Source: Phytophthora colocasiae
Lineage: Eukaryota > Oomycota > Peronosporomycetes > Peronosporales > Peronosporaceae
Reading direction: 5' to 3'
NCBI GenBank assembly: GCA_018806915.1
Contig: JAGKQI010000028.1
Location: 496,001 to 560,000 of the forward strand
Length of the DNA stretch: 64,000 nucleotides
Of this stretch, positions 1 through 64,000 are shown piece after piece (positions within the stretch are counted from its first letter, which is position 1; each line of letters starts with the position of its first letter). The position numbers were made by a program, and so were the translations under genes. The notes below the pieces were generated by a model that saw only the letters and a program-made list of their open reading frames with translations, was not told the DNA's origin and did no database searches.

Positions 1-2254
1 CTTCCTCTTCTCCTTCAACAACAGGAGACTCGTGAGACTGAGCGTCGCTTGTGGGTGTCTCGCACACTTCGTAGTCATCGTCCATGACAGCCACGGACGA
101 TGCGTAACTCGAGCGTCCCTCATCTTCCCCACCACTCTCAAAACCGCCATAGTCCTCTGACTCGAAGTCTTCGTTTTCGAGTTCATCAACGAGATCTTGT
201 TCGCCCACTGACAACACGTAGTCAAGGTGACGCAGACTGCGGATGGTCATGGTCATGCGGTGGTCCAGTACGACGGGCTCCTCTCCTTCTACCTTGTCCT
301 TTTCACCTGAAGCTGCAGCATTCTTGCCATTGTTCTCCATACCGAGGTCGGCAAGTGAGAGAGCGTCGTTCGTCAATGTACCGCTCGACAACGGCCCAGC
401 GCTCATGCTGAACGTGTTAAACGATAAGTTCTTGGATAACCGGCCACCCGAACTCGGACGTTGGATCGGTGTGGACGACTGCGTTGATGTTGACGTTGAC
501 GGGCGGGGGCCAACTGAGTATCCGAGGCCGGACTCCTCCTGGTTAGGACCGCGACTCTGGTTGAAGCTGCTTGGGCCACGGCTGAAGCCAAGACTGCTGG
601 TGGCTGTGCTTCCTCGGCTGTTCATATCGCTGCCGCGACCTAGCACGACAGTAGCGTAAGTGTTCCTTTCCGACGAGAAACTGTGTCTGGAGTTCGTTGT
701 AGAGATGGCCGATGACGCGCGCGTGCGGCCACGGGCGCGAACCCATAGCTCCTGACGAGCGATCTCCAACGCGCTCTCGTCGCTGACACTGGCGACGCAC
801 TTCTTGCAGAAGTTAATGGACGACTGCGTTACCTGCGAGTTGAGCGTATCGCTGCTGAGCTTGCGCACGATACGGCAGCGGTTGCAGATCTGCTCGCAGC
901 ACAATTGGCACAGCACAGTCTTCGAAAGCACTCCGGTTTTACCGCGACAAACACCACACTGACGACGGTGAGCTGTGGAGCTGTAGTTACTGCGCTGGGA
1001 CACAGGTTCCATCGCCGTCGACTCGCGCACACTCGACTCGTTAACCGGTGTGAGCGCAGAGAGGCCGCCCCGAGTGGACCGAATAACGCTGGCGCCCAGT
1101 GCGTGGCCGCCTCGAGAAGACGTGACACTGCCCATGCCCATGGCTGACGGACGTTCGTTCTGTAAGCAGAATGCGAGCTTCTTGTTGTGCGCACAGGACA
1201 CGGACTTCCAACAGTTGCTAAGCGCTGTGGCTGCTGACCGCACAGCCATGCGGTTGAAGACGTGGCCGCTCGGATCAACGGAAGCTGTCATGAAAACTTG
1301 CACGCGGTTGTTGCCCGTCTCCTCGAAGATGTAGCAGCTCGACACCTTGGCACGCAGGATGCGGTGTTCGTGCAGTTCCCGGCACGCCGGGATGTCGATT
1401 GAGTGCATGAGGTGGAAGCCCACGCGCGAGTTATCAGGTCGCATCATGATACCGGAGAACTCGAGGACGACAAAGTCACGGGGCAAAACGATGCGCGCAG
1501 CACCGCGGTGTTTGGCGCGGACAAACCACTTGATACCCAGGAAGCGGAACGGGTCAGCAGGCGACGGGCTCTTCATCTCGCGTAGCACGGCGCAGTCGGC
1601 GATGTGCTCGCCGAGGTACGAGCTGCGAAGGCGAACGGATGATGCATTTGGCGACACAACGCCGTACATGACGTCGTCTAGAGACCCACGCAGGTTGCCA
1701 ACAGCAAGGAGCCTCGGCAGACCCGAGGAAGCATCGTCGTCCAAATTGGCGTACGCGCCCGTCGTGAGGCGCGGCTCGGACAGTAAACCACCACTGCTGT
1801 AGCTGTCGTTGCCGGTTGTGCCGCGGCTGTCTTCTGTGGGGTCCAGATCCCTGTTCTTCCTAGGAGACGGAGGCACGAAACCGCGTCCACTGTTGAGCGA
1901 GATGGTGGGGTTCCTGCCGTCCGAGAGATCGGAGGTCAGCGGCCCCGACCGGCGCGCATTCTGACTGGGTCGGCTGCTGGTATTGGAAATGGCGCTCTGG
2001 TACAGTGCAAGACTGGCTGGGGCTGGCGGACGCACGCCGTCCACTACGCGCTCGCGGTAGATGGAGACGCCATCTCGTGTGCGCACAGTCTTCCATCGTC
2101 GGCCGTCCACGCGCTTGCGGTCGTGCATGACGAACTGGTCATATTCAGCGAGCGTTGCCTTGATGAGGGTGTTGGCGAGCTGTTCGTAGTTCTGCTCCTG
2201 GTTTTCTGATAGCTCCAGCGGCGGGAAAAGGTTCTTAGGCAACGGGAATTTCAT
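1..2254 (-). CDS. START-like / FYVE-type zinc-finger protein, C-terminus beyond window
   Basis: The frame is open without a stop for 751 codons from the ATG at 2254 to the left edge, so the C-terminus is missing. The N-terminus begins MKFPLPKNLFPPLEL, typical of a large oomycete family. A START-like lipid-binding region covers roughly residues 190-400. A cysteine-rich FYVE-like zinc finger follows at about residues 433-486, with four CxxC-type pairs from CGVC to CKKC. The remainder is Ser/Thr-rich and then acidic. Such proteins are thought to bind lipids or phosphoinositides at endosomal membranes; that role is inferred from the domains. The gene at 19769-21586 is a paralog with the same architecture. 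The start was chosen as the first ATG of the open frame, in a GCC-rich context. No intron was seen. Confidence 0.85.
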   Translation of the reverse strand, partial: MKFPLPKNLFPPLELSENQEQNYEQLANTLIKATLAEYDQFVMHDRKRVDGRRWKTVRTRDGVSIYRERVVDGVRPPAPASLALYQSAISNTSSRPSQNARRSGPLTSDLSDGRNPTISLNSGRGFVPPSPRKNRDLDPTEDSRGTTGNDSYSSGGLLSEPRLTTGAYANLDDDASSGLPRLLAVGNLRGSLDDVMYGVVSPNASSVRLRSSYLGEHIADCAVLREMKSPSPADPFRFLGIKWFVRAKHRGAARIVLPRDFVVLEFSGIMMRPDNSRVGFHLMHSIDIPACRELHEHRILRAKVSSCYIFEETGNNRVQVFMTASVDPSGHVFNRMAVRSAATALSNCWKSVSCAHNKKLAFCLQNERPSAMGMGSVTSSRGGHALGASVIRSTRGGLSALTPVNESSVRESTAMEPVSQRSNYSSTAHRRQCGVCRGKTGVLSKTVLCQLCCEQICNRCRIVRKLSSDTLNSQVTQSSINFCKKCVASVSDESALEIARQELWVRARGRTRASSAISTTNSRHSFSSERNTYATVVLGRGSDMNSRGSTATSSLGFSRGPSSFNQSRGPNQEESGLGYSVGPRPSTSTSTQSSTPIQRPSSGGRLSKNLSFNTFSMSAGPLSSGTLTNDALSLADLGMENNGKNAAASGEKDKVEGEEPVVLDHRMTMTIRSLRHLDYVLSVGEQDLVDELENEDFESEDYGGFESGGEDEGRSSYASSVAVMDDDYEVCETPTSDAQSHESPVVEGEEE

Positions 2255-3716
2255 GGCGGCGGCGGTGTCCGCGGCCGGCCGTTTCCGCTGTTGCGCTTTC
2301 TGAAGTAGTCGGACCGCGTTACTGTAGTCCGAATGGATTTCGAGTCACTTGCTACGCTTGACTCGCCTAATGCAGCAAGGTGAGGGAAGTTACGTAGAAA
2401 TACTAGCGGAATTAGCTAGTGATAGACCGGCGGGGCGAGCGCTTCCGGCCTGCGGTCGTTTGGCGAATGGCACGGTGGAAGAAGCGCGGCTGGGCTGGAT
2501 TTACGCACACTGCTAAATACCTGTCCCGGACAGGTCCCGGACAGTGTCCGCTCTGCAACATCGCCCAGCAGATCTCCAGGCACTTTTACAACGCAACGAC
2601 GGGCGCTACGTCGTCTGTCCACACCTATCATCAAGCAAGATCCTGCCGTAATGACACATCCCGGACGATACTTGTCTTAGTAACTCACTCATTGACAATG
2701 AGTCATTGTGGTCCTTCCAGACAGCATGTGTCAATCTGCCCTTTTCACAGAACCCCGTCGCCTACGTACGTGTCGTTGTGAGCTGGGGCTCAGCAGTTTA
2801 CATTTTCACGGCATGGCACACACACATGTGACTTACAGGAATACTTTTGCTCGCTTGCTGGCAGAAATTGCTGCGTCGCTCGCGCCATTGCATGAGGAAG
2901 ATGGCGATGGCTTGGCCTATTTTTCAAGCAAAGATTGCGAAGATTGCAGCGCAAAATATTGGCGCGGCAGCTGTAGCTCTGCTGGCAAAGTTGACCAGCC
3001 AGTCGCTGGTCCGCGTAGAAGAGCCCCCAGGTCTTGGTAGAAGAGAGCTCTTGGCCTTGGGCTGGCTGCTTGGGAAGGGAAGTTGTGGGCAGTTCGCGTC
3101 TGCGTTGAAGCAGTTTGTGGCTCTACTGCCTCTACGGTGCTTGGAAAACTAAAACTTGACAGGAGATTGAGCTCTACATAAAGTTATCATCACGTTCGTC
3201 TCCATCGAGTAAGATTCCGTCTTCTCTTGATTCCAAAACTGTTTTTCGCCTCGTTAAACGACCTGTCTTGTTGCCGCCTTCAGACGAAGCATGATGCTCT
3301 ACCTATTCAAACTGCGTCTTCACGTCCTCACGATTAAGGCGAGGTTGCCACCGCTGTCCGATCTTGCTTGTTGAAGGTGGCGTGAGCTTGTGTAGCCAGC
3401 AGGATGAGGCGATTCGCGTTTCACACGTCGAACCTGGCTCGGCCTTGGGCTTGTGAGTCAAGCAAGCAAGATGTGTCCGCGTTTCAACAGAAAGTTTTTC
3501 CAGGCCAAAGGGTAATGGTGAAGGGATCATGCGATGGGATGGCGACAACAGTAATGCACTCTACCAACTCTTGCATCCACATTTCCTAGGAACCTGTGGA
3601 GATTACGTCCTTCAGCCTCGCAGCACCAAACTTTTCAGCTGTGCTGGGCAGGGATGAAAGTAAACGCAACACTACATGTAGTTATATTTGCTTGTCATAC
3701 CGAAGCTTTCACCCGT
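2255..3716. other. Intergenic region
   Basis: No supported gene. It holds the divergent upstream region of the START/FYVE gene and the 3' flank of the first carboxylesterase. Short open frames (the longest about 110 codons) have no recognisable domain, signal peptide or paralog in the window. Confidence 0.5.
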
Positions 3717-5384
3717 CTAACTGGTAGCGTTGTACAGGCTGTGGATGTACGCGATTGCTTCGGCGCGGAACAGGTCCGGCTCGATGTATGCCACGTCGGT
3801 CACGTTGGTGTCGAACACAATATTCTGCGGGTTGTCGAGGGAGTACTGCGGCCACTCGACGTCTGTCACGTTGTTGTTGTTGGGCGTCTGGTCCACGATG
3901 AAGCTTGCCCACATGCGGGTCATTACGCGCGCGAGTTGCTTGAAGCTGTCTGGTGTATTCAGGAACGGATCTACTGCCACGGACGTGCTGTACCCGTTGC
4001 CTTCCAGGTTGTAGAACACGAACGCAACTTCCTGGAAGTGCGTCGAGCCGAGATACTGCGAGATGCCGTTCACCAGCACGTTAAACCGGTAGCTGTACAC
4101 GGGAACGCCGTCCTTCGCCCACATCTGGGACATAAAGCGACGAGGGCCGTGCTGGTTGTTGTCTCCAGCGTACGCCTCCACTCGCTTGTACATGTATCCG
4201 TACGTCGTGTCATTGCCCGGGCGACCGTCAAGCGTGGCGGGGATGCCGATCTGCGGAATGTCTGGGTACATCAACAGCAACACCTGGGCCTCCTCATCGC
4301 TGTAGCCCATGGTTCCAACCAGGTACTCGTTCGTGTCAATGCCGGTCTTGCCGAACGCTGTGCCCTCGTCAAAGTTGGCACCGTGCAGAATCGGCACATG
4401 CACGAACTTGCCCTCACCGATGAGTTTCGGGCCAACGTCCGTCAGGAAATCTCCATCGACGGACGGTGCGTACATGGCCGAAGTAGCAGCAGAGCTGTTG
4501 AATACCGCAGACAGTGTATCAATCGGGACCTGGCGAAGACATTCTAGAGAGTCCTCAGCCGAGCTGCAGTTCGCAGCGTCGATGATTTTGTTGTAGTTGA
4601 CGTCCCACGCCGATGCATTTTTGAAGCTCTTGGGCCAGTACGCGGAAGCACCCGACTCCATTACGGCGCTACGGAACAGGCCGTCGTCACGACCGTCGTA
4701 TGCAACGAGCTGGTACCCGATACTGCGCGCACCTGCACTTTCACCCCAAACGGTGACCTTGCTCGCGTCGCCGCCGAAAGCTGCAATGTTCTCCTGCACC
4801 CAGTGCAACGCCAGACGCTGGTCCTTCAACGCCAGATTTGCCACGCCAGCCTGGTGGACGGCAGTTCCGGACATGAAGCCGAAGGCCTGCAGACGGTAGT
4901 TCAACGTGACGCCGATGAACGGCTTGCCGGCAGTCACAGCCTCTTGAATGATGTACGACAGGTTGTAGCGAGGGTCACTACCACTACCTTGGGTAAGGCC
5001 GCCGCCGTGGATCCACACACCGACAGGCAAGCTATCTCCCTCAGAGACGTTGCTCGGGCGAACCACGCTGATCGTCAAGCAGTCCTCTGATACAACGTTG
5101 CCCAGCACCCACGTATCGCTGCCGTAGCCGTAGCACATTGGGGAATACTCCGTCGCATTTCTGACGCCGGTCCAGGTCGTGTTCAGTGGCTCTGGATTCC
5201 GAAAGCGAAGACTGTTCACGGGTGGTTGTGCGTATGGCATTCCGAGAAAGTAGTCCTGGTCGTATGTGGACTGGTATACACCGGAGTACGAGCCATTCTT
5301 GACGGTGACGGTCGGGACGTCCGAGGCAGTGGTTGGAACGGCCAGCAGCGCAGCAGCCGCGATCAGGTTCAATAAGGAGTGCAT
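3717..5384 (-). CDS. Secreted type-B carboxylesterase (CE1)
   Basis: A 555-residue alpha/beta hydrolase of the carboxylesterase type B family, predicted to hydrolyse ester bonds outside the cell. The ATG at 5384 starts a clear signal peptide (MHSLLNLIAAAALLAVPTTA). The open frame extends 26 codons further upstream, but that stretch is basic and not hydrophobic. The oxyanion-hole motif HGGG is at about residues 126-129. The nucleophile elbow GESAG puts the catalytic serine at 216. Glu340 (in FDEG) and His449 (in STHFQE) complete the expected triad. There are many N-glycosylation sequons. It is the first of four paralogs interleaved with GH3 genes. The substrate is unknown. Confidence 0.9.
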   Translation of the reverse strand: MHSLLNLIAAAALLAVPTTASDVPTVTVKNGSYSGVYQSTYDQDYFLGMPYAQPPVNSLRFRNPEPLNTTWTGVRNATEYSPMCYGYGSDTWVLGNVVSEDCLTISVVRPSNVSEGDSLPVGVWIHGGGLTQGSGSDPRYNLSYIIQEAVTAGKPFIGVTLNYRLQAFGFMSGTAVHQAGVANLALKDQRLALHWVQENIAAFGGDASKVTVWGESAGARSIGYQLVAYDGRDDGLFRSAVMESGASAYWPKSFKNASAWDVNYNKIIDAANCSSAEDSLECLRQVPIDTLSAVFNSSAATSAMYAPSVDGDFLTDVGPKLIGEGKFVHVPILHGANFDEGTAFGKTGIDTNEYLVGTMGYSDEEAQVLLLMYPDIPQIGIPATLDGRPGNDTTYGYMYKRVEAYAGDNNQHGPRRFMSQMWAKDGVPVYSYRFNVLVNGISQYLGSTHFQEVAFVFYNLEGNGYSTSVAVDPFLNTPDSFKQLARVMTRMWASFIVDQTPNNNNVTDVEWPQYSLDNPQNIVFDTNVTDVAYIEPDLFRAEAIAYIHSLYNATS

Positions 5385-5997
5385 GGTAGCGATGATCTTT
5401 ATCCGGGTTTGTCGTCGACTATTCCGATAGCGAGGAAGACGGAGAGTGAGGTGGTGAGTCAACCTCGCGACTTCGTCATCGCAAAGGATTGGTGGTCAAT
5501 GTTTGGACAACTGCAACTTGCTCGATCCCGCCGGATGTGTCCGAGGAATCAAGGGCAAGCATCGCGACAAGTTTGTTGACGGCGCTCAAATGTGCACCAG
5601 GGATAAATTCTATCCAGCCGGTGTACTGGGACGGAGGCTCTGGTCACTCGCGCGGACAGTGTTTGCCGTGAATTGTGTAGCGTCAATGGCGCTAATAGTC
5701 TTGATTCAAGACGAGAACAAAGGCGGCCAGAGTTCGGTAATCGACCGTTTGAAAACCTGAAAGATTTGTGGTTGAAGGAGGCTTGAGTTGAAGCGACTGA
5801 TAAATGTGGTAAGTTACCAGTGGTAGCCAAGGCTCCTAACGTGCTCGTCAAGTTGGTTGCATTGGTAAGATGTCTGTTGGTTGCGTTGGTAGGATGTCTA
5901 AAGCTGCCACGAGTGCAAGGTATGATAGTACGGTCGTACTTACGGCCGTGAGCATATTTGCATGTGCCTTTGCGATTCATAAGTATGCAATTATCAA
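5385..5997. other. Intergenic region between CE1 and GH3-1
   Basis: Holds the CE1 5' flank and the GH3-1 3' flank, with a small tandem repeat described separately. No gene is supported. Homology with the second GH3 copy stops at the GH3 stop codon, so this flank is unique to copy 1. Confidence 0.5.
5852..5899. repeat. 24-bp tandem repeat, two units
   Basis: Two adjacent 24-bp units beginning GTTGGTTGC and ending GATGTCT, differing at two positions. No function is evident. Confidence 0.7.
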
Positions 5998-8631
5998 TTA
6001 CAGCTGCACTTTTCCAGTGAACACCGCCGCCTCCGCGTTCTTGCTGATGTACAAGGGTCGTTCGCCCTTAGCCACCTCCCAGCTCGTCGAGTTCACGTTG
6101 TAGAAGCTCAGCTGCTTCTCACGAACGCCAATAGTGACGGTCGTACTCGCACCAGCCTCCAGCTCCACATTCGCGAAGCCAACCAGAGTAGACGCAGCGA
6201 ACTTCACGTCCGGGTAGGCTGTCACGGCGTCCGTCGGCGGACCAATGTACACCTGCGGCACCTCAACGCCCTTGACGCTACCAGTGTTCGTAACTGTGAA
6301 GGACACACTGAAGACGGAATCGGTGTCGTCCGGACTGCACGAAACCTCGTAGTTCAGGCCGCTGTTGCTCTGCTGCTGCGCCGTGTCGGATGCCGCGAAG
6401 TTCGGGTTACTGTACTCGAACGACGTGTAGCTGAGACCATAGCCGAACGGGAACAGAACGCTCGTGTTCGTGTGCGTGTACCAGCGGTAGCCGTTGTTCA
6501 GGCCCTCACTGAACGTCGCGTTGCCGCTCTCCGTCGCCACACGCTCCGGGTAGTCCGGATTGCGGGTCATCGACGAGTCTAAGCTGGTCGGATAGGTCAC
6601 CGGCAGGCGGCCTTGAGGCACGTTGTTGCCGAGCAGCAAATCGGCCGTGGCCCAACCGCCTTCTTGGTTCGGGTACAGCATCTCCAACACGGCAGCCACG
6701 TTGTCTAGCCACGGCATCAGCACAGGCTCCGCGTTGTTCAGAACCACCACGGTGTTCGGATTCACAGCAGCCACCTTCGTCACCAGTTCGTCCAGGCCGT
6801 CGTCCAGCGTCAGACCCGTCTGGGCGGGGCTATTGGCGAACGCGAACACGATTGGCGTCTCGACCTCCTTGGCGACGTCAACTGCGATCTGGATGTTGGC
6901 AGCGCGCTGAGCGGGGGTCACCCATGTCAGACGCACAGACGTCGGCTCGTCGAGTAGACCGACGATGTTTGCCTCCAGGTCGTGCCAGCCTTCCTTCAGA
7001 TACACGTACGACTTGATGTTGTCCCAGTTGTCACGTGTGGCGATCGAGTTACTCCAAGGCTTGACGCCGCCGTCACCGTACAGACGGTACCCTTCGCCAA
7101 CTTCAGAGCCGTTAAGGCTGAACGTGCCAAGTGCCCAGATCGCGCCATAGTCTGGGTTTGTGTGGTTCTCCCACTTGGGAATTGCACGCGCAAACGAGAA
7201 CGTGTAGTACCCGTCCGTCTCTGCGTAAACTTCTCCTTGCCATGTGTACGATGCGTTCTTCGGCAGAGCAGAGGTGCCCGTGAAGTATACAATGTCGTCC
7301 TCCGAGCTTCCGCCCAGACTGTCGTTGCGACTCAGTCCCGGGTTGCCCTTCAGGTTGCGCAGGTGGGTTGACGGAATGATAGTTCCCTCTTGATCCACGC
7401 CGACGGCGTTCGCGACGTCCTCCCCGAGACGAGACTTGAGAGCCTCGAGAGTCGAGACCTGACGCTCCGGAATGCCGTATGCGCGCTCCGCGAAGTTCGT
7501 GCCGTGCGTGTACTGCACGCCGTTGGGCCCAATCACCGCGATGGATGTGCCCGACTTGATCGGCAGCGTGTTGTTGTCGCTCTTGAGCAGAACGCCCGAC
7601 TTGACAGCGATGTCGTACGAGATCTTGGCGTGGTCCTCCACCACGTCCGACGGCAGTGGGGACGATCCCTCAGTGGTTGTGCCAAGCAGGCCAAACTCGT
7701 CGTACTTGGCCAGGATGTGACCCACGGCGCGGTTCAGGTACGACTCGCTCAGGTTCTGCGATACGTAGATGTACTCGTACAGCGCGTCGTAGTACGAACC
7801 GGTGGGCATCTCCAGGTCCATTCCGGCGATGAGACTTTCGGCCGTCGAGTGTGTGGCACCCCAGTCACTCATGACGATGGCAGAGCTGTTGTAGTCATCG
7901 CGCATGGTGTTGAACAGCGGCTCGTACTGGCAGGCCGGGATGCCGTTGATTTGCGCGTACGAGCACATGAGTGTGGCGGCGTTGCCCTCCTGCAGCAGCG
8001 TACCAGGAGCAACCCAGTAGAGTTCCTGCAGCGTCTGCAAGTCCACGATGCTGTTGGTGTCACCAGCACTTGCACCGGTGGACGACGGTCCGATCTGCTT
8101 GGCGTTGGCCATGGATCCTTGATCCTGCAGACCCTTGACGCCCTGGATACCAAGACGGGCGTTCAGGTACGGGTCCTCGCTGTAGGACTGCCAGAAGTTT
8201 CCTTCCACGGGGTCACGCAGAATGTTGACCCGTGGTGATAGCGCCACCGCCATGTTGAACAGCTTGGCCTCTTTGCCTGTGATCACGCCGTGCTGGTACG
8301 CGGCGTTGAGTGACCAGGTAGCAGCGACGTTGAGTTGTGTGGGTGGACCCGTGGCGTTCTGTACAATGTTGATACCAGCCTCACCGTCCGCGAGTCGGAT
8401 GGCTGGGATACCCTGCGACGTGATGGGGACGCTGTAGCCAGCCTGTTGCTGGTTGCCGTCGGAGTCGACAGCACCGTGAACAAGACTGACCTTCTCCTCG
8501 GCGGAGAGAGCTTCGATGATAGCGTCGACCTTGTCGTTGCCTGTGCGCCAGGAGACAGTGGCGAGGGGGTCTCCTGCGCTTACGAGTTGCGTGCAGAGGG
8601 CTATGGCGATCCCCCAGGTAACGGAAACCAT
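5998..8631 (-). CDS. Secreted GH3 family beta-glucosidase (GH3-1)
   Basis: An 877-residue glycoside hydrolase family 3 protein, expected to release glucose from beta-glucosides. The ATG at 8631 begins a signal peptide (MVSVTWGIAIALCTQLVSAG). The open frame continues 70 codons upstream, but the second GH3 copy diverges there and an initiator-like element lies within that stretch. The order is GH3 N-domain (about 35-350) with nucleophile Asp256 in VMSDWG, GH3 C-domain, a PA14-like insert (about 490-600), and a C-terminal Fn3-like domain. Where many GH3 enzymes have a substrate-binding Lys-His pair, this one reads AKQIG. It is intact, unlike the near-identical inverted copy at 12291-14926. Confidence 0.92.
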   Translation of the reverse strand: MVSVTWGIAIALCTQLVSAGDPLATVSWRTGNDKVDAIIEALSAEEKVSLVHGAVDSDGNQQQAGYSVPITSQGIPAIRLADGEAGINIVQNATGPPTQLNVAATWSLNAAYQHGVITGKEAKLFNMAVALSPRVNILRDPVEGNFWQSYSEDPYLNARLGIQGVKGLQDQGSMANAKQIGPSSTGASAGDTNSIVDLQTLQELYWVAPGTLLQEGNAATLMCSYAQINGIPACQYEPLFNTMRDDYNSSAIVMSDWGATHSTAESLIAGMDLEMPTGSYYDALYEYIYVSQNLSESYLNRAVGHILAKYDEFGLLGTTTEGSSPLPSDVVEDHAKISYDIAVKSGVLLKSDNNTLPIKSGTSIAVIGPNGVQYTHGTNFAERAYGIPERQVSTLEALKSRLGEDVANAVGVDQEGTIIPSTHLRNLKGNPGLSRNDSLGGSSEDDIVYFTGTSALPKNASYTWQGEVYAETDGYYTFSFARAIPKWENHTNPDYGAIWALGTFSLNGSEVGEGYRLYGDGGVKPWSNSIATRDNWDNIKSYVYLKEGWHDLEANIVGLLDEPTSVRLTWVTPAQRAANIQIAVDVAKEVETPIVFAFANSPAQTGLTLDDGLDELVTKVAAVNPNTVVVLNNAEPVLMPWLDNVAAVLEMLYPNQEGGWATADLLLGNNVPQGRLPVTYPTSLDSSMTRNPDYPERVATESGNATFSEGLNNGYRWYTHTNTSVLFPFGYGLSYTSFEYSNPNFAASDTAQQQSNSGLNYEVSCSPDDTDSVFSVSFTVTNTGSVKGVEVPQVYIGPPTDAVTAYPDVKFAASTLVGFANVELEAGASTTVTIGVREKQLSFYNVNSTSWEVAKGERPLYISKNAEAAVFTGKVQL

Positions 8632-9151
8632 GATGTTCGCAGTTTGCACGTCGATTGTGTTGGTGTGTGCTGTTGATGGCAAATTGGCGAATGAGTTTGA
8701 GCTGTGGAGTTTTCTTGGTCGATACAAGGCGTCGGGTGTACATGTACTCCTCGTATTGCATGTATGCAAGTACGTTTTATGATGTTGAAGTCCTTCAACC
8801 TTCAAGCATAAACGCTTGCATCTTGCTGCTTGGACAAGCAAAGTTTATGCTTGTCATCTACGGATGGTTCACCGTGACTGCTGCAAAAGGCAGTCTGCGC
8901 CGAAAGCACAAGGAGCAGTGAGTACAGCACACATGAAGTACGAGCTTACTTGATTCATTTCCCATGCAATGCCGTTTGTCGCGTTGCGACTCCAAGCAAT
9001 TCTTCAGAGCCCACGGTTTGCGACCAGTAGCCAACGTCTGAGTCAGCAATTGCACATACTGTTCATACGAATGGGACAAAGCTCAGTTGCTTTATCTTGT
9101 TAATCAAAACTCGACGTTATTGCCACACTTAAAACACTAGCGCCCCATTCT
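8632..9151. other. Intergenic region between GH3-1 and CE2
   Basis: Contains the GH3-1 promoter and the CE2 3' flank. No gene is supported. Confidence 0.5.
8681..8694 (-). promoter_or_regulatory. Oomycete initiator-like element upstream of GH3-1
   Basis: On the minus strand this reads TCATTCGCCAATTT, close to the oomycete initiator consensus (CATTYYNCAWTTT). It lies about 50 nt before the GH3-1 ATG, a usual spacing for this compact promoter type. Confidence 0.6.
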
Positions 9152-10837
9152 TTAGGCTGTGGCGTTATACAGACTTGTCAGGTACGCAATTCCCTCGGCA
9201 CGGTACGTGTCCGGTGCAATGTAGGCGAGTTCCGTTACGTTGGCGTCGAACACGATGTTCTGCGCACTTTCGGATGTGTATTCGGGCCACTCCAGCGCCG
9301 TCAAACCGTTCTCGTTCGGGTTCTTGTGCACGATGAAACTCGCCCACATGCGGGTCATCACGCGCGCAAGTTGCTTGTAACTCTCGGGCTTCTCCAGGAA
9401 AGGGTCGGTGGCCACGGAGTTGTTGTAGCCATCGCCCAGCAAGTTGTAGAACACGAACGCGACCTCGACGAAGTGTGTGGATCCGATGTACTCATTGTTA
9501 CCAGCCGTCAGGACGTTGAAGATGTAGCTGTAGCTCGGCACGTCGTTAGCAGCCCAAATCTCCGACAGGTAGCGACGTGGAGCGTGCATGATCACATCAC
9601 CGCCGTACGCAGCAGCGCGTTTGTACATGGTGCCGTATCCAGAGTCCGCCGCCGGACGGCCGTGCAACGTGCCGGGGATTCCGATTTCCGGGATGTCCGG
9701 GTACACTTCCTTGAGGACTGCGGCGGTCTCGTCAGTCTCGCCCATTGTATCGATCAGGAACGACACAAACTCTTCGGTTGTGTTGACAGTAGCCCCACCA
9801 ACACCGAAGGCCGAACCTTCGTCGTTGTTCACGCCGTGAAGAATGGGGACGTGGACGAATTTTCCCTCGGTAAGAAGTGCCGGGCCCACGTCGGTGAGGA
9901 AATCGCCATCGACGATCGGGCGATACGAAGCCGAAGACGCAACGGAGCTGTTGAAAATGGACGAAAGCGTCTCGGCCGGGACCTGGCGCAGACAATCTAA
10001 CGTGTCGGCAGCGGAACTGCAGTTTGCCGCAGCGGTAATGTTGTTGTAGTAGACGTCCCACTCGGTCGTGTTCATGTACGTCGACGGCACCTTAGCAGGA
10101 GCACCAGACTCCATAATTGCAGCACAGTACAGGCCATCGTCGCGTCCGTCGTACGCAAGAAGCTGGTAGCCAACGCTCATAGCTCCAGCGCTCTCACCCC
10201 AGATCGTGACTTGGTTAGGGTCACCGCCGAACGCGGCGATGTTTTCCTGCACCCAGTGAAGAGCCAAGTGCTGGTCCTTCAGCCCGAGGTTCGACACGCC
10301 GGCAGCCTTAACGGCACTGCCCCACAGGAACCCCCATGCCTGTAGACGGTAGTTAATACTCACGCCTATGAACGGCATACCGGCGTCAGTGGCCTCCTTG
10401 ATAATGTATGACTGGTTGTAGCGAGGATCACGGGAGCCGCCCTCTGTAAAGCCTCCACCGTGAATCCACACAGCAACAGGAAGGGCAGCCCCCTTGGAGA
10501 CGCCGGTCGGGCGAACCACATTGACCGTCAGGCAGTCTTCGGAGATGACATTGCCCAGAACCCACTGGTCACTGCCGTAGCCGTAGCACTCTGGAGAGTA
10601 CTCTGTAGCATTCTTGGGCTCGGTCCAAGTGGTGTTCAGCGACTCAGGGTTACGGAAGCGGAGGTCTCCGACGGGAGGTTGTGCGTAGGGCATTCCGAGA
10701 AACAAGTCCTGGTCGTAAGTTTCTTGGTAGACACCGTAGTACGAGCCATTCTTGATTGCGACCGTCGGGACATCAGCGGCAGAAGCCAACGCAGACAGGA
10801 ACGACCCGATGGCGAGGATGAAAGCTAGCGGTCTCAT
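9152..10837 (-). CDS. Secreted type-B carboxylesterase (CE2)
   Basis: A 561-residue paralog of CE1 with the same fold and predicted role. The ATG at 10837 starts a signal peptide (MRPLAFILAIGSFLSALASA). Upstream in-frame codons reach 10960 but pass an initiator-like element, so the internal ATG is preferred. Catalytic residues are Ser216 in GESAG, Glu340 in NNDEG and His455 in STHFVE; HGGG is at about 126-129. It lies between the two inverted GH3 copies and is intact. Confidence 0.9.
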   Translation of the reverse strand: MRPLAFILAIGSFLSALASAADVPTVAIKNGSYYGVYQETYDQDLFLGMPYAQPPVGDLRFRNPESLNTTWTEPKNATEYSPECYGYGSDQWVLGNVISEDCLTVNVVRPTGVSKGAALPVAVWIHGGGFTEGGSRDPRYNQSYIIKEATDAGMPFIGVSINYRLQAWGFLWGSAVKAAGVSNLGLKDQHLALHWVQENIAAFGGDPNQVTIWGESAGAMSVGYQLLAYDGRDDGLYCAAIMESGAPAKVPSTYMNTTEWDVYYNNITAAANCSSAADTLDCLRQVPAETLSSIFNSSVASSASYRPIVDGDFLTDVGPALLTEGKFVHVPILHGVNNDEGSAFGVGGATVNTTEEFVSFLIDTMGETDETAAVLKEVYPDIPEIGIPGTLHGRPAADSGYGTMYKRAAAYGGDVIMHAPRRYLSEIWAANDVPSYSYIFNVLTAGNNEYIGSTHFVEVAFVFYNLLGDGYNNSVATDPFLEKPESYKQLARVMTRMWASFIVHKNPNENGLTALEWPEYTSESAQNIVFDANVTELAYIAPDTYRAEGIAYLTSLYNATA

Positions 10838-10861
10838 TGAATATCGTCGACACTTGGGAAC

Positions 10862-10875
10862 AAAATGGAGAATGG
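10862..10875 (-). promoter_or_regulatory. Oomycete initiator-like element upstream of CE2
   Basis: The minus strand reads CCATTCTCCATTTT, a full match to the CATTYYNCAWTTT core. It starts about 25 nt upstream of the chosen ATG and supports that start. Confidence 0.65.
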
Positions 10876-11823
10876 CAGCAACGTTCTGGGCCGCAACCGC
10901 GTATGAAGTCGTGCAAAATTGCGATAAATACAACAGAATCTTGAGCTTGACGCTTGGCATTGACCATCCTGCTCAAAGGTGCATCATCGTTTCTGGCTAC
11001 TGATGACTGGGCTCGCTCCCTACTGCAACCACACTGGTTGAAGTGCGCTCTTGGCTTCACTATGCTAACGCTGTGCATGTTTTTTACAGTCGTCTAGTGC
11101 ATTGGATTGTGATCCCTATCAAGGGCGACCGACCCAATTGCCCCATTGAAACCTTTGGAGCTTGGTTTCCAGGCTGGAGCTTGACGAAGAGAGGTCGAGT
11201 GTCCGATGCCGACGCGTGAGCTCTAGGAGTGGGCTGTTGCTTGGTTGTCCGTGCACCTCTAGGCTAAAGCTTTGCTCTGTACGGTACGAGGTCTGCTTCG
11301 GCCAAAGGGCCACTGGCTGCAGTGGAAATGCGCCTCTATACACATAATTCACAGCACAGGCAACCGGCCTTGACAATTGCGACGTGCTTCAAGCAGGACT
11401 TGGTCCTGATGGTCAGGAGCGGCGCTCCGACTCGAGTCCGAGCGCGGGTCTTGAAGAACCTCCCGTCAGAGTGCCACTGACCAACTGATCCCATTGGAAC
11501 CGGAACTTGAAGTTCACGATCCAAAGCTGCTGATCCAATCGAAGCTCTGGTCACCGCAGTGTCTTTGCATGTCTGAATCAAGTGTCGAGTCCACACTGCA
11601 GACTGCTGCCGTCACTACTGTACAGTCTACCCGGGGCCGAGAGATGCATGTTCGTATGTAAATAGCTCTGTCCGTATATACTGTGTGGTGCATGCAGTCT
11701 GGAACGCTCAAACACAACTGACTAAGACATTTGCGCTAACACTGTGTATCGCTGCTCAGAGGTTGATCAAATGCCGGTCCGGAAAGGTTTGCTGCTGATA
11801 ATCGCGCATCCCACGCGCTGGAG

Positions 11824-11866
11824 GAACACACAGAACTTCTGTGTGTTCACTTCTGTGACAGAAGTG
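11824..11866. repeat. Two abutting perfect hairpins
   Basis: The first stem pairs GAACACACAGAA with TTCTGTGTGTTC (12 bp, 1-nt loop). The second pairs CACTTCTGT with ACAGAAGTG (9 bp, 1-nt loop) and shares one base with the first. This style matches the hairpin tiling of the Gypsy-1 family further right. Confidence 0.85.
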
Positions 11867-12223
11867 GTGTGTCCTTGTAGTTGAACAGGACTCATGAACG
11901 TGTACGGTTTGATGCGTGGTTGCCGTGATCAGCCGCGTTTACGCGACGTGGAGACGACTCGCTAGTCGATAAACCATATGGTTCAACTTCAACTTGGTGT
12001 AAGCTTTTGCCGCAGAGTTCGAAGAGTAAAACACCAACAACATGTACGAGAAAATAAATCAAGTCAAGCTCTTGCCGATCTCCCCAATGATGACATCCAC
12101 TGCAGACTGCACTCGAACTTCAAGCCTAAGGTTGGAGATCACGTAATTGCGGTCACATTGACCTCGGCCTTCGTCTCAACTGCTGCAGCACTTGTCCGAA
12201 CTCGACGTTACATGTTTTACAAT

Positions 12224-12237
12224 TCATTCGCGAATTT
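12224..12237 (+). promoter_or_regulatory. Initiator-like element upstream of GH3-2, one core change
   Basis: Reads TCATTCGCGAATTT. This is the homologous position to the element upstream of GH3-1 but with C to G in the CAATTT core. It marks about the left limit of homology between the two GH3 loci. Confidence 0.5.
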
Positions 12238-12290
12238 GCCATCAACAGCACACACACACCAACACAATCGGAGTGCAAACTGCGAACATC

Positions 12291-14926
12291 ATGGTTTCCG
12301 TTACCTGGGGGATCGCCATAGCCCTCTGCACGCAACTCGTAAGCGCAGGAGACCCCCTCGCCACTGTCTCCTGGCGCACAGGCAACGACAAGGTCGACGC
12401 TATCATCGAAGCTCTCTCCGCCGAGGAGAAGGTCAGTCTTGTTCACGGTGCTGTCGACTCCGACGGCAACCAGCAACAGGCTGGCTACAGCGTCCCCATC
12501 ACGTCGCAGGGTATCCCAGCCATCCGACTTGCGGACGGTGAGGCTGGTATCAACATTGTACAGAACGCCACGGGTCCACCCACACAACTCAACGTCGCTG
12601 CTACCTGGTCACTCAACGCCGCGTACCAGCACGGCGTGATCACAGGTAAAGAGGCCAAGCTGTTCAACATGGCGGTGGCGCTATCACCACGGGTCAACAT
12701 TCTGCGTGACCCCGTGGAAGGAAACTTCTGGCAGTCCTACAGCGAGGACCCGTACCTGAACGCCCGTCTTGGTATCCAGGGCGTCAAGGGTCTGCAGGAT
12801 CAAGGATCCATGGCCAACGCCAAGCAGATCGGGCCGTCGTCCACCGGTGCAAGTGCTGGTGACACCAACAGCATCGTGGACTTGCAGACGCTGCAGGAAC
12901 TCTACTGGGTTGCTCCTGGCACGCTGCTGCAGGAGGGCAACGCCGCCACACTCATGTGCTCGTACGCGCAAATCAACGGCATCCCGGCCTGCCAGTACGA
13001 GCCGCTGTTCAACACCATGCGCGACGACTACAACAGCTCTGCCATCGTCATGAGTGACTGGGGTGCCACACACTCGACGGCCGAGAGTCTCATCGCCGGA
13101 ATGGACCTGGAGATGCCCACCGGTTCGTACTACGACGCGCTGTACGAGTACATTTACGTCTCGCAGAACCTGAGCGAGTCGTACTTGAACCGCGCCGTGG
13201 GTCACATATTGGCCAAGTACGACGAGTTTGGCCTGCTTGGCACAACCACTGAGGGATCGTCACCACTGCCGTCGGACGTGGTGGCGGACCACGCCAAGAT
13301 CTCGTACGACATCGCTGTCAAGTCGGGCGTTCTGCTCAAGAACGACAACAACACGCTGCCGATCAAGTCGGGCACATCCATCGCGGTGATTGGGCCCAAC
13401 GGCGTGCAGTACACGCACGGCACGAACTTCGCGGAGCGCGCATACGGCATTCCGGAGCGTCAGATCTCGACTCTCGAGGCTCTCAAGTCTCGTCTCGGGG
13501 AGGACGTCGCGAACGCCGTCGGCGTGGATCAAGAGGGAACTATCATTCCGTCGACCCACCTGCGCAACCTGAAGGGCAACCCGGGACTGAGTCGCAACGA
13601 CAGTCTGGGCGGAAGCTCGGAGGATGACATTGTATACTTCACGGGCACCTCTGCTCTGCCGAAGAACGCGTCGTACACATGGCAAGGAGAAGTTTACGCA
13701 GAGACGGACGGGTACTACACGTTCTCGTTCGCGCGTGCAATTCCCAAGTGGGAGAACCACACAAACCCAGACTATGGCGCGATCTGGGCACTTGGCACGT
13801 TCAGCCTTAACGGCTCTGAAGTTGGCGAAGGGTACCGTCTGTACGGTGACGGCGGCGTCAAGCCTTGGAGTAACTCGATCGCCACACGTGACAACTGGGA
13901 CAACATCAAGTCGTACGTGTATCTGAAGGAAGGCTGGCACGACCTGGAGGCAAACATCGTCGGTCTACTCGACGAGCCGACGTCTGTGCGTCTGACATGG
14001 GTGACCCCCGCTCAGCGCGCTGCCAACATCCAGATCGCAGTTGACGTCGCCAAGGAGGTCGAGACGCCAATCGTGTTCGCGTTCGCCAATAGCCCCGCCC
14101 AGACGGGTCTGACGCTGGACGACGGCCTGGACGAATCACGGTGACGAAGGTGGCTGCTGTGAATCCGAACACCGTGGTGGTTCTGAACAACGCGGAGCCT
14201 GTGCTGATGCCGTGGCTAGACAACGTGGCTGCCGTGTTGGAGATGCTGTACCCGAACCAAGAAGGCGGTTGGGCCACGGCCGATTTGCTGCTCGGCAACA
14301 ACGTGCCTCAAGGCCGCCTGCCGGTCACGTACCCGGCTAGTCTGGACTCGTCGATGACCCGCAATCCGGACTACCCGGAGCGTGTGGCGACGGAGAGCGG
14401 CAACGCGACATTCAGTGAGGGCCTGAACAACGGCTACCGCTGGTACACGCACACGAACACGAGCGTTCTGTTCCCGTTCGGCTATGGTCTCAGCTACACG
14501 TCGTTCGAGTACAGTAACCCGAACTTCGCGGCATCCAACACGGCGCAGCAGCAGAGCAACAGCGGCCTGAACTACGAGGTTTCTTGCAGTCCGGACGACG
14601 CCGACTTCGTCTTCAGTGTGTCCTTCACGGTTACGAACACTGGCATCGTCAAGGGCGTTGAGGTGCCGCAGGTGTATATTGGTCCGCCGACGGACGCCGT
14701 GACAGCCTACCCGGACGTGAGGTTCGCTGCGTCGACTCTGGTTGGCTTCGCGAATGTGGAGCTGGAGGCTGGTGCGAGTACGACCGTCACTATTGGCGTC
14801 CGTGAGAAGCAGCTGAGCTTCTACAACGTGAACTCGACGAGCTGGGAGGTGGCTAAGGGCGAACGACCCTTGTACATCAGCAAGAACGCGGAGGCGGCGG
14901 TGTTCACTGGAAAAGTGCAGCTGTAA
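12291..14926 (+). pseudogene. GH3 beta-glucosidase second copy, frameshifted (GH3-2)
   Basis: Nearly identical to GH3-1 (about ten amino-acid differences over 877 residues noticed by eye), in opposite orientation, with the same signal peptide and VMSDWG nucleophile motif. At about 14135-14140 the sequence after GACGAA differs and has two extra bases relative to GH3-1. This causes a stop at 14142-14144, and the rest of the enzyme continues in another frame to 14926. The product would lose the C-terminal part of the GH3 C-domain and the Fn3-like domain. A sequencing or assembly error cannot be excluded. No GT-AG intron would restore the frame. Confidence 0.85.
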
Positions 14927-15451
14927 ATTTTACTCGATAGTGCGTCGTTTACCTCTCGCAGTAAAAAGAATGAGTATGGTGGTTATTTGTGGCTTAACAT
15001 CATTTCAGCGGTACGTGCAGCACGAGGTTGAACCTGCCTGCACGTTGCTGCAGTTTGTACCGCTCTGGATGACGTGGTTGAAGTGTCATGATTACCGCGT
15101 TGGATCAGTCGACCTGGCTCATCTCCAAAAATGTGACGAGCCAAGTTGAAGCAAAAGGCAACAATCGGGAAGGAATCCGGTCGGTGTACTGCACTGCAAT
15201 TGGGATCACATCAGCACTCGTGACTAAACGCTTTACATATACCGGTACATGTACTCAGGTTGAGCCATAATCCGTGGTCAAAACGGTTGCGGCAACGGGA
15301 ATGACCCAGCCCCCACTTCTACCATCTTTAACGCATCACTTGGACAGAACTCGAGTTCGGTGGGTTTCGCGTACAAGCCTAGCAAGGCACTGCTCATACG
15401 TCCCATTCTTCAATTTCCAGTATACTGGACCAAGAAAACTCTGTGCTTCAA
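14927..15451. other. Intergenic region between GH3-2 and CE3
   Basis: No gene is supported. It diverges from the GH3-1 3' flank immediately after the stop codon and contains the CE3 promoter. Confidence 0.5.
15401..15419 (+). promoter_or_regulatory. Oomycete initiator-like element upstream of CE3
   Basis: Reads TCCCATTCTTCAATTTCCA, an excellent match to the initiator core. It ends about 32 nt before the ATG at 15452 and supports that start. Confidence 0.7.
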
Positions 15452-17116
15452 ATGAGCCCCCTGTCGACTTCTCTCACGGCTGTGGCCATTTTGTTCGCTT
15501 CAGCCTCCGCGGCCGACCCGCCTACAGTCACCGTCAAGAATGGGTCCTACTACGGTGTCTACCAAGAAACTTACGACCAGGACTTGTTCCTCGGAATGCC
15601 CTACGCACAACCTCCTGTCGGAGACCTCCGCTTCCGCATCCCTCAGTCTTTGAACTCGACCTGGTCCGACGCGAGGAATGCGACCGAGTACTCTCCGGAA
15701 TGCTACGGGTACGGCAGTGACCAGTGGGTTCTGGGCAATATCATCTCGGAGGACTGTTTGACCATCAACGTGGTGCGTCCAAGTGGAATCTCCAGCGACG
15801 CGAAGCTTCCTGTTGGCTTCTGGATCCACGGCGGTGGTTTGTTTCAGGGAGGCAACCGTGACCCTCGCTACAACTTCTCCAACATCATTGACCAGGCTAC
15901 GAAGGCGGGTAAACCCTTCATTGGTGTCAGTATCAACTACCGTCTCCATGGCTTTGGTTTCCTGTACGGAAGTGCAATTAAAGAAGCTGGTGCCACCAAT
16001 CTCGGCTTCCGTGACCAGCGTCTGGCACTGCACTGGGTGCAGGAGAACATCGGAGCTTTTGGCGGAGACCCCGAGAAGGTCACGATTTGGGGCGAAAGTG
16101 CCGGTGGATGGAGCGTTGGCTATCAGCTTCTCGCTTACGGAGGCCGTGACGACGGCTTGTTCCGTGGTGCTATCATGCAGTCCGGTGCTCCGGCCTCTTC
16201 GAGCTACGCGAACGCTTCGGATTGGGACGTTTACTTCAACAACATCACCTCCGCTGCCAACTGCAGCTCCTCAGCGGACAAGCTCGATTGTCTACGCCAG
16301 GTGCCGATCGATTCGCTGTCGTCGATCTTTAACAGCTCTGTGACTGCTTCGGCTTCCTTCCGTCCTGTCATCGACGGTGACTACCTCCAAGACACTGGTG
16401 CAAACCTCCTGAGAGACGGGAAATTCGTCCATGTGCCAATCCTCCACGGAGCCAACCATGACGAAGGTTCTGCTTTTGGAACGTACGGAATCAACTCTAC
16501 GGACGAGTTCCTTGAGTACCTTGTGGCCATGGGCAACACTGCTGAAGAGGCCGAGGTTCTAGCTGCCGTCTATCCTGACATTCCTGAAATTGGCATTCCT
16601 GGGACACTGCATGGCCGTCCGCCAGCGGATTCACCGGCTGGTTCGCAGTTCAAACGCGTGTGCGCGTACGCTGGGGACGCATACATGCACGCCCCTCGTC
16701 GCTACACGGCTGAAGCGTGGGCAGCGAACAATGTCACTAGCTACAGCTACGTCTTCAACGTGCTCGTGAACGGTCTGAGTCAGTACGTGGGTGCTACGCA
16801 CTTCCAGGAGATCGCTTTTGTATTCTACAACCTTGAAGGCAACGGATACGAGAATGCTGTCTCCGTCAATCCGTTCCTGAACCAGCCAGAGACGTTCGCC
16901 CAGCTCGCGCTTGTTATTACCCGTATGTGGTCGAGCTTCATCGTTGACCAAACCCCCAACACGAACGGTGTGACGGCTCTGAAGTGGCCGGAATACACAT
17001 CCGAAAGTGCGCAGAACATCGTGTTCGACGTCAACGTGACGGAGTTGGCCTACATTGAGCCCGATATCTACCGTGCTGAGGGCATCGCGTACCTGTACAG
17101 TCAGTACTTTGAGTAA
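15452..17116 (+). CDS. Secreted type-B carboxylesterase (CE3)
   Basis: A 554-residue paralog of CE1 and CE2. The first true ATG of the frame (15452) begins a signal peptide (MSPLSTSLTAVAILFASASA). Catalytic residues are Ser216 in GESAG, Glu338 in NHDEG and His450 in ATHFQE. It is a tandem neighbour of CE4. Over about 250 bp near the 5' end the two genes are almost identical, although they are clearly diverged elsewhere. It is intact and intronless. Confidence 0.9.
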   Translation: MSPLSTSLTAVAILFASASAADPPTVTVKNGSYYGVYQETYDQDLFLGMPYAQPPVGDLRFRIPQSLNSTWSDARNATEYSPECYGYGSDQWVLGNIISEDCLTINVVRPSGISSDAKLPVGFWIHGGGLFQGGNRDPRYNFSNIIDQATKAGKPFIGVSINYRLHGFGFLYGSAIKEAGATNLGFRDQRLALHWVQENIGAFGGDPEKVTIWGESAGGWSVGYQLLAYGGRDDGLFRGAIMQSGAPASSSYANASDWDVYFNNITSAANCSSSADKLDCLRQVPIDSLSSIFNSSVTASASFRPVIDGDYLQDTGANLLRDGKFVHVPILHGANHDEGSAFGTYGINSTDEFLEYLVAMGNTAEEAEVLAAVYPDIPEIGIPGTLHGRPPADSPAGSQFKRVCAYAGDAYMHAPRRYTAEAWAANNVTSYSYVFNVLVNGLSQYVGATHFQEIAFVFYNLEGNGYENAVSVNPFLNQPETFAQLALVITRMWSSFIVDQTPNTNGVTALKWPEYTSESAQNIVFDVNVTELAYIEPDIYRAEGIAYLYSQYFE

Positions 17117-17335
17117 GTCGACGATGTGAACTGTCAAAGCTTTTTGACATTTATGCTAAGAGGATATCCTTACCACTTCAACCAGTTGTTCAGCAACTTG
17201 CAGGAACGCACGGCTATCCACCAGCAGACGTATGTTATCACCAAAGTTGAAAAGACCTTCTTCAATCGTTTCTTGCGTGGTTGCAGTAGGACGCTGAGGC
17301 GTATTCAATTGCGTGACGGACTTCAAGCTCGAGTG

Positions 17336-17348
17336 CATTCCTCAACTT
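17336..17348 (+). promoter_or_regulatory. Initiator-like element upstream of CE4
   Basis: Reads CATTCCTCAACTT, one mismatch from the initiator core, about 18 nt before the CE4 ATG. Confidence 0.45.
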
Positions 17349-17366
17349 GGTCCAAACTTCACAGAG

Positions 17367-19110
17367 ATGAATGCGTTCAAGTTTTCAGTCGTGATCGGAT
17401 CGATCTTGGCTGCTGCTGCTGCTGCTGCCACTGACCCGCCTACTGTCACTGTCAAGAATGGGTCCTACTACGGTGTCCACCAAGAAACTTACGACCAGGA
17501 CTTGTTCCTCGGAATGCCCTACGCACAACCTCCTGTCGGAGACCTCCGCTTCCGCATCCCTCAGTCCTTGAACGCAACCTGGTCCGACGCGAGGAACGCG
17601 ACTGAGTACTCTCCGGAATGCTACGGGTACGGCAGTGACCAGTGGGTTCTGGGCAATATCATCTCGGAGGACTGTTTGACCATCAACGTGGTGCGTCCGA
17701 GTGGCGTGTCCGAAGGTGCCAATCTACCTGTCGGCGTTTGGATCCACGGCGGAGGCTTCTCCCAAGGTGGATCACGAGACCCGCGCTACAACTTGTCGTA
17801 TATTGTAAATGAAGCCGCAGAAGCGGGAATGCCGTTCATTGGGGTGAGCTTCAACTACCGACTGCAAGCGTTCGGTTTCCTGTATGGAAGTGTTGTGCAG
17901 GACGCTGGAGCAACGAATCTTGGATTCCGAGATCAGCGTTTGGCACTTCACTGGGTGCAAGAGAACATCGCTGCCTTTGGCGGTGACACCGGGAAAGTGA
18001 CGATCTGGGGCGAAAGTGCTGGGGGGCAGGGCGTCTCCTACCAGCTCATCGCGTACGGAGGTCGAGACGACGGACTCTTCCGGAGTGCGATCATGCAGTC
18101 AGGTTCACCCGTCAAGTACATCCCTACTCCGTACACGAACGCTTCGGCTTGGGATGTCTACTACAACAACATCACGGCTGCAACCAACTGCAGCTTGGCG
18201 GTTGATACGCTCGACTGTCTCCGCCAAGTCCCAGTGGAAACTCTGTCGGATATTCTTAACAGTTCAGTTGCTTCTGCTGCACCTTGGGGTCCGGTTATTG
18301 ATGGTGACTACATCCAGGATACAGGCCCCGCCCTGCTCAGTGCAGGTAAATTCGTCCACGTGCCGATTCTACTCGGAACCAACAATGATGAAGGTACTGC
18401 GTTCGGGAAAACAGGCGTTGATACGAGCGAGGAGTTCTTCGAGTATTTGACAGGCAGAGGCTACAGTCAGAGCGAGGCCAACGTGCTGCTGGAATTATAC
18501 CCGGACATCCCTGAAATCGGTATCCCCGGCACCCCCACAGCCGCCCAGGCAACGACACGCCCTACGGGAACATGTACAAGCGGGTGTCTGCGTACGCCGG
18601 AGACAGCACCATGCACGCCCCGCGGCGCTTTATGTCGGAGGTTTGGGCCAGCAACAACGTTATCAGCTACAGTTACCTCTTCAACGTGCTTACTGCCGGC
18701 GTCTCGCAGTACATTGGGTCTACGCACTTCGTCGAGGTCGCGTTCGTCTTCTACAATCTGCTGGGTGACGGATACAACAACTCAGTGGCAACTGATCCGT
18801 TCTTAAACAAGCCGGAGAGCTACAAGCTACTCGCCCGACTGGTGACTCGGATGTGGACGAGCTTCATCGTGAACCAGACCCCGAACCAGTCTGGAGGTAA
18901 GCTGCCCTGCCTTTGATACTACCGGTAATGTTTCATTCTCTTGACGTGTTTCTCGTTTTGTCTGCTGCAGTCACGACGCTCGAGTGGCCCGAGTACGCGC
19001 TTGACGATCCACAGAACATCGTATTCAACGCCAACGTGACGGAAACCGCCTACATTGAGTCTGACACATTCCGAGCAGAGGCGATCGCGCACATGATCAA
19101 CAATCCGTAA
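17367..19110 (+). pseudogene. Type-B carboxylesterase with frameshift and one intron (CE4)
   Basis: Tandem paralog of CE3. The ATG at 17367 begins a signal peptide (MNAFKFSVVIGSILAAAAAA), and GESAG is intact. At about 18531-18536 one base is missing relative to the paralogs (CTCCAC in the expected position reads CCCAC). Translation leaves the frame before the catalytic His; the His-bearing part continues in the -1 frame from about 18540. A 74-bp intron (18897-18970, GTAAGC...CTGCAG) splits the codon before VTTLEW. No other paralog here has it. The second exon ends at 19110. The gene is probably inactive unless the base loss is a sequencing error. Confidence 0.8.
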
Positions 19111-19768
19111 GTGTAGGAAAGTCGAGAAAGCTAAAACTTATCGACCATGGATCTCGTGCCTATCGGTTCTTAGTTCAAGTGGTTGATTTCTCGAAATAAG
19201 TCGTTCAGACGACGATCTCCAACTCGCACCTGGGTAACGAGGGGAAAATGATAGCGCGGCAGTGCGGTGATCAACAGTGGCCGGCGGCAAGGCACCAACT
19301 CGTTCTCTACGCTCGCGTCTGCTGGATTTTCAAAGTCTCTACGTGGCGGTAACTCCAGTAGTTCCTCCACCTTGCAGCATTTCACCACTCGATCCAAAGC
19401 TGCAAGTGCTGCATTAGCCAGCGTTACTTGCGTTGCAAGCGTCGAACATCCTCATCGAAATCAATACGGAGCCAAAAAAGGAGAAGGTGAACCCCGAGAA
19501 GGAGAAGCACCGAACGAGAACCATCCAAAAGCAGCAACACTTCGGTTTCGTTCTCCTTCCGTCCAGACCAGTCGACTGCTAAATGCCCACGAGGATACTG
19601 ATCGACACGTGCCTCGAAAGCGCAGCAGCAGTAGACTAGAGTACTAGTAGGCTACAGCATCGGGTGACAGCCAGTGCTAGGCTTCGTCCGGTTGTCAGGT
19701 CATACAAATCCCAAGTCGATTCCATTCAGGCTGTGTAGAGGCATCCCATTGCGACTTGAGCCGCGTTC
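19111..19768. other. Intergenic region between CE4 and START/FYVE gene
   Basis: No supported gene. An open frame of 126 codons has no recognisable domain. Confidence 0.5.
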
Positions 19769-21586
19769 ATGACGAAGCTGGAGAAGCAGCGCTCGCTGTC
19801 CTCCGCGAGCGGCGGTGGCGTGGGGCGCGCCACGACCAACTCGCGCGGGTCGCTCCAGACGTCCACGGAATATGTGGCCCGCGCGCAGCAGTTCGCAGAT
19901 GCGCGCGTGCACGAGACGCTCCAGAAGTATCACAGCAACCGCGCGGCGGCTTCGTACACGGCCGGAGACTCGGCGGGCGTCGATCGATCGCAGTGGAAAC
20001 TCGCCAAGGGCGGAGGCCGCCACAGTGCTATCGCGTGCTACAAGAAGGTGTCGGCCAGGGGCCCGTTCGGCGGCTTGAGGATACCGCACAGGATGAAACA
20101 GGCTCAGCACGCGGGTGGAGACGGAATGCGCATGACTATGAGCGCCAATAAGAGCGCGCCGTCCGTATCCGTCTCGGACCAGGCCGAATTGCTGGCCATC
20201 GGTGTCGTGCCTGGTGCTCTGGAGGACGTACTACACGGCACTGTGAACCTCACGCCCGAAGCGATGCAGATTGAGAGCGCACACGCCCAGTGTGACCTGT
20301 TGGACAGCCGCTTGCTGGCTTCACTCGTAGCTCCGTCAGCCAATGCGCCGTTCCGCTCGCTCACGCTCAAGTGGGCGCTGCGTCATCACGAAGTGTTGTC
20401 TAGACATCGAGACTACGTGTATTTGGAGGCCACAGGCGTGCTGAGAGACCCGCAGGACAACGGCGCGAGAGTTGGCTATCACCTCGTGCACTCAGTGACG
20501 CTGCCGTCCGCCCCCGAACTAGCGCCGGAGATGCAGATCGTCCGTGGTCATTTGTCCTACTGCTACTTATACAGACAGCAAAGCGAGAGCGAGGTGGAGC
20601 TCTTTTTCCATGGAGGAATGCTGCCACGCGGCGGTGCAAGGGACCGTTTGGCATTCCAGTTGACAGCAGACACGGTGATGGCATCGCCCAGTACAATTGA
20701 GTGCGCGATGATGAAGAAACTGGCCTTCTCACTGCGCACCAAGCAACCCGCAGCTCTTCGACCACCGTCGCCGCCCCTGCATCACACGGAGGAGGACATT
20801 CGACAGACACAGGGAGGACGCAAGAGTCTGTTTGGTGGCAGTATGTTCCGCGCTTCCTCGGCGACCTTCGACAGCAGTCGTAGCAGTATGTCTTTCGGAG
20901 GAGGCCTCGGTGTGAACCCGTGCCGCGTGTGCCACCGTCCGGTGCGAGGCTACTTCGGTGGGAAGGTGACGTGCTGCCAGCTCTGTGACGAACCAGTGTG
21001 CAACCGCTGCAAGGTGAACAAGAAGGTGTTTGTGTTCGAAGGCGGCGTGTTCCACCCCCAGAAGATGGACTTTTGCCCCGAGTGCGTGGTGAATACGAAC
21101 CGTCTGAATGCTGGATGGGTGGCGTCACAGGAGCTCTCAGGTGCTGTGAATCGGGCGAGTGAGCGGAGTAGTTCATCCTCTGAAGGGCTTGGACCCAAGT
21201 CTTCAATTGGACTGGGCTCGTCGTGGCATGGAGGAATGTCACGCATCGATGAAGGTCGCGCCACGATGTCTTCAGACGGTCCGATGATGGGCCATTCAGC
21301 TCCGCAATCTGTCGTGTGGCTTCCCACCGACCACCTCCACCCTCGCCTCACGTCCATCGACCCAATGGAACTAGAAGAAGAGGACGATTTGAGTGAGGAG
21401 GAAGGGCCAGAGCACGAGGGATACGACCGGATTGAGGACGACAGCTTCATCGACACTGAAGCGTTCGTGACACTGGATGACGACGACGACATCATCCCCA
21501 TGATCGGCGAGGAGGACGAGTTCGAGAGCGAACAAACGCTCTCGGTGGACCTCGTATACGTCTCGGACGAGATTAACGTCCGCTAA
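19769..21586 (+). CDS. START-like / FYVE-type zinc-finger protein
   Basis: A 605-residue paralog of the protein at the left edge. A START-like region covers about residues 140-325 (ending CAMMKKLAFSLR). A FYVE-like zinc finger covers about 385-439, from CRVC through CCQLC and CNRC to CPEC. The C-terminal third is Ser-rich and then strongly acidic with an EDD-rich tail. The expected role is binding of lipid or phosphoinositide at membranes; this is inferred from the domains. Canonical FYVE ligands such as the R(R/K)HHCR patch are not obvious, so phosphoinositide binding is uncertain. No intron was seen. Confidence 0.85.
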   Translation: MTKLEKQRSLSSASGGGVGRATTNSRGSLQTSTEYVARAQQFADARVHETLQKYHSNRAAASYTAGDSAGVDRSQWKLAKGGGRHSAIACYKKVSARGPFGGLRIPHRMKQAQHAGGDGMRMTMSANKSAPSVSVSDQAELLAIGVVPGALEDVLHGTVNLTPEAMQIESAHAQCDLLDSRLLASLVAPSANAPFRSLTLKWALRHHEVLSRHRDYVYLEATGVLRDPQDNGARVGYHLVHSVTLPSAPELAPEMQIVRGHLSYCYLYRQQSESEVELFFHGGMLPRGGARDRLAFQLTADTVMASPSTIECAMMKKLAFSLRTKQPAALRPPSPPLHHTEEDIRQTQGGRKSLFGGSMFRASSATFDSSRSSMSFGGGLGVNPCRVCHRPVRGYFGGKVTCCQLCDEPVCNRCKVNKKVFVFEGGVFHPQKMDFCPECVVNTNRLNAGWVASQELSGAVNRASERSSSSSEGLGPKSSIGLGSSWHGGMSRIDEGRATMSSDGPMMGHSAPQSVVWLPTDHLHPRLTSIDPMELEEEDDLSEEEGPEHEGYDRIEDDSFIDTEAFVTLDDDDDIIPMIGEEDEFESEQTLSVDLVYVSDEINVR

Positions 21587-21688
21587 ACACAAAACCAGCT
21601 ACAACAGACAGTCTCCGGAACGACACGAAGACAAGCAAGATGCGGTCAGTACCTCAGTAACTCTTATTTAAAAGTTTCGCCATCGATT

Positions 21689-22377
21689 TCAAGTTGTCTG
21701 CGTCTTGCGCTTGTTGCGCTCTCGAAGAAGTTTCCTCATTCTGAAAGCGTATTCTTCCAGTCGAGACCAGGCAGATACGTGGAGGACTCGCGCGACCTCC
21801 AGTTCCTCTTGCTCGTCGGTCGTTAATTTGTTCTCCTTTCTTCTGCTTTGGCTTTTCATCAGTAGAAGCACCAGCTCTGACAGCTGGGTCGTTGTCAGCT
21901 CTGACGTTGTCGGTAAATCTGGTAACGCCATGCGTTTGTTATCGTTCGCAGAGATCTTGACAGTGACCGTCTCCGATAGCACCAACGTCTGTGCGTCATT
22001 GGCCTCAGCCGCTGTCCACAGGCTCTTGAGTTGATTCCCGTCAATTGCTGCCGCCGGCGTGTGACGACCCACGATCAGCAGTTTGCAAGTACCAGGTGAA
22101 CATTTCTAGTAGGAAATGGAATAAGGACTGCAATACGGACTGTAGCTGCTACATATTACTGTACCTGCGGGTTCAGTTGCACCTGCAGGGACACGACGTC
22201 CCCCGACGCTGCGAGGACGCCAAGTGCTGGACGCACTCGCAGCTTCCGCGGAGCTGTGCACTGCACTTTGAAGAGTGTGGGAACACTCGGCTGCGTCACA
22301 TTGCGCAGTATCAAAGTGTCTTGTCGATGGTCAGCGGAGAGCTCTAGCGGCGCTGTGCCGACGTCACCTAGCTCCAT
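21689..22377 (-). CDS. MSP (major sperm protein) domain protein, two exons
   Basis: Exon 1 is 22377-22165 and exon 2 is 22105-21689, joined over a 59-bp intron (GTACAG...CTACTAG) in phase 0, giving 209 residues. Exon 1 carries most of an MSP/VAP-type immunoglobulin-like domain: a hydrophobic LEL start, FKVQCTAPRKLRVRP, and GVLAASGDVVSLQVQLNP. These match the conserved strands of the family. The second exon completes the domain and continues as a charged helical tail (EEQEELEVAR...RMRKLLRERNKR) without a transmembrane anchor, so it would be a soluble MSP protein, not a classical tail-anchored VAP. The splice model is inferred from sequence alone. Confidence 0.65.
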
Positions 22378-22983
22378 TTACGGTCAACGTCAACCACTAC
22401 TACACTGTAAGGGGTCCACTAATAGAGGGAGTGACGATTCCCAAAACGCCACAGCTCTCTCCACAATGCGTTTTCGGGGCCGAAACTTGGTACGATCATG
22501 TAAGACCATTTGATGCAGCTCGTGTCATATTCACAGGGCGACAGCGGGTGTGTACGGCGCACAACCAGCGCATATGTGCTGCCAGGGGAAGCTTTGTTTG
22601 GGACAGGGGGTTCGTCTACATCCTGAAGGGGATGGGCACGTATACCTCTATATAATGTCGCTCACGGTAGCGTGGCAGCACGTATACCTCTATATAATGT
22701 CGCTGACGGTAGCGTGGCAGCTGTTCTTAAAGAGGATATCCTGGCCGTGTGTGTCGGACAGGGCAGGCATCGCCTTCCAAAGTCGTCACAAGTTGTAGCA
22801 AATGGTTCTCTGTGCTTGTACCAAGTTTCGTCCGCGCAAGTGGTCTGTGTGGAGCGCTATGGCGCTTCCTCCCGTGCTGCACAGTGAGCTACTTATTAAG
22901 TGCGATTATACGTACGCGTTCGGCAGGGAGTACCGTGAGCGACATTAAATACGCTGTATACGCGGAAACCCACACTAAAACAA
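22378..22983. other. Intergenic region upstream of the ATAD2-like gene
   Basis: Divergent upstream region of the MSP and ATAD2-like genes. It contains a 42-bp tandem duplication; no gene is supported. Confidence 0.5.
22636..22721. repeat. 42-bp direct tandem repeat, two units
   Basis: Two adjacent 42-bp units starting GCACGTATACC and differing at one base (CTCACGG versus CTGACGG). Each holds a TATATAATG box-like stretch. It may be a recent promoter duplication. Confidence 0.8.
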
Positions 22984-25900
22984 ATGGGTGCCAGCGTATT
23001 GGAAGGAGCGTCTCCAAGCAGCAGCGGTAAGGAATAGCTCCAGGAGCCTTTGACTGTGCGTTGAGTGCCTTCCCTCACTTTTGTGTCTTGTTGCAGACTC
23101 GTCCCCGGAGGTCGTGGAGCCTCCGCACGCCGTTGAGCAGGAAGAAGAAGAGGAGGAGGAGGAGGTTTGGTCACTTTCCCTCGTTTTAACCGTCAACTCC
23201 AACTAAATCTGTCTTGCCTGTACGAAATAATCTCTTAGTCGGAAGATGGAGATACGGACGAACTAGAAGAAAACAAAGAGGAAGACGAACAGGAAGAAGA
23301 AGAACTAGAAGAAGAAGTACAAGAGAAGAGAACGAGACGCTCTTCGGTACGTTCTCCTTAGATAAATAGCTACAGTGAGTGTTGGTCTCACCATTTCTGT
23401 GCCCTCAAACAGCGTCGTCTTCAATCAGAGCTGGACATCATCAGCCCACCGCCTTCCACCCACGATGAGGCGTCGCCCTCCTCGCCCTTGCGCTATTCAC
23501 TACGCACACGCCACTCGAAGCCCAAGCGGTTCGACGAGTCCATGTACAACGAAGTTTTCACCAGCAATTCCCACTCCACGACGTACGCCGAGTCCACGCC
23601 AGAGTCCGTCGTCAACAAAAGTATCAGCAAGAAGCGCCGACGTCGTCGCAGTCCGAACCGCAGTCGCCGATCCAAGAGGCAACGTCGACGACGTCCAGAC
23701 GAGGAGGAACACGAAGAAGATGACGAGCAGGAGGAAGACGAGGAGGAGCTACCTATGAGGGAGATCAATCGACGCATCAAAGCGCAGGAGAGAGAGGAGA
23801 GGGCGAAGGCACGGGAGCTGGAGAGACGCTCGCACTCAACCCGCTACTCACTCCGATCACGTGAAAGTCTCACGACGAGTGAGGCCAGCGCAATTTCGCC
23901 CCCACAGACAGAAACCAGACAACGTACAACAAAGAGGTCGCAGCTGGAGATGAGTGTGGAAGAAAACCAAGCTGAAGCCCACGACGCAGACAACGAGTCT
24001 CAGTCCGAGAATGACGAGGCAAACTCAGAGGATGAACACGACGAGGAGGACGACGAAGGACCGGCTAACTCAACTCGTTACCATTTACGTCAGCGTCGAC
24101 AAGCCTCTGTCGAGAACGGTGTCGCTACTCGAAGCCGAACAAAGACTCTATCTGCACCTCCTTTCGAAGAAGACACGTCGCGACGCTATTCACTTCGTAA
24201 CCGCTCGAAAACACATCGGGCCGATGCCGATGAAGATGCGACTGCATCTCCAGAGACTGCGGCTTACGCAGAATTCCAGAAACGACAGAATAATCGGGTT
24301 TCCAGGCCTAGGATCACCACGAACGGCTCTGGCAGCAATAGACGGCTGTTTCTGTCCGATATGGACACGTCTCCACGCCCGCGCCGCCGTCGAAGCCGAG
24401 GACGCCGAGGACACCGGAATCGTCGCCGTCGGTCTCTTTCGTCATCGTCCTCGGGCTCGTCTTCGTCTGATATGTTCATGGATGACGATGATTCGGACGG
24501 CGGAATGCGAACGAGCAGCCCATGGCGGTCTGGGAAGGCCCGAAAAAGCGGAAGTTCACGAGCCGATATTACTCCAGTGGAAGTCGATCGCAGTATTACG
24601 TGGGACAGCGTGGGTGGCTTGAAGTCGCACATTGAAGCACTGAAGGAAATGGTGATGTTGCCGCTGCTGTACCCAGAATTTTACGAGAAGTACAACGTCT
24701 CGCCTCCGTCTGGTGTGCTGTTTTATGGGCCACCAGGCACTGGCAAAACGCTGCTGGCGAGAGCTCTGGCTAATTCTTTCTACAGTGAAGGTGAGCAATC
24801 CAGTGGCTCTGACGAAGCTGCAAGCTCTTCGCACAACAAAAAGAAACAGCGGCCGAAGCAACACGTGACGTTTTATATGCGGAAGGGAGCGGATTGTTTG
24901 AGCAAGTGGGTGGGGGAGGCCGAGCGTCAACTTCGACTGTTGTTTGAAGAAGCTAAGAGGAACCAGCCTTCGATAATTTTTTTCGATGAGATTGACGGCC
25001 TTGCACCTGTGCGCAGCGCCAAACAAGATCAGATCCACGCGTCGATTGTGTCAACGTTGCTGGCTTTGATGGACGGAATGGATTCACGGGGCCGCGTCGT
25101 CGTAATCGGAGCCACCAACCGCCTCGATGCGATTGATCCTGCGCTGCGTCGTCCTGGTCGGTTTGATCGAGAATTAGGCTTCAAGCTACCAAATGTGAAC
25201 GAGCGGAAGAGTATGCTGACGATCCACTCAAACCACTGGAAGCCTCCGCTATCAGATCGGTTCTTGACGGAGCTTGCAGAACAGACGGTGGGTTATTGTG
25301 GCGCTGATATCAAAGCTCTTTGTGCAGAGGCAGCCTTGTGCTCTTTGCGGCGTGTGTACCCCCAGGTGTATGCAAGCCAAGACAAGTTGCTGATCAATCT
25401 TGAGAAAGTGGTCGTAGCTCGAGGGGATTTCGCCAAGGCAGCGAAGAAAATCACTCCCGCTTCTCATCGCGCGGTCAGTTCGTTTGCAGCGCCGTTACCA
25501 CGCGCCGTTAAGGGGCTGTTAGAGGACCAGTTGAGGAAGGTGGTGCGAGATGTAGCGCACCATTTCCCGCTGTTTCCCCTTGACAAGTCTGCTATTGATG
25601 ACGCTATTACGGACAACAACGAGGAAGATGTGAATGCTCAAGACGAGGATGAGGACGAAGATGATATGGATATTTATGCCATTGCGAACCGTGATGACTG
25701 CGATGTTTGTCATGGAGACGAAGGTGAGCTGCTGTGCTGTGATGCATGCCCTGGGGCATTTCATCGTGCGTGCCTCTCGGCTCCTGAATCTGCTGATGAA
25801 AGCACTGGAGAACTGTGGTTTTGCCCTGAATGTCGGAATTCAAGCTTTAGTGAAATGCAGAGGGCGGTACAGCGCGCACAGAAGAAGAAGCGAGTGCACT

Positions 25901-28444
25901 CTATCGCTTCTCTCCACTTGCCCCGACACTCAGGTTTCCCCCGCGTTTTGATCACTGGCAAGGCTGGCATGGGGCAACAGTACATTGGTCCAGCGCTGCT
26001 GCACTCGTTGGAAGGGCTCACGCATTTCTCTTTGGACTATCCTTCCCTTGTAGCCGATTCCAACTCACACTTCCCTGAGGAAGCTCTAATTCAGCGACTG
26101 AGCGAGGCCCAGAAGTGCCTCCCGTGTGTGCTTTATCTCCCTCAAGTCGAGCTGTGGTGGAAGAACACGAGCGAGTCCATGCACCTGACCCTGAAAATGA
26201 TGCTCATGAATCTACAAGTGCGGGCCAACTTGCCCATTTTGTTCCTAGCGTGCACCGCGTCGTCCTCATGTGACGAACAGAGTTTGCCGGAGGATCTGTT
26301 GGCACTCTTTCAAGAGGACCCAAGCGTCTCCCTGACTTCTGTGGTTCTGGAGCTGGATGCCCCAAGTTCGAGTGCTCGACTAGCTCACTTTGAGCAAGTT
26401 TTCAGCTCATTTGCCTCGCCCCCGGCTGTTCCGAAAGCCAAACGATCCCAGGATGAAAGACTTAAAGTGCTGCCATTGGCCCCTCCTGCACCTGCTCCTA
26501 AGATTGAAATGAGTCCGGAAGCGCAGAAGAAGCGAAAGGAGCGAGACTTTCATTTTCTGCGTGAGCTGCGGATTTTCCTGAGCCAAGTACTGGACTACTG
26601 CTACTCGCAGAAGGTCTACACACCGTTCTACGTCCCAGTGGATCCCGAGGCAGTGCCGAACTACTACTTGATTGTGAAACGCCCCATGGACTTGAGCACA
26701 ATGCGGGATAAACTGAACGACGAGGAGTACACGTGCTTCGAGCAATTCATGGACGACATTCAGCTCATCGTGCGCAATGCCAACGTTTTCAACCCCAAGC
26801 GCAGTAGAACGCGTCACATCGCACACGCGGCCGGAGCCATGAAGGACAATATTCTGTCGTATGCGCACCGGTTCCGCCTCCGCCAGGGCTACGACCTGTT
26901 CGATAAGTGCCGAGGTGTGACAAAGCGTCTTCGAGCACACCCAGCAATGTACGGAGAGTATGGCCAACGTTTTTCAAAGACGAATAACAAGAGCAGCCGC
27001 AGAAACCACGTTCTTACCCCGGAGAAGCCTGGTGTGCGCACCAGTGCGCGGCTTCGTGGCGTCAAGGCCCCCGAGATTAGCTTGGAGGCAGTCATTTCAC
27101 ACGCGACAGCAAGTGTCAACAAGGCTACAAGCAACGGAGTAACTGTGAAGGAGGAGCCTGTGGGCGAAGTTGAGGATGAGAGCAAGAGTAAGGAAATGGC
27201 AAACGGCTCTAAAGATCAGTCCACTGTGCAGTGGTTTGCGGAAGAGGAGGAGGAGGAAGAGGGAGAAGAAAAGAAGAGTGATGACGAGGATTCTGCCAAA
27301 ACTGATGAGAAGCCCGACGAGGAGAGTGATGCAAAGTCTGACGATGAAACGAATGAGAAATCAGACGAAGACACAACGGAGGAGAATGATGAAGTGTTTG
27401 AAGAGGGCGACCGCATCTTCGTGAGCAGTCGGACGCACCCAGGAATCAACAAAGAAGGAGGCGCCGCTGTGGTGCTGAGTCGAAACAGAGACGGCACGTA
27501 CAATGTCAAGTACTTTTTGGGTGGCGGGGAGAAATCCGTGAGCGTCAAGTATATTAGGCGTTTGACGGACGATGCTGTAATGGAGTCGGTCAAGATTCAG
27601 CGTTCAGCGGGAGGTAACGGGACCGACGCAGCGGGTGACGTTCGCCTTATCCAGGCTGAGGAGAAAATGGACGAGACGGACTATTTCGACGAGCTGTTGT
27701 GGCCTTTGCTGAAGGACGAAGGGTGGGAACGTGACGACAAGTTCGACATCATTGAGGCCTCGGACAAGGAGTCAGGCTTGGCCGTACAGCGCATTGTGTT
27801 CTTTCCGGGTGAGAAGCGCGACGGCAAGCCGGTGATGTTGACCAGCGTGTTAGAGGCGATTGCGTACATCCAAGCGGACCCAGAGCTGTCGCTCAAGTGC
27901 TTTGGCAATCGGTACTCGGACCGTATGATGACTGATGAGGCTCTTGGTGTAGAGAGCAGTGACGGAGAAGCTGTGGAAGCCGTAGAAGCCGTAGAGGGGG
28001 CGTCTCCGTCAGGCGATACAACGGAAGAGAAGGGTCCAGCAGAGACTATCGAAACTACCGCAGACGAACCGATGCCTGACGCAGAAGACGAGAAGCCGAC
28101 AGAGTCTCCCGAGTTTATTTATGACGAGGTATGTCGGACTGCTTTGATTCTGCTTTTTCCATTGCGTATCTGATGGAGGAATGTTGTTTTGTTGTTGCAG
28201 ACTCGAATGACGAGGATCCTGACGAAGCTGGTGGCGAAGACGGCGGACTGGTCAGTTGAGAAACTGCGCGATGAGCTGCTGATGCTCAACAAGTTGGCGT
28301 ATCCGTACCGCAACCGCTTCGACCGCACAGAACTGATGATGGTACGTGGTGACAAAACGAGAAAAAGAAAGAGAAGTTTGTACTGACATTTTTTAATTTT
28401 TTGTTTCTCTGCAGGTCATAGAGGCACACATAATGATGTTGTAG
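22984..28444 (+). CDS. ATAD2/Yta7-like AAA+ ATPase with PHD finger and bromodomain
   Basis: Six exons are inferred: 22984-23026, 23097-23164, 23239-23346, 23413-28128, 28201-28341, 28415-28444. All phases fit, giving about 1701 residues. The donor of intron 2 (GTTTGG) is atypical. The N-terminus is acidic, then basic. It carries repeated RYSLR-type motifs. An AAA+ module has Walker A GPPGTGKT at about 512-519 and Walker B IIFFDE at about 594-599, plus GATNR and RRPGRFDRE. A PHD finger follows at about 836-880. Next come a degenerate second AAA-like region (from about 917), a bromodomain (about 1120-1203, with PNYYLIVKRPMDL), a Glu/Asp-rich linker, and a Tudor-like segment (about 1405-1460). 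It is presumably a nuclear nucleosome-remodelling or histone-chaperone ATPase reading acetylated and methylated histones. Confidence 0.85.
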
Positions 28445-28735
28445 TAATAAGATGCCGTACGGTGAGAATCCACCGATCATGCCGCGCTGCACACGACGCG
28501 AAGCAGTGCAGCAAGCATAGACCTCGAACGCTGTTAAGAGGCAAAGTCAGGGCAGTAGTTTGTTTTGACCAATCATATGCTGCCATTCGAGCTCTTTTGA
28601 CCAATCATATGAAGTTATAGAAAGTGTTCTCCTCTTACAGTGTATTTAAGTGGACCCATCTTCTGTACCCATCTTTGATTGGACAAAACACAACCTTCTT
28701 CATCTTCGGTAGAATCATAAAAACTACTTGAAAAA
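28445..28735. other. Intergenic region upstream of the VAMP7-like gene
   Basis: No gene. A short direct repeat (TTTTGACCAATCATATG) occurs twice near 28561-28612. Confidence 0.5.
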
Positions 28736-29407
28736 ATGCCGATCGTGTACGCGCTCGTGTCTCGTGAGAAGACGGTCCTAGCCGAGTATACGGCCACCTC
28801 CGGCAACTTCCCCACTGTCACGCGCGTGCTGCTAGCCAAGATCCCGACTGCTGACGGCCGCATGTCGTACGTATACGACCGCCACATCTTCCACTACATC
28901 GTGGAGGCCGGCGTGACGTATCTCTGCATGGCGGACGACGACCTCAAGCGCCGCGTTCCTTTCCTCTTCCTGGAAGACATGAAGAACCGCTTCCAAGCGA
29001 CGTACGGGGAGCGTGCGCTTACGGCCATCGCCTTCGCCATGAACGACCAGTTCCAGCACGAGATCCGCCGCCTGCTGGACTACTACAACGCCAATCCAGA
29101 CGCAGATTCCCTCTCGAGAGTCAAACAGCAGATTGATGATGTGAAGGACATTATGGTGGAGAACATCGAGAAGGTCCTGGACAGAGGAGAGAAGTTCGAG
29201 CTGCTCGTGGACCGCACAGACAAATTGAACCGCCAATCGGTCAAGTTCGAACGTTCGTCTACAAATCTGCGCAAGTCCATGTGGAGACGCAACGTTAAGT
29301 TGTGGCTGCTGCTGGTGTTCGTGGGGCTATTCGTCATTTATCTCGTCATTTCCATGGCCTGTGGATTCGACTTCAGTGGCTGTTCTGGTAAACGCGAGGA
29401 GGAATGA
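28736..29407 (+). CDS. VAMP7-like R-SNARE
   Basis: A 223-residue longin-type vesicle SNARE that would drive fusion of endosomal, vacuolar or secretory vesicles. The N-terminal longin domain spans about 1-115 (MPIVYALVSREKTVLAEY...). The R-SNARE helix spans about 128-185 with the zero-layer Arg150 in VLDRGEKFELL. A single C-terminal transmembrane segment lies at about 189-208, followed by a short Cys-containing lumenal tail. Length and order match VAMP7 proteins of plants and oomycetes. The ATG follows an A-rich AAAAA context. It is convergent with the next gene, 132 bp away. Confidence 0.93.
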   Translation: MPIVYALVSREKTVLAEYTATSGNFPTVTRVLLAKIPTADGRMSYVYDRHIFHYIVEAGVTYLCMADDDLKRRVPFLFLEDMKNRFQATYGERALTAIAFAMNDQFQHEIRRLLDYYNANPDADSLSRVKQQIDDVKDIMVENIEKVLDRGEKFELLVDRTDKLNRQSVKFERSSTNLRKSMWRRNVKLWLLLVFVGLFVIYLVISMACGFDFSGCSGKREEE

Positions 29408-29539
29408 AATGGAGAAGTCAGTTACAACAAGTTGCAAGTTTTCTCGTCGGCTTATTGTGCCGAGTGGCTGCTATTCGCAAAGAGGTTTGTTAAGTCTATC
29501 TATTCATCTACGTTCTATGTGTGTTTTTTTTCTTTCTCT

Positions 29540-31360
29540 CTAGTGGGGTGTATAGTCCAATGCACGGTCAAAGTTCGTCTCGGAGGTGCTGCGTACCCCA
29601 TGATGCCAATGGCTCTCCATGTTGGCGTGCAAAGCTGCGGTGATAGCTGCATAGATGGCTTCGTCTCGTCCCAAGAAATGAACCAAAGAAAACTGGCAAC
29701 CAGTGAAGGCCAGCGCTTCCTTAGCCACGTCAACGTTGGGGCTCTGCAAGCCCCGCGCCAGACGAGCGAAGACACGACGCTGGAGAATCTCCGTTGGGTC
29801 CACTTGGTGAAGTGGAGGACCAGACATGATGACACGCGCCACCATTCGAATGGCGCCCACTTCCTGCTTCGGGTAACGCGTGGGCCACGCACTCAGCAAT
29901 CGCTTCAACAATGGACCTGTGACGGACGGCATGTACGCTACGAACTGGCCAGCACAGCTGATGAGCTCTTCGTCGTCGGACCCGGCAGGATCGACCCAAT
30001 GCGCTCGCCACAAGGACACGAGGCTGGTCATGCAGTTGCGAGTGAGCTCCTTCTGCTGCTCCTCTTGTTCCTGAGCAGCGTCTGAACCCTCTGCGGGTGG
30101 AATTTCCAGCAAACTCTCCTCCACGTGCTCGATCGAGTAGCGCAGAAGCTCCGTGAAGCCGTGGCCGTGGTCGTGCGCGTGGTCTACGATCACTTGGGTT
30201 GACGTCTTCTCCACGCCAAGAGTCTGTGCACGCGCCGCGACGGCTTTCACGTACTCCACACGTAACGCTGTGGCATCTGCAAGTGCACGGGCGAGGTGGA
30301 GTCGCTTGGTGGGGCAACTTTTGTGAATGGCACGTAGAATATCGAGGCGTGCGCTGGCAGTGCGGAAGTCCTCGAAGCGCAAGGCGTTCACCAGCGCATG
30401 CATAAACGTCGGCGTGATGAGACTGTCTGCTGCTGCTGCAGGAGTTGCAGCTGTTGGAAGTGATGACGGCGTGTGCAGATTGAGTTGGTCCTTGAACAGC
30501 GCATTGGCCAGTCCTCTTTTGACGAACTCCTCGTTGGGTTCGTCCGTGTCTGTTCCTGTGTCGTCTCCGAAGGCGCTGAGAGCTTGCCGTGGGCGATTTC
30601 GTCGCTCTTCACTGCGAGCGAAGAGTGCCTTGAAGATCGTGTCGATGACGTCGTCACGGCTGGCCACACGCTGAGGCAGACGCTTCTGCTGGCTGAAGAG
30701 CGTGAGCTGCTGAGGGAAGGCACTTCCTGCTGTCTCGGGGTACACATCCTCTGCATCCTGTCCAGTAGATGTTGAGGCCTCCTGGCCCTCCTCTTCATTC
30801 GGCTCGGGGCTTTGAAGCTCTGTCGACGTGAGCGACAGCTTGCGACGCATCGACATGGCCGCTGCCTTGGTCGTCGGCTGCATCTGTCCCTGTTTATTGA
30901 TTCCTTTCGAGCCCATACGCTGTCGTCTGGGCTTGCTCTGAGTGTTGTCATTGCTGGCGCGACCTGTAGCTCTGCTGTTGGTCTGGTTCTTCTTGGCCGC
31001 CTCAATGTTTTTGTGCAGTTTAGCAGCCGCCGCCGCAGTAGCAGAGCGTCTCGGACGTCGAGAACCTGCAGAAGAAGAAGAAGAAGCTGCAGAAGATGAT
31101 GAAGAAGCACCACGTCGGTCCGTCACAAAAGCCATCGAGCGCTTGGGCGTTGCCACAGGTGCTGGGGCCGCCTGGGCGACCCGTTGCGCGGCCGGCACGA
31201 AAACAGGCGCCGACAGAGACAGACTGGCGCTCCCGAAACGCTGCTCCAGCTCATCCTCGTCCAGACTGCGCTCGCGGTCGCGCTGGCGACGCACACGGCT
31301 GGCGCGAAGCTTGGAGCTGCCGCGCGCCTTGGCCGCGTCAGCAGACCCCGCACGGCGCAT
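29540..31360 (-). CDS. Divergent PP2A B56-like regulatory subunit
   Basis: A 606-residue protein. The first third is basic and low in complexity (Ser, Ala and Arg runs). From about residue 230 it is helical. The segment near the C-terminus (LLKRLLSAWPTRYPKQEV ... FARLARGLQSPNVDVAKEALAF) resembles the HEAT-like repeat of B56 (B') subunits, where a WP..hspKEV motif and SSPHFQVAERAL are typical. If correct, it would target protein phosphatase 2A. Similarity is limited, so another HEAT-repeat protein is possible. The ATG at 31360 is the first of the frame. A retrotransposon remnant begins about 140 bp upstream of it. Confidence 0.55.
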   Translation of the reverse strand: MRRAGSADAAKARGSSKLRASRVRRQRDRERSLDEDELEQRFGSASLSLSAPVFVPAAQRVAQAAPAPVATPKRSMAFVTDRRGASSSSSAASSSSSAGSRRPRRSATAAAAAKLHKNIEAAKKNQTNSRATGRASNDNTQSKPRRQRMGSKGINKQGQMQPTTKAAAMSMRRKLSLTSTELQSPEPNEEEGQEASTSTGQDAEDVYPETAGSAFPQQLTLFSQQKRLPQRVASRDDVIDTIFKALFARSEERRNRPRQALSAFGDDTGTDTDEPNEEFVKRGLANALFKDQLNLHTPSSLPTAATPAAAADSLITPTFMHALVNALRFEDFRTASARLDILRAIHKSCPTKRLHLARALADATALRVEYVKAVAARAQTLGVEKTSTQVIVDHAHDHGHGFTELLRYSIEHVEESLLEIPPAEGSDAAQEQEEQQKELTRNCMTSLVSLWRAHWVDPAGSDDEELISCAGQFVAYMPSVTGPLLKRLLSAWPTRYPKQEVGAIRMVARVIMSGPPLHQVDPTEILQRRVFARLARGLQSPNVDVAKEALAFTGCQFSLVHFLGRDEAIYAAITAALHANMESHWHHGVRSTSETNFDRALDYTPH

Positions 31361-31502
31361 TGTTGCTCAAGTGAAGGAACCGATGGCTGCATCGGCACCA
31401 TTTTGAACCAATCGGCGGGTTCATTCTTTTTAACCAATCAATGTGAATGCGCCGGAGATGTGATCCAATCAACAAAGGAGCTGTTCAGACATTATAGAAA
31501 CA

Positions 31503-32119
31503 TCTAGCGCACCCGAGCTGAATCCTTTAGCAGCAGGTCCTGCCTGCTCGCTATCATCTCTCATGTCTGTGCCCGGCACATACATCGCGCGCTCGTTCCT
31601 GCTCGAACGCGACGTCGCACGCGTCACCGCAGCTGATAGTGTGCTGCTATCAGTTGCATTCTGCGGTTGTTCGGACGCAACCGTAGATCCTCCCCCACTT
31701 AAGGAGGAAGCTACCCCACCGAGCATGCTCGGCAACCGTGGATGCCTCATGGCATTCACGTAGAACGGTGTATGCCCTGTCGAGCATGCACCGAGTTGTT
31801 CATGACAAACTCTGCCATCGGCAAGCACTCGCTCCAATGCGGGAACGAGTGAGCGTAGCTCTTCAGCGTGTCACCCAGTACGCAGTTGACACGTTCGGTC
31901 TGTCCGTCCGTCTGCGGATGATCCACAGTCGACATTGACAACTGTGAACCAAGAAGTGTAAACACTTCTTGCCAGAACCGCGCTGTGAAGCGTGGATCAC
32001 GGTCCGACACAATGTCGAGCGGCATGCCATGGTGTTTGAACACCATGTCAACAAACAGTCGCGCAGTCTGCGCGGCTGTAACAGTAGCCGGGACGGCAGC
32101 AAGATGAACCATCTTGCTG
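31503..32119 (-). mobile_element. Gypsy-1 copy C, left remnant (integrase fragment)
   Basis: A minus-strand integrase segment. It contains the second DDE Asp (SDRDPRFT), the DDE Glu (PQTDGQTERVN) and the following linker, and ends abruptly at the left. It is the other side of copy C: copy A lies exactly between this piece and 48703, and both sides carry TGCTG. The 3' pol end, chromodomain and 3' LTR of copy C are missing. Frameshifts and a small deletion mark it as dead. Confidence 0.85.
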
Positions 32120-32579
32120 TGTAACGGGGTTACACGTACAAGTGGTTGTACCACTTGTAACTCTAACAGTTAGGATAACTGTTAGAGGTTGGAAATGGGC
32201 CTCAGACCTTGGTGTGCTGTACACACCAATGGATACATGGGCGAACCACATTATTGGGTGGTTCGTGTGCATTTGTGCATATTATTGGTAGAAAGTAACG
32301 GATTTCTACCAATCACTGAGCAGAGTTTCTGCCAACCACACGTTGGCAGACCCTTTAGAAATAGATAACAAACAGTTTTAGGAGGTCCATAATTGGCTTA
32401 TGCCAAATTCAATAACAGTTCTCATTTTACGGTATTTTGCAGTTTAATTTAGTTATATTTGATTTAATTATTCTTATTTAAATAAGTATACTTAAATTAA
32501 GTCTATTCTAATTGCACGCTTCCTCATACACGTAAGCGCACGTGTACGCCATCTAATAGGTCTAGGTAGACCCATTACA
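32120..32579 (+). repeat. 5' LTR of Gypsy-1 copy A
   Basis: A 460-bp LTR with TG...CA ends (TGTAACGGGG ... CCCATTACA). It is built largely of successive perfect hairpins, for example TACAAGTGG/CCACTTGTA at 32137-32159 and CTCTAACAGTTA/TAACTGTTAGAG at 32161-32187. Confidence 0.95.
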
Positions 32580-32581
32580 CC

Positions 32582-32597
32582 TGGTAGCACTTTGTAG
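32582..32597 (+). other. Primer binding site of Gypsy-1 copy A
   Basis: Two bases after the LTR lies TGGTAGCACTTTGTAG. A PBS complementary to the CCA end of a tRNA begins TGG. The first 11 bases recur in the Gypsy-2 family. The tRNA was not identified. Confidence 0.65.
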
Positions 32598-32628
32598 TCC
32601 GTCCCACGACCGACTGCTGTTCGTTCGT

Positions 32629-33613
32629 ATGGAGTCATACGAACGCGGGGTAGAGAACTCCCAATGGATGAGGGATCCACTGGGACCTCACATGTCCGTG
32701 ACGCGCACGGACTGTGCCCACCTGTCAGATCCAGAGTGGGAAGCTCTCCAAAGACTTTCACAAGTCATTGGAGAGGCAGCGGTAGCGACGATGCTTCGTA
32801 CGCTATCGCCGACAGAGCAAACACGGTGTTGCTCTGGGGTACATTGTTAAGGAGCAACGAGATGTTGCTGCCTCGGTGGCTTCCCCGAAGCCACGCGTGG
32901 AGTCGTTGAAACTCCACGTGAGTACCTACACGGGGAAGGAGGACGAGACCCTCCTTCGTTGGCTTGTCGAACTTGACACAGCCGTTGCGGCTCGACGTAT
33001 CGTCGATCCGATGTCGAAGGTCGCGTTCGCCATGTCATGTCTTGGCGGACGTGCGAGGAGTTGGGCCTATGGGCGCCGACTCTCGGATCCTACGTGCTTT
33101 GGCACGTACGAGGTGTTCAAAGAGGAGCTCAAGCTTGCGTTTGAGCCCCCGAAGAACGAGTTCAGATCGAGAGCGGAGTTTCTCGATCTGCAGCAGGGCA
33201 AGGATGATGTTCACACCTTTGCCCAGCGTGCTCGATACTTGGTATCGAACATAGTGGCCAACCCGATCGACGAGGCGACCAAGGTTGTCACGTTCATGAA
33301 GGGACTAAGAGATGGTCCCGTCAAAACATATCTCTTCCGAGAGTATCCGAATACTCTCGAAGAGGCGATCAGCCTTGCGATGCAAGAGGAATTTAGCCGG
33401 CGTCAAGCTAAACTCCATGCGAACGCGCCGAAGCCGGCGCGTCCTGTTGCGAAGACGGGAGGTCCGGAACCTATGGACCTCTCGAGTGCTACGACTGCTG
33501 GTCAACAGCAGCGTAAGAACGTCAAGGTTCGATGTTACCTGTGTGGTAACATCGGTCACTATGCACGCAAGTGCACAGCGGGCGGGCGTTCAAAAAACGC
33601 CAAGGACCAGTAG
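32629..33613 (+). pseudogene. gag: Gypsy-1 gag, copy A (frameshifted)
   Basis: The capsid/nucleocapsid polyprotein begins at the ATG at 32629. Small indels relative to copy C cause a stop at about 32850. The main part is open from about 32876 to the TAG at 33611-33613. It ends with a CCHC zinc knuckle (CYLCGNIGHYARKC) for RNA packaging. The final codons overlap pol in a -1 frameshift site. Confidence 0.88.
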
Positions 33614-33633
33614 GCGCGGGGCGTCCTACTGGT
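33592..33633 (+). promoter_or_regulatory. -1 ribosomal frameshift signal between gag and pol, copy A
   Basis: The slippery heptamer A AAA AAC is at 33592-33598 in the gag phase (TCA AAA AAC). A 7-nt spacer is followed by a perfect 9-bp hairpin: ACCAGTAGG at 33606-33614, a 10-nt loop, and CCTACTGGT at 33625-33633. The gag stop TAG lies inside the 5' arm. Slipping by -1 joins gag to the pol frame. Confidence 0.85.
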
Positions 33634-34527
33634 GATGCAGTCTCGCGTGTCGAGCTTGGACACGCGACGATGAGGACTGCTGCCCCCAGCGAGAAGGTTT
33701 CTCGCTGTAAGCTGCAAGATGACAAGCCAAACCTTGTCATCCTGAACGTGATGTCGAAGAGAGTAAACTCTCTTCGTGCCCTAGTGGACTCGGGCGCGTC
33801 GAACAACTTTGTTCGACAGGGAAGTCTTCGAAGACTTGACTTCGAAGAGGCCGACACGCCTCGCAGCGTGTTGGAGGTGCGGTTGGCAACGGGTGCCACC
33901 GTGAGGACTGAGAAGCGCGTAGTCCGTGTGCGCTTCTCTTACAAACGAAGGACGTTTGTAGAAGATCTTATCGTCTTGGATCTAGACGATAAGTTCGACT
34001 TGGTATTAGGCATGCCGTGGCTTGCACGGCATGACCCGGTGATCAACTGGGAGAAGCGTACGCTCGTACGCTTCAACAACACATGCGCGACAGAGAGCGA
34101 TGGCCCTGTCAGTGCTGCACATGCACCGGCCGGTGCATGTGATTCCCCAGTTGAGGCAACAGCGTCCGCTGCTGCCTCCGATCGCCGCCGGAGACCGCCA
34201 GCGACTCAGGGAGTCGTTGGGAGAAAATGTGTGTCGACTCAGAAATCTGAGCCGAAGGGTCGCGGTCACATGAGTGATGGTCAGGTGAATGTGAATCACC
34301 TGACGCATAAACATCTGAATGATGTTTGTCACATGAGTGATGGTCAGGTGAATCGCATTCACCTGAGAGAAGGTAAAATACCGGTATTACCGGTATCCTT
34401 GGAGGTACTTCAAGCCCCCAAGGGTCGCGCCGACGACGTCGCGTCAACTCTGGGAGTTGACGAAATAAATAAAATTCGGGGAACCGAAAGGCGTGCGTCA
34501 GCTCTGGGAGCTGACGCCACTGGCGCG

Positions 34528-34671
34528 TCGCTGCTAGTTCTGGGAACTAGCGATCGTGCATCAACTCCGGGAGCTGATGATGCGTGTACAAGCGAACGTT
34601 CGCTGCTAGTTCCGGGAACTAGCGATCGTGCGTCAGCTCTGGGAGCTGACGATATGTGTACAAGCGAACAC
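34528..34671 (+). repeat. 72-bp tandem repeat of hairpins in the pol linker, copy A
   Basis: Two 72-bp units encode a repeated peptide (SLLV(L/P)GTSDRAS..GADD.CTSE). Each unit holds two palindromes, such as GCTAGTTC/GAACTAGC and TCAGCT/AGCTGA, around a GG-containing loop. Equivalent tracts occur in copies B (about 42160-42420) and C (about 51330-51610) with different unit arrangements. Confidence 0.85.
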
Positions 34672-36457
34672 TCGCTAGCGCAGGAAGCTAGCGAGAGCAC
34701 GTCGACTCCGGGAGTCGACGATGCGGTTGTTTCATCCGCTCCGGGGAGCGGATGGAGGCGCAGCGGTTCAGGGAACCGACTGCGCGGCAGGAGGTGCTGG
34801 CGGTTGCAAACGCCCAGCACCCGAACAACCTGCGTGCTCACGTGCAGCAGCGCTGCACGCGATGAGCGGCACTCAAGCCGGGCTTGATAGTGCGAGTCAG
34901 CGGAAGGAATCTGCTGACGATTGCGATAACGTCCCGTCCAAGGTGCGATGCCTTGGACGTGGAGCACCTGGAGCCGGGCTCCATGGTAGACCTTCGCGGC
35001 GCAAGCTCAGGGAGCTGCGCGAGTCTCAGTCCGGGACTGAGACGGGTGTATCTGCAGTGCAGACACCGAGTGTCGAGACGTTGAACGTCTTGACACGTAC
35101 TGGTACTGGGTTACAGTACCAGAGGATGCGGTTGGAGAATCCGCCGACGAGTGCGTCGGCGTTGACCGCACTTCCAACGATGAGTTGGAAGCGCTTCGCG
35201 CGAGACTTGTACGATGGACGCATCGAACAAATTTGCATTCTCTCGGATATCGAGAGAGTGGACCGCGAGGCCGAAGAGCTGAAGCAGCTCGTCGTCGATG
35301 GGATCACTGAGGGTGATGACTCTCTCAGTGCGAAGACTAAGAAGCAGCGCTTCGAAGAGCAGAGTTGGGACTCGTTGAGGTCGAGTCCCTACTACGAAGT
35401 TCTGCGGGAGTACAAGGATGTACTCCCGGACGAGATTCCTTCGGAGCTTCCGAAGGATAAGGGCGTACAGCACGAAGTACTGTGTTACACGGCAGTGGCC
35501 ACTGCCGCGTGAACAAGTGCAAGCGATCGACGACTTCTTTGAAAGTCGTCGTCTTGCAGGTCAAGTGCGGGAGTCAAAGTCCCCGCACAGTGCCCCAACG
35601 TTCTGTGCTAAGAAACCACAGGGCGGCTGGCGCATCGTTCATGCGTACAACAAGTTGAACGATGCGACGATACCGGCGCAGACACCGATACCGCGAAAAG
35701 ATGTTATCATCGATTCGATGGCCTTGAGCACTATCTTCAGTGCTCTAGATCTGCGTGATGGATTCTATCAAATCCTCATGCGTGAGAGGGACATCCCTCT
35801 CACAGCGGTAAGCACTCCAAGCGGTATGCTTTGGGAGTGGCTCGTCATGCCACAGGGGCTTAAGAACGCCCCTGCGACGTTCAATAGATGCGTGACACAT
35901 CTATTGCGCTCGGTGCGCGACTTCGCACCGAACTACTTCGACGACGTGTTCGTCCACAGCCGGGCTGTGAACGGGAAGACGGACATTGAGATGCACAAGG
36001 TGCATCTCCGGAAGCTGCTAGAGCTTATGAGGAAACATAAGCTCTATGCGAACCTGAAGAAGTGTATCTTCGGGGCGAGCGAGATACCCGTGCTGGGGTG
36101 TCTCGTGGGGAAAGACGGCGTGCGCTCTGACCCAGAGAAGGTCAGAGTGATCAATGAATGGCCCACGCCATCCAATGTGAGGAACTGAGGCAGTTCCTTG
36201 GGCTTGCCACGTACTTGTGCAAGTACGTGGACAACTATGCGGGCAAGATTCGCCCGTTGTCACAGCTTCTTAAGAAAGAAGCTGAGTGGATTTGGACGAC
36301 CGAGTGCGAGGAGGCATTCGGTGCAGTCAAGCAGGGCTTGACTGAAGCGCCGATCTTGGCCGTGGCGGACCAAGATCGTCCATTCCACGTAGTGTGCGAT
36401 GCATCCGACTTTGCAATCGGATGTGCATTGATGCAACACGATCACGAAGGGCGTGAT

Positions 36458-36918
36458 TGTAATGGGTCTACCTAGACCTATTAGATGGCGTACACGTGCG
36501 CTTACGTGTATGAGGAAGCGTGCAATTAGAATAGACTTAATTTAAGTATACTTATTTAAATAAGTATAATTAAATCAAATATAACTAAATTAATACTGCA
36601 AATACCGTAAAAATGAGAACTGTTATTGAATTTGGCATAAGCCAATTATGGACCTCCTAAAACTGTTTGTTATCTATTTCTAAAGGGTCTGCCAACGTGT
36701 GGTTGGCAGAAACTCTGCTCAGTGATTGGTAGAAATCCGTTACTTTCTACCAATAATATGCACAAATGCACACGAACCACCCAATAATGTGGTTCGCCCA
36801 TGTATCCTTTGGTGTGTACAGCACACTAAGGTCTGAGGCCCATTTCCAACCTCTAACAGTTATCCTAACTGTTAGAGTTACAAGTGGTACAACCACTTGT
36901 ACGTGTAACCCCGTTACA
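36458..36918 (-). repeat. 3' LTR of Gypsy-1 copy B
   Basis: A 461-bp LTR in reverse orientation (plus strand TGTAATGGG ... CCGTTACA). Private changes include AAGTATAAT and GTAAAAATG variants relative to the other LTRs. Confidence 0.95.
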
Positions 36919-36930
36919 CCATCCCCCCGT
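36919..36930 (-). other. Polypurine tract of Gypsy-1 copy B
   Basis: On the minus strand this reads ACGGGGGGATGG directly before the 3' LTR. It is the expected plus-strand DNA primer site and confirms the element's orientation. Confidence 0.8.
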
Positions 36931-37019
36931 TAAGATTCGACGTATCGGTCTCGATACGTCAATCAACAGAACTTGACAAGACCGTCAAGTTCCCAAGAGA
37001 AATCCGAGTTCATTTCGCA

Positions 37020-38294
37020 ATGGACTCGCCAACGCCCACGCCTCCGTCCGCTACTGCGGACGCGCAAGCCTCACCTGCTGCCTCTGCAGCAGGAACAACG
37101 ACCTCAGCAGTGCTCACTAGCACTGCTGCTTCCAGCGGTCCGACAGAGAGGCTCTCTGTCACCAAGTACCATGCTCTCCATAAGGAGAAGCATGAGAAGA
37201 AGAAGAAGTCTTCTTCTCTAGCAGAGATTAAGAATCCTGCTGTCCCTCTCAAAGAACTCTTTGGAGAGGACTACGAAGACATCCCCGACTACGACGAGGA
37301 TGTCGAGGAGGGGGAGGTTGATGTCAAGGCTCCCGCTCCCGTGTCTTCGTCCGAAGACACGTCAGACCCACCTGTGGGATCTCGACGACCTCGTGTTGAG
37401 GTCTCGGACGCTTCAAGTTCGAAGCGTCCGCGCAGTGATGATGAAGCGTCCCCCATGTCGAGGGCGCTCACTGCACCGCGCACTGATCCGCCAGTGCGCA
37501 CGCCATGGATGCCTACTGAGGCGGAGATCCATGACCGGTTCGGTGCTAGTTCACCACCGAACCCGATACTGTTGTACTCATGCAACAGTATCAACGACGA
37601 CGACGTCGCCGCTAAGGTTGTCTTTGAGTCTGAGACTCAAAGACGCGACTACTATATCGGGCTCTTCCACGAGCTCCGATACTATGCAGCGAAGAAGACT
37701 TCGCGCAAGAGCAAAGTGCCAGAGTGGCAGGCACTTTGTCAGTCGTGGAACGCCTTTGTTGATAACTTCAACAAAGACCCGAAGGCATATCGCGATCGCG
37801 TTGCTGCGGCTCGCGATCGCTACTACACTTACACTACACGTGGTAAGTGTGAACGCCTCCATGATCAGTCCATGGAAGCGGGGATCCCATGTGCCGTTCC
37901 CTTTGGCACACCCTGTCCGTGTTGCCCATCCTTGGCAACACGCCTTACCGAAAGTGATCTCCTGGGGTACACGGTCGTCCGTGTACCCGATCACATCAAG
38001 GAGCTCCGTGGTCGTATTGTGCCACGCGAAGCTCCGAGTGCTGTGGCTGACCGCAGCACTCCTCGTGCAGGGTTTAACCCTGCAAGTTATGGTGGGCTTC
38101 GTACGCCCTCACCATTTCCGGAACGTCCTCCATCAGGACGTTCCGCGGCTCCCATGTATCTCGATGGGGAGGAAATCCTCTCCAACGAATACGAAAACGA
38201 ACCCCTTGAGAGTTCGTTCTCTTATGAGCCACAATCCGCTCAACAATCCAGCGGATCGCTCCACGCGCGTCGCGCAACGGCGGCGGAGGGGTGA
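37020..38294 (+). CDS. Antisense ORF of Gypsy-1 copy B, unknown function
   Basis: An intact 424-codon ORF on the strand opposite to pol. It begins about 100 bp inside the 3' LTR, and its last 220 bp overlap the end of the pol chromodomain region. The N-terminal 150 residues are Ser/Thr/Pro-rich, then Lys-rich (KHEKKKK) and acidic (DYDEDVEEGEVD), suggesting a nuclear protein. The centre (about 175-310) looks folded: rich in Tyr, Trp and charged residues, with a Cys-rich end (CPCC). The C-terminus is Pro/Ser-rich. A homologous, frameshifted copy sits in the same place in copy A. I recognise no family. Antisense ORFs at this location are known in some plant Gypsy lineages, but no similarity is claimed. 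Confidence 0.6.
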   Translation: MDSPTPTPPSATADAQASPAASAAGTTTSAVLTSTAASSGPTERLSVTKYHALHKEKHEKKKKSSSLAEIKNPAVPLKELFGEDYEDIPDYDEDVEEGEVDVKAPAPVSSSEDTSDPPVGSRRPRVEVSDASSSKRPRSDDEASPMSRALTAPRTDPPVRTPWMPTEAEIHDRFGASSPPNPILLYSCNSINDDDVAAKVVFESETQRRDYYIGLFHELRYYAAKKTSRKSKVPEWQALCQSWNAFVDNFNKDPKAYRDRVAAARDRYYTYTTRGKCERLHDQSMEAGIPCAVPFGTPCPCCPSLATRLTESDLLGYTVVRVPDHIKELRGRIVPREAPSAVADRSTPRAGFNPASYGGLRTPSPFPERPPSGRSAAPMYLDGEEILSNEYENEPLESSFSYEPQSAQQSSGSLHARRATAAEG

Positions 38295-40197
38295 ACACTC
38301 CCTCCGCATGGTCAACGCTATGACCATGACGATCGTGCCCTGCACGATCGAGTTGCTGCGCTGGAGCAGACACAGAGCGCTGAGATAGCTGCTCTGAAGC
38401 AGGAGGTTCGTGTCCTCCGTGTTGAGGTCTGCGAGGCAGCTCAGACTGCCTCGAACCTCTCGTCCGGTCTTGGGACGAGAGTGAACTGATTGATCGACCG
38501 TGTCGACGGTCTCGAGAAGGCCTTCCAGGCCTCTCGCACTCCTCAGTCGGACTACCAACCCTAGGTAGTCCGTGCTGCACGTACGGTTTCAACCGCCCGA
38601 CGTAGAAGGTCGGGTGGAGCCTCATGCTGGACGGTATGTCCAGCCGGTACGCGTTACCATGCCGTTCAAGTACTTTGAACGGCCCATCGAATCTTGGAGC
38701 AAGCTTGCTTGCTCCAAAATCAGGCTTTACTGCATGTCTAGGTAGGTTTTGTGTAGCTAACAAAACTAATGAACCCTTTTCGAATTCATTTGTGTTGCCT
38801 CTACCAACAGTATCAGCGTTCAGCTTCTGTCGATCGACAGAAGCTGCGATAGCATCCTGGACAAACCGTATGACGGCTTGTCTTCGCTGGACAAAGTCTA
38901 GCGCACCCGAGCTGAATCCTTTCAGCTTGTCGCCCTTGTCAGCAGCAGGCCCTGCCTGCTCGCTATCATCTCTCATGTCTGTGCCCGGCACAGACATCGC
39001 GCGCTCGTTCCTGCTCGAACGAGACGTCGCACGCGTCACCGCAGCTGATAGTGTGCTGCTATCAGTTGCATTCTGTGGTTGTTCGGACGCAACCGTAGAT
39101 CCTCCCCCACTTAAGGAGGAAGCTACCCCGCCGAGCATGCTCGGCAATCGTGAATGCCTCATGGCGTTCACGTAGAACGGTGTATGCCCTGTCGAGGCAT
39201 GCACCGAGTTGTTGATGGCAAACTCTGCCATCGGCAAGCACTCGCTCCAATGCGGGAACGAGTGAGCGTAGCTCTTCAACGTGTCACCCAATACACGGTT
39301 GACACGTTCGGTCTGTCCGTCCGTCTGCGGATGATCCGCAGTCGACATTGATAACTGTGAACCAAGAAGTGTAAACACTTCTTGCCAGAACCGCGCTGTG
39401 AAGCGTGGATCACGGTCCGACACAATGTCGAGCGGCATGCCATGGTGTTTGAACACCATGTCAACAAACAGTCGCGCAGTCTGCGCGGCTGTAACAGTAG
39501 CCGGGACGGCAGCAAGATGAACCATCTTGCTGAATCTGTCCACAAAGACAACGATGCCCGTCCTCCGCTTGCTGTCAGGCGGAAGACCGAAGACAAAGTC
39601 CATGGACATGGACTGCCAACACTCCGACGGAGTCGGTAGTGATTGAAGAGGAGCCTGCGAGAACTGCGCAGGCTTCACGCGTTGACAAACCTCGCAAGCA
39701 CGTACGTACTTGCGCACCCACTTGTACTGGTGGTGCCAGTAGAAGTCACGCGTGAGAAGAGTGTATGTCTTCACGACCCGGATGCCCTGCCGTGGGTCAT
39801 CGTGATACTCGAACATGATCCTCAACCGGAGGTCATGATCATTCGGAACGACAATGCGATCCGCATTGTCGTCTACTGCACTGTACAACAGTAGGCCTTC
39901 GTGTACACGATAGCGGTGTACACGAGCTCGAAGATGAGGGGTTAGCTTCCGACGTGCCACGTCGGAAGGTGCTGCGAGGAACTCCAGCAGCCCCTTCGCA
40001 TCTGCATCCCTTGCATACGCGTTCTTCACGTCGTCAATCAACGTTGACGACGGCACACTTGTCCTCACGACGCCAACAGCGTTGGCGTCGACCGTCTCCG
40101 CATAGTCAGGTCGACGCGATAACGCGTCGGCCACTACATTGAGTCTTCCGGGGTTGTACTCCACCCGGAAGTTGTACTCGCGAAGAAGGACAACCAT
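38074..40197 (-). CDS. pol: Gypsy-1 pol C-terminal half, copy B (RNase H end, integrase, chromodomain)
   Basis: An open stretch of 707 codons. It begins in the RNase H tail (VVADALSRRPDY) and continues with the integrase HHCC zinc finger (C..C pair CEVC). The DDE core follows, with Asp in MDFVFGLP, Asp in VSDRDPRFT and Glu in QTDGQTERVNR. The GPF-type linker (LAPRFDGPFKVLERHGNAYRLDIPSSMRLHPTFYVGRLKPY is represented) leads to a C-terminal chromodomain (WIVERIVAHKR...RIRWRGF...TWEP) expected to target insertion to marked chromatin. The 3' end overlaps the antisense ORF. Confidence 0.9.
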   Translation of the reverse strand: MVVLLREYNFRVEYNPGRLNVVADALSRRPDYAETVDANAVGVVRTSVPSSTLIDDVKNAYARDADAKGLLEFLAAPSDVARRKLTPHLRARVHRYRVHEGLLLYSAVDDNADRIVVPNDHDLRLRIMFEYHDDPRQGIRVVKTYTLLTRDFYWHHQYKWVRKYVRACEVCQRVKPAQFSQAPLQSLPTPSECWQSMSMDFVFGLPPDSKRRTGIVVFVDRFSKMVHLAAVPATVTAAQTARLFVDMVFKHHGMPLDIVSDRDPRFTARFWQEVFTLLGSQLSMSTADHPQTDGQTERVNRVLGDTLKSYAHSFPHWSECLPMAEFAINNSVHASTGHTPFYVNAMRHSRLPSMLGGVASSLSGGGSTVASEQPQNATDSSTLSAAVTRATSRSSRNERAMSVPGTDMRDDSEQAGPAADKGDKLKGFSSGALDFVQRRQAVIRFVQDAIAASVDRQKLNADTVGRGNTNEFEKGSLVLLATQNLPRHAVKPDFGASKLAPRFDGPFKVLERHGNAYRLDIPSSMRLHPTFYVGRLKPYVQHGLPRVGSPTEECERPGRPSRDRRHGRSISSLSSQDRTRGSRQSELPRRPQHGGHEPPASEQLSQRSVSAPAQQLDRAGHDRHGHSVDHAEGVFTPPPPLRDARGAIRWIVERIVAHKRTNSQGVRFRIRWRGFPPHRDTWEPRNVLMEDVPEMVRAYEAHHNLQG

Positions 40198-43100
40198 CTC
40201 GCCATACGTTGCGAGATGTGCGGCGACTTAATCGCCGTACGCAATGATGCGTGGTCTGTATAGACCACGAACGGTCTACTCCCAAGCAGATACACTCGGA
40301 ACTTTGCGAGTGCATACCTTCATGGCAAGGGGCTCCTTGTCATGTACGGGATAATTACGCTCAGCTGGCTTCAGCTGACGCGATTGATAATAGACTACAC
40401 GATCACGCCCTTCGTGATCGTGTTGCATCAATGCACATCCGATTGCAAAGTCGGATGCATCGCACACTACGTGGAATGGACGATCTTGGTCCGCCACGGC
40501 CAAGATCGGCGCTTCAGTCAAGCCCTGCTTGACTGCACCGAATGCCTCCTCGCACTCGGTCGTCCAAATCCACTCAGCTTCTTTCTTAAGAAGCTGTGAC
40601 AACGGGCGAATCTTGCCTGCATAGTTGTCCACGTACTTGCACAAGTACGTGGCAAGCCCAAGGAACTGCCTCAGTTCCTCACATTGGATGGCGTGGGCCA
40701 TTCATTGATCACTCTGACCTTCTCTGGGTCAGGGCGCACGCCGTCTTTCCCCACGAGACACCCCAGCACGGGTATCTCGCTCGCCCCGAAGATACACTTC
40801 TTCAGGGAAGTTCGCATAGAGCTTATGATTCCTCATAAGCTCTAGCAGCTTCCGGAGATGCACCTTGTGCATCTCAATGTCCGTCTTCCCGTTCACAGCC
40901 CGGCTGTGGACGAACACGTCGTCGAAGTAGTTCGGTGCGAAGTCGCGCACCGAGCGCAATAGATGTGTCACGCATCTATTGAACGTCGCAGGGGCGTTCT
41001 TAAGCCCCTGTGGCATGACGAGCCACTCCCAAAGCATACCGCTTGGAGTGCTTACCGCTGTGAGGGATGTCCCTCTCACGCATGAGGATTTGATAGAATC
41101 CATCACGCAGATCTAGAGCACTGAAGATAGTGCTCAAGGCCATCGAATCGATGATAACATCTTTTCGCGGTATCGGTGTCTGCGCCGGTATCGTCGCATC
41201 GTTCAACTTGTTGTACGCATGAACGATGCGCCAGCCGCCCTGTGGTTTCTTAGCACAGAACGTTGGGGCACTGTGCGGGGACTTTGACTCCCGCACTTGA
41301 CCTGCAAGACGACGACTTTCAAAGAAGTCGTCGATCGCTTGCACTTGTTCACGCGGCAGTGGCCACTGCCGTGTAACCAGCACGTGCCCGGCACGAGATC
41401 AATCTCGTGCTGTGCCCTTATCCTTCGGAAGCTCCGAAGGAATCTCGTCCGGGAGTACATCCTTGTACTCCCGCAGAACTTCGTAGTAGGGACTCGACCT
41501 CAACGAGTCCCAACTCTGCTCTTCGAAGCGCTGCTTCTTAGTCTTCGCACTGAGAGAGTCATCACCCTCAGTGATCCCATCGACGACGAGCTGCTTCAGC
41601 TCTTCGGCCTCGCGGTCCACTCTCTCGATATCCGAGAGAATGCAAATTTGTTCGATGCGTCCATCGTACAAGTCTCGCGCGAAGCGCTTCCAACTCATCG
41701 TTGGAAGTGCGGTCAACGCCGACGCACTCGTCGGCGGATTCTCCAACCGCATCCTCTGGTACTGTAACCCAGTACCAGTACGTCAAGACGTTCAACGTCT
41801 CGACACTCGGTGTCTGCACTGCAGATACACCCGTCTCAGTCCCGGACTGAGACTCGCGCAGCTCCCTGAGCTTGCGCCGCGAAGGTCTACCATGGAGCCC
41901 GGCTCCAGGTGCTCCACGTCCAAGGCATCGCACCTTGGACGGGACGTTATCGCAATCGTCAGCGGATTCCTTCCGCTGACTCGCACTATCAAGCCCGGCT
42001 TGAGTGCCGCTCATCGCGTGCAGCGCTGCTGCACGTGAGCACGCAGGTTGTTCGGGTGCTGGGCGTTTGCAACCGCCAGCACCTCCTGCCGCGCAGTCGG
42101 TTCCCTGAACCGCTGCGCCTCCATCCGCTCCCGGAGCGGATGAAGCAACCGCATCGTCGACTCCCGGAGTCGACGTGCTCTCGCTAGCTTCCTGCGCTAG
42201 CGAGTGTTCGCTTGTACACGTATCATCCGTTCCCAGAGCGGATGTACGATCGCTAGTTCCCGGAACTAGCAGCGACTGTTCGCCTATACACGTCTCATCA
42301 GCTCCGGGAGCTGATGACCGATCGCTAGTTCCCGGAACTAGCAGCGAAGCGCCAGTGGCGTCAGCTCCCAGAGCTGACGCACGTCTTTCGGTTCCCCGAA
42401 TTTTATTTTCTTCGTCAACTCCCAGAGTTGACGCGACGTCGTCGGCGCGACCCTTGGGGGCTTGAAGTACCTCCAAGGATACCGGTAATACCGGTATTTT
42501 ACCTTCTCTCAGGTGAATGCGATTCACCTGACCATCACTCATGTGACAAACATCATTCAGATGTTTATGCGTCAGGTGATTCACATTCACCTGACCATCA
42601 CTCATGTGACCGCGACCCTTCGGCTCAGATTTCTGAGTCGACACACATTTTCTCCCAACGACTCCCTGAGTCGCTGGCGGTCGCCGGCGGCGATCGGAGG
42701 CAGCGGCGGACGCTGCTTCTTCAACTGGGGATCCACATGCACCGGCCGGTGCATGTGCAGCACTGACAGGGCCATCGCTCTCTGTCGCGCATGTGTTGTT
42801 GAAGCGTACGAGCGTACGCTTCTCCCAGTTGATCACCGGGTCATGCCGTGCAAGCCACGGCATGCCTAATACCAAGTCGAACTTATCGTCTAGATCCAAG
42901 ACGATAAGATCTTCTACAAACGTCCTTCGTTTGTAAGAGAAGCGCACACGGACTACGCGCTTCTCAGTCCTCACGGTGGCACCTGTTGCCAATCGCACTT
43001 CCAACACGCTGCGAGGCGTGTCGGCCTCTTCGAAGTCAAGTCTTCGAAGACTTCCCTGTCGAACAAAGTTGTTCGACGCGCCCGAGTCCACTAGGGCACG

Positions 43101-43292
43101 AAGAGAGTTTACTCTCTTCGACATCACGTTCAGGATGACAAGGTTTGGCTTGTCATCTTGCAGCTTACAGCGAGAAACTTTCTCGCTGGGGGCAGCAGTC
43201 CTCATCGTCGCGTGTCCAAGCTCGACACGCGAGACTGCATCACCAGTAGGACGCCCCGCGCCTACTGGTCCTTGGCGTTTTTTGAACGCCCG
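40198..43292 (-). pseudogene. pol: Gypsy-1 pol N-terminal half, copy B (protease to RNase H)
   Basis: Protease (LVDSGAS) and linker are open from the frameshift site down to about 41800. Frame breaks follow near 41790 (after LNVL), near 41405, at about 41055 (before LTAVSTPSG), near 40810, and at the RT/RNase H junction near 40690. RT catalytic YFDD is present near 40930. RNase H VVCDASDFAIG is readable. Confidence 0.85.
43242..43283 (-). promoter_or_regulatory. -1 ribosomal frameshift signal, copy B
   Basis: Same cassette as in copy A on the minus strand: heptamer A AAA AAC at 43277-43283, 7-nt spacer, and 9-bp stem (arms 43261-43269 and 43242-43250). Confidence 0.8.
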
Positions 43293-44247
43293 CCCGCTGT
43301 GCACTCGCGTGCATAGTGACCGATGTTACTACACTTGTAACATCGAACCTTGCTGTTCCTACGCTGCTGTTGACCAGCAGTCGTAGCACTCGAGAGGTCC
43401 ATAGGTTCCGGACCTCCCGTCTTCACAACAGGACGCGCCGGCTTCGGCGCGTTCGCATGGAGTTTAGCTTGACGTCGGCTAAACTCCTCTTGCATCGCAA
43501 GGCTGATCGCCTCTTCGAGAGTATTCGGATACTCTCGGAAGAGATATGTTTTGACGGGACCATCTCTTAGTCCCTTCATGAACGTGACAACCTTGGTCGC
43601 CTCGTCGATCGGGTTGGCCACTATGTTCGATACCAAGTATCGAGCACGCTGGGCAAAGGTGTGAACATCGTCCTTGCCCTGCTGCAGATCGAGAAACTCC
43701 GCTCTCGATCTGAACTCGTTCTTCGGGGCTCAAACGCAAGCTTGAGCTCCTCTTTGAACACCTCGTACGTGCCAAAGCATCGTAGGATCCGAGAGTCGGC
43801 GCCCATAGGCCCAATCTCCTCGCACGTCCGCCAAGACATGACATGGCGAACGCGACCTTCGACATCGGATCGACGATACGTCGAGCCGCAACGGCTGTGT
43901 CAAGTTCGACAAGCCAACGAAGGAGGGTCTCGTCCTCCTTCCCCGTAGGTACTCACGTGGAGTTTCAACGACTCCACGCGTGGCTTCGGGGAAGCCACCG
44001 AGGCAGCAACATCTCGTTGCTCCTTAACAATGTACCCCAGAGCAACACCGTGTTGCTCTGTCGGCGATAGCGTACGAAGCATCGTCGCTACCGCTGCCTC
44101 TCCAATGACTTGTGAAAGTCTTTGGAGAGCTTCCCACTCTGGATCTGACAGGTGGGCACAGTCCGTGCGCGTCACGGACATGTGAGGGGTCCCAGTGGAT
44201 CCCTCATCCATTGGGGAGTTCTCTACCCCGCGTTCGTATGACTCCAT
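43262..44247 (-). pseudogene. gag: Gypsy-1 gag, copy B (frameshifted)
   Basis: Starts with the family ATG (MESYERG) at 44247. It loses frame near 43930, in the capsid region, and again further on. The CCHC knuckle (CYKCSNIGHYAREC) and the end of gag are intact. It would not make full-length Gag. Confidence 0.85.
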
Positions 44248-44296
44248 ACGAACGAACAGCAGTCGGTCGTGGGACGGACTACAAAGTGCTACCAGG

Positions 44297-44756
44297 TGTA
44301 ATGGGTCTACCTAGACCTATTAGATGGCGTACACGTGCGCTTACGTGTATGAGGAAGCGTGCAATTAGAATAGACTTAATTTAAGTATACTTATTTAAAT
44401 AAGAATAATTAAATCAAATATAACTAAATTAAACTGCAAAATACCGTAAAATGAGAACTGTTATTGAATTTGGCATAAGCCAATTATGGACCTCCTAAAA
44501 CTGTTTGTTATCTATTTCTAAAGAGTCTGCCAACGTGTGGTTGGCAGAAAATCTGCTCAGTGATTGGTAGAAATCCGTTACTTTCTACCAATAATATGCA
44601 CAAATGCACACGAACCACCCAATAATGTTGTTCGCCCATGTATCCTTTGGTGTGTACAGCACACTAAGGTCTGAGGCCCATTTCCAACCTCTAACAGTTA
44701 TCCAAACTGTTAGAGTTACAAGTGGTACAACCACTTGTACGTGTAACCCCGTTACA
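44297..44756 (-). repeat. 5' LTR of Gypsy-1 copy B
   Basis: A 460-bp LTR, followed on its internal side by the PBS (minus strand TGGTAGCACTTTGT, 44281-44294). It has private substitutions (GAGTCTG, AAAATCTG, GTTGTTC, TCCAAAC) absent from the other LTRs. Confidence 0.95.
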
Positions 44757-47086
44757 GTGATCGTGTAGTCTACTATCAATCGCGTCAGCTGAAGCCAGCT
44801 GAGCGTAACTACCCTGTACATGGCAAGGAGCTCCTTGCCATGAAGTATGCACTCGCAAAATTCCGAGTGTATCTACTTGGGAGTAGACCGTTCGTGGTCT
44901 ATACAGACCACGCATCATTGCGTACGGCGATTAAGTCGCCGCACATCTCGCAACGTATGGCGAGATGGTTGTCCTTCTTCGCGGAGTACAACTTCCGGGT
45001 GGAGTACAAACCCGGAAGACTCAATGTAGTGGCCGACGCGTTATCGCGTCGACCTGACTATGCGGAGACGGTCGACGCCAACGCTGTTGGCGTCGTGAGG
45101 ACAAGTGTGCCGTCGTCAACGTTGATTGACGACGTGAAGAACGCGTATGCAAGGGATGCAGATGCGAAGGGGCTGCTGGAGTTCCTCGCAGCACCTTCCG
45201 ACGTGGCACGTCGGAAGCTAACCCCTCATCTTCGAGCTCGTGTACACCGCTATCGTGTACACGAAGGCCTACTGTTGTACAGTGCAGTAGACGACAATGC
45301 GGATCGCATTGTCGTTCCGAATAATCATGACCTCCGGTTGAGGATCATGTTCGAGTATCACGATGCCCCCACGGCAGGGCATCCGGGTCGTGAGAAGACA
45401 TACACTCTTCTCACGCGTGACTTCTACTGGCACCACCAGTACAAGTGGGTGCGCAAGTACGTACGTGCTTGCGAGGTTTGTCAACGCGTGAAGCCTGCGC
45501 AGTTCTCGCAGGCTCCTCTTCAATCACTACCGACTCCGTCGGAGTGTTGGCAGTCCATGTCCATGGACTTTGTCTTCGGTCTTCCGCCTGACAGCAAGCG
45601 GAGGACGGGCATCGTTGTCTTTGTGGACAGATTCAGCAAGATGGTTCATCTTGCTGCCGTCCCGGTTACTGTTACAGCCGCGCAGACTGCGCGACTGTTT
45701 GTTGACATGGTGTTCAAACACCATGGCATGCCGCTCGACATTGTGTCGGACCGTGATCCACGCTTCACAGCGCGGTTCTGGCAAGAAGTGTTTACACTTC
45801 TTGGTTCACAGTTATCAATGTCGACTGCGGATCATCCGCAGACGGACGGACAGACCGAACGTGTCAACCGTGTATTGGGTGACACGTTGAAGAGCTACGC
45901 TCACTCGTTCCCGCATTGGAGCGAGTGCTTGCCGATGGCAGAGTTTGCCATCAACAACTCGGTGCATGCCTCGACAGGGCATACATCTGTTCTACGTGAA
46001 CGCCATGAGGCATTCACGATTGCCGAGCATGCTCGGCGGGGTAGCTTCCTCCTTAAGTGGGGGAGGATCTACGGTTGCGTCCGAACAACCGCAGAATGCA
46101 ACTGATAGCAGCACACTATCAGCTGCGGTGACGCGTGCGACGTCTCGTTCGAGCAGGAACGAGCGCGCGATGTCTGTGCCGGGCACAGACATGAGAGATG
46201 ATAGCGAGCAGGCAGGGCCTGCTGCTGACAAGGGCGACAAGCTGAAAGGATTCAGCTCGGGTGCGCTAGACTTTGTCCAGCGAAGACAAGCCGTCATACG
46301 GTTTGTCCAGGATGCTATCGCAGCTTCTGTCGATCGACAGAAGCTGAACGCTGATACTGTTGGTAGAGGCAACACAAATGAAATCGAAAAGGGTTCATTA
46401 GTTTTGTTAGCTACACAAAACCTACCTAGACATGCAGTGTCTGACTTTGGAGCAAGCAAGCTTGCTCCAAGATTCATTGGGCCGTTCAAAGTACTTGAAC
46501 GGCATGGTAACGCGTACCGGCTGGACATACCGTCCAGCATGAGGCTCCACCCGACCTTCTACGTCGGGCGGTTGAAGCCGTACGTGCATCACGGACTACC
46601 TAAGGTTGGTAGTCCAACTGAGGAGTGCGAGAGGCCTGGAAGGCCTTCTCGAGACCGTCGACACGGTCGATCAACCGGTTCACTCTCGTCCCAAGACCGA
46701 ACGAGAGGTTCGAGGCAGTCTGAGCTGCCTCGCAGACCTCAGCACGGATGACACGAACCTCCTGCTTCAGAGCAGCTATCTCAGCGCTCTGTGTCTGCTC
46801 CAGCGCAGCAACTCGATCGTGCGATCGTCATGGTCATAGCGTTGACCATGCGGAGGGAGTGTTCCCACCCCCTCCGCCGCCGTTGCGCGACGCGCGTGGA
46901 GCGATCCGCTGGATTGTGGAGCGGATCGTGGCTCATAAGAGAACGAACTCTCAAGGGGTTCGTTTTCGTATTCGTTGGAGAGGATTTCCTCCCCATCGAG
47001 ATACATGGGAGCCGCGGAACGTCCTGATGGAGGACGTTCCGGAAATGGTGAGGGCGTACGAAGCCCACCATAACTTGCAGGGTTAA
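44757..47086 (+). pseudogene. pol: Gypsy-1 pol C-terminal half, copy A (RNase H end, integrase, chromodomain)
   Basis: Resumes copy A after the nested element. RNase H tail, HHCC zinc finger and full DDE core are open from 44840 to about 45990. A frameshift there moves the linker to another frame, and further shifts precede the chromodomain (46748-47086, ending AHHNLQG). Five perfect 7-9-bp hairpins lie within 45635-45841 in the integrase core alone. Confidence 0.88.
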
Positions 47087-48141
47087 ACCCTGCACGAGGA
47101 GTGCTGCGGTCAGCCACAGCACTCGGAGCTTCGCGTGGCACAATACGACCACGGAGCTCCTTGATGTGATCGGGTACACGGACGACCGTGTACCCCAGGA
47201 GATCACTTTCGGTAAGGCGTGCTGCCGGGCGATGGGCAACACGGACAGGGTGTGCCAAAGGGAACGGCACATGGGATCCCCGCTTCCATGGACTGATCAT
47301 GGAGGCGTTCACACTTACCACGTGTAGTGTAAGTGTAGTAGCGATCGCGAGCCGCAGCAACGCGATCGCGATATGCCTTCGGGTCTTTGTTGAAGTTATC
47401 AACAAAGGCGTTCCACGACTGACAAAGTGCCTGCCACTCTGGCACTTTGCTCTTGCGCGAAGTCTTCTTCGCTGCATAGTATCGGAGCTCGTGGAAGAGC
47501 CCGATATAGTAGTCGCGTCTTTGAGTCTCGGACTCAAAGACAACCTTAGCGGCGACGTCGTCGTCGTTGATACTGTAGCATGTGTACAACAGTATCGGGT
47601 TCGGTGGTGAACTAGCACCGAACCGGTCATGGATCTCCGCCTCAGTAGGCATCCATGGCGTGCGCACTGGCGGATCAGTGCGCGGTGCAGTGAGCGCCCT
47701 CGACATGGGGGACGCTTCGTCATCACTGCGCGGACGCTTCGAGCTTGAAGCGTCCGAGACCTCAACACGAGGTCGTCGAGATCCCACGGGTGGGTCTGAC
47801 GTGTCTTCGGACGAAGACACGGGAGCGGGAGCTTTGACATCAACCTCCCCCTCCTCGACATCCTCGTCGTAGTCGAGGATGTCTTCATAGTCCTCTCCAA
47901 AGAGTTCTTTGAGAGGGACAGCAGGATTCTTAATCTCTGCTAGAGAAGAAGAAGAAGTCTTCTTCTCATGCTTCTTCTTATGGAGAGCATAATACTTGGT
48001 GACAGAGAGCCTCTCTGTCGGACCGCTGGAAGAAGTAGTGCTAGTGGGCACTGCTGAGGTTGTTGTTCCTGCTGCAGAGGCAGCAGGTGAGGCTTGCGCG
48101 TCCGCAGAAGCGGACGGAGACGTGAGCGTTGGCGAGTTCAT
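46776..48141 (-). pseudogene. Antisense ORF of Gypsy-1 copy A (frameshifted)
   Basis: Homolog of the copy B antisense ORF in the mirrored position, with ATG at 48141. It is open to about 47216, where one extra base shifts the frame (after PCCPS). The remainder is readable in the next frame, and the copy B stop is absent, so it continues to 46776. The N-terminal low-complexity part varies from copy B; the central block is nearly unchanged. This suggests constraint on the central domain, but only two copies are available. Confidence 0.6.
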
Positions 48142-48230
48142 TGCGAAATAAACTCGGATTTCTCTTGGGAATTTGACGGTCTTGTCAAGTTCTGTTGATT
48201 GACGTATCGAGACCGATACGTCGAATCTTA

Positions 48231-48242
48231 ACGGGGGGATGG
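48231..48242 (+). other. Polypurine tract of Gypsy-1 copy A
   Basis: ACGGGGGGATGG immediately before the 3' LTR, identical to that of copy B. Confidence 0.8.
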
Positions 48243-48702
48243 TGTAACGGGGTTACACGTACAAGTGGTTGTACCACTTGTAACTCTAACAGTTAGGATA
48301 ACTGTTAGAGGTTGGAAATGGGCCTCAGACCTTGGTGTGCTGTACACACCAATGGATACATGGGCGAACCACATTATTGGGTGGTTCGTGTGCATTTGTG
48401 CATATTATTGGTAGAAAGTAACGGATTTCTACCAATCACTGAGCAGAGTTTCTGCTAACCACACGTTGGCAGACCCTTTAGAAATAGATAACAAACAGTT
48501 TTAGGAGGTCCATAATTGGCTTATGCCAAATTCAATAACAGTTCTCATTTTACGGTATTTTGCAGTTTAATTTAGTTATATTTGATTTAATTATTCTTAT
48601 TTAAATAAGTATACTTAAATTAAGTCTATTCTAATTGCACGCTTCCTCATACACGTAAGCGCACGTGTACGCCATCTAATAGGTCTAGGTAGACCCATTA
48701 CA
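48243..48702 (+). repeat. 3' LTR of Gypsy-1 copy A
   Basis: 460 bp, identical to the 5' LTR of the same copy except for one base (GCTAACC versus GCCAACC). It is followed by the TGCTG target duplication and the resumed integrase of copy C. Confidence 0.95.
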
Positions 48703-51700
48703 TGCTGAATCGGTCCACAAAGACAACGATGCCCGTCCTCCGCTTGCTGTCAGGCGGAAGACCGAAGACAAAGTCCATGGACATGGACTGCCAACACTCC
48801 GACGGAGTCGGTAGTGATTGAAGAGGAGTCTGCGAGAACTGCGCAGGCTTCACGCGTTGACAAACCTCGCAAGCACGTACGTACTTGCGCACCCACTTGT
48901 ACTGGTGGTGCCAGTAGAAGTCACGCGTGAGAAGAGTGTATGTCTTCTCACGACCCGGATGCCCTGCCGTGGGGGCATCGTGATACTCGAACATGATCCT
49001 CAACCGGAGGTCATGATTATTCGGAACGACAATGCGATCCGCATTGTCGTCTACTGCACTGTACAACAGTAGGCCTTCGTGTACACGATAGCGGTGTACA
49101 CGAGCTCGAAGATGAGGGGTTAGCTTCCGACGTGCCACGTCGGAAGGTGCTGCGAGGAACTCCAGCAGCCCCTTCGCATCTGCATCCCTTGCATACGCGT
49201 TCTTCACGTCGTCAATCAACGTTGACGACGGCACACTTGTCCTCACGACGCCAACAGCGTTGGCGTCGACCGTCTCCGCATAGTCAGGTCGACGCGATAA
49301 CGCGTCGGCCACTACATTGAGTCTTCCGGGTTTGTACTCCACCCGGAAGTTGTACTCCGCGAAGAAGGACAACCATCTCGCCATACGTTGCGAGATGTGC
49401 GGCGACTTAATCGCCGTACGCAATGATGCGTGGTCTGTATAGACCACGAACGGTCTACTCCCAAGTAGATACACTCGGAACTTTGCGAGTGCATACTTCA
49501 TGGCAAGGAGCTCCTTGTCATGTACGGGATAATTACGCTCAGCTGGCTTCAGCTGACGCGATTGATAATAGACTACACGGTCACGCCCTTCGTGATCGTG
49601 TTGCATCAATGCACATCCGATTGCAAAGTCGGATGCATCGCACACTACGTGGAATGGACGATCTTGGTCCGCCACGGCCAAGATCGGCGCTTCAGTCAAG
49701 CCCTGCTTGACTGCACCGAATGCCTCCTCGCACTCGGTCGTCCAAATCCACTCAGCTTCTTTCTTAAGAAGCTGTGACAACGGACGAATCTTGCCCGCAT
49801 AGTTGTCCACGTACTTACACAAGTACGTGGCAAGCCCAAGGAACTGCCTCAGTTCCTCACATTGGATGGCGTGGGCCATTCATTGATCACTCTGACCTTC
49901 TCTGGGTCAGAGCGCACGCCGTCTTTCCCCACGAGACACCCCAGCACGGGTATATCGCTCGCCCCGAAGATACACTTCTTCAGGTTCGCATAGAGCTTAT
50001 GTTTCCTCATAAGCTCTAGCAGCTTCCGGAGATGCACCTTGTGCATCTCAATGTCCGTCTTCCCGTTCACAGCCCGGCTGTGGACGAACACGTCGTCGAA
50101 GTAGTTCGGTGCGAAGTCGCGCACCGAGCGCAATAGATGTGTCACGCATCTATTGAACGTCGCAGGGGCGTTCTTAAGCCCCTGTGGCATGACGAGCCAC
50201 TCCCAAAGCATACCGCTTGGAGTGCTTACCGCTGTGAGAGAGGGATGTCCTCTCACGCATGAGGATTTGATAGAATCCATCACGCAGATCTAGAGCACTG
50301 AAGAGAGTGCTCAAGGCCATCGAATCGATGATAACATCTTTTCGCGGTATCGGTGTCTGCGCCGGTATCGTCGCATCGTTCAACTTGTTGTACGCATGAA
50401 CGATGCGCCAGCCGCCCTGTGGTTTCTTAGCACAGAACGTTGGGGCACTGTGCGGGGACTTTGACTCCCGCACTTGACCTGCAAGACGACGACTTTCAAA
50501 GAAGTCGTCGATCGCTTGCACTTGTTCACGCGGCAGTGGCCACTGCCGTGTAACACAGTACTTCGTGCCCGGCACGAGATCAATCTCGTGCTGTACACCC
50601 TTATCCTTCGGAAGCTCCGAAGGAATCTCGTCCGGGAGTACATCCTTGTACTCCCGCAGAACTTCGTAGTAGGGACTCGACCTCAACGAGTCCCAACTCT
50701 GCTCTTCGAAGCGCTGCTTCTTAGTCTTCGCACTGAGAGAGTCATCACCCTCAGTGATCCCATCGACGACGAGCTGCTTCAGCTCTTCGGCTTCGCGATC
50801 CACTCTCTCGATATCCGAGATAATGCAAATTTGTTCGATGCGTCCATCGTACAAGTCTCGCGCGAAGCGCTTCCAACTCATCGTTGGAAGTGCGGTCAAC
50901 GCCGACGCACACGTCGGCGGATTCTTCAACCGCATCCTCTGGTACTGTAACCCAGTACCAGTACGTGTCAAGACGTTCAACGTCTCGACACTCGGTGTCT
51001 GCACTGCAGATACACCCGTCTCAGTCCCGGACTGAGACTCGCGCAGCTCCCTGAGCTTGCGCCGCGAAGGTCTACCATGGAGCCCGGCTCCAGGTGCTCC
51101 ACGTCCAAGGCATCGCACCTTGGACGGGACGTTATCGCAATCGTCAGCAGATTCCTTCCGCTGACTCGCACTATCAAGCCCGGCTTGAGTGCCGCTCATC
51201 GCGTGCAGCGCTGCTGCACGTGAGCACGCAGATTGTTCGGGTGCTGGGCGTTTGCAACCGCCAGCACCTCCTGCCGCGCAGTCGGTTCCCTGAACCGCTG
51301 CGCCTCCATCCGCTCCCGGAGCGGATGAAGCAACCGTCGACTCCCGGAGTCGACGTGCTCTCGCTAGCTTCCTGCGCTAGCGAGTGTTCGCTTGTACACA
51401 TATCGTCAGCTCCCAGAGCTGACGCACGATCGCTAGTTCCCGGAACTAGCAGCGAACGTTCGCTTGTACACGCATCATCAGCTCCCGGAGCTGATGCACG
51501 ATCGCTTGTTCCCAGAACTAGCAGCGACACGCCAGTGGCGTCAGCTCCCAGAGCTGACGCACGCCTTTCGGTTCCCCGAATTTTATTTATTTCGTCAACT
51601 CCCAGAGTTGACGCGACGTCGTCGGCGCGACCCTTGGGGGCTTGAAGTACCTCCAAGGATACCGGTAATACCGGTATTTTACCTTCTCTCAGGTGGATGC

Positions 51701-52472
51701 GATTCACCTGACCATCACTCATGTGACAAACATCATTCAGATGTTTATGCGTCAGGTGATTCACATTCACCTGACCATCACTCATGTGACCGCGACCCTT
51801 CGGCTCAGATTTCTGAGTCGACACACATTTTCTCCCAACGACTCCCTGAGTCGCTGGCGGTCGCCGGCGGCGATCGGAGGCAGCGGCGGACGCTGCTGCC
51901 TCAACTGGGGAATCACATGCACCGCCTGGTGCATGTGCAGCACTGACAGGGCCATCGCTCTCTGTCGCGCATGCGTTGTTGAAGCGTACGAGCGTACGCT
52001 TCTCCCAGTTGATCACCGGGTCATGCCGTGCAAGCCACGGCATGCCTAATACCAAGTCGAACTTATCGTCTAGATCCAAGACGATAAGATCTTCTACAAA
52101 CGTCCTTCGTTTGTAAGAGAAGCGCACACGGACTACGCGCTTCTCAGTCCTCACGGTGGCACCTGTTGCCAATCGCACTTCCAACACGCTGCGAGGCGTG
52201 TCGGCTTCTTCGAAGTCAAACCTTCGAAGACTTCCCTGTCGAACAAAGTTGTTCGACGCGCCCGAGTCCACTAGGGCACGAAGAGAGTTTACTCTCTTCG
52301 ACATCACGTTCAGGATGACAAGGTTTGGCTTGTCATCTTGCAGCTTACAGCGAGAAACCTTCTCGCTGGGGGCAGCAGTCCTCATCGTCGCGTGTCCAAG
52401 CTCGACACGCGAGACTGCATCACCAGTAGGACGCCCCGCGCCTACTGGTCCTTGGCGTTTTTTGAACGCCCG
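48703..52472 (-). pseudogene. pol: Gypsy-1 pol, copy C (protease to start of integrase)
   Basis: Protease (LVDSGAS) and linker are open to about 51340, with a frameshift there. RT is readable from about 51199, with a shift near 50235 (a small insertion before LTAVSTPSG). The same break at the RT/RNase H junction as in copies A and B lies near 49870. RNase H and the integrase zinc finger are open to the copy A insertion point (VFVDRFS). Confidence 0.86.
52422..52463 (-). promoter_or_regulatory. -1 ribosomal frameshift signal, copy C
   Basis: Heptamer A AAA AAC at 52457-52463 on the minus strand, 7-nt spacer, and the perfect 9-bp stem (arms 52441-52449 and 52422-52430). All elements are identical to the other two copies. 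Confidence 0.8.
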
Positions 52473-53392
52473 CCCGCTGTGCACTTGCGTGCATAGTGAC
52501 CGATGTTACCACACAGGTAACATCGAACCTTGACGTTCTTACGCTGCTGTTGACCAGCAGTCGTAGCACTCGAGAGGTCCATAGGTTCCGGACCTCCCGT
52601 CTTCGCAACAGGACGCGCCGGCTTCGGCGCGTTCGCATGGAGTTTAGCTTGACGCCGGCTAAATTCCTCTTGCATCGCAAGGCTGATCGCCTCTTCGAGA
52701 GTATTCGGATACTCTCGGAAGAGATATGTTTTGACGGGACCATCTCTTAGTCCCTTCATGAACGCGACGACCTTGGTCGCCTCGTCGATCTGGTTGGCCA
52801 CTATGTTCGATACCAAGTATCGAGCACGCTGGGTAAAGGTGTGAACATCATCCTTGCCCTGCTGCAGATCGAGAAACTCCGCTCTCGATCTGAACTCGTT
52901 CTTCGGGGGCTCAAACGCAAGCTTGAGCTCCTCTTTGAACACCTCGTACGTGCCAAAGCACGTAGGATCCGAGAGTCGGCGCCCATAGGCCCAACTCCTC
53001 GCACGTCCGCCAAGACATGACATGGCGAACGCGACCTTCGACATCGGATCAACAAGCCACTGAAGGAGGGTCTCGTCCTCCTTCCCCGCGTAGGTACTCA
53101 CGTGGAGTTTCAACGACTCCACGCGTGGCTTCGGGGAAGCCACCGAGGCAGCAACATCTCGTTGCTCCTTAACAATGTACCCCAGAGCAACACCGTGTTG
53201 CTCTGTCGGCGATAGCGTACGAAGCATCGTCGCTACCGCTGCCTCTCCAATGACTTGTGAAAGTCTTTGGAGAGCTTCCCACTCTGGATCTGACAGGTGG
53301 GCACAGTCCGTGCGCGTCACGGACATGTGAGGGGTCCCAGTGGATCCCTCATCCATTGGGGAGTTCTCTACCCCGCGTTCGTATGACTCCAT
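52442..53392 (-). CDS. gag: Gypsy-1 gag, copy C (open)
   Basis: A 316-residue Gag that is open from the ATG at 53392 to the TAG. The capsid-like region carries the retrotransposon-gag core (W.......L...L...F). The CCHC knuckle CYLCGNIGHYARKC is at residues 291-304. It has an in-frame deletion of about 36 bp relative to copies A and B (after LLQWLV), so it may still be impaired. It forms virus-like particles in the cell in related elements. Confidence 0.9.
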   Translation of the reverse strand: MESYERGVENSPMDEGSTGTPHMSVTRTDCAHLSDPEWEALQRLSQVIGEAAVATMLRTLSPTEQHGVALGYIVKEQRDVAASVASPKPRVESLKLHVSTYAGKEDETLLQWLVDPMSKVAFAMSCLGGRARSWAYGRRLSDPTCFGTYEVFKEELKLAFEPPKNEFRSRAEFLDLQQGKDDVHTFTQRARYLVSNIVANQIDEATKVVAFMKGLRDGPVKTYLFREYPNTLEEAISLAMQEEFSRRQAKLHANAPKPARPVAKTGGPEPMDLSSATTAGQQQRKNVKVRCYLCGNIGHYARKCTAGGRSKNAKDQ

Positions 53393-53441
53393 ACGAACGA
53401 ACAGCAGTCGGTCGTGGGACGGACTACAAAGTGCTACCAGG

Positions 53442-53901
53442 TGTAATGGGTCTACCTAGACCTATTAGATGGCGTACACGTGCGCTTACGTGTATGAGGA
53501 AGCGTGCAATTAGAATAGACTTAATTTAAGTATACTTATTTAAATAAGAATAATTAAATCAAATATAACTAAATTAAACTGCAAAATACCGTAAAATGAG
53601 AACTGTTATTGAATTTGGCATAAGCCAATTATGGACCTCCTAAAACTGTTTGTTATCTATTTCTAAAGGGTCTGCCAACGTGTGGTTGGCAGAAACTCTG
53701 CTCAGTGATTGGTAGAAATCCGTTACTTTCTACCAATAATATGCACAAATGCGCACGAACCACCCAATAATGTGGTTCGCCCATGTATCCTTTGGTGTGT
53801 ACAGCACACCAAGGTCTGAGGCCCATTTCCAACCTCTAACAGTTATCCTAACTGTTAGAGTTACAAGTGGTACAACCACTTGTACGTGTAACCCTGTTAC
53901 A
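53442..53901 (-). repeat. 5' LTR of Gypsy-1 copy C
   Basis: 460 bp in reverse orientation, ending CCTGTTACA at the outer edge. The PBS lies at about 53424-53439. Confidence 0.95.
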
Positions 53902-55200
53902 ACGTGACCCCTGTGGGGCGGCACGTACTCCGCCGAGTGATACTGGTCGTGGACCAAGTCGATCACTGAGTGTCTCTGACACTTGACCTGTTACGGTCAT
54001 CGATTGTGCAGCGGCACGCACTCCGCTGAGCGACACCGGTCATCGATCGAGTGGATCGCTGAGTGTCTCTGACACTGAGCCGAGAGAGGCCGAAACTTGT
54101 GCGGCGGCACGTACTCCGTCGAGTGGACGTTCGTCGGCTAGACGACGACGTCGTAAGGCCCTTTGGGCGAGACGCTCTGCGTCTGAGTCATCCGTGACGT
54201 CGAGTACCGACGCACAGGAGGGCTGTGGGCAGCTATACACTCTGGTTGATAGAGTGGACGGCAGTGCCGAAGGCAGCGTCCTGCTGGACGAGCTGCCGAG
54301 TGTTGACAAGCTCCTTGAGCTAGAGGAGATGTCGTTCGCCGACTTTGGCGATGCCTTAAAGGCTGGCGAACTCGCCGAGGTGGTCATCGTTCGACCTAAA
54401 GAGGAGTTAAACTCATCGTCCCTCGTTGACGAGTCCGTCTTGGCCGAGGTCAAGAAGGCGCTGAGCGCCAGGAGTGGATCGGAGATCCTCAAGAATCCCT
54501 CGGATCCCTTCTACTCCTTGCTGAAGGAATATGGAGACGTTGTCTCGAAGGAACCACCGAGTGGCCTGCCTCCTGACCGAGGCGTTCGTCATGAGATTGA
54601 CTTAGTTCCCGGAACTAAATACTGCGTGACCCGACAGTGGCCTCTTCCTAAAGAGCAATGCGACGTCATTGACGCCTTCTTCCGCGCGAAGCATGCGGCG
54701 GGTCTCGTGCCCGAGAGCAAGTCTCCGCACTCCGCGCCTACGTTCTGTGTCAGAAAGCCGAATGGCAAGTGGCGTATCGTTCACGCTTTTAACAAGCTCA
54801 ACGCTGCCACGATTCCGGCGCAGACGCCGATTCCTAGGAAGGATGTTCTTCAGAACAACATGGTGGGTTGCACCATGTATAGTGCGCTCGACTTAGTCGA
54901 TGGCTACTATCAGCTGCTCATGCGAGCCAGTGATATTCCGCTTACAGCGGTGAGCACTCCGAGCGGTATGCTCTGGGAGTGGCTCGTCATGCCCCAAGGG
55001 CTGTCGAACGCGACTGCGACGTTCAACCGTCTAGTGACGCAACTGTTTAGACCCCTGCAGGCATTCGCACAGACGTACTTCGACGACGTGTTCGTCCACA
55101 GCCAGGCCGAACACGGCAAGACTGACGTCGAGGTACACGTGGAACACGTGAGAGCAGTGCTCGAGTGCATGCGCACCAACAAGTTGTACGCCAACGCGGA
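53902..55200 (+). mobile_element. pol: Gypsy-2 copy D, pol fragment (linker and reverse transcriptase)
   Basis: A plus-strand fragment of a second chromodomain Gypsy family. The frame is open from 53987. A basic linker with 31-residue repeats precedes an acidic pre-RT region and a reverse transcriptase with RQWPLP, PQTPIPRKDVL and the YFDD box near 55079. It breaks off after TNKLYANAD where an inverted LTR of the same family begins. It resembles Gypsy-1 RT closely (same LTAVSTPSGMLWEWLVMPQGL block) but is a separate family by LTR and nucleotide sequence. Confidence 0.85.
53918..54134 (+). repeat. 93-bp tandem repeat in Gypsy-2 linker
   Basis: Units start at 53918, 54011 and 54104 (third partial), exactly 93 bp (31 codons) apart, with core GCGGCACGYACTCCG. 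They encode AARTP.SDTG....SLSVSDT. The first unit contains an in-frame stop (TGA at 53984). Confidence 0.85.
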
Positions 55201-55622
55201 TGCAGCGGGGTAGCGTAGATGTGCACCACACAGAGGAAGTTTAGTTGACTCGTAGAGTCCTGCTTGCAAGGCACTAGCCTTCGGTTCTATACAAGAACCA
55301 AGTAGTCCACTAAATACGGGACTCACAGAGTCAGTGTCCCTATAACAAAGGACTAACACTAACTATGTAAAATGCAAACTGATTTTTATTGATTTTATTG
55401 CCCTAATCCTAAATGTAACGGATTTAGTATCTAACATACTAAATCCTAATCAAAATGCAACGTGAGGCTCTGAGGCCATCTACGTATCTACTCGTGTGTG
55501 CCACACCATTATGTACCCACATAAATGTATCCATGAGTGTCACACACCATTATGTACCCACATAAATGTATCCACGTGTGTCACACACCAACGAGAAACA
55601 TTCGTGTAACATCCCCGTTACA
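55201..55622 (-). repeat. 3' LTR of Gypsy-2 copy E
   Basis: 422 bp with plus-strand ends TGCAGCGGGG ... CCCGTTACA. It matches the LTR at 59695-60112 in opposite orientation, with clear divergence. Confidence 0.85.
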
Positions 55623-55634
55623 CTCTCCCCCACC
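55623..55634 (-). other. Polypurine tract of Gypsy-2 copy E
   Basis: The minus strand reads GGTGGGGGAGAG directly before the LTR start, giving the element's orientation. Confidence 0.75.
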
Positions 55635-56532
55635 AAGATTCCGGATATCGTATCCGGAAAGTGTAAACACACGACGCGATTATCGGCCGATGGCCACGGC
55701 ACCTGGCCTTGCGCGGACGGCGCTGTCTCTCGTGCGTATTCCACGCCTCCGTACGCGATGCCACTTGGTACACACTTGGGCCCAATGCTTACCAAGCATA
55801 GGAGCCTACTGGCTCGAGTCAAGGGGCTCTACGGGCATGGAAAGAAGGCCACAGGTGGCGTATCTATGATACTACTGGATCAGTGATCCACAGGGCAAGC
55901 CTTCCAAGCTACCAACGGTTCCACGAACCGCACAGCAGTGGGGCCCACTCGCTTCACTGTTAATGTGACCCTCGGATGAGCACTGTGTGCAGGGCTTGAT
56001 GCCCAAGTTGTCCTTGAAGCAGGCGCAAGCGCCACTATGTGTCACAGACAGCTGTCTGGTGCTCGTTGTCGTGTCTACGACTGTGCTGGGCACGTGTATT
56101 CACAAGACACAAAGCTGTCGCTCAGGAGGAGCTTACCGTACCTCCTACTGCTATGCAGCATGCGGAGTCCAATGCATTGGCATCCCTGGCATCCACAGTG
56201 CCTCATGACATAGTCATACCCATCGAACGCTTCTAGCGTCAGGTGATCGGATAGAATCCGTTTCCATCACCACTTGCCGTTTAGACAGAACGTCATTAAG
56301 ACGGTTGTTCATCACGAACCATCTTCGCTTCATGATCGCGAAGCTCCGGGCCATAGGCCAGTGTTGTTAAAGGGTCATAGACCCTTGAAACACGCGCGCG
56401 AGGCGCATGTAGCTCTACTGCGCTTGCAGTTTGAGCATTCGATGCCACGTCGACGGCACCGACGTGCTCGCCGCAAGTAATGCAGCTACGGGTCAGAGCC
56501 TGAGCTCAGCAACGACCCTGTGGACTCTCACC
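55635..56532 (-). other. Gypsy-2 region between pol and 3' LTR
   Basis: About 900 bp inside copy E. By position it corresponds to the antisense-ORF region of Gypsy-1. The plus strand has only short open pieces (110, 73 and 68 codons) with no similarity seen to the Gypsy-1 antisense protein. It may be a decayed antisense gene or non-coding sequence. Confidence 0.4.
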
Positions 56533-59500
56533 TTAGTGGGAGGCGCTTGGCACCCGGCGACTCCGTCGCACGCCCACTGGGCGGTCTGACACCGGGTGTG
56601 CCCGATCATGCGCGTCAACGACGTCGGGGCAATCCTGCCGTAGTGACACCTCAAACTCCCACGAGTTCTGTGAGTGAGGGTAACCTCGCCACTTCACCAG
56701 ATACTGGTTGTGTCCTTGGCGACGACGCCGCGCCATCAGGCGGTCCACGTGATAGTGAAGCTCACCTTGCTCATCGAGCAGAGCAGGAGGAGGACGAACG
56801 GTCGATGGGTTCTCGCGCTGCGAGTGTAGACGCGCTGCATTGCTTGCAGACCCGCGTCGTCTCGGTGAAGGAGCACGACCACCACGTCGGTCATCAGACC
56901 CATCGCTTAGCGACTGGTCTCGAGGAGACCTAGAGTCGCGGGGACCGGTCTGAGTCGCCTCTGGCGCTGCATCAGCGGGTCTATGACCTCGAGCATCACG
57001 TTGCTCCGGATTGACAAGACTTGTTGGTTCGGATGCAACCACCTGTGGCTCTGCCACCTGCTGCCGTGCAGCCTTCGTCCGACTCGGCGCCAGCGCCTCA
57101 GAACTCACAAGAGCAGGGTCCCGATATGGCTTAAGCAAGCCCACGTAGAACACAGGATGTGTTCGCATACGCTTTGGCAAGTCAAGCGTGTATGCCAGGC
57201 CCTTCTTGGCCACGACCGTGAACGGTCCAATGAAGCGCGGCCGCAACTTCGTCTTGAAGACGGCTGACGCTGCGTGTGTAGGCAGGTTCTTAGCGTTTAA
57301 TAAAACGTGGTCACCGACCTTGAACTCCCACATGTTGCTTCTGCCTTTGGCATCAGCTTGTTCCTTTTGAACATCTTGGCTTTCAGCCATTGCGTCACGC
57401 ACACGGCGTAAGACGCTAAGCCTCATCGAGAGGAAGTCATCGACTTACTTACGAACAGCAAGAGGGCTGACATCAGCAAGCTCGGAGTCGAGCGACGGCA
57501 CAGCCTCTCCCCCACTAAGCCCGAGCCACCGCGTGGCGGAGTGAGCGGGACGCGCGGATGCGCAAGGCCGTTCACGTAGAACGGGGTGAAGCCTGTCGAG
57601 GCATGCACCGCATTGTTCATTGAGAACTCAACGAGAGGGAGCATAGCGCTCCAACGCTTCGGCGTTTCAGCGCATACGCTGCGGAGGATGTCCTCCAAAA
57701 CGCGATTTATGCGTTCAGTCTGACCGTCGGTCTGCGGATGATCCGCCGTGGACATGTCCAGTCGAGTGCCCCGTGAAACGGGGGTCTCGATCCGAGACAA
57801 TGGTATCTGGCAGCCCATGCTGGCGGAAGACCCGATCGATAAAGATCGTCTCTGTACCAGCGCCATCAACGGTGTCCGGCACAGCCGCGAGATGAGCCAT
57901 CTTGCTCAGACGTTTAACAAAGACCACAACGCCCGTGTTGCCTGCCGTATCCTTCGGCAGGCCAAACACAAAGTCCATACTCATGGACTGCCAACACCCA
58001 GAGGGTACAGGCAAGCTCGCCAAAGGCGCCGCCGCGTGCGGTGAGGGTTTAACCCGCTGACACGTCTCGCACGTGTGCACATATGTGCTGACCCACTTGT
58101 ACATCTTCGGCCACCAGTACATGGAGCTCACCGAGCCGTAGGTCTTCTCGCGACCGAGGTGGCCGCTTGTTGGCGTGTCGTGGGCCTCATAGAGGATACG
58201 ATACTTCAGGTCCTCATCGTGAGGAACCACCACACGTGGTGGATCATCCTGACCCGTGCTGTAGTACAGCAGACCGCCTTCCAGGCTATAGCGTTGGAGT
58301 CGCGCCTCGAGGCGTCGTGACAGAGTCACCTTTGAGTCCTTAAACTCATCGCTCCCAAGAGCTTGAAGCAGCGCGACACAAGAGTCGTCCTGAACGTACG
58401 CTGCTCGAACCATGTCCGTCACGGACGACGTCACCGAGGTGACATGAGATAACTCATAGTCCGGGCGACGTGATAACGCGTCAGCGAGGACGTTCTGCCT
58501 GCCAGGCTTGTACTTCACCTCGAAGTTAAATTCCGCAAAGAAGGAGAGCCATCGGGCCATCCTCTGTGAGAGGTGAGGCGACTGCGTCGCTGTGCGTAGT
58601 GACGCATGATCCGTGTAGATCACTACGGCTTGGAGCCGAGCAGGTGAACCCTGAATTTGACGAGAGCGTACTTCATCGCAAGTAGCTCCTTGTCATGAAC
58701 TGGATAGTTCTTCTCAGCAGTCTTGAGCTGCCGAGACTCAAACGCAATGACGCGTTCGCGCCCTTCGGCGTCCGCTTGTAGCAAAAGCACTGTTGACGGC
58801 AAAGTCCGAGGCGTCACAGACGACGATGAACGGACGATCGGGGTCTGGCAACGCCAATTTGGGTGCCTGAAGCAGGCTATCCTTGATACGAGTGAACGCA
58901 CTCTCGTGCTCAGCACGCCATACCCATTCGGCATCCTTCTTAAGGAGATCCGACAGTGGCCGAGCCAACTCAGTGTAGTGTAGTTCTCGCTGTATTTGTG
59001 GAAGTAGTTGGCTAAGCCCAGCAAGTCCACAATGGCCTTGACCTTTGCTGGATCAGCACGAAGGCCATGCTTCGCAATGAAGCACCCTAGGAAAGGGATT
59101 TCTTCCGCGCCAAAGACGCACTTGTCCGCGTTGGCGTACAACTTGTTGGTGCGCATGCACTCGGGCACCGCTCTCACGTGTTCCACGTGAACCTCGACGT
59201 CAGTCTTGCCGTGTTCGGCCTGACTGTGGACGAACACGTCGTCAAAGTACGTCTGTGCGAATGCCCGTAGGGGCCTGAACAACTGCGTCACTAGACGATT
59301 GAACGTTGCAGGCGCATTCGACAGCCCTTGGGGCATGACGAGCCACTCCCAGAGCATACCGCTCGGGGTGCTCACCGCTGTAAGCGGAATATCACTGGCT
59401 CGCATGAGCAGCTGATAGTAGCCATCGACTAAGTCGAGCGCACTATACATGGTGCAACCCACCATGTTGTTCTGAAGAACATCCTTCCTAGGAATCGGCG

Positions 59501-59640
59501 TCTGCGCCGGAATCGTGGCAGCGTTTAACTTGTTAAAAGGGTGAACGATACGCCACTTGCCATTCGGCTTTCTGACACAGAACGTTGGCGCGGAGTGCGG
59601 AGACTTGCTCTCGCACACGAGACCCGCCGCGTGCATACTG
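56533..59640 (-). pseudogene. pol: Gypsy-2 pol, copy E (RT, RNase H, integrase, chromodomain)
   Basis: From right to left: RT with YFDD near 59240 and the same LTAVSTPSG core, RNase H (VVCDASDF, frame broken near 58780), RNase H tail (VLADALSRRPDY), and integrase zinc finger (CETC). The DDE core is split by a frameshift near 57770. The linker (PRFIGPFTVVAKKGLAYTL) and a C-terminal chromodomain (VDRLMARRRRQGHNQYLVKWRGYPHSQNSWE) follow. Multiple shifts make it non-functional. Confidence 0.86.
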
Positions 59641-59694
59641 CTGACTACCCTCAACGGTGGAGCGTCTGACATAGTTGCCAGACGCTCCCGAATC

Positions 59695-60112
59695 TGTAAC
59701 GGGGTTACACGGCGCTGCGCGCCTTGGCTACAGTTGGTGTGGTATACACCGGCCAGGTCACACGTCACAGATCTGTGTATGACACATCGTTTCTCACACG
59801 TCACATGTACCCATGTGATGGCGGGGGGGGGGTCGTCTGAGAGCTCAACATTGCATTTTGATTAGGATTTAGTATGCTAGATACTAAATCCATTACATTT
59901 AGGACTAGGGCAATAAAAGTCAATATAATTCAGTTTGCATTTTATATAATTAGTGTTAGTTCCTTTAGTATAGGTACACGGATTGTGGGAGTCCCGTATT
60001 TAGTGGACTACTTGGTTCTTGTATATAACCGAAGGCTAGTGCCTTGCAAGCAGGACTCTACGAGTCAACTAAACTTCCTCTGTGCTGTGCACACCTACGC
60101 AGCCCCGCTGCA
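59695..60112 (+). repeat. 5' LTR of Gypsy-2 copy F
   Basis: 418 bp, TGTAACGGGG ... CCCCGCTGCA. It includes a run of ten G at 59823-59832. Confidence 0.85.
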
Positions 60113-60170
60113 TCTGGTAGCACTTGTTGGTCAATCCAACTCCTGAGTTGAAGACTGTTTCTCTGTGAGA

Positions 60171-60490
60171 ATGGAGCCAGAAGCATACGCTCACTTGACT
60201 CCGAGTCAGCGGGACACGTCCTTGCTGGGCCCTGAAGGTATGGCGCACCTTGCGTCCCAAGGGCCGGAGGCCGTCAACGCGCGCCTCGAGGCATTTGCCT
60301 CGTACGAAAACGCTCTCGTGCACATCCAACGGAATGTAAAAGGAGTTAACCCCGCTCCGAGAGCTAAGCCCGTCACGCTCAGCGTGAAGACCTTTCACGA
60401 CACGAAGGAGAGAACCTCCTGTTGTGGACCCGAGAGGTCGAAATGGCCATGGGGGCCGCTATGCTCCAGTTGGAGGGGCAACGCGTGGCG
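60171..60490 (+). pseudogene. gag: Gypsy-2 gag, copy F, N-terminal fragment
   Basis: Open from the ATG at 60171 (MEPEAYAHLTPSQRD...). The frame changes near 60415 and is then lost at the Copia insertion. It is identified as gag from its position after LTR and PBS, not from a domain. Confidence 0.6.
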
Positions 60491-60773
60491 TTTGAAGAAG
60501 GTCGTCACAGAGGTTGTCTTGCGAGGGGAGGACTGCCGAAGCTTGAGGCGAGGAGGCCGAGGCGAGGGAAGTCACTTGAGGGGTAGAATGGAAATCAGAA
60601 GTGATTGATTGATACGAGCTTACACTGTCTTCTCTACCTGGTCTGCATCTAATCATTTGGTGCATCCAATCATCAACACTCTGTACTCGTCCAATCATCC
60701 TACTCGTCTAATCATCGGTGGCGTAAACATCTTACCGTAATCATTGCGGGATCGTATTGGATCACCTGCAACA
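60491..60773 (-). repeat. 3' LTR of Copia element
   Basis: 283 bp. On the minus strand it begins TGTTGCAGGTGATCC and ends in CTTCTTCAAA, where the sister LTR ends CTTCTTCACA. It follows the pol stop within a few bases. Confidence 0.82.
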
Positions 60774-62000
60774 GCCCCTCTCAATGCGAACACGCTTGAA
60801 CGCCAAGAGCCGTCGTTAAGTCCTTGTGACGAGGTCCGCCGAGTCCCTTGGTCAAGATGTCGGCTAGCATGGTCGTAGTCTCGCACAGTACTCGACGATC
60901 ACTTCACCGCGCTTGACTTCATCACGGATGTGGTGGTACTTGATGTCGATGTGCTTCGCGCGGCCATGGTTCACAGGTTCTTCGTCATCTTGATGCACGA
61001 CTGATTGTCTTCGAAAATCTTCAGATCCGGGATGTCTTCGCCTGCGGCGTCGAGGATCTCACACAGAAGCTTGTGCACCCACTTGCCTTCTTGGATTGCC
61101 AGACTGAGCGCAATGTACTCCGCTTCACTCGTGGAGAGAGAGACACTCGATTGCTTCTTGGATCCCCACGACACAGGTCCGCCGATAACTTGAAACAGAT
61201 AGCCCGAAGTCGACTTGCGGTCACTGTGGTCACCAGCCCAGTCTGCATCCGAATAGCCACGAAAGTCGATTCCCTTGGCCGGCGAAAAACGGAGTCCGTG
61301 CGACTTGGTGCCCTGAAGGTAACGGAAGATGCGCTTGACTGCAATCCAGTGCTCGACTTGAGGGTTCTCCATGAAGCGCGAAACGTAACCAACTGCAAAA
61401 GCAATGTCCGGGCGAGTCGACGTCATCAAGTGCATGAGAGCACCGACAGCTTCACGGAACGGCGCATCCAACTTGGTCGAGACGTCACTGGCCACGAGCT
61501 TCATGCTGAGGTCGACTGGACTGGCAGCAGGTTTGCAGTTCTGCATGCCAAAGCGCTCCAGGATGTCGTTGATGTAGCGAGCTTGGGACAGCGTGACGCT
61601 GCCATCTGCGTTGTCGACCACTTCGATGCCCAGAATGAAGGAACACTTGCCGCTGTCGGTCATCTCAAATCGTGCCTTGAGCTGTTTCTTGACTTCAGCA
61701 ATGATCGTCGAAGAGCTTCCGGTCACTAAAACATCGTCGACGTACACCAGCATCAGAACGCAGTCACCGTCGACAACCTTGATGTAGAGGCATGGATCGT
61801 AGCTCGAAACGCAAAATCCGATGGAGCGCACATACTCGTCGAAGGTCTCATTCCACACTCGAGAAGCTTGCTTGAGACCGTAGATCGCCTTGAGCAGTTC
61901 CACACAGTCATAGCCGTCATCAAGTTCCACGCCTTCTGGAACACTGCAGAACACCTTCTCCTTCATCAAGCCGTACAGGAACGCCGTGACAACATCAAGT

Positions 62001-62283
62001 TGTGAAGAAGGTCGTCACAGAGGTTGTCTTGGGAGGGGAGGACTGCCGAGGCTTGAGGCGAGGAGGCCGAGGCGAGGGAAGTCACTTGAGGGGTAGAATG
62101 GAAATCAGAAGTGATTGATTGATATGAGCTTACACTGTCTTCTCTACCTGGTCTGCATCCAATCATTTGGTGCATCCAATCACCAACATTCTGTACTCGT
62201 CCAATCATCCTACTCGTCTAATCATCGGTGGCGTAAACATCTTACTGTAATCATTGCGGGATCGTATTGGATCACCTGCAACA
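62001..62283 (-). repeat. Solo LTR of the same Copia family inside RT
   Basis: 283 bp with TG...CA ends, over 90% like the LTR at 60491-60773 by eye. It sits within the LDVVTAFLYG motif of RT. Flanks are CAAGT on the left and CAAGT overlapping the LTR end on the right, consistent with a 5-bp duplication minus two bases. Confidence 0.85.
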
Positions 62284-63429
62284 AGTTGGTCGAGGGGCCA
62301 ATTGAAGAACTTGGCCACAGCGATGATCGTTAGCAGCGTGACGGCATATCGAACCGTCGGCTGGACTTCAATGCCATGATTGTCGTAAAAGGCCTTGAGC
62401 GAGTTGGTCGCGAACTCCTTGGCACCATCATGACGTACTTGACCACCGGCGAAAACGTCTCGGTGTAGTCGATCACATACTTCTGCACAAATCCTTTCGC
62501 GACGAGTCGAGCCTTGTACTTCTCGATGGACCCGTCGGCTTTACGCTTGATCTTGAACACCCACTTGGTTCCGACTGCGCGTTGGTTGTTTGGTAATTTG
62601 GCGCCACGAAACACTCCACGAAGTCGCATCGACTTGAGTTCTGCTCGGATCGCCTTGCGCCAGTGGACTTGGTCTTCACCGCTCACAGCATCTTGGAACG
62701 TCTTCGGCTCGGCGCTGTCACTCGTCTCAACTGCATTCGCACTCGCACGCCAGTACATCGGCTGAGTCGAGTCATCATCATCATTGTCTTTAGATTTGGC
62801 TTCTTGATGGTCGGAGTCCGGAGCGCTTGCTTCTTCTAATCCAGTACTGCGACGCGGTCGACGAACATGTTCACGATCCTCGGCGTTAGAACGAGCCTTG
62901 CGTTTCCCGCCTGCTTGAATTCACGCGTTCCATGGTCGTTCGAAATCTCGAGGTCTTCAAGGATATCCGCAGCATCTTCGACATCTTCATCATCATCAAC
63001 AACATTGGCTTCGTCGAAGGTCGATTCGTCGAAAGTGACATCGCGAGAAATCACTACCTGGCCCGCCTCGATGTCATAAACGCGATACGCCTTGGAACGC
63101 TCTTCATAGCCCATGAAAATTCCTTCACGAGCCTTGGGGTCCCACTTGAGTCGCTTCTCCTTCGGTGTCAGGACGTAGGCCTTGCACCCGAAAACGCGCA
63201 TGTGCTTCACGTTGGGCTTCCTCTTGTACACAATCTCAAATGGCGTCTTCCCTGGGACCTTGGGTGACGGCAGTCGATTCTTGATGTAAATTGCCGTCAT
63301 CGCCGCTTCCGCCCAAAACGTCTTGTCCAAACGTGCGAAGTGAAGCATGCTGCGCCCGATAGTCACGATCGTCCGGTTGGCGCGTTCCGCAGTAGCATTC
63401 GTCTGATGCACGAGTACCCAAGGGTTCTG

Positions 63430-63750
63430 CCAATTCGACGACTACGGTCTCGATCAACAGTGTCGATTTTCATGCGCGGATCGGTCATGCTCCGAACGAC
63501 GTGCTACGGAAGATGGTTTCGAGCGGCATGGTGACGGGCGCGAAAATGCCGACATCGTCGAAGAACTCAAGCGGATGCCGCGGGTGTCAGCAAGGGAAGA
63601 TGGCCCAAAAACTCTTTCCGAGTAACCCGGACAAGCCCAAGTACAAGCCATTCGAGTTCCTGCACTTCGACCTTTGTGGCCCCATGGAGAAAGAGTCGCT
63701 TGGTGGCAGCAAGTATCTACTGCTGATCACTGACGAAGCCAGCGGCTGCT
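63430..63750 (+). other. Inverted segment of Copia pol
   Basis: This segment codes on the plus strand for the GAG-pre-integrase zinc motif (FHARIGHAPNDVLRKM ... CRGCQQGKM) and the first part of integrase ([27 protein letters not shown]). Both neighbours read on the minus strand. It is therefore a local inversion of about 320 bp; the exact breakpoints are uncertain by some tens of bases. Confidence 0.75.
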
Positions 63751-64000
63751 AGCCAGTAGAGTCCGTCGATCAGGTCCGCGGAAGCAACGATCTTCTTCGA
63801 CGACTTGCGCGCAATGTGCATCTCGGAGCCGTCAAACACCACCTTGAAATCTCCACCTCGGTTGATCTGAGGCACAGACAGCAGGTTCTTGTTCATACTC
63901 GGCACGTAGAGAGCATCTTCGATTCGGACGTCACGCACACTCCGGTTGGGCAGAATCACTTGTTGTACAACGGTACCAACTCCCAAAATCTTGGCCGTTT

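What the first reader, a model, noticed from the sequence alone, without database searches (positions are those of the whole stretch)
32120..53901. Gypsy-1 retrotransposon is tiled with short perfect hairpins, including inside its coding sequence
In all three copies, LTR, gag, pol and antisense ORF are a near-continuous chain of inverted repeats with stems of 7-12 bp and loops mostly of 1-8 nt, roughly every 30-40 nt. In the integrase core of copy A: AGCAAGATG/CATCTTGCT (45635-45655), CGCGCAG/CTGCGCG (45679-45693), CATGGTGTT/AACACCATG (45706-45725), AAGAAGTGT/ACACTTCTT (45783-45802), CTGCGGAT/ATCCGCAG (45825-45841). In RT: AATAGATG/CATCTATT (35883-35905), TCGGTGCG/CGCACCGA (35910-35931), GAGATGCAC/GTGCATCTC (35988-36008), GAGCTTATG/CATAAGCTC (36021-36044). 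The stems run through codons of conserved catalytic domains, so synonymous sites must have been shaped to pair. I saw nothing like it in the host genes of this window. Possible causes are template-switching (quasipalindrome) correction during reverse transcription, selection for structured genomic RNA, or an effect on small-RNA silencing.
Basis: seen in the sequence. Interest (0 to 1): 0.92.

Follow-up and report, generated by a model that had tools for sequence, protein, structure and literature searches.

The report
Jumping gene tiled with perfect hairpins
A retrotransposon in a water-mould genome is covered end to end, genes included, with about 150 short sequences that fold back on themselves, some twenty times more than chance gives, and protein sequences from related species indicate that at least some of these fold-backs were kept while the letters changed.

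Summary
Three nested copies of one Ty3/Gypsy family carry 18.4-18.9 perfect hairpins per kb (stem >=7, loop <=15); shuffles, the left 31.5 kb of the window and 17 of 19 random genome pieces average about 1. Codon-preserving shuffles keep 1-2 per kb. All 28 sampled 150-nt windows fold with z below -2 on both strands (mean -5.0). Stems peak at 9 bp. Nine further copies or fragments carry the tiling; related families in the same genome lack these hairpins and show a mild excess. Arms covary: 20 paralogous units score 0.50 against 0.22 shuffled, and in the motif SxPGxD of relatives, mostly Phytophthora, x and y switch together (A-A, V-T, T-V) as base pairing demands (152 of 191 contexts, 57 expected). 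In copy B, G.U mismatches are no commoner than A.C, so sense-RNA folding alone was probably not what was kept. I favour copying of one arm from the other by template switching during reverse transcription (about 0.5); selection for hairpins on both strands is the main rival. Nine full-text searches listed no earlier report.

The parts
32120..36457 (+). Copy A, 5' part (5' LTR 32120-32579, gag, PR, RT), interrupted by copy B
   Evidence: self-comparison; Pfam; LTR ends TGTAACGGGG...CCCATTACA and duplication TGCTG on both sides of A
44757..48702 (+). Copy A, 3' part (RNase H, integrase, 3' LTR 48243-48702); LTRs 99.8% identical
36458..44756 (-). Copy B, uninterrupted, 8.3 kb, LTRs 44297-44756 and 36458-36918 (98.3% identical), inserted in copy A with duplication GTGAT; gag-pol is not one open frame; 153 hairpins
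48703..53901 (-). Copy C, 5' part (LTR 53442-53901, gag, PR, RNase H), interrupted by copy A
31529..32119 (-). Copy C, truncated continuation left of copy A; 11.8 hairpins/kb
37020..38294 (+). Antisense ORF of copy B (424 aa here, about 550 aa at most other scored places; no Pfam family), with many relatives in Phytophthora; 26 hairpins against 2.2 in synonymous shuffles
38074..40197 (-). Copy B integrase ORF (H2C2, rve, SH3-like, chromodomain), 37 hairpins against 3.1 in synonymous shuffles; C-terminal unit SVPGTD varies as a covarying pair in other species
41568..43304 (-). Copy B protease and linker ORF with tandem PG-centred hairpin units, 38 hairpins against 3.1
45635..45841 (+).
   Evidence: all arms complementary
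35883..36044 (+).
   Evidence: all arms complementary; the same stems (shown for copy B) are not present at the homologous place of related family L017

Best explanation
The family is a Ty3/Gypsy element with a chromodomain whose whole sequence has been made palindromic piece by piece by its own replication. Shown: about 150 perfect, strand-symmetric hairpins of about 23 nt, present in the family copies examined, absent from related families at the same places, with covarying arms in paralogous linker units and, at protein level, in other Phytophthora species. Inferred: during reverse transcription the growing strand now and then leaves its template at a partly self-complementary spot, copies its own nascent strand or the sister strand for about 9 nt, and returns. 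That turns a near-palindrome into a perfect one, and later rewrites the second arm whenever the first mutates. Purifying selection on gag, pol and the antisense ORF removes conversions that harm the proteins. Stems that are too stable cannot be reopened, which would cap stem length and make long stems AT-richer. The family would differ from its relatives by a reverse transcriptase (or nucleocapsid) more prone to this. Any use of the hairpins by the element would be secondary.
For: Exact complementarity without sense-RNA preference: copy B G.U against A.C 13/15 at interior mismatches, 24/27 just outside and 23/24 just inside the stems (tallies overlap); pairs broken among recent copies 19 G.U, 29 A.C, 30 other. 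Complementarity runs on inside loops shorter than 3 nt, where pairing cannot help folding: copy B 31 of 66 against 26% expected (p 0.009 and 0.006 for odd and even centres). Codon phase near uniform overall. Arms covary in 20 paralogous units: score 0.504 against 0.217 +/- 0.028 shuffled and at most 0.21 for slid pairings, 9 of 11 pairs changed on both sides. In 240 relatives' proteins SxPGxD-type motifs give A-A 51, V-T 44, T-V 53 of 199 distinct contexts; 152 of 191 complementary, 57 expected. At one orthologous integrase site the pair is V-T here and in several P. cactorum/idaei proteins, T-V in P. ramorum and P. fragariaefolia, A-A in a P. cinnamomi protein and its near relative P0071. In the tandem linker, copy B and copies A/C differ at one unit by whole arms that pair in each, though exchange between units could do that. 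Sister families in the same nucleus lack these hairpins and have 1.5-4.2/kb, which speaks against host replication. Template switching is a published source of perfect hairpins and multibase compensatory change (PMC8794818, abstract and discussion read).
Against: No clear conversion was caught in the act: 0 genuine compensatory pairs among copies a few percent apart in the parts compared, and one such pair between L042 and copy B in the indel-rich linker; shared variants are no clearer (stem 12 of 1075 sites, non-stem 39 of 2105). The polarity expected of one-directional fold-back copying is absent: 5' arms G 28.7%, C 27.1%, T 21.6%, A 22.6%, and divergence from L017 is equal in both arms (70 against 63 changes in 27 hairpins). 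LTRs are not denser (14.1/kb) than internal parts (18.8/kb), and amino acids in stems deviate hardly more than elsewhere; pure mutation pressure would predict otherwise. In gag, RT and RNase H one codon phase is scarce (8 of 47), so protein constraint shaped where hairpins lie. Uniform span and near-constant stability also suit selection. The excess in loops is weaker in copy A (26 of 64) and copy C (14 of 41). G.U-type exceptions outnumber A.C-type in SxPGxD (18 against 4 distinct contexts; nearly all in two lineages) and slightly among closest relatives (55 against 37; control 2289 against 2066). That the reverse transcriptase does this is not tested.
Confidence: 0.5

Rival explanations
1. 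Selection for hairpins that must form on both strands. The element carries a conserved antisense ORF, so sense and antisense RNA are probably both made; a perfect Watson-Crick hairpin folds in both, a G.U one in only one. Fast local folding of both RNAs would hinder sense-antisense annealing and so the dsRNA that feeds silencing, while stems under about 13 bp stay too short for Dicer. Folding of minus-strand cDNA is a variant.
For: Folding excess equal on both strands, z -5.03 and -5.02. GC falls as stems lengthen (rho -0.37, p 4e-5), span varies less than chance (P 0.0004), gaps of 10-24 nt favoured (53 against 39.6, P 0.007): hairpins look built to one specification. LTR, coding and linker parts have roughly similar density. 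Antisense ORF conserved: 561 relatives at E<=1e-5, and 67 of 81 scored genomic places (of 508 candidates) without a stop. The related element L017 has no match to that ORF and few hairpins. Phytophthora small RNAs of 21 and 25/26 nt arise from inverted repeats and transposable elements (PMC3804510, passages).
Against: About 150 hairpins kept nearly to the base pair would need strong selection in a family of perhaps a hundred copies (inference). Complementarity inside loops under 3 nt is not explained. Antisense transcription is assumed. Hairpin-like structures elsewhere go with more small RNAs (maize, PMC10760457, title and abstract start in a listing only).
Confidence: 0.33
2. Selection for structure of the sense genomic RNA alone (packaging, stability, or genome-scale ordered RNA structure as in some RNA viruses).
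For: Extreme folding of sense RNA, 28 of 28 windows z below -2; covariation; some G.U lean in protein-level tallies.
Against: In the DNA, G.U pairs, which sense-RNA selection tolerates, are no commoner than A.C mismatches; antisense fold energy equals sense.
Confidence: 0.08
3. Template switching during host DNA replication or repair rather than reverse transcription.
For: The same footprint would result; the mechanism is known in cells (PMC8794818).
Against: Other frames in the window, random pieces and four pieces of other retroelements are at background; related Gypsy families only 1.5-4.2/kb.
Confidence: 0.05
4. Chance, base composition, codon usage, or an assembly artefact.
For: None.
Against: About twentyfold above dinucleotide shuffles and 8-18-fold above synonymous-codon shuffles; the tiling recurs in copies on other contigs; covariation in proteins from other species' assemblies.
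Confidence: 0.01

Closest known systems
Ty3/Gypsy LTR retrotransposons with a chromodomain (chromovirus-like)
   Same: LTRs with TG...CA ends, 5-bp target duplications, gag, protease, RT, RNase H, integrase, chromodomain in the usual order
   Different: 8.3 kb tiled with about 150 perfect hairpins, and a conserved antisense ORF between pol and the 3' LTR
Genome-scale ordered RNA structure of some RNA viruses (recalled)
   Same: genome-wide excess of folding over shuffled sequence
   Different: here short, perfect hairpins, equal on both strands, mean z about -5, in a retroelement; comparison of magnitude is from recall
Template-switch hairpins and compensatory mutations (Monttinen and Loytynoja 2022, PMC8794818)
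   Same: perfect stems, multi-base compensatory change
   Different: there scattered events in RNA genes by DNA replication; here a whole coding element, presumably by a reverse transcriptase, without the 5' G-C / U-A bias proposed there
Phytophthora Gypsy relatives in P. citrophthora, oleae, cactorum, idaei, ramorum, cinnamomi, fragariaefolia and others
   Same: homologous gag-pol and antisense proteins, up to 83-84% amino-acid identity over most of the query (integrase up to 71% over the whole query, 83% over 56%); covarying SxPGxD units
   Different: only their proteins could be seen, so hairpin density in their DNA is not measured

Membership tests
Ty3/Gypsy LTR retrotransposon | Two LTRs with TG...CA ends and 5-bp target-site duplication | tested here: met
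   copies A and B; LTR identities; copy C has one LTR in the window
Ty3/Gypsy LTR retrotransposon | gag, PR, RT, RNase H, integrase in that order | tested here: met
   Pfam hits with positions; evidence pooled over three copies, none with gag-pol as one open frame
Chromovirus-like | chromodomain at integrase C-terminus | tested here: met
   PF00385, E 1.1e-11, residues 650-701 of 707
Ty3/Gypsy LTR retrotransposon | tRNA primer-binding site and polypurine tract | not tested
   AACGGGGGGA stands just before the 3' LTR; no tRNA was matched
Genome-scale ordered RNA structure | sense RNA folds more stably than shuffles across the genome | tested here: met
   28 of 28 windows of 150 nt, every 300 nt along copy B, with z below -2
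Genome-scale ordered RNA structure | structure selected in one RNA strand, G.U pairs tolerated | tested here: not met
   G.U not above A.C in DNA; antisense z equals sense; protein-level tallies lean slightly to G.U
Template-switch product | perfect reverse-complement arms with multi-base co-change | tested here: met
   co-change seen between paralogous units and in proteins of other species
Template-switch product | direct ancestor-descendant pair showing block conversion of one arm | tested here: inconclusive
   none among copies a few percent apart; one unit differs by whole arms in the tandem linker; other families too diverged
Template-switch product | one-directional bias in the arm that is rewritten | tested here: not met
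Dicer substrate or miRNA-like inverted repeat | stem long enough for processing (about 20 bp or more; recalled) | tested here: not met
   longest perfect stem with loop up to 15 in copies A, B, C is 13 bp

The most novel reading that the evidence does not exclude
A retroelement lineage can enter a self-palindromising regime in which its own reverse transcriptase keeps rewriting one half of every short near-palindrome from the other, so that an 8-kb protein-coding genome becomes a near-continuous array of perfect, strand-symmetric hairpins. Amino acids apart in the chain are then yoked into covarying pairs by nucleotide complementarity instead of protein function, and the state persists across Phytophthora species.
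Probability: 0.42. Interest if true: 0.94.

Novelty: new variant of a known kind. Interest (0 to 1): 0.88.

Why it matters
If copying explains it, this would be an exceptionally dense natural record of template switching by a reverse transcriptase, and it would show a mutational process strong enough to write amino-acid covariation into proteins; methods that read residue covariation as structural contact would be misled by such sequences. If selection explains it, it is a genome built to fold on both strands, possibly against silencing. Either way the family makes an open question directly testable: whether hairpins in retroelement genomes arise by mutation or selection. The protein-only test used here (dinucleotide complementarity between covarying residues) can find more cases.

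Tried and rejected
Chance and codon usage: rejected by shuffles. A second hairpin-rich sequence in the random sample (L025 end): a tandem repeat of about 225 bp, not a relative. Apparent compensatory pairs came from three loci in the wrong orientation; redone without L005 (which is copy B itself), and the 6 remaining pairs lie where L004 leaves the family. Arm polarity against L017: nothing. Hairpins shared with related families in the genome: none beyond control, 22 of 63 distinct double changes paired against 1420 of 4078; single changes there 167 G.U, 235 A.C. Protein-only hairpin potential (stem 9): Gypsy-1 linker 27 against 9.0 expected, integrase 19 against 9.7, but gag 4/3.4, RT 3/2.2, RNase H 5/4.1 and four other frames 4-29 against 8.2-25.6 show nothing; relatives' linkers 1.6-2.7 times expected (one P. 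oleae protein 3.8), integrases 1.45-1.59, but unrelated families' integrases already 1.36 and no unrelated linker was tested, so only suggestive. Non-degenerate pair test: a first pass on relatives with >=60% identity gave 53 of 120 distinct double changes paired against 1969 of 5845 controls; split by identity, the closest relatives (>=78%) give 14 of 23 against 313 of 932 (p 0.007) with broken pairs 6.6% against 13.5% of cells, and lower bands are not significant, p 0.21, 0.051, 0.12. In SxPGxD the G.U-type exceptions (A-V 24, V-A 4 occurrences) outnumber A.C-type (T-A 2, A-T 3), but 23 of 24 A-V fall in two lineages, P. citrophthora and P. cactorum/idaei. DNA of relatives from other species: none in the viral and prokaryote-genome collections; in plasmids only three records at about 29-31% identity. 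Regular spacing: gap CV is that of random placement (P 0.56); only an excess of 10-24-nt gaps. Literature: nine full-text searches listed no report of a hairpin-tiled retrotransposon; I judged by listed titles and abstract starts, and most subscription papers are not in that library. PMC5348765 (oomycete retrotransposons): find only; the words hairpin, palindrom-, antisense and inverted do not occur in it.
Full report
What is there. The stretch is three nested copies of one Ty3/Gypsy family. Copy C (minus strand, 53901-48703 and 32119-31529, truncated) was hit by copy A (plus, 32120-36457 and 44757-48702), which was hit by copy B (minus, 36458-44756, uninterrupted). LTRs of about 460 bp begin TGTAACGGGG and end CCCATTACA, with 5-bp duplications TGCTG (A) and GTGAT (B). 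LTR pairs are 99.8% (A) and 98.3% (B) identical. Pfam finds gag with zinc knuckle, aspartyl protease, RT, RNase H, integrase zinc finger and core, an SH3-like domain and a chromodomain. In none of the three copies is gag-pol one open frame. On the opposite strand, between pol and the 3' LTR, lies an ORF (424 aa in copy B) without a Pfam family. It has 561 relatives at E<=1e-5, the named ones among the best 120 all from Phytophthora, and 67 of 81 scored places in the host genome, out of 508 candidates, lack a stop. The genome (92.5 Mb, 105 contigs) is unnamed; from protein hits, closest to P. citrophthora, I infer a Phytophthora. At least 40 places match a 351-bp integrase probe at 99-100% (a capped count that includes two in the window).

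The observation. All nine quoted hairpins are exact. Maximal perfect stems of at least 7 bp with loops up to 15 number 18.4-18.9 per kb in copies A, B and C against 0.65-0.96 in dinucleotide shuffles of those pieces and 1.05 in the left 31.5 kb. Stems >=8: 14.5 per kb in copy B against 0.29 in 17 of 19 random 10-kb pieces and 0.39 in all 19. Synonymous shuffles of ten element frames leave 0.9-3.1 hairpins where 10-38 are observed; five frames outside Gypsy elements lie within 1.2 sd of their shuffles. Four 2-kb pieces around other RT domains have 0-1.5 per kb. Folding 150-nt windows taken every 300 nt along copy B gives mean z -5.03 sense and -5.02 antisense, all 28 windows below -2 on each strand; two control stretches of the window give -0.29 and 0.02.

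Shape. In copy B stem lengths are 7:33, 8:29, 9:47, 10:25, 11:14, 12:4, 13:1, a peak at 9 instead of the steep decay of chance. The span of stem plus loop peaks at 23 nt and varies less than if stems and loops were combined at random (P 0.0004). Longer stems are poorer in GC (rho -0.37), so mean predicted stabilities of 8-12-bp stems stay between -12 and -15 kcal/mol. Density: LTRs 14.1, internal 18.8 per kb.

Who shares it. Six copies on other contigs (L002-L004, L006-L008) have 17.3-19.1 per kb; L032 and L033, 95.8% and 92-93% identical to copy B by blastn, have 17.6 and 16.8, and 39 of 43 and 37 of 42 of copy B's hairpins in the aligned part have the same centre there. L042 (13.6 per kb over a stretch that runs past the alignable part), whose linker is only 74% alike by blastn because of large indels, keeps the pairs that remain aligned: 147 of 154 unchanged, 6 broken, 1 changed on both sides and still paired. 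Eleven stretches of related Gypsy families at about 60-69% identity have 1.5-4.2 per kb against 0.6-1.0 in shuffles, a mild but consistent excess, and do not carry Gypsy-1's hairpins: of distinct double changes at its stem pairs 22 of 63 pair, as in controls (1420 of 4078). I infer that the tiling arose on the Gypsy-1 branch. The related element L017 has no match to the antisense ORF.

Maintenance. In a 3.4-kb part compared among copies (ten rows from nine copies), of 615 stem pairs 537 are invariant, 72 broken in some copy, and 6 apparent changes are misalignment where L004 leaves the family. So recent copies show decay, not compensation. Older comparisons are different. The linker between protease and RT holds tandem units centred on codons for Pro-Gly. 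They were found by their core; the centre was set to the best-pairing of five positions, and I left out 4 of the 24 windows listed (one with a shifted centre, three that did not look like such units), which favours pairing somewhat. The 20 windows show covariation 0.504 against 0.217 +/- 0.028 for shuffles and 0.05-0.21 for slid pairings; 9 of 11 pairs have changed on both sides. Across 240 proteins of relatives (mostly Phytophthora) the motif S-x-[PQLT]-G-y-[DE] occurs in 199 distinct contexts; x-y is A-A 51, T-V 53, V-T 44, otherwise mostly A-V 16. First-two-base complementarity holds in 152 of 191 against 57 expected. Contexts are not independent, but at one orthologous integrase site (residues 403 and 406 of the copy B ORF) three paired states occur in different species, V-T, T-V and A-A, beside unpaired ones in some proteins; V-T to T-V needs four base changes. 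I know of no protein-level reason for that rule; base pairing predicts it. A general test on non-degenerate codon positions agrees for the closest relatives and fades with distance.

Which mechanism. Sense-RNA folding alone would tolerate G.U. In copy B interior mismatches are 13 G.U, 15 A.C, 22 other; just outside stems 24 and 27; just inside 23 and 24. Pairs broken between copies: 19 G.U, 29 A.C. Two protein-level tallies lean to G.U: SxPGxD exceptions (18 against 4 distinct contexts, mostly two lineages) and single breaks among closest relatives (55 against 37, control 2289 against 2066). On balance what is kept looks like exact complementarity, the same on both strands. Two explanations fit: copying of one arm from the other, or selection for hairpins on both strands. 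For copying: exactness, near-uniform codon phase overall (32/42/40, though 8 of 47 for one phase in gag, RT and RNase H), complementarity inside loops too small to matter (31 of 66, weaker in copies A and C), multi-base switches, restriction to one family, and the difficulty of keeping some 150 hairpins by selection in a small population of elements. For selection: uniform geometry and stability, similar density in constrained and free parts, little loss of amino-acid identity in stems, no copying polarity, and the conserved antisense ORF. I put copying during reverse transcription at 0.5 and dual-strand selection at 0.33; they can also act together, switching supplying perfect hairpins and selection keeping a certain size.

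Known or new. The element is an ordinary Ty3/Gypsy by its parts. Template switching as a maker of hairpins is published for RNA genes (PMC8794818; abstract and discussion read), with a proposed 5' G-C and U-A bias that is absent here. Phytophthora small RNAs of 21 nt come largely from inverted repeats and 25/26-nt ones from transposable elements (PMC3804510, passages), which makes silencing a sensible place to look. Nine full-text searches listed nothing like a hairpin-tiled retrotransposon. I call it a new variant of a known kind.

Limits. DNA of other species' elements could not be reached; their hairpins are inferred from proteins. No expression, small-RNA or biochemical data were available.

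Noticed in passing
37020-38294 (+): Antisense ORF of the element: a protein family without a Pfam match, 561 relatives at E<=1e-5 (named ones in the best 120 all Phytophthora), open without stop in 67 of 81 scored genomic places.
   Followed up: partly
L017 family; G000:C19 873747-909579, C31 806179/813349, C44 921160/928330: Matches of a related Gypsy family recur every 7.16-7.17 kb on one strand (six on C19), the length from one LTR to the next in L017, which looks like tandem arrays sharing LTRs.
   Followed up: no
G000:C38 122349-137825: RT-motif matches alternate in strand every 1.6-2.7 kb (eight matches), like an array of inverted tandem copies of another Gypsy family.
   Followed up: no
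5998-8694 and 12224-14926: Inverted repeat with 2.7-kb arms 98% identical, about 3.5 kb apart, each holding long open frames.
   Followed up: no
3747-18886: Several diverged paralogous stretches (72-84% identical) in both orientations, an apparent local gene family.
   Followed up: no
L025 8000-10000 and many other places: A tandem repeat of about 225 bp, widespread in the genome (224 matches reported), with hairpins in its units.
   Followed up: partly
54194-59804: Pieces of a related Gypsy family (RT, integrase, chromodomain) in opposite orientations, 2.5-2.7 hairpins/kb.
   Followed up: partly
60971-61969 with repeats 60493-60773 and 62003-62283: A fragment with an RVT_2 (Copia-type) RT domain between 281-bp direct repeats 98% alike, possibly LTRs.
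   Followed up: no
protein P0071: A record labelled Aeromonas veronii encodes a Phytophthora-like integrase, 75% identical to this family over 55% of the query: probable contamination of a bacterial assembly.
   Followed up: no
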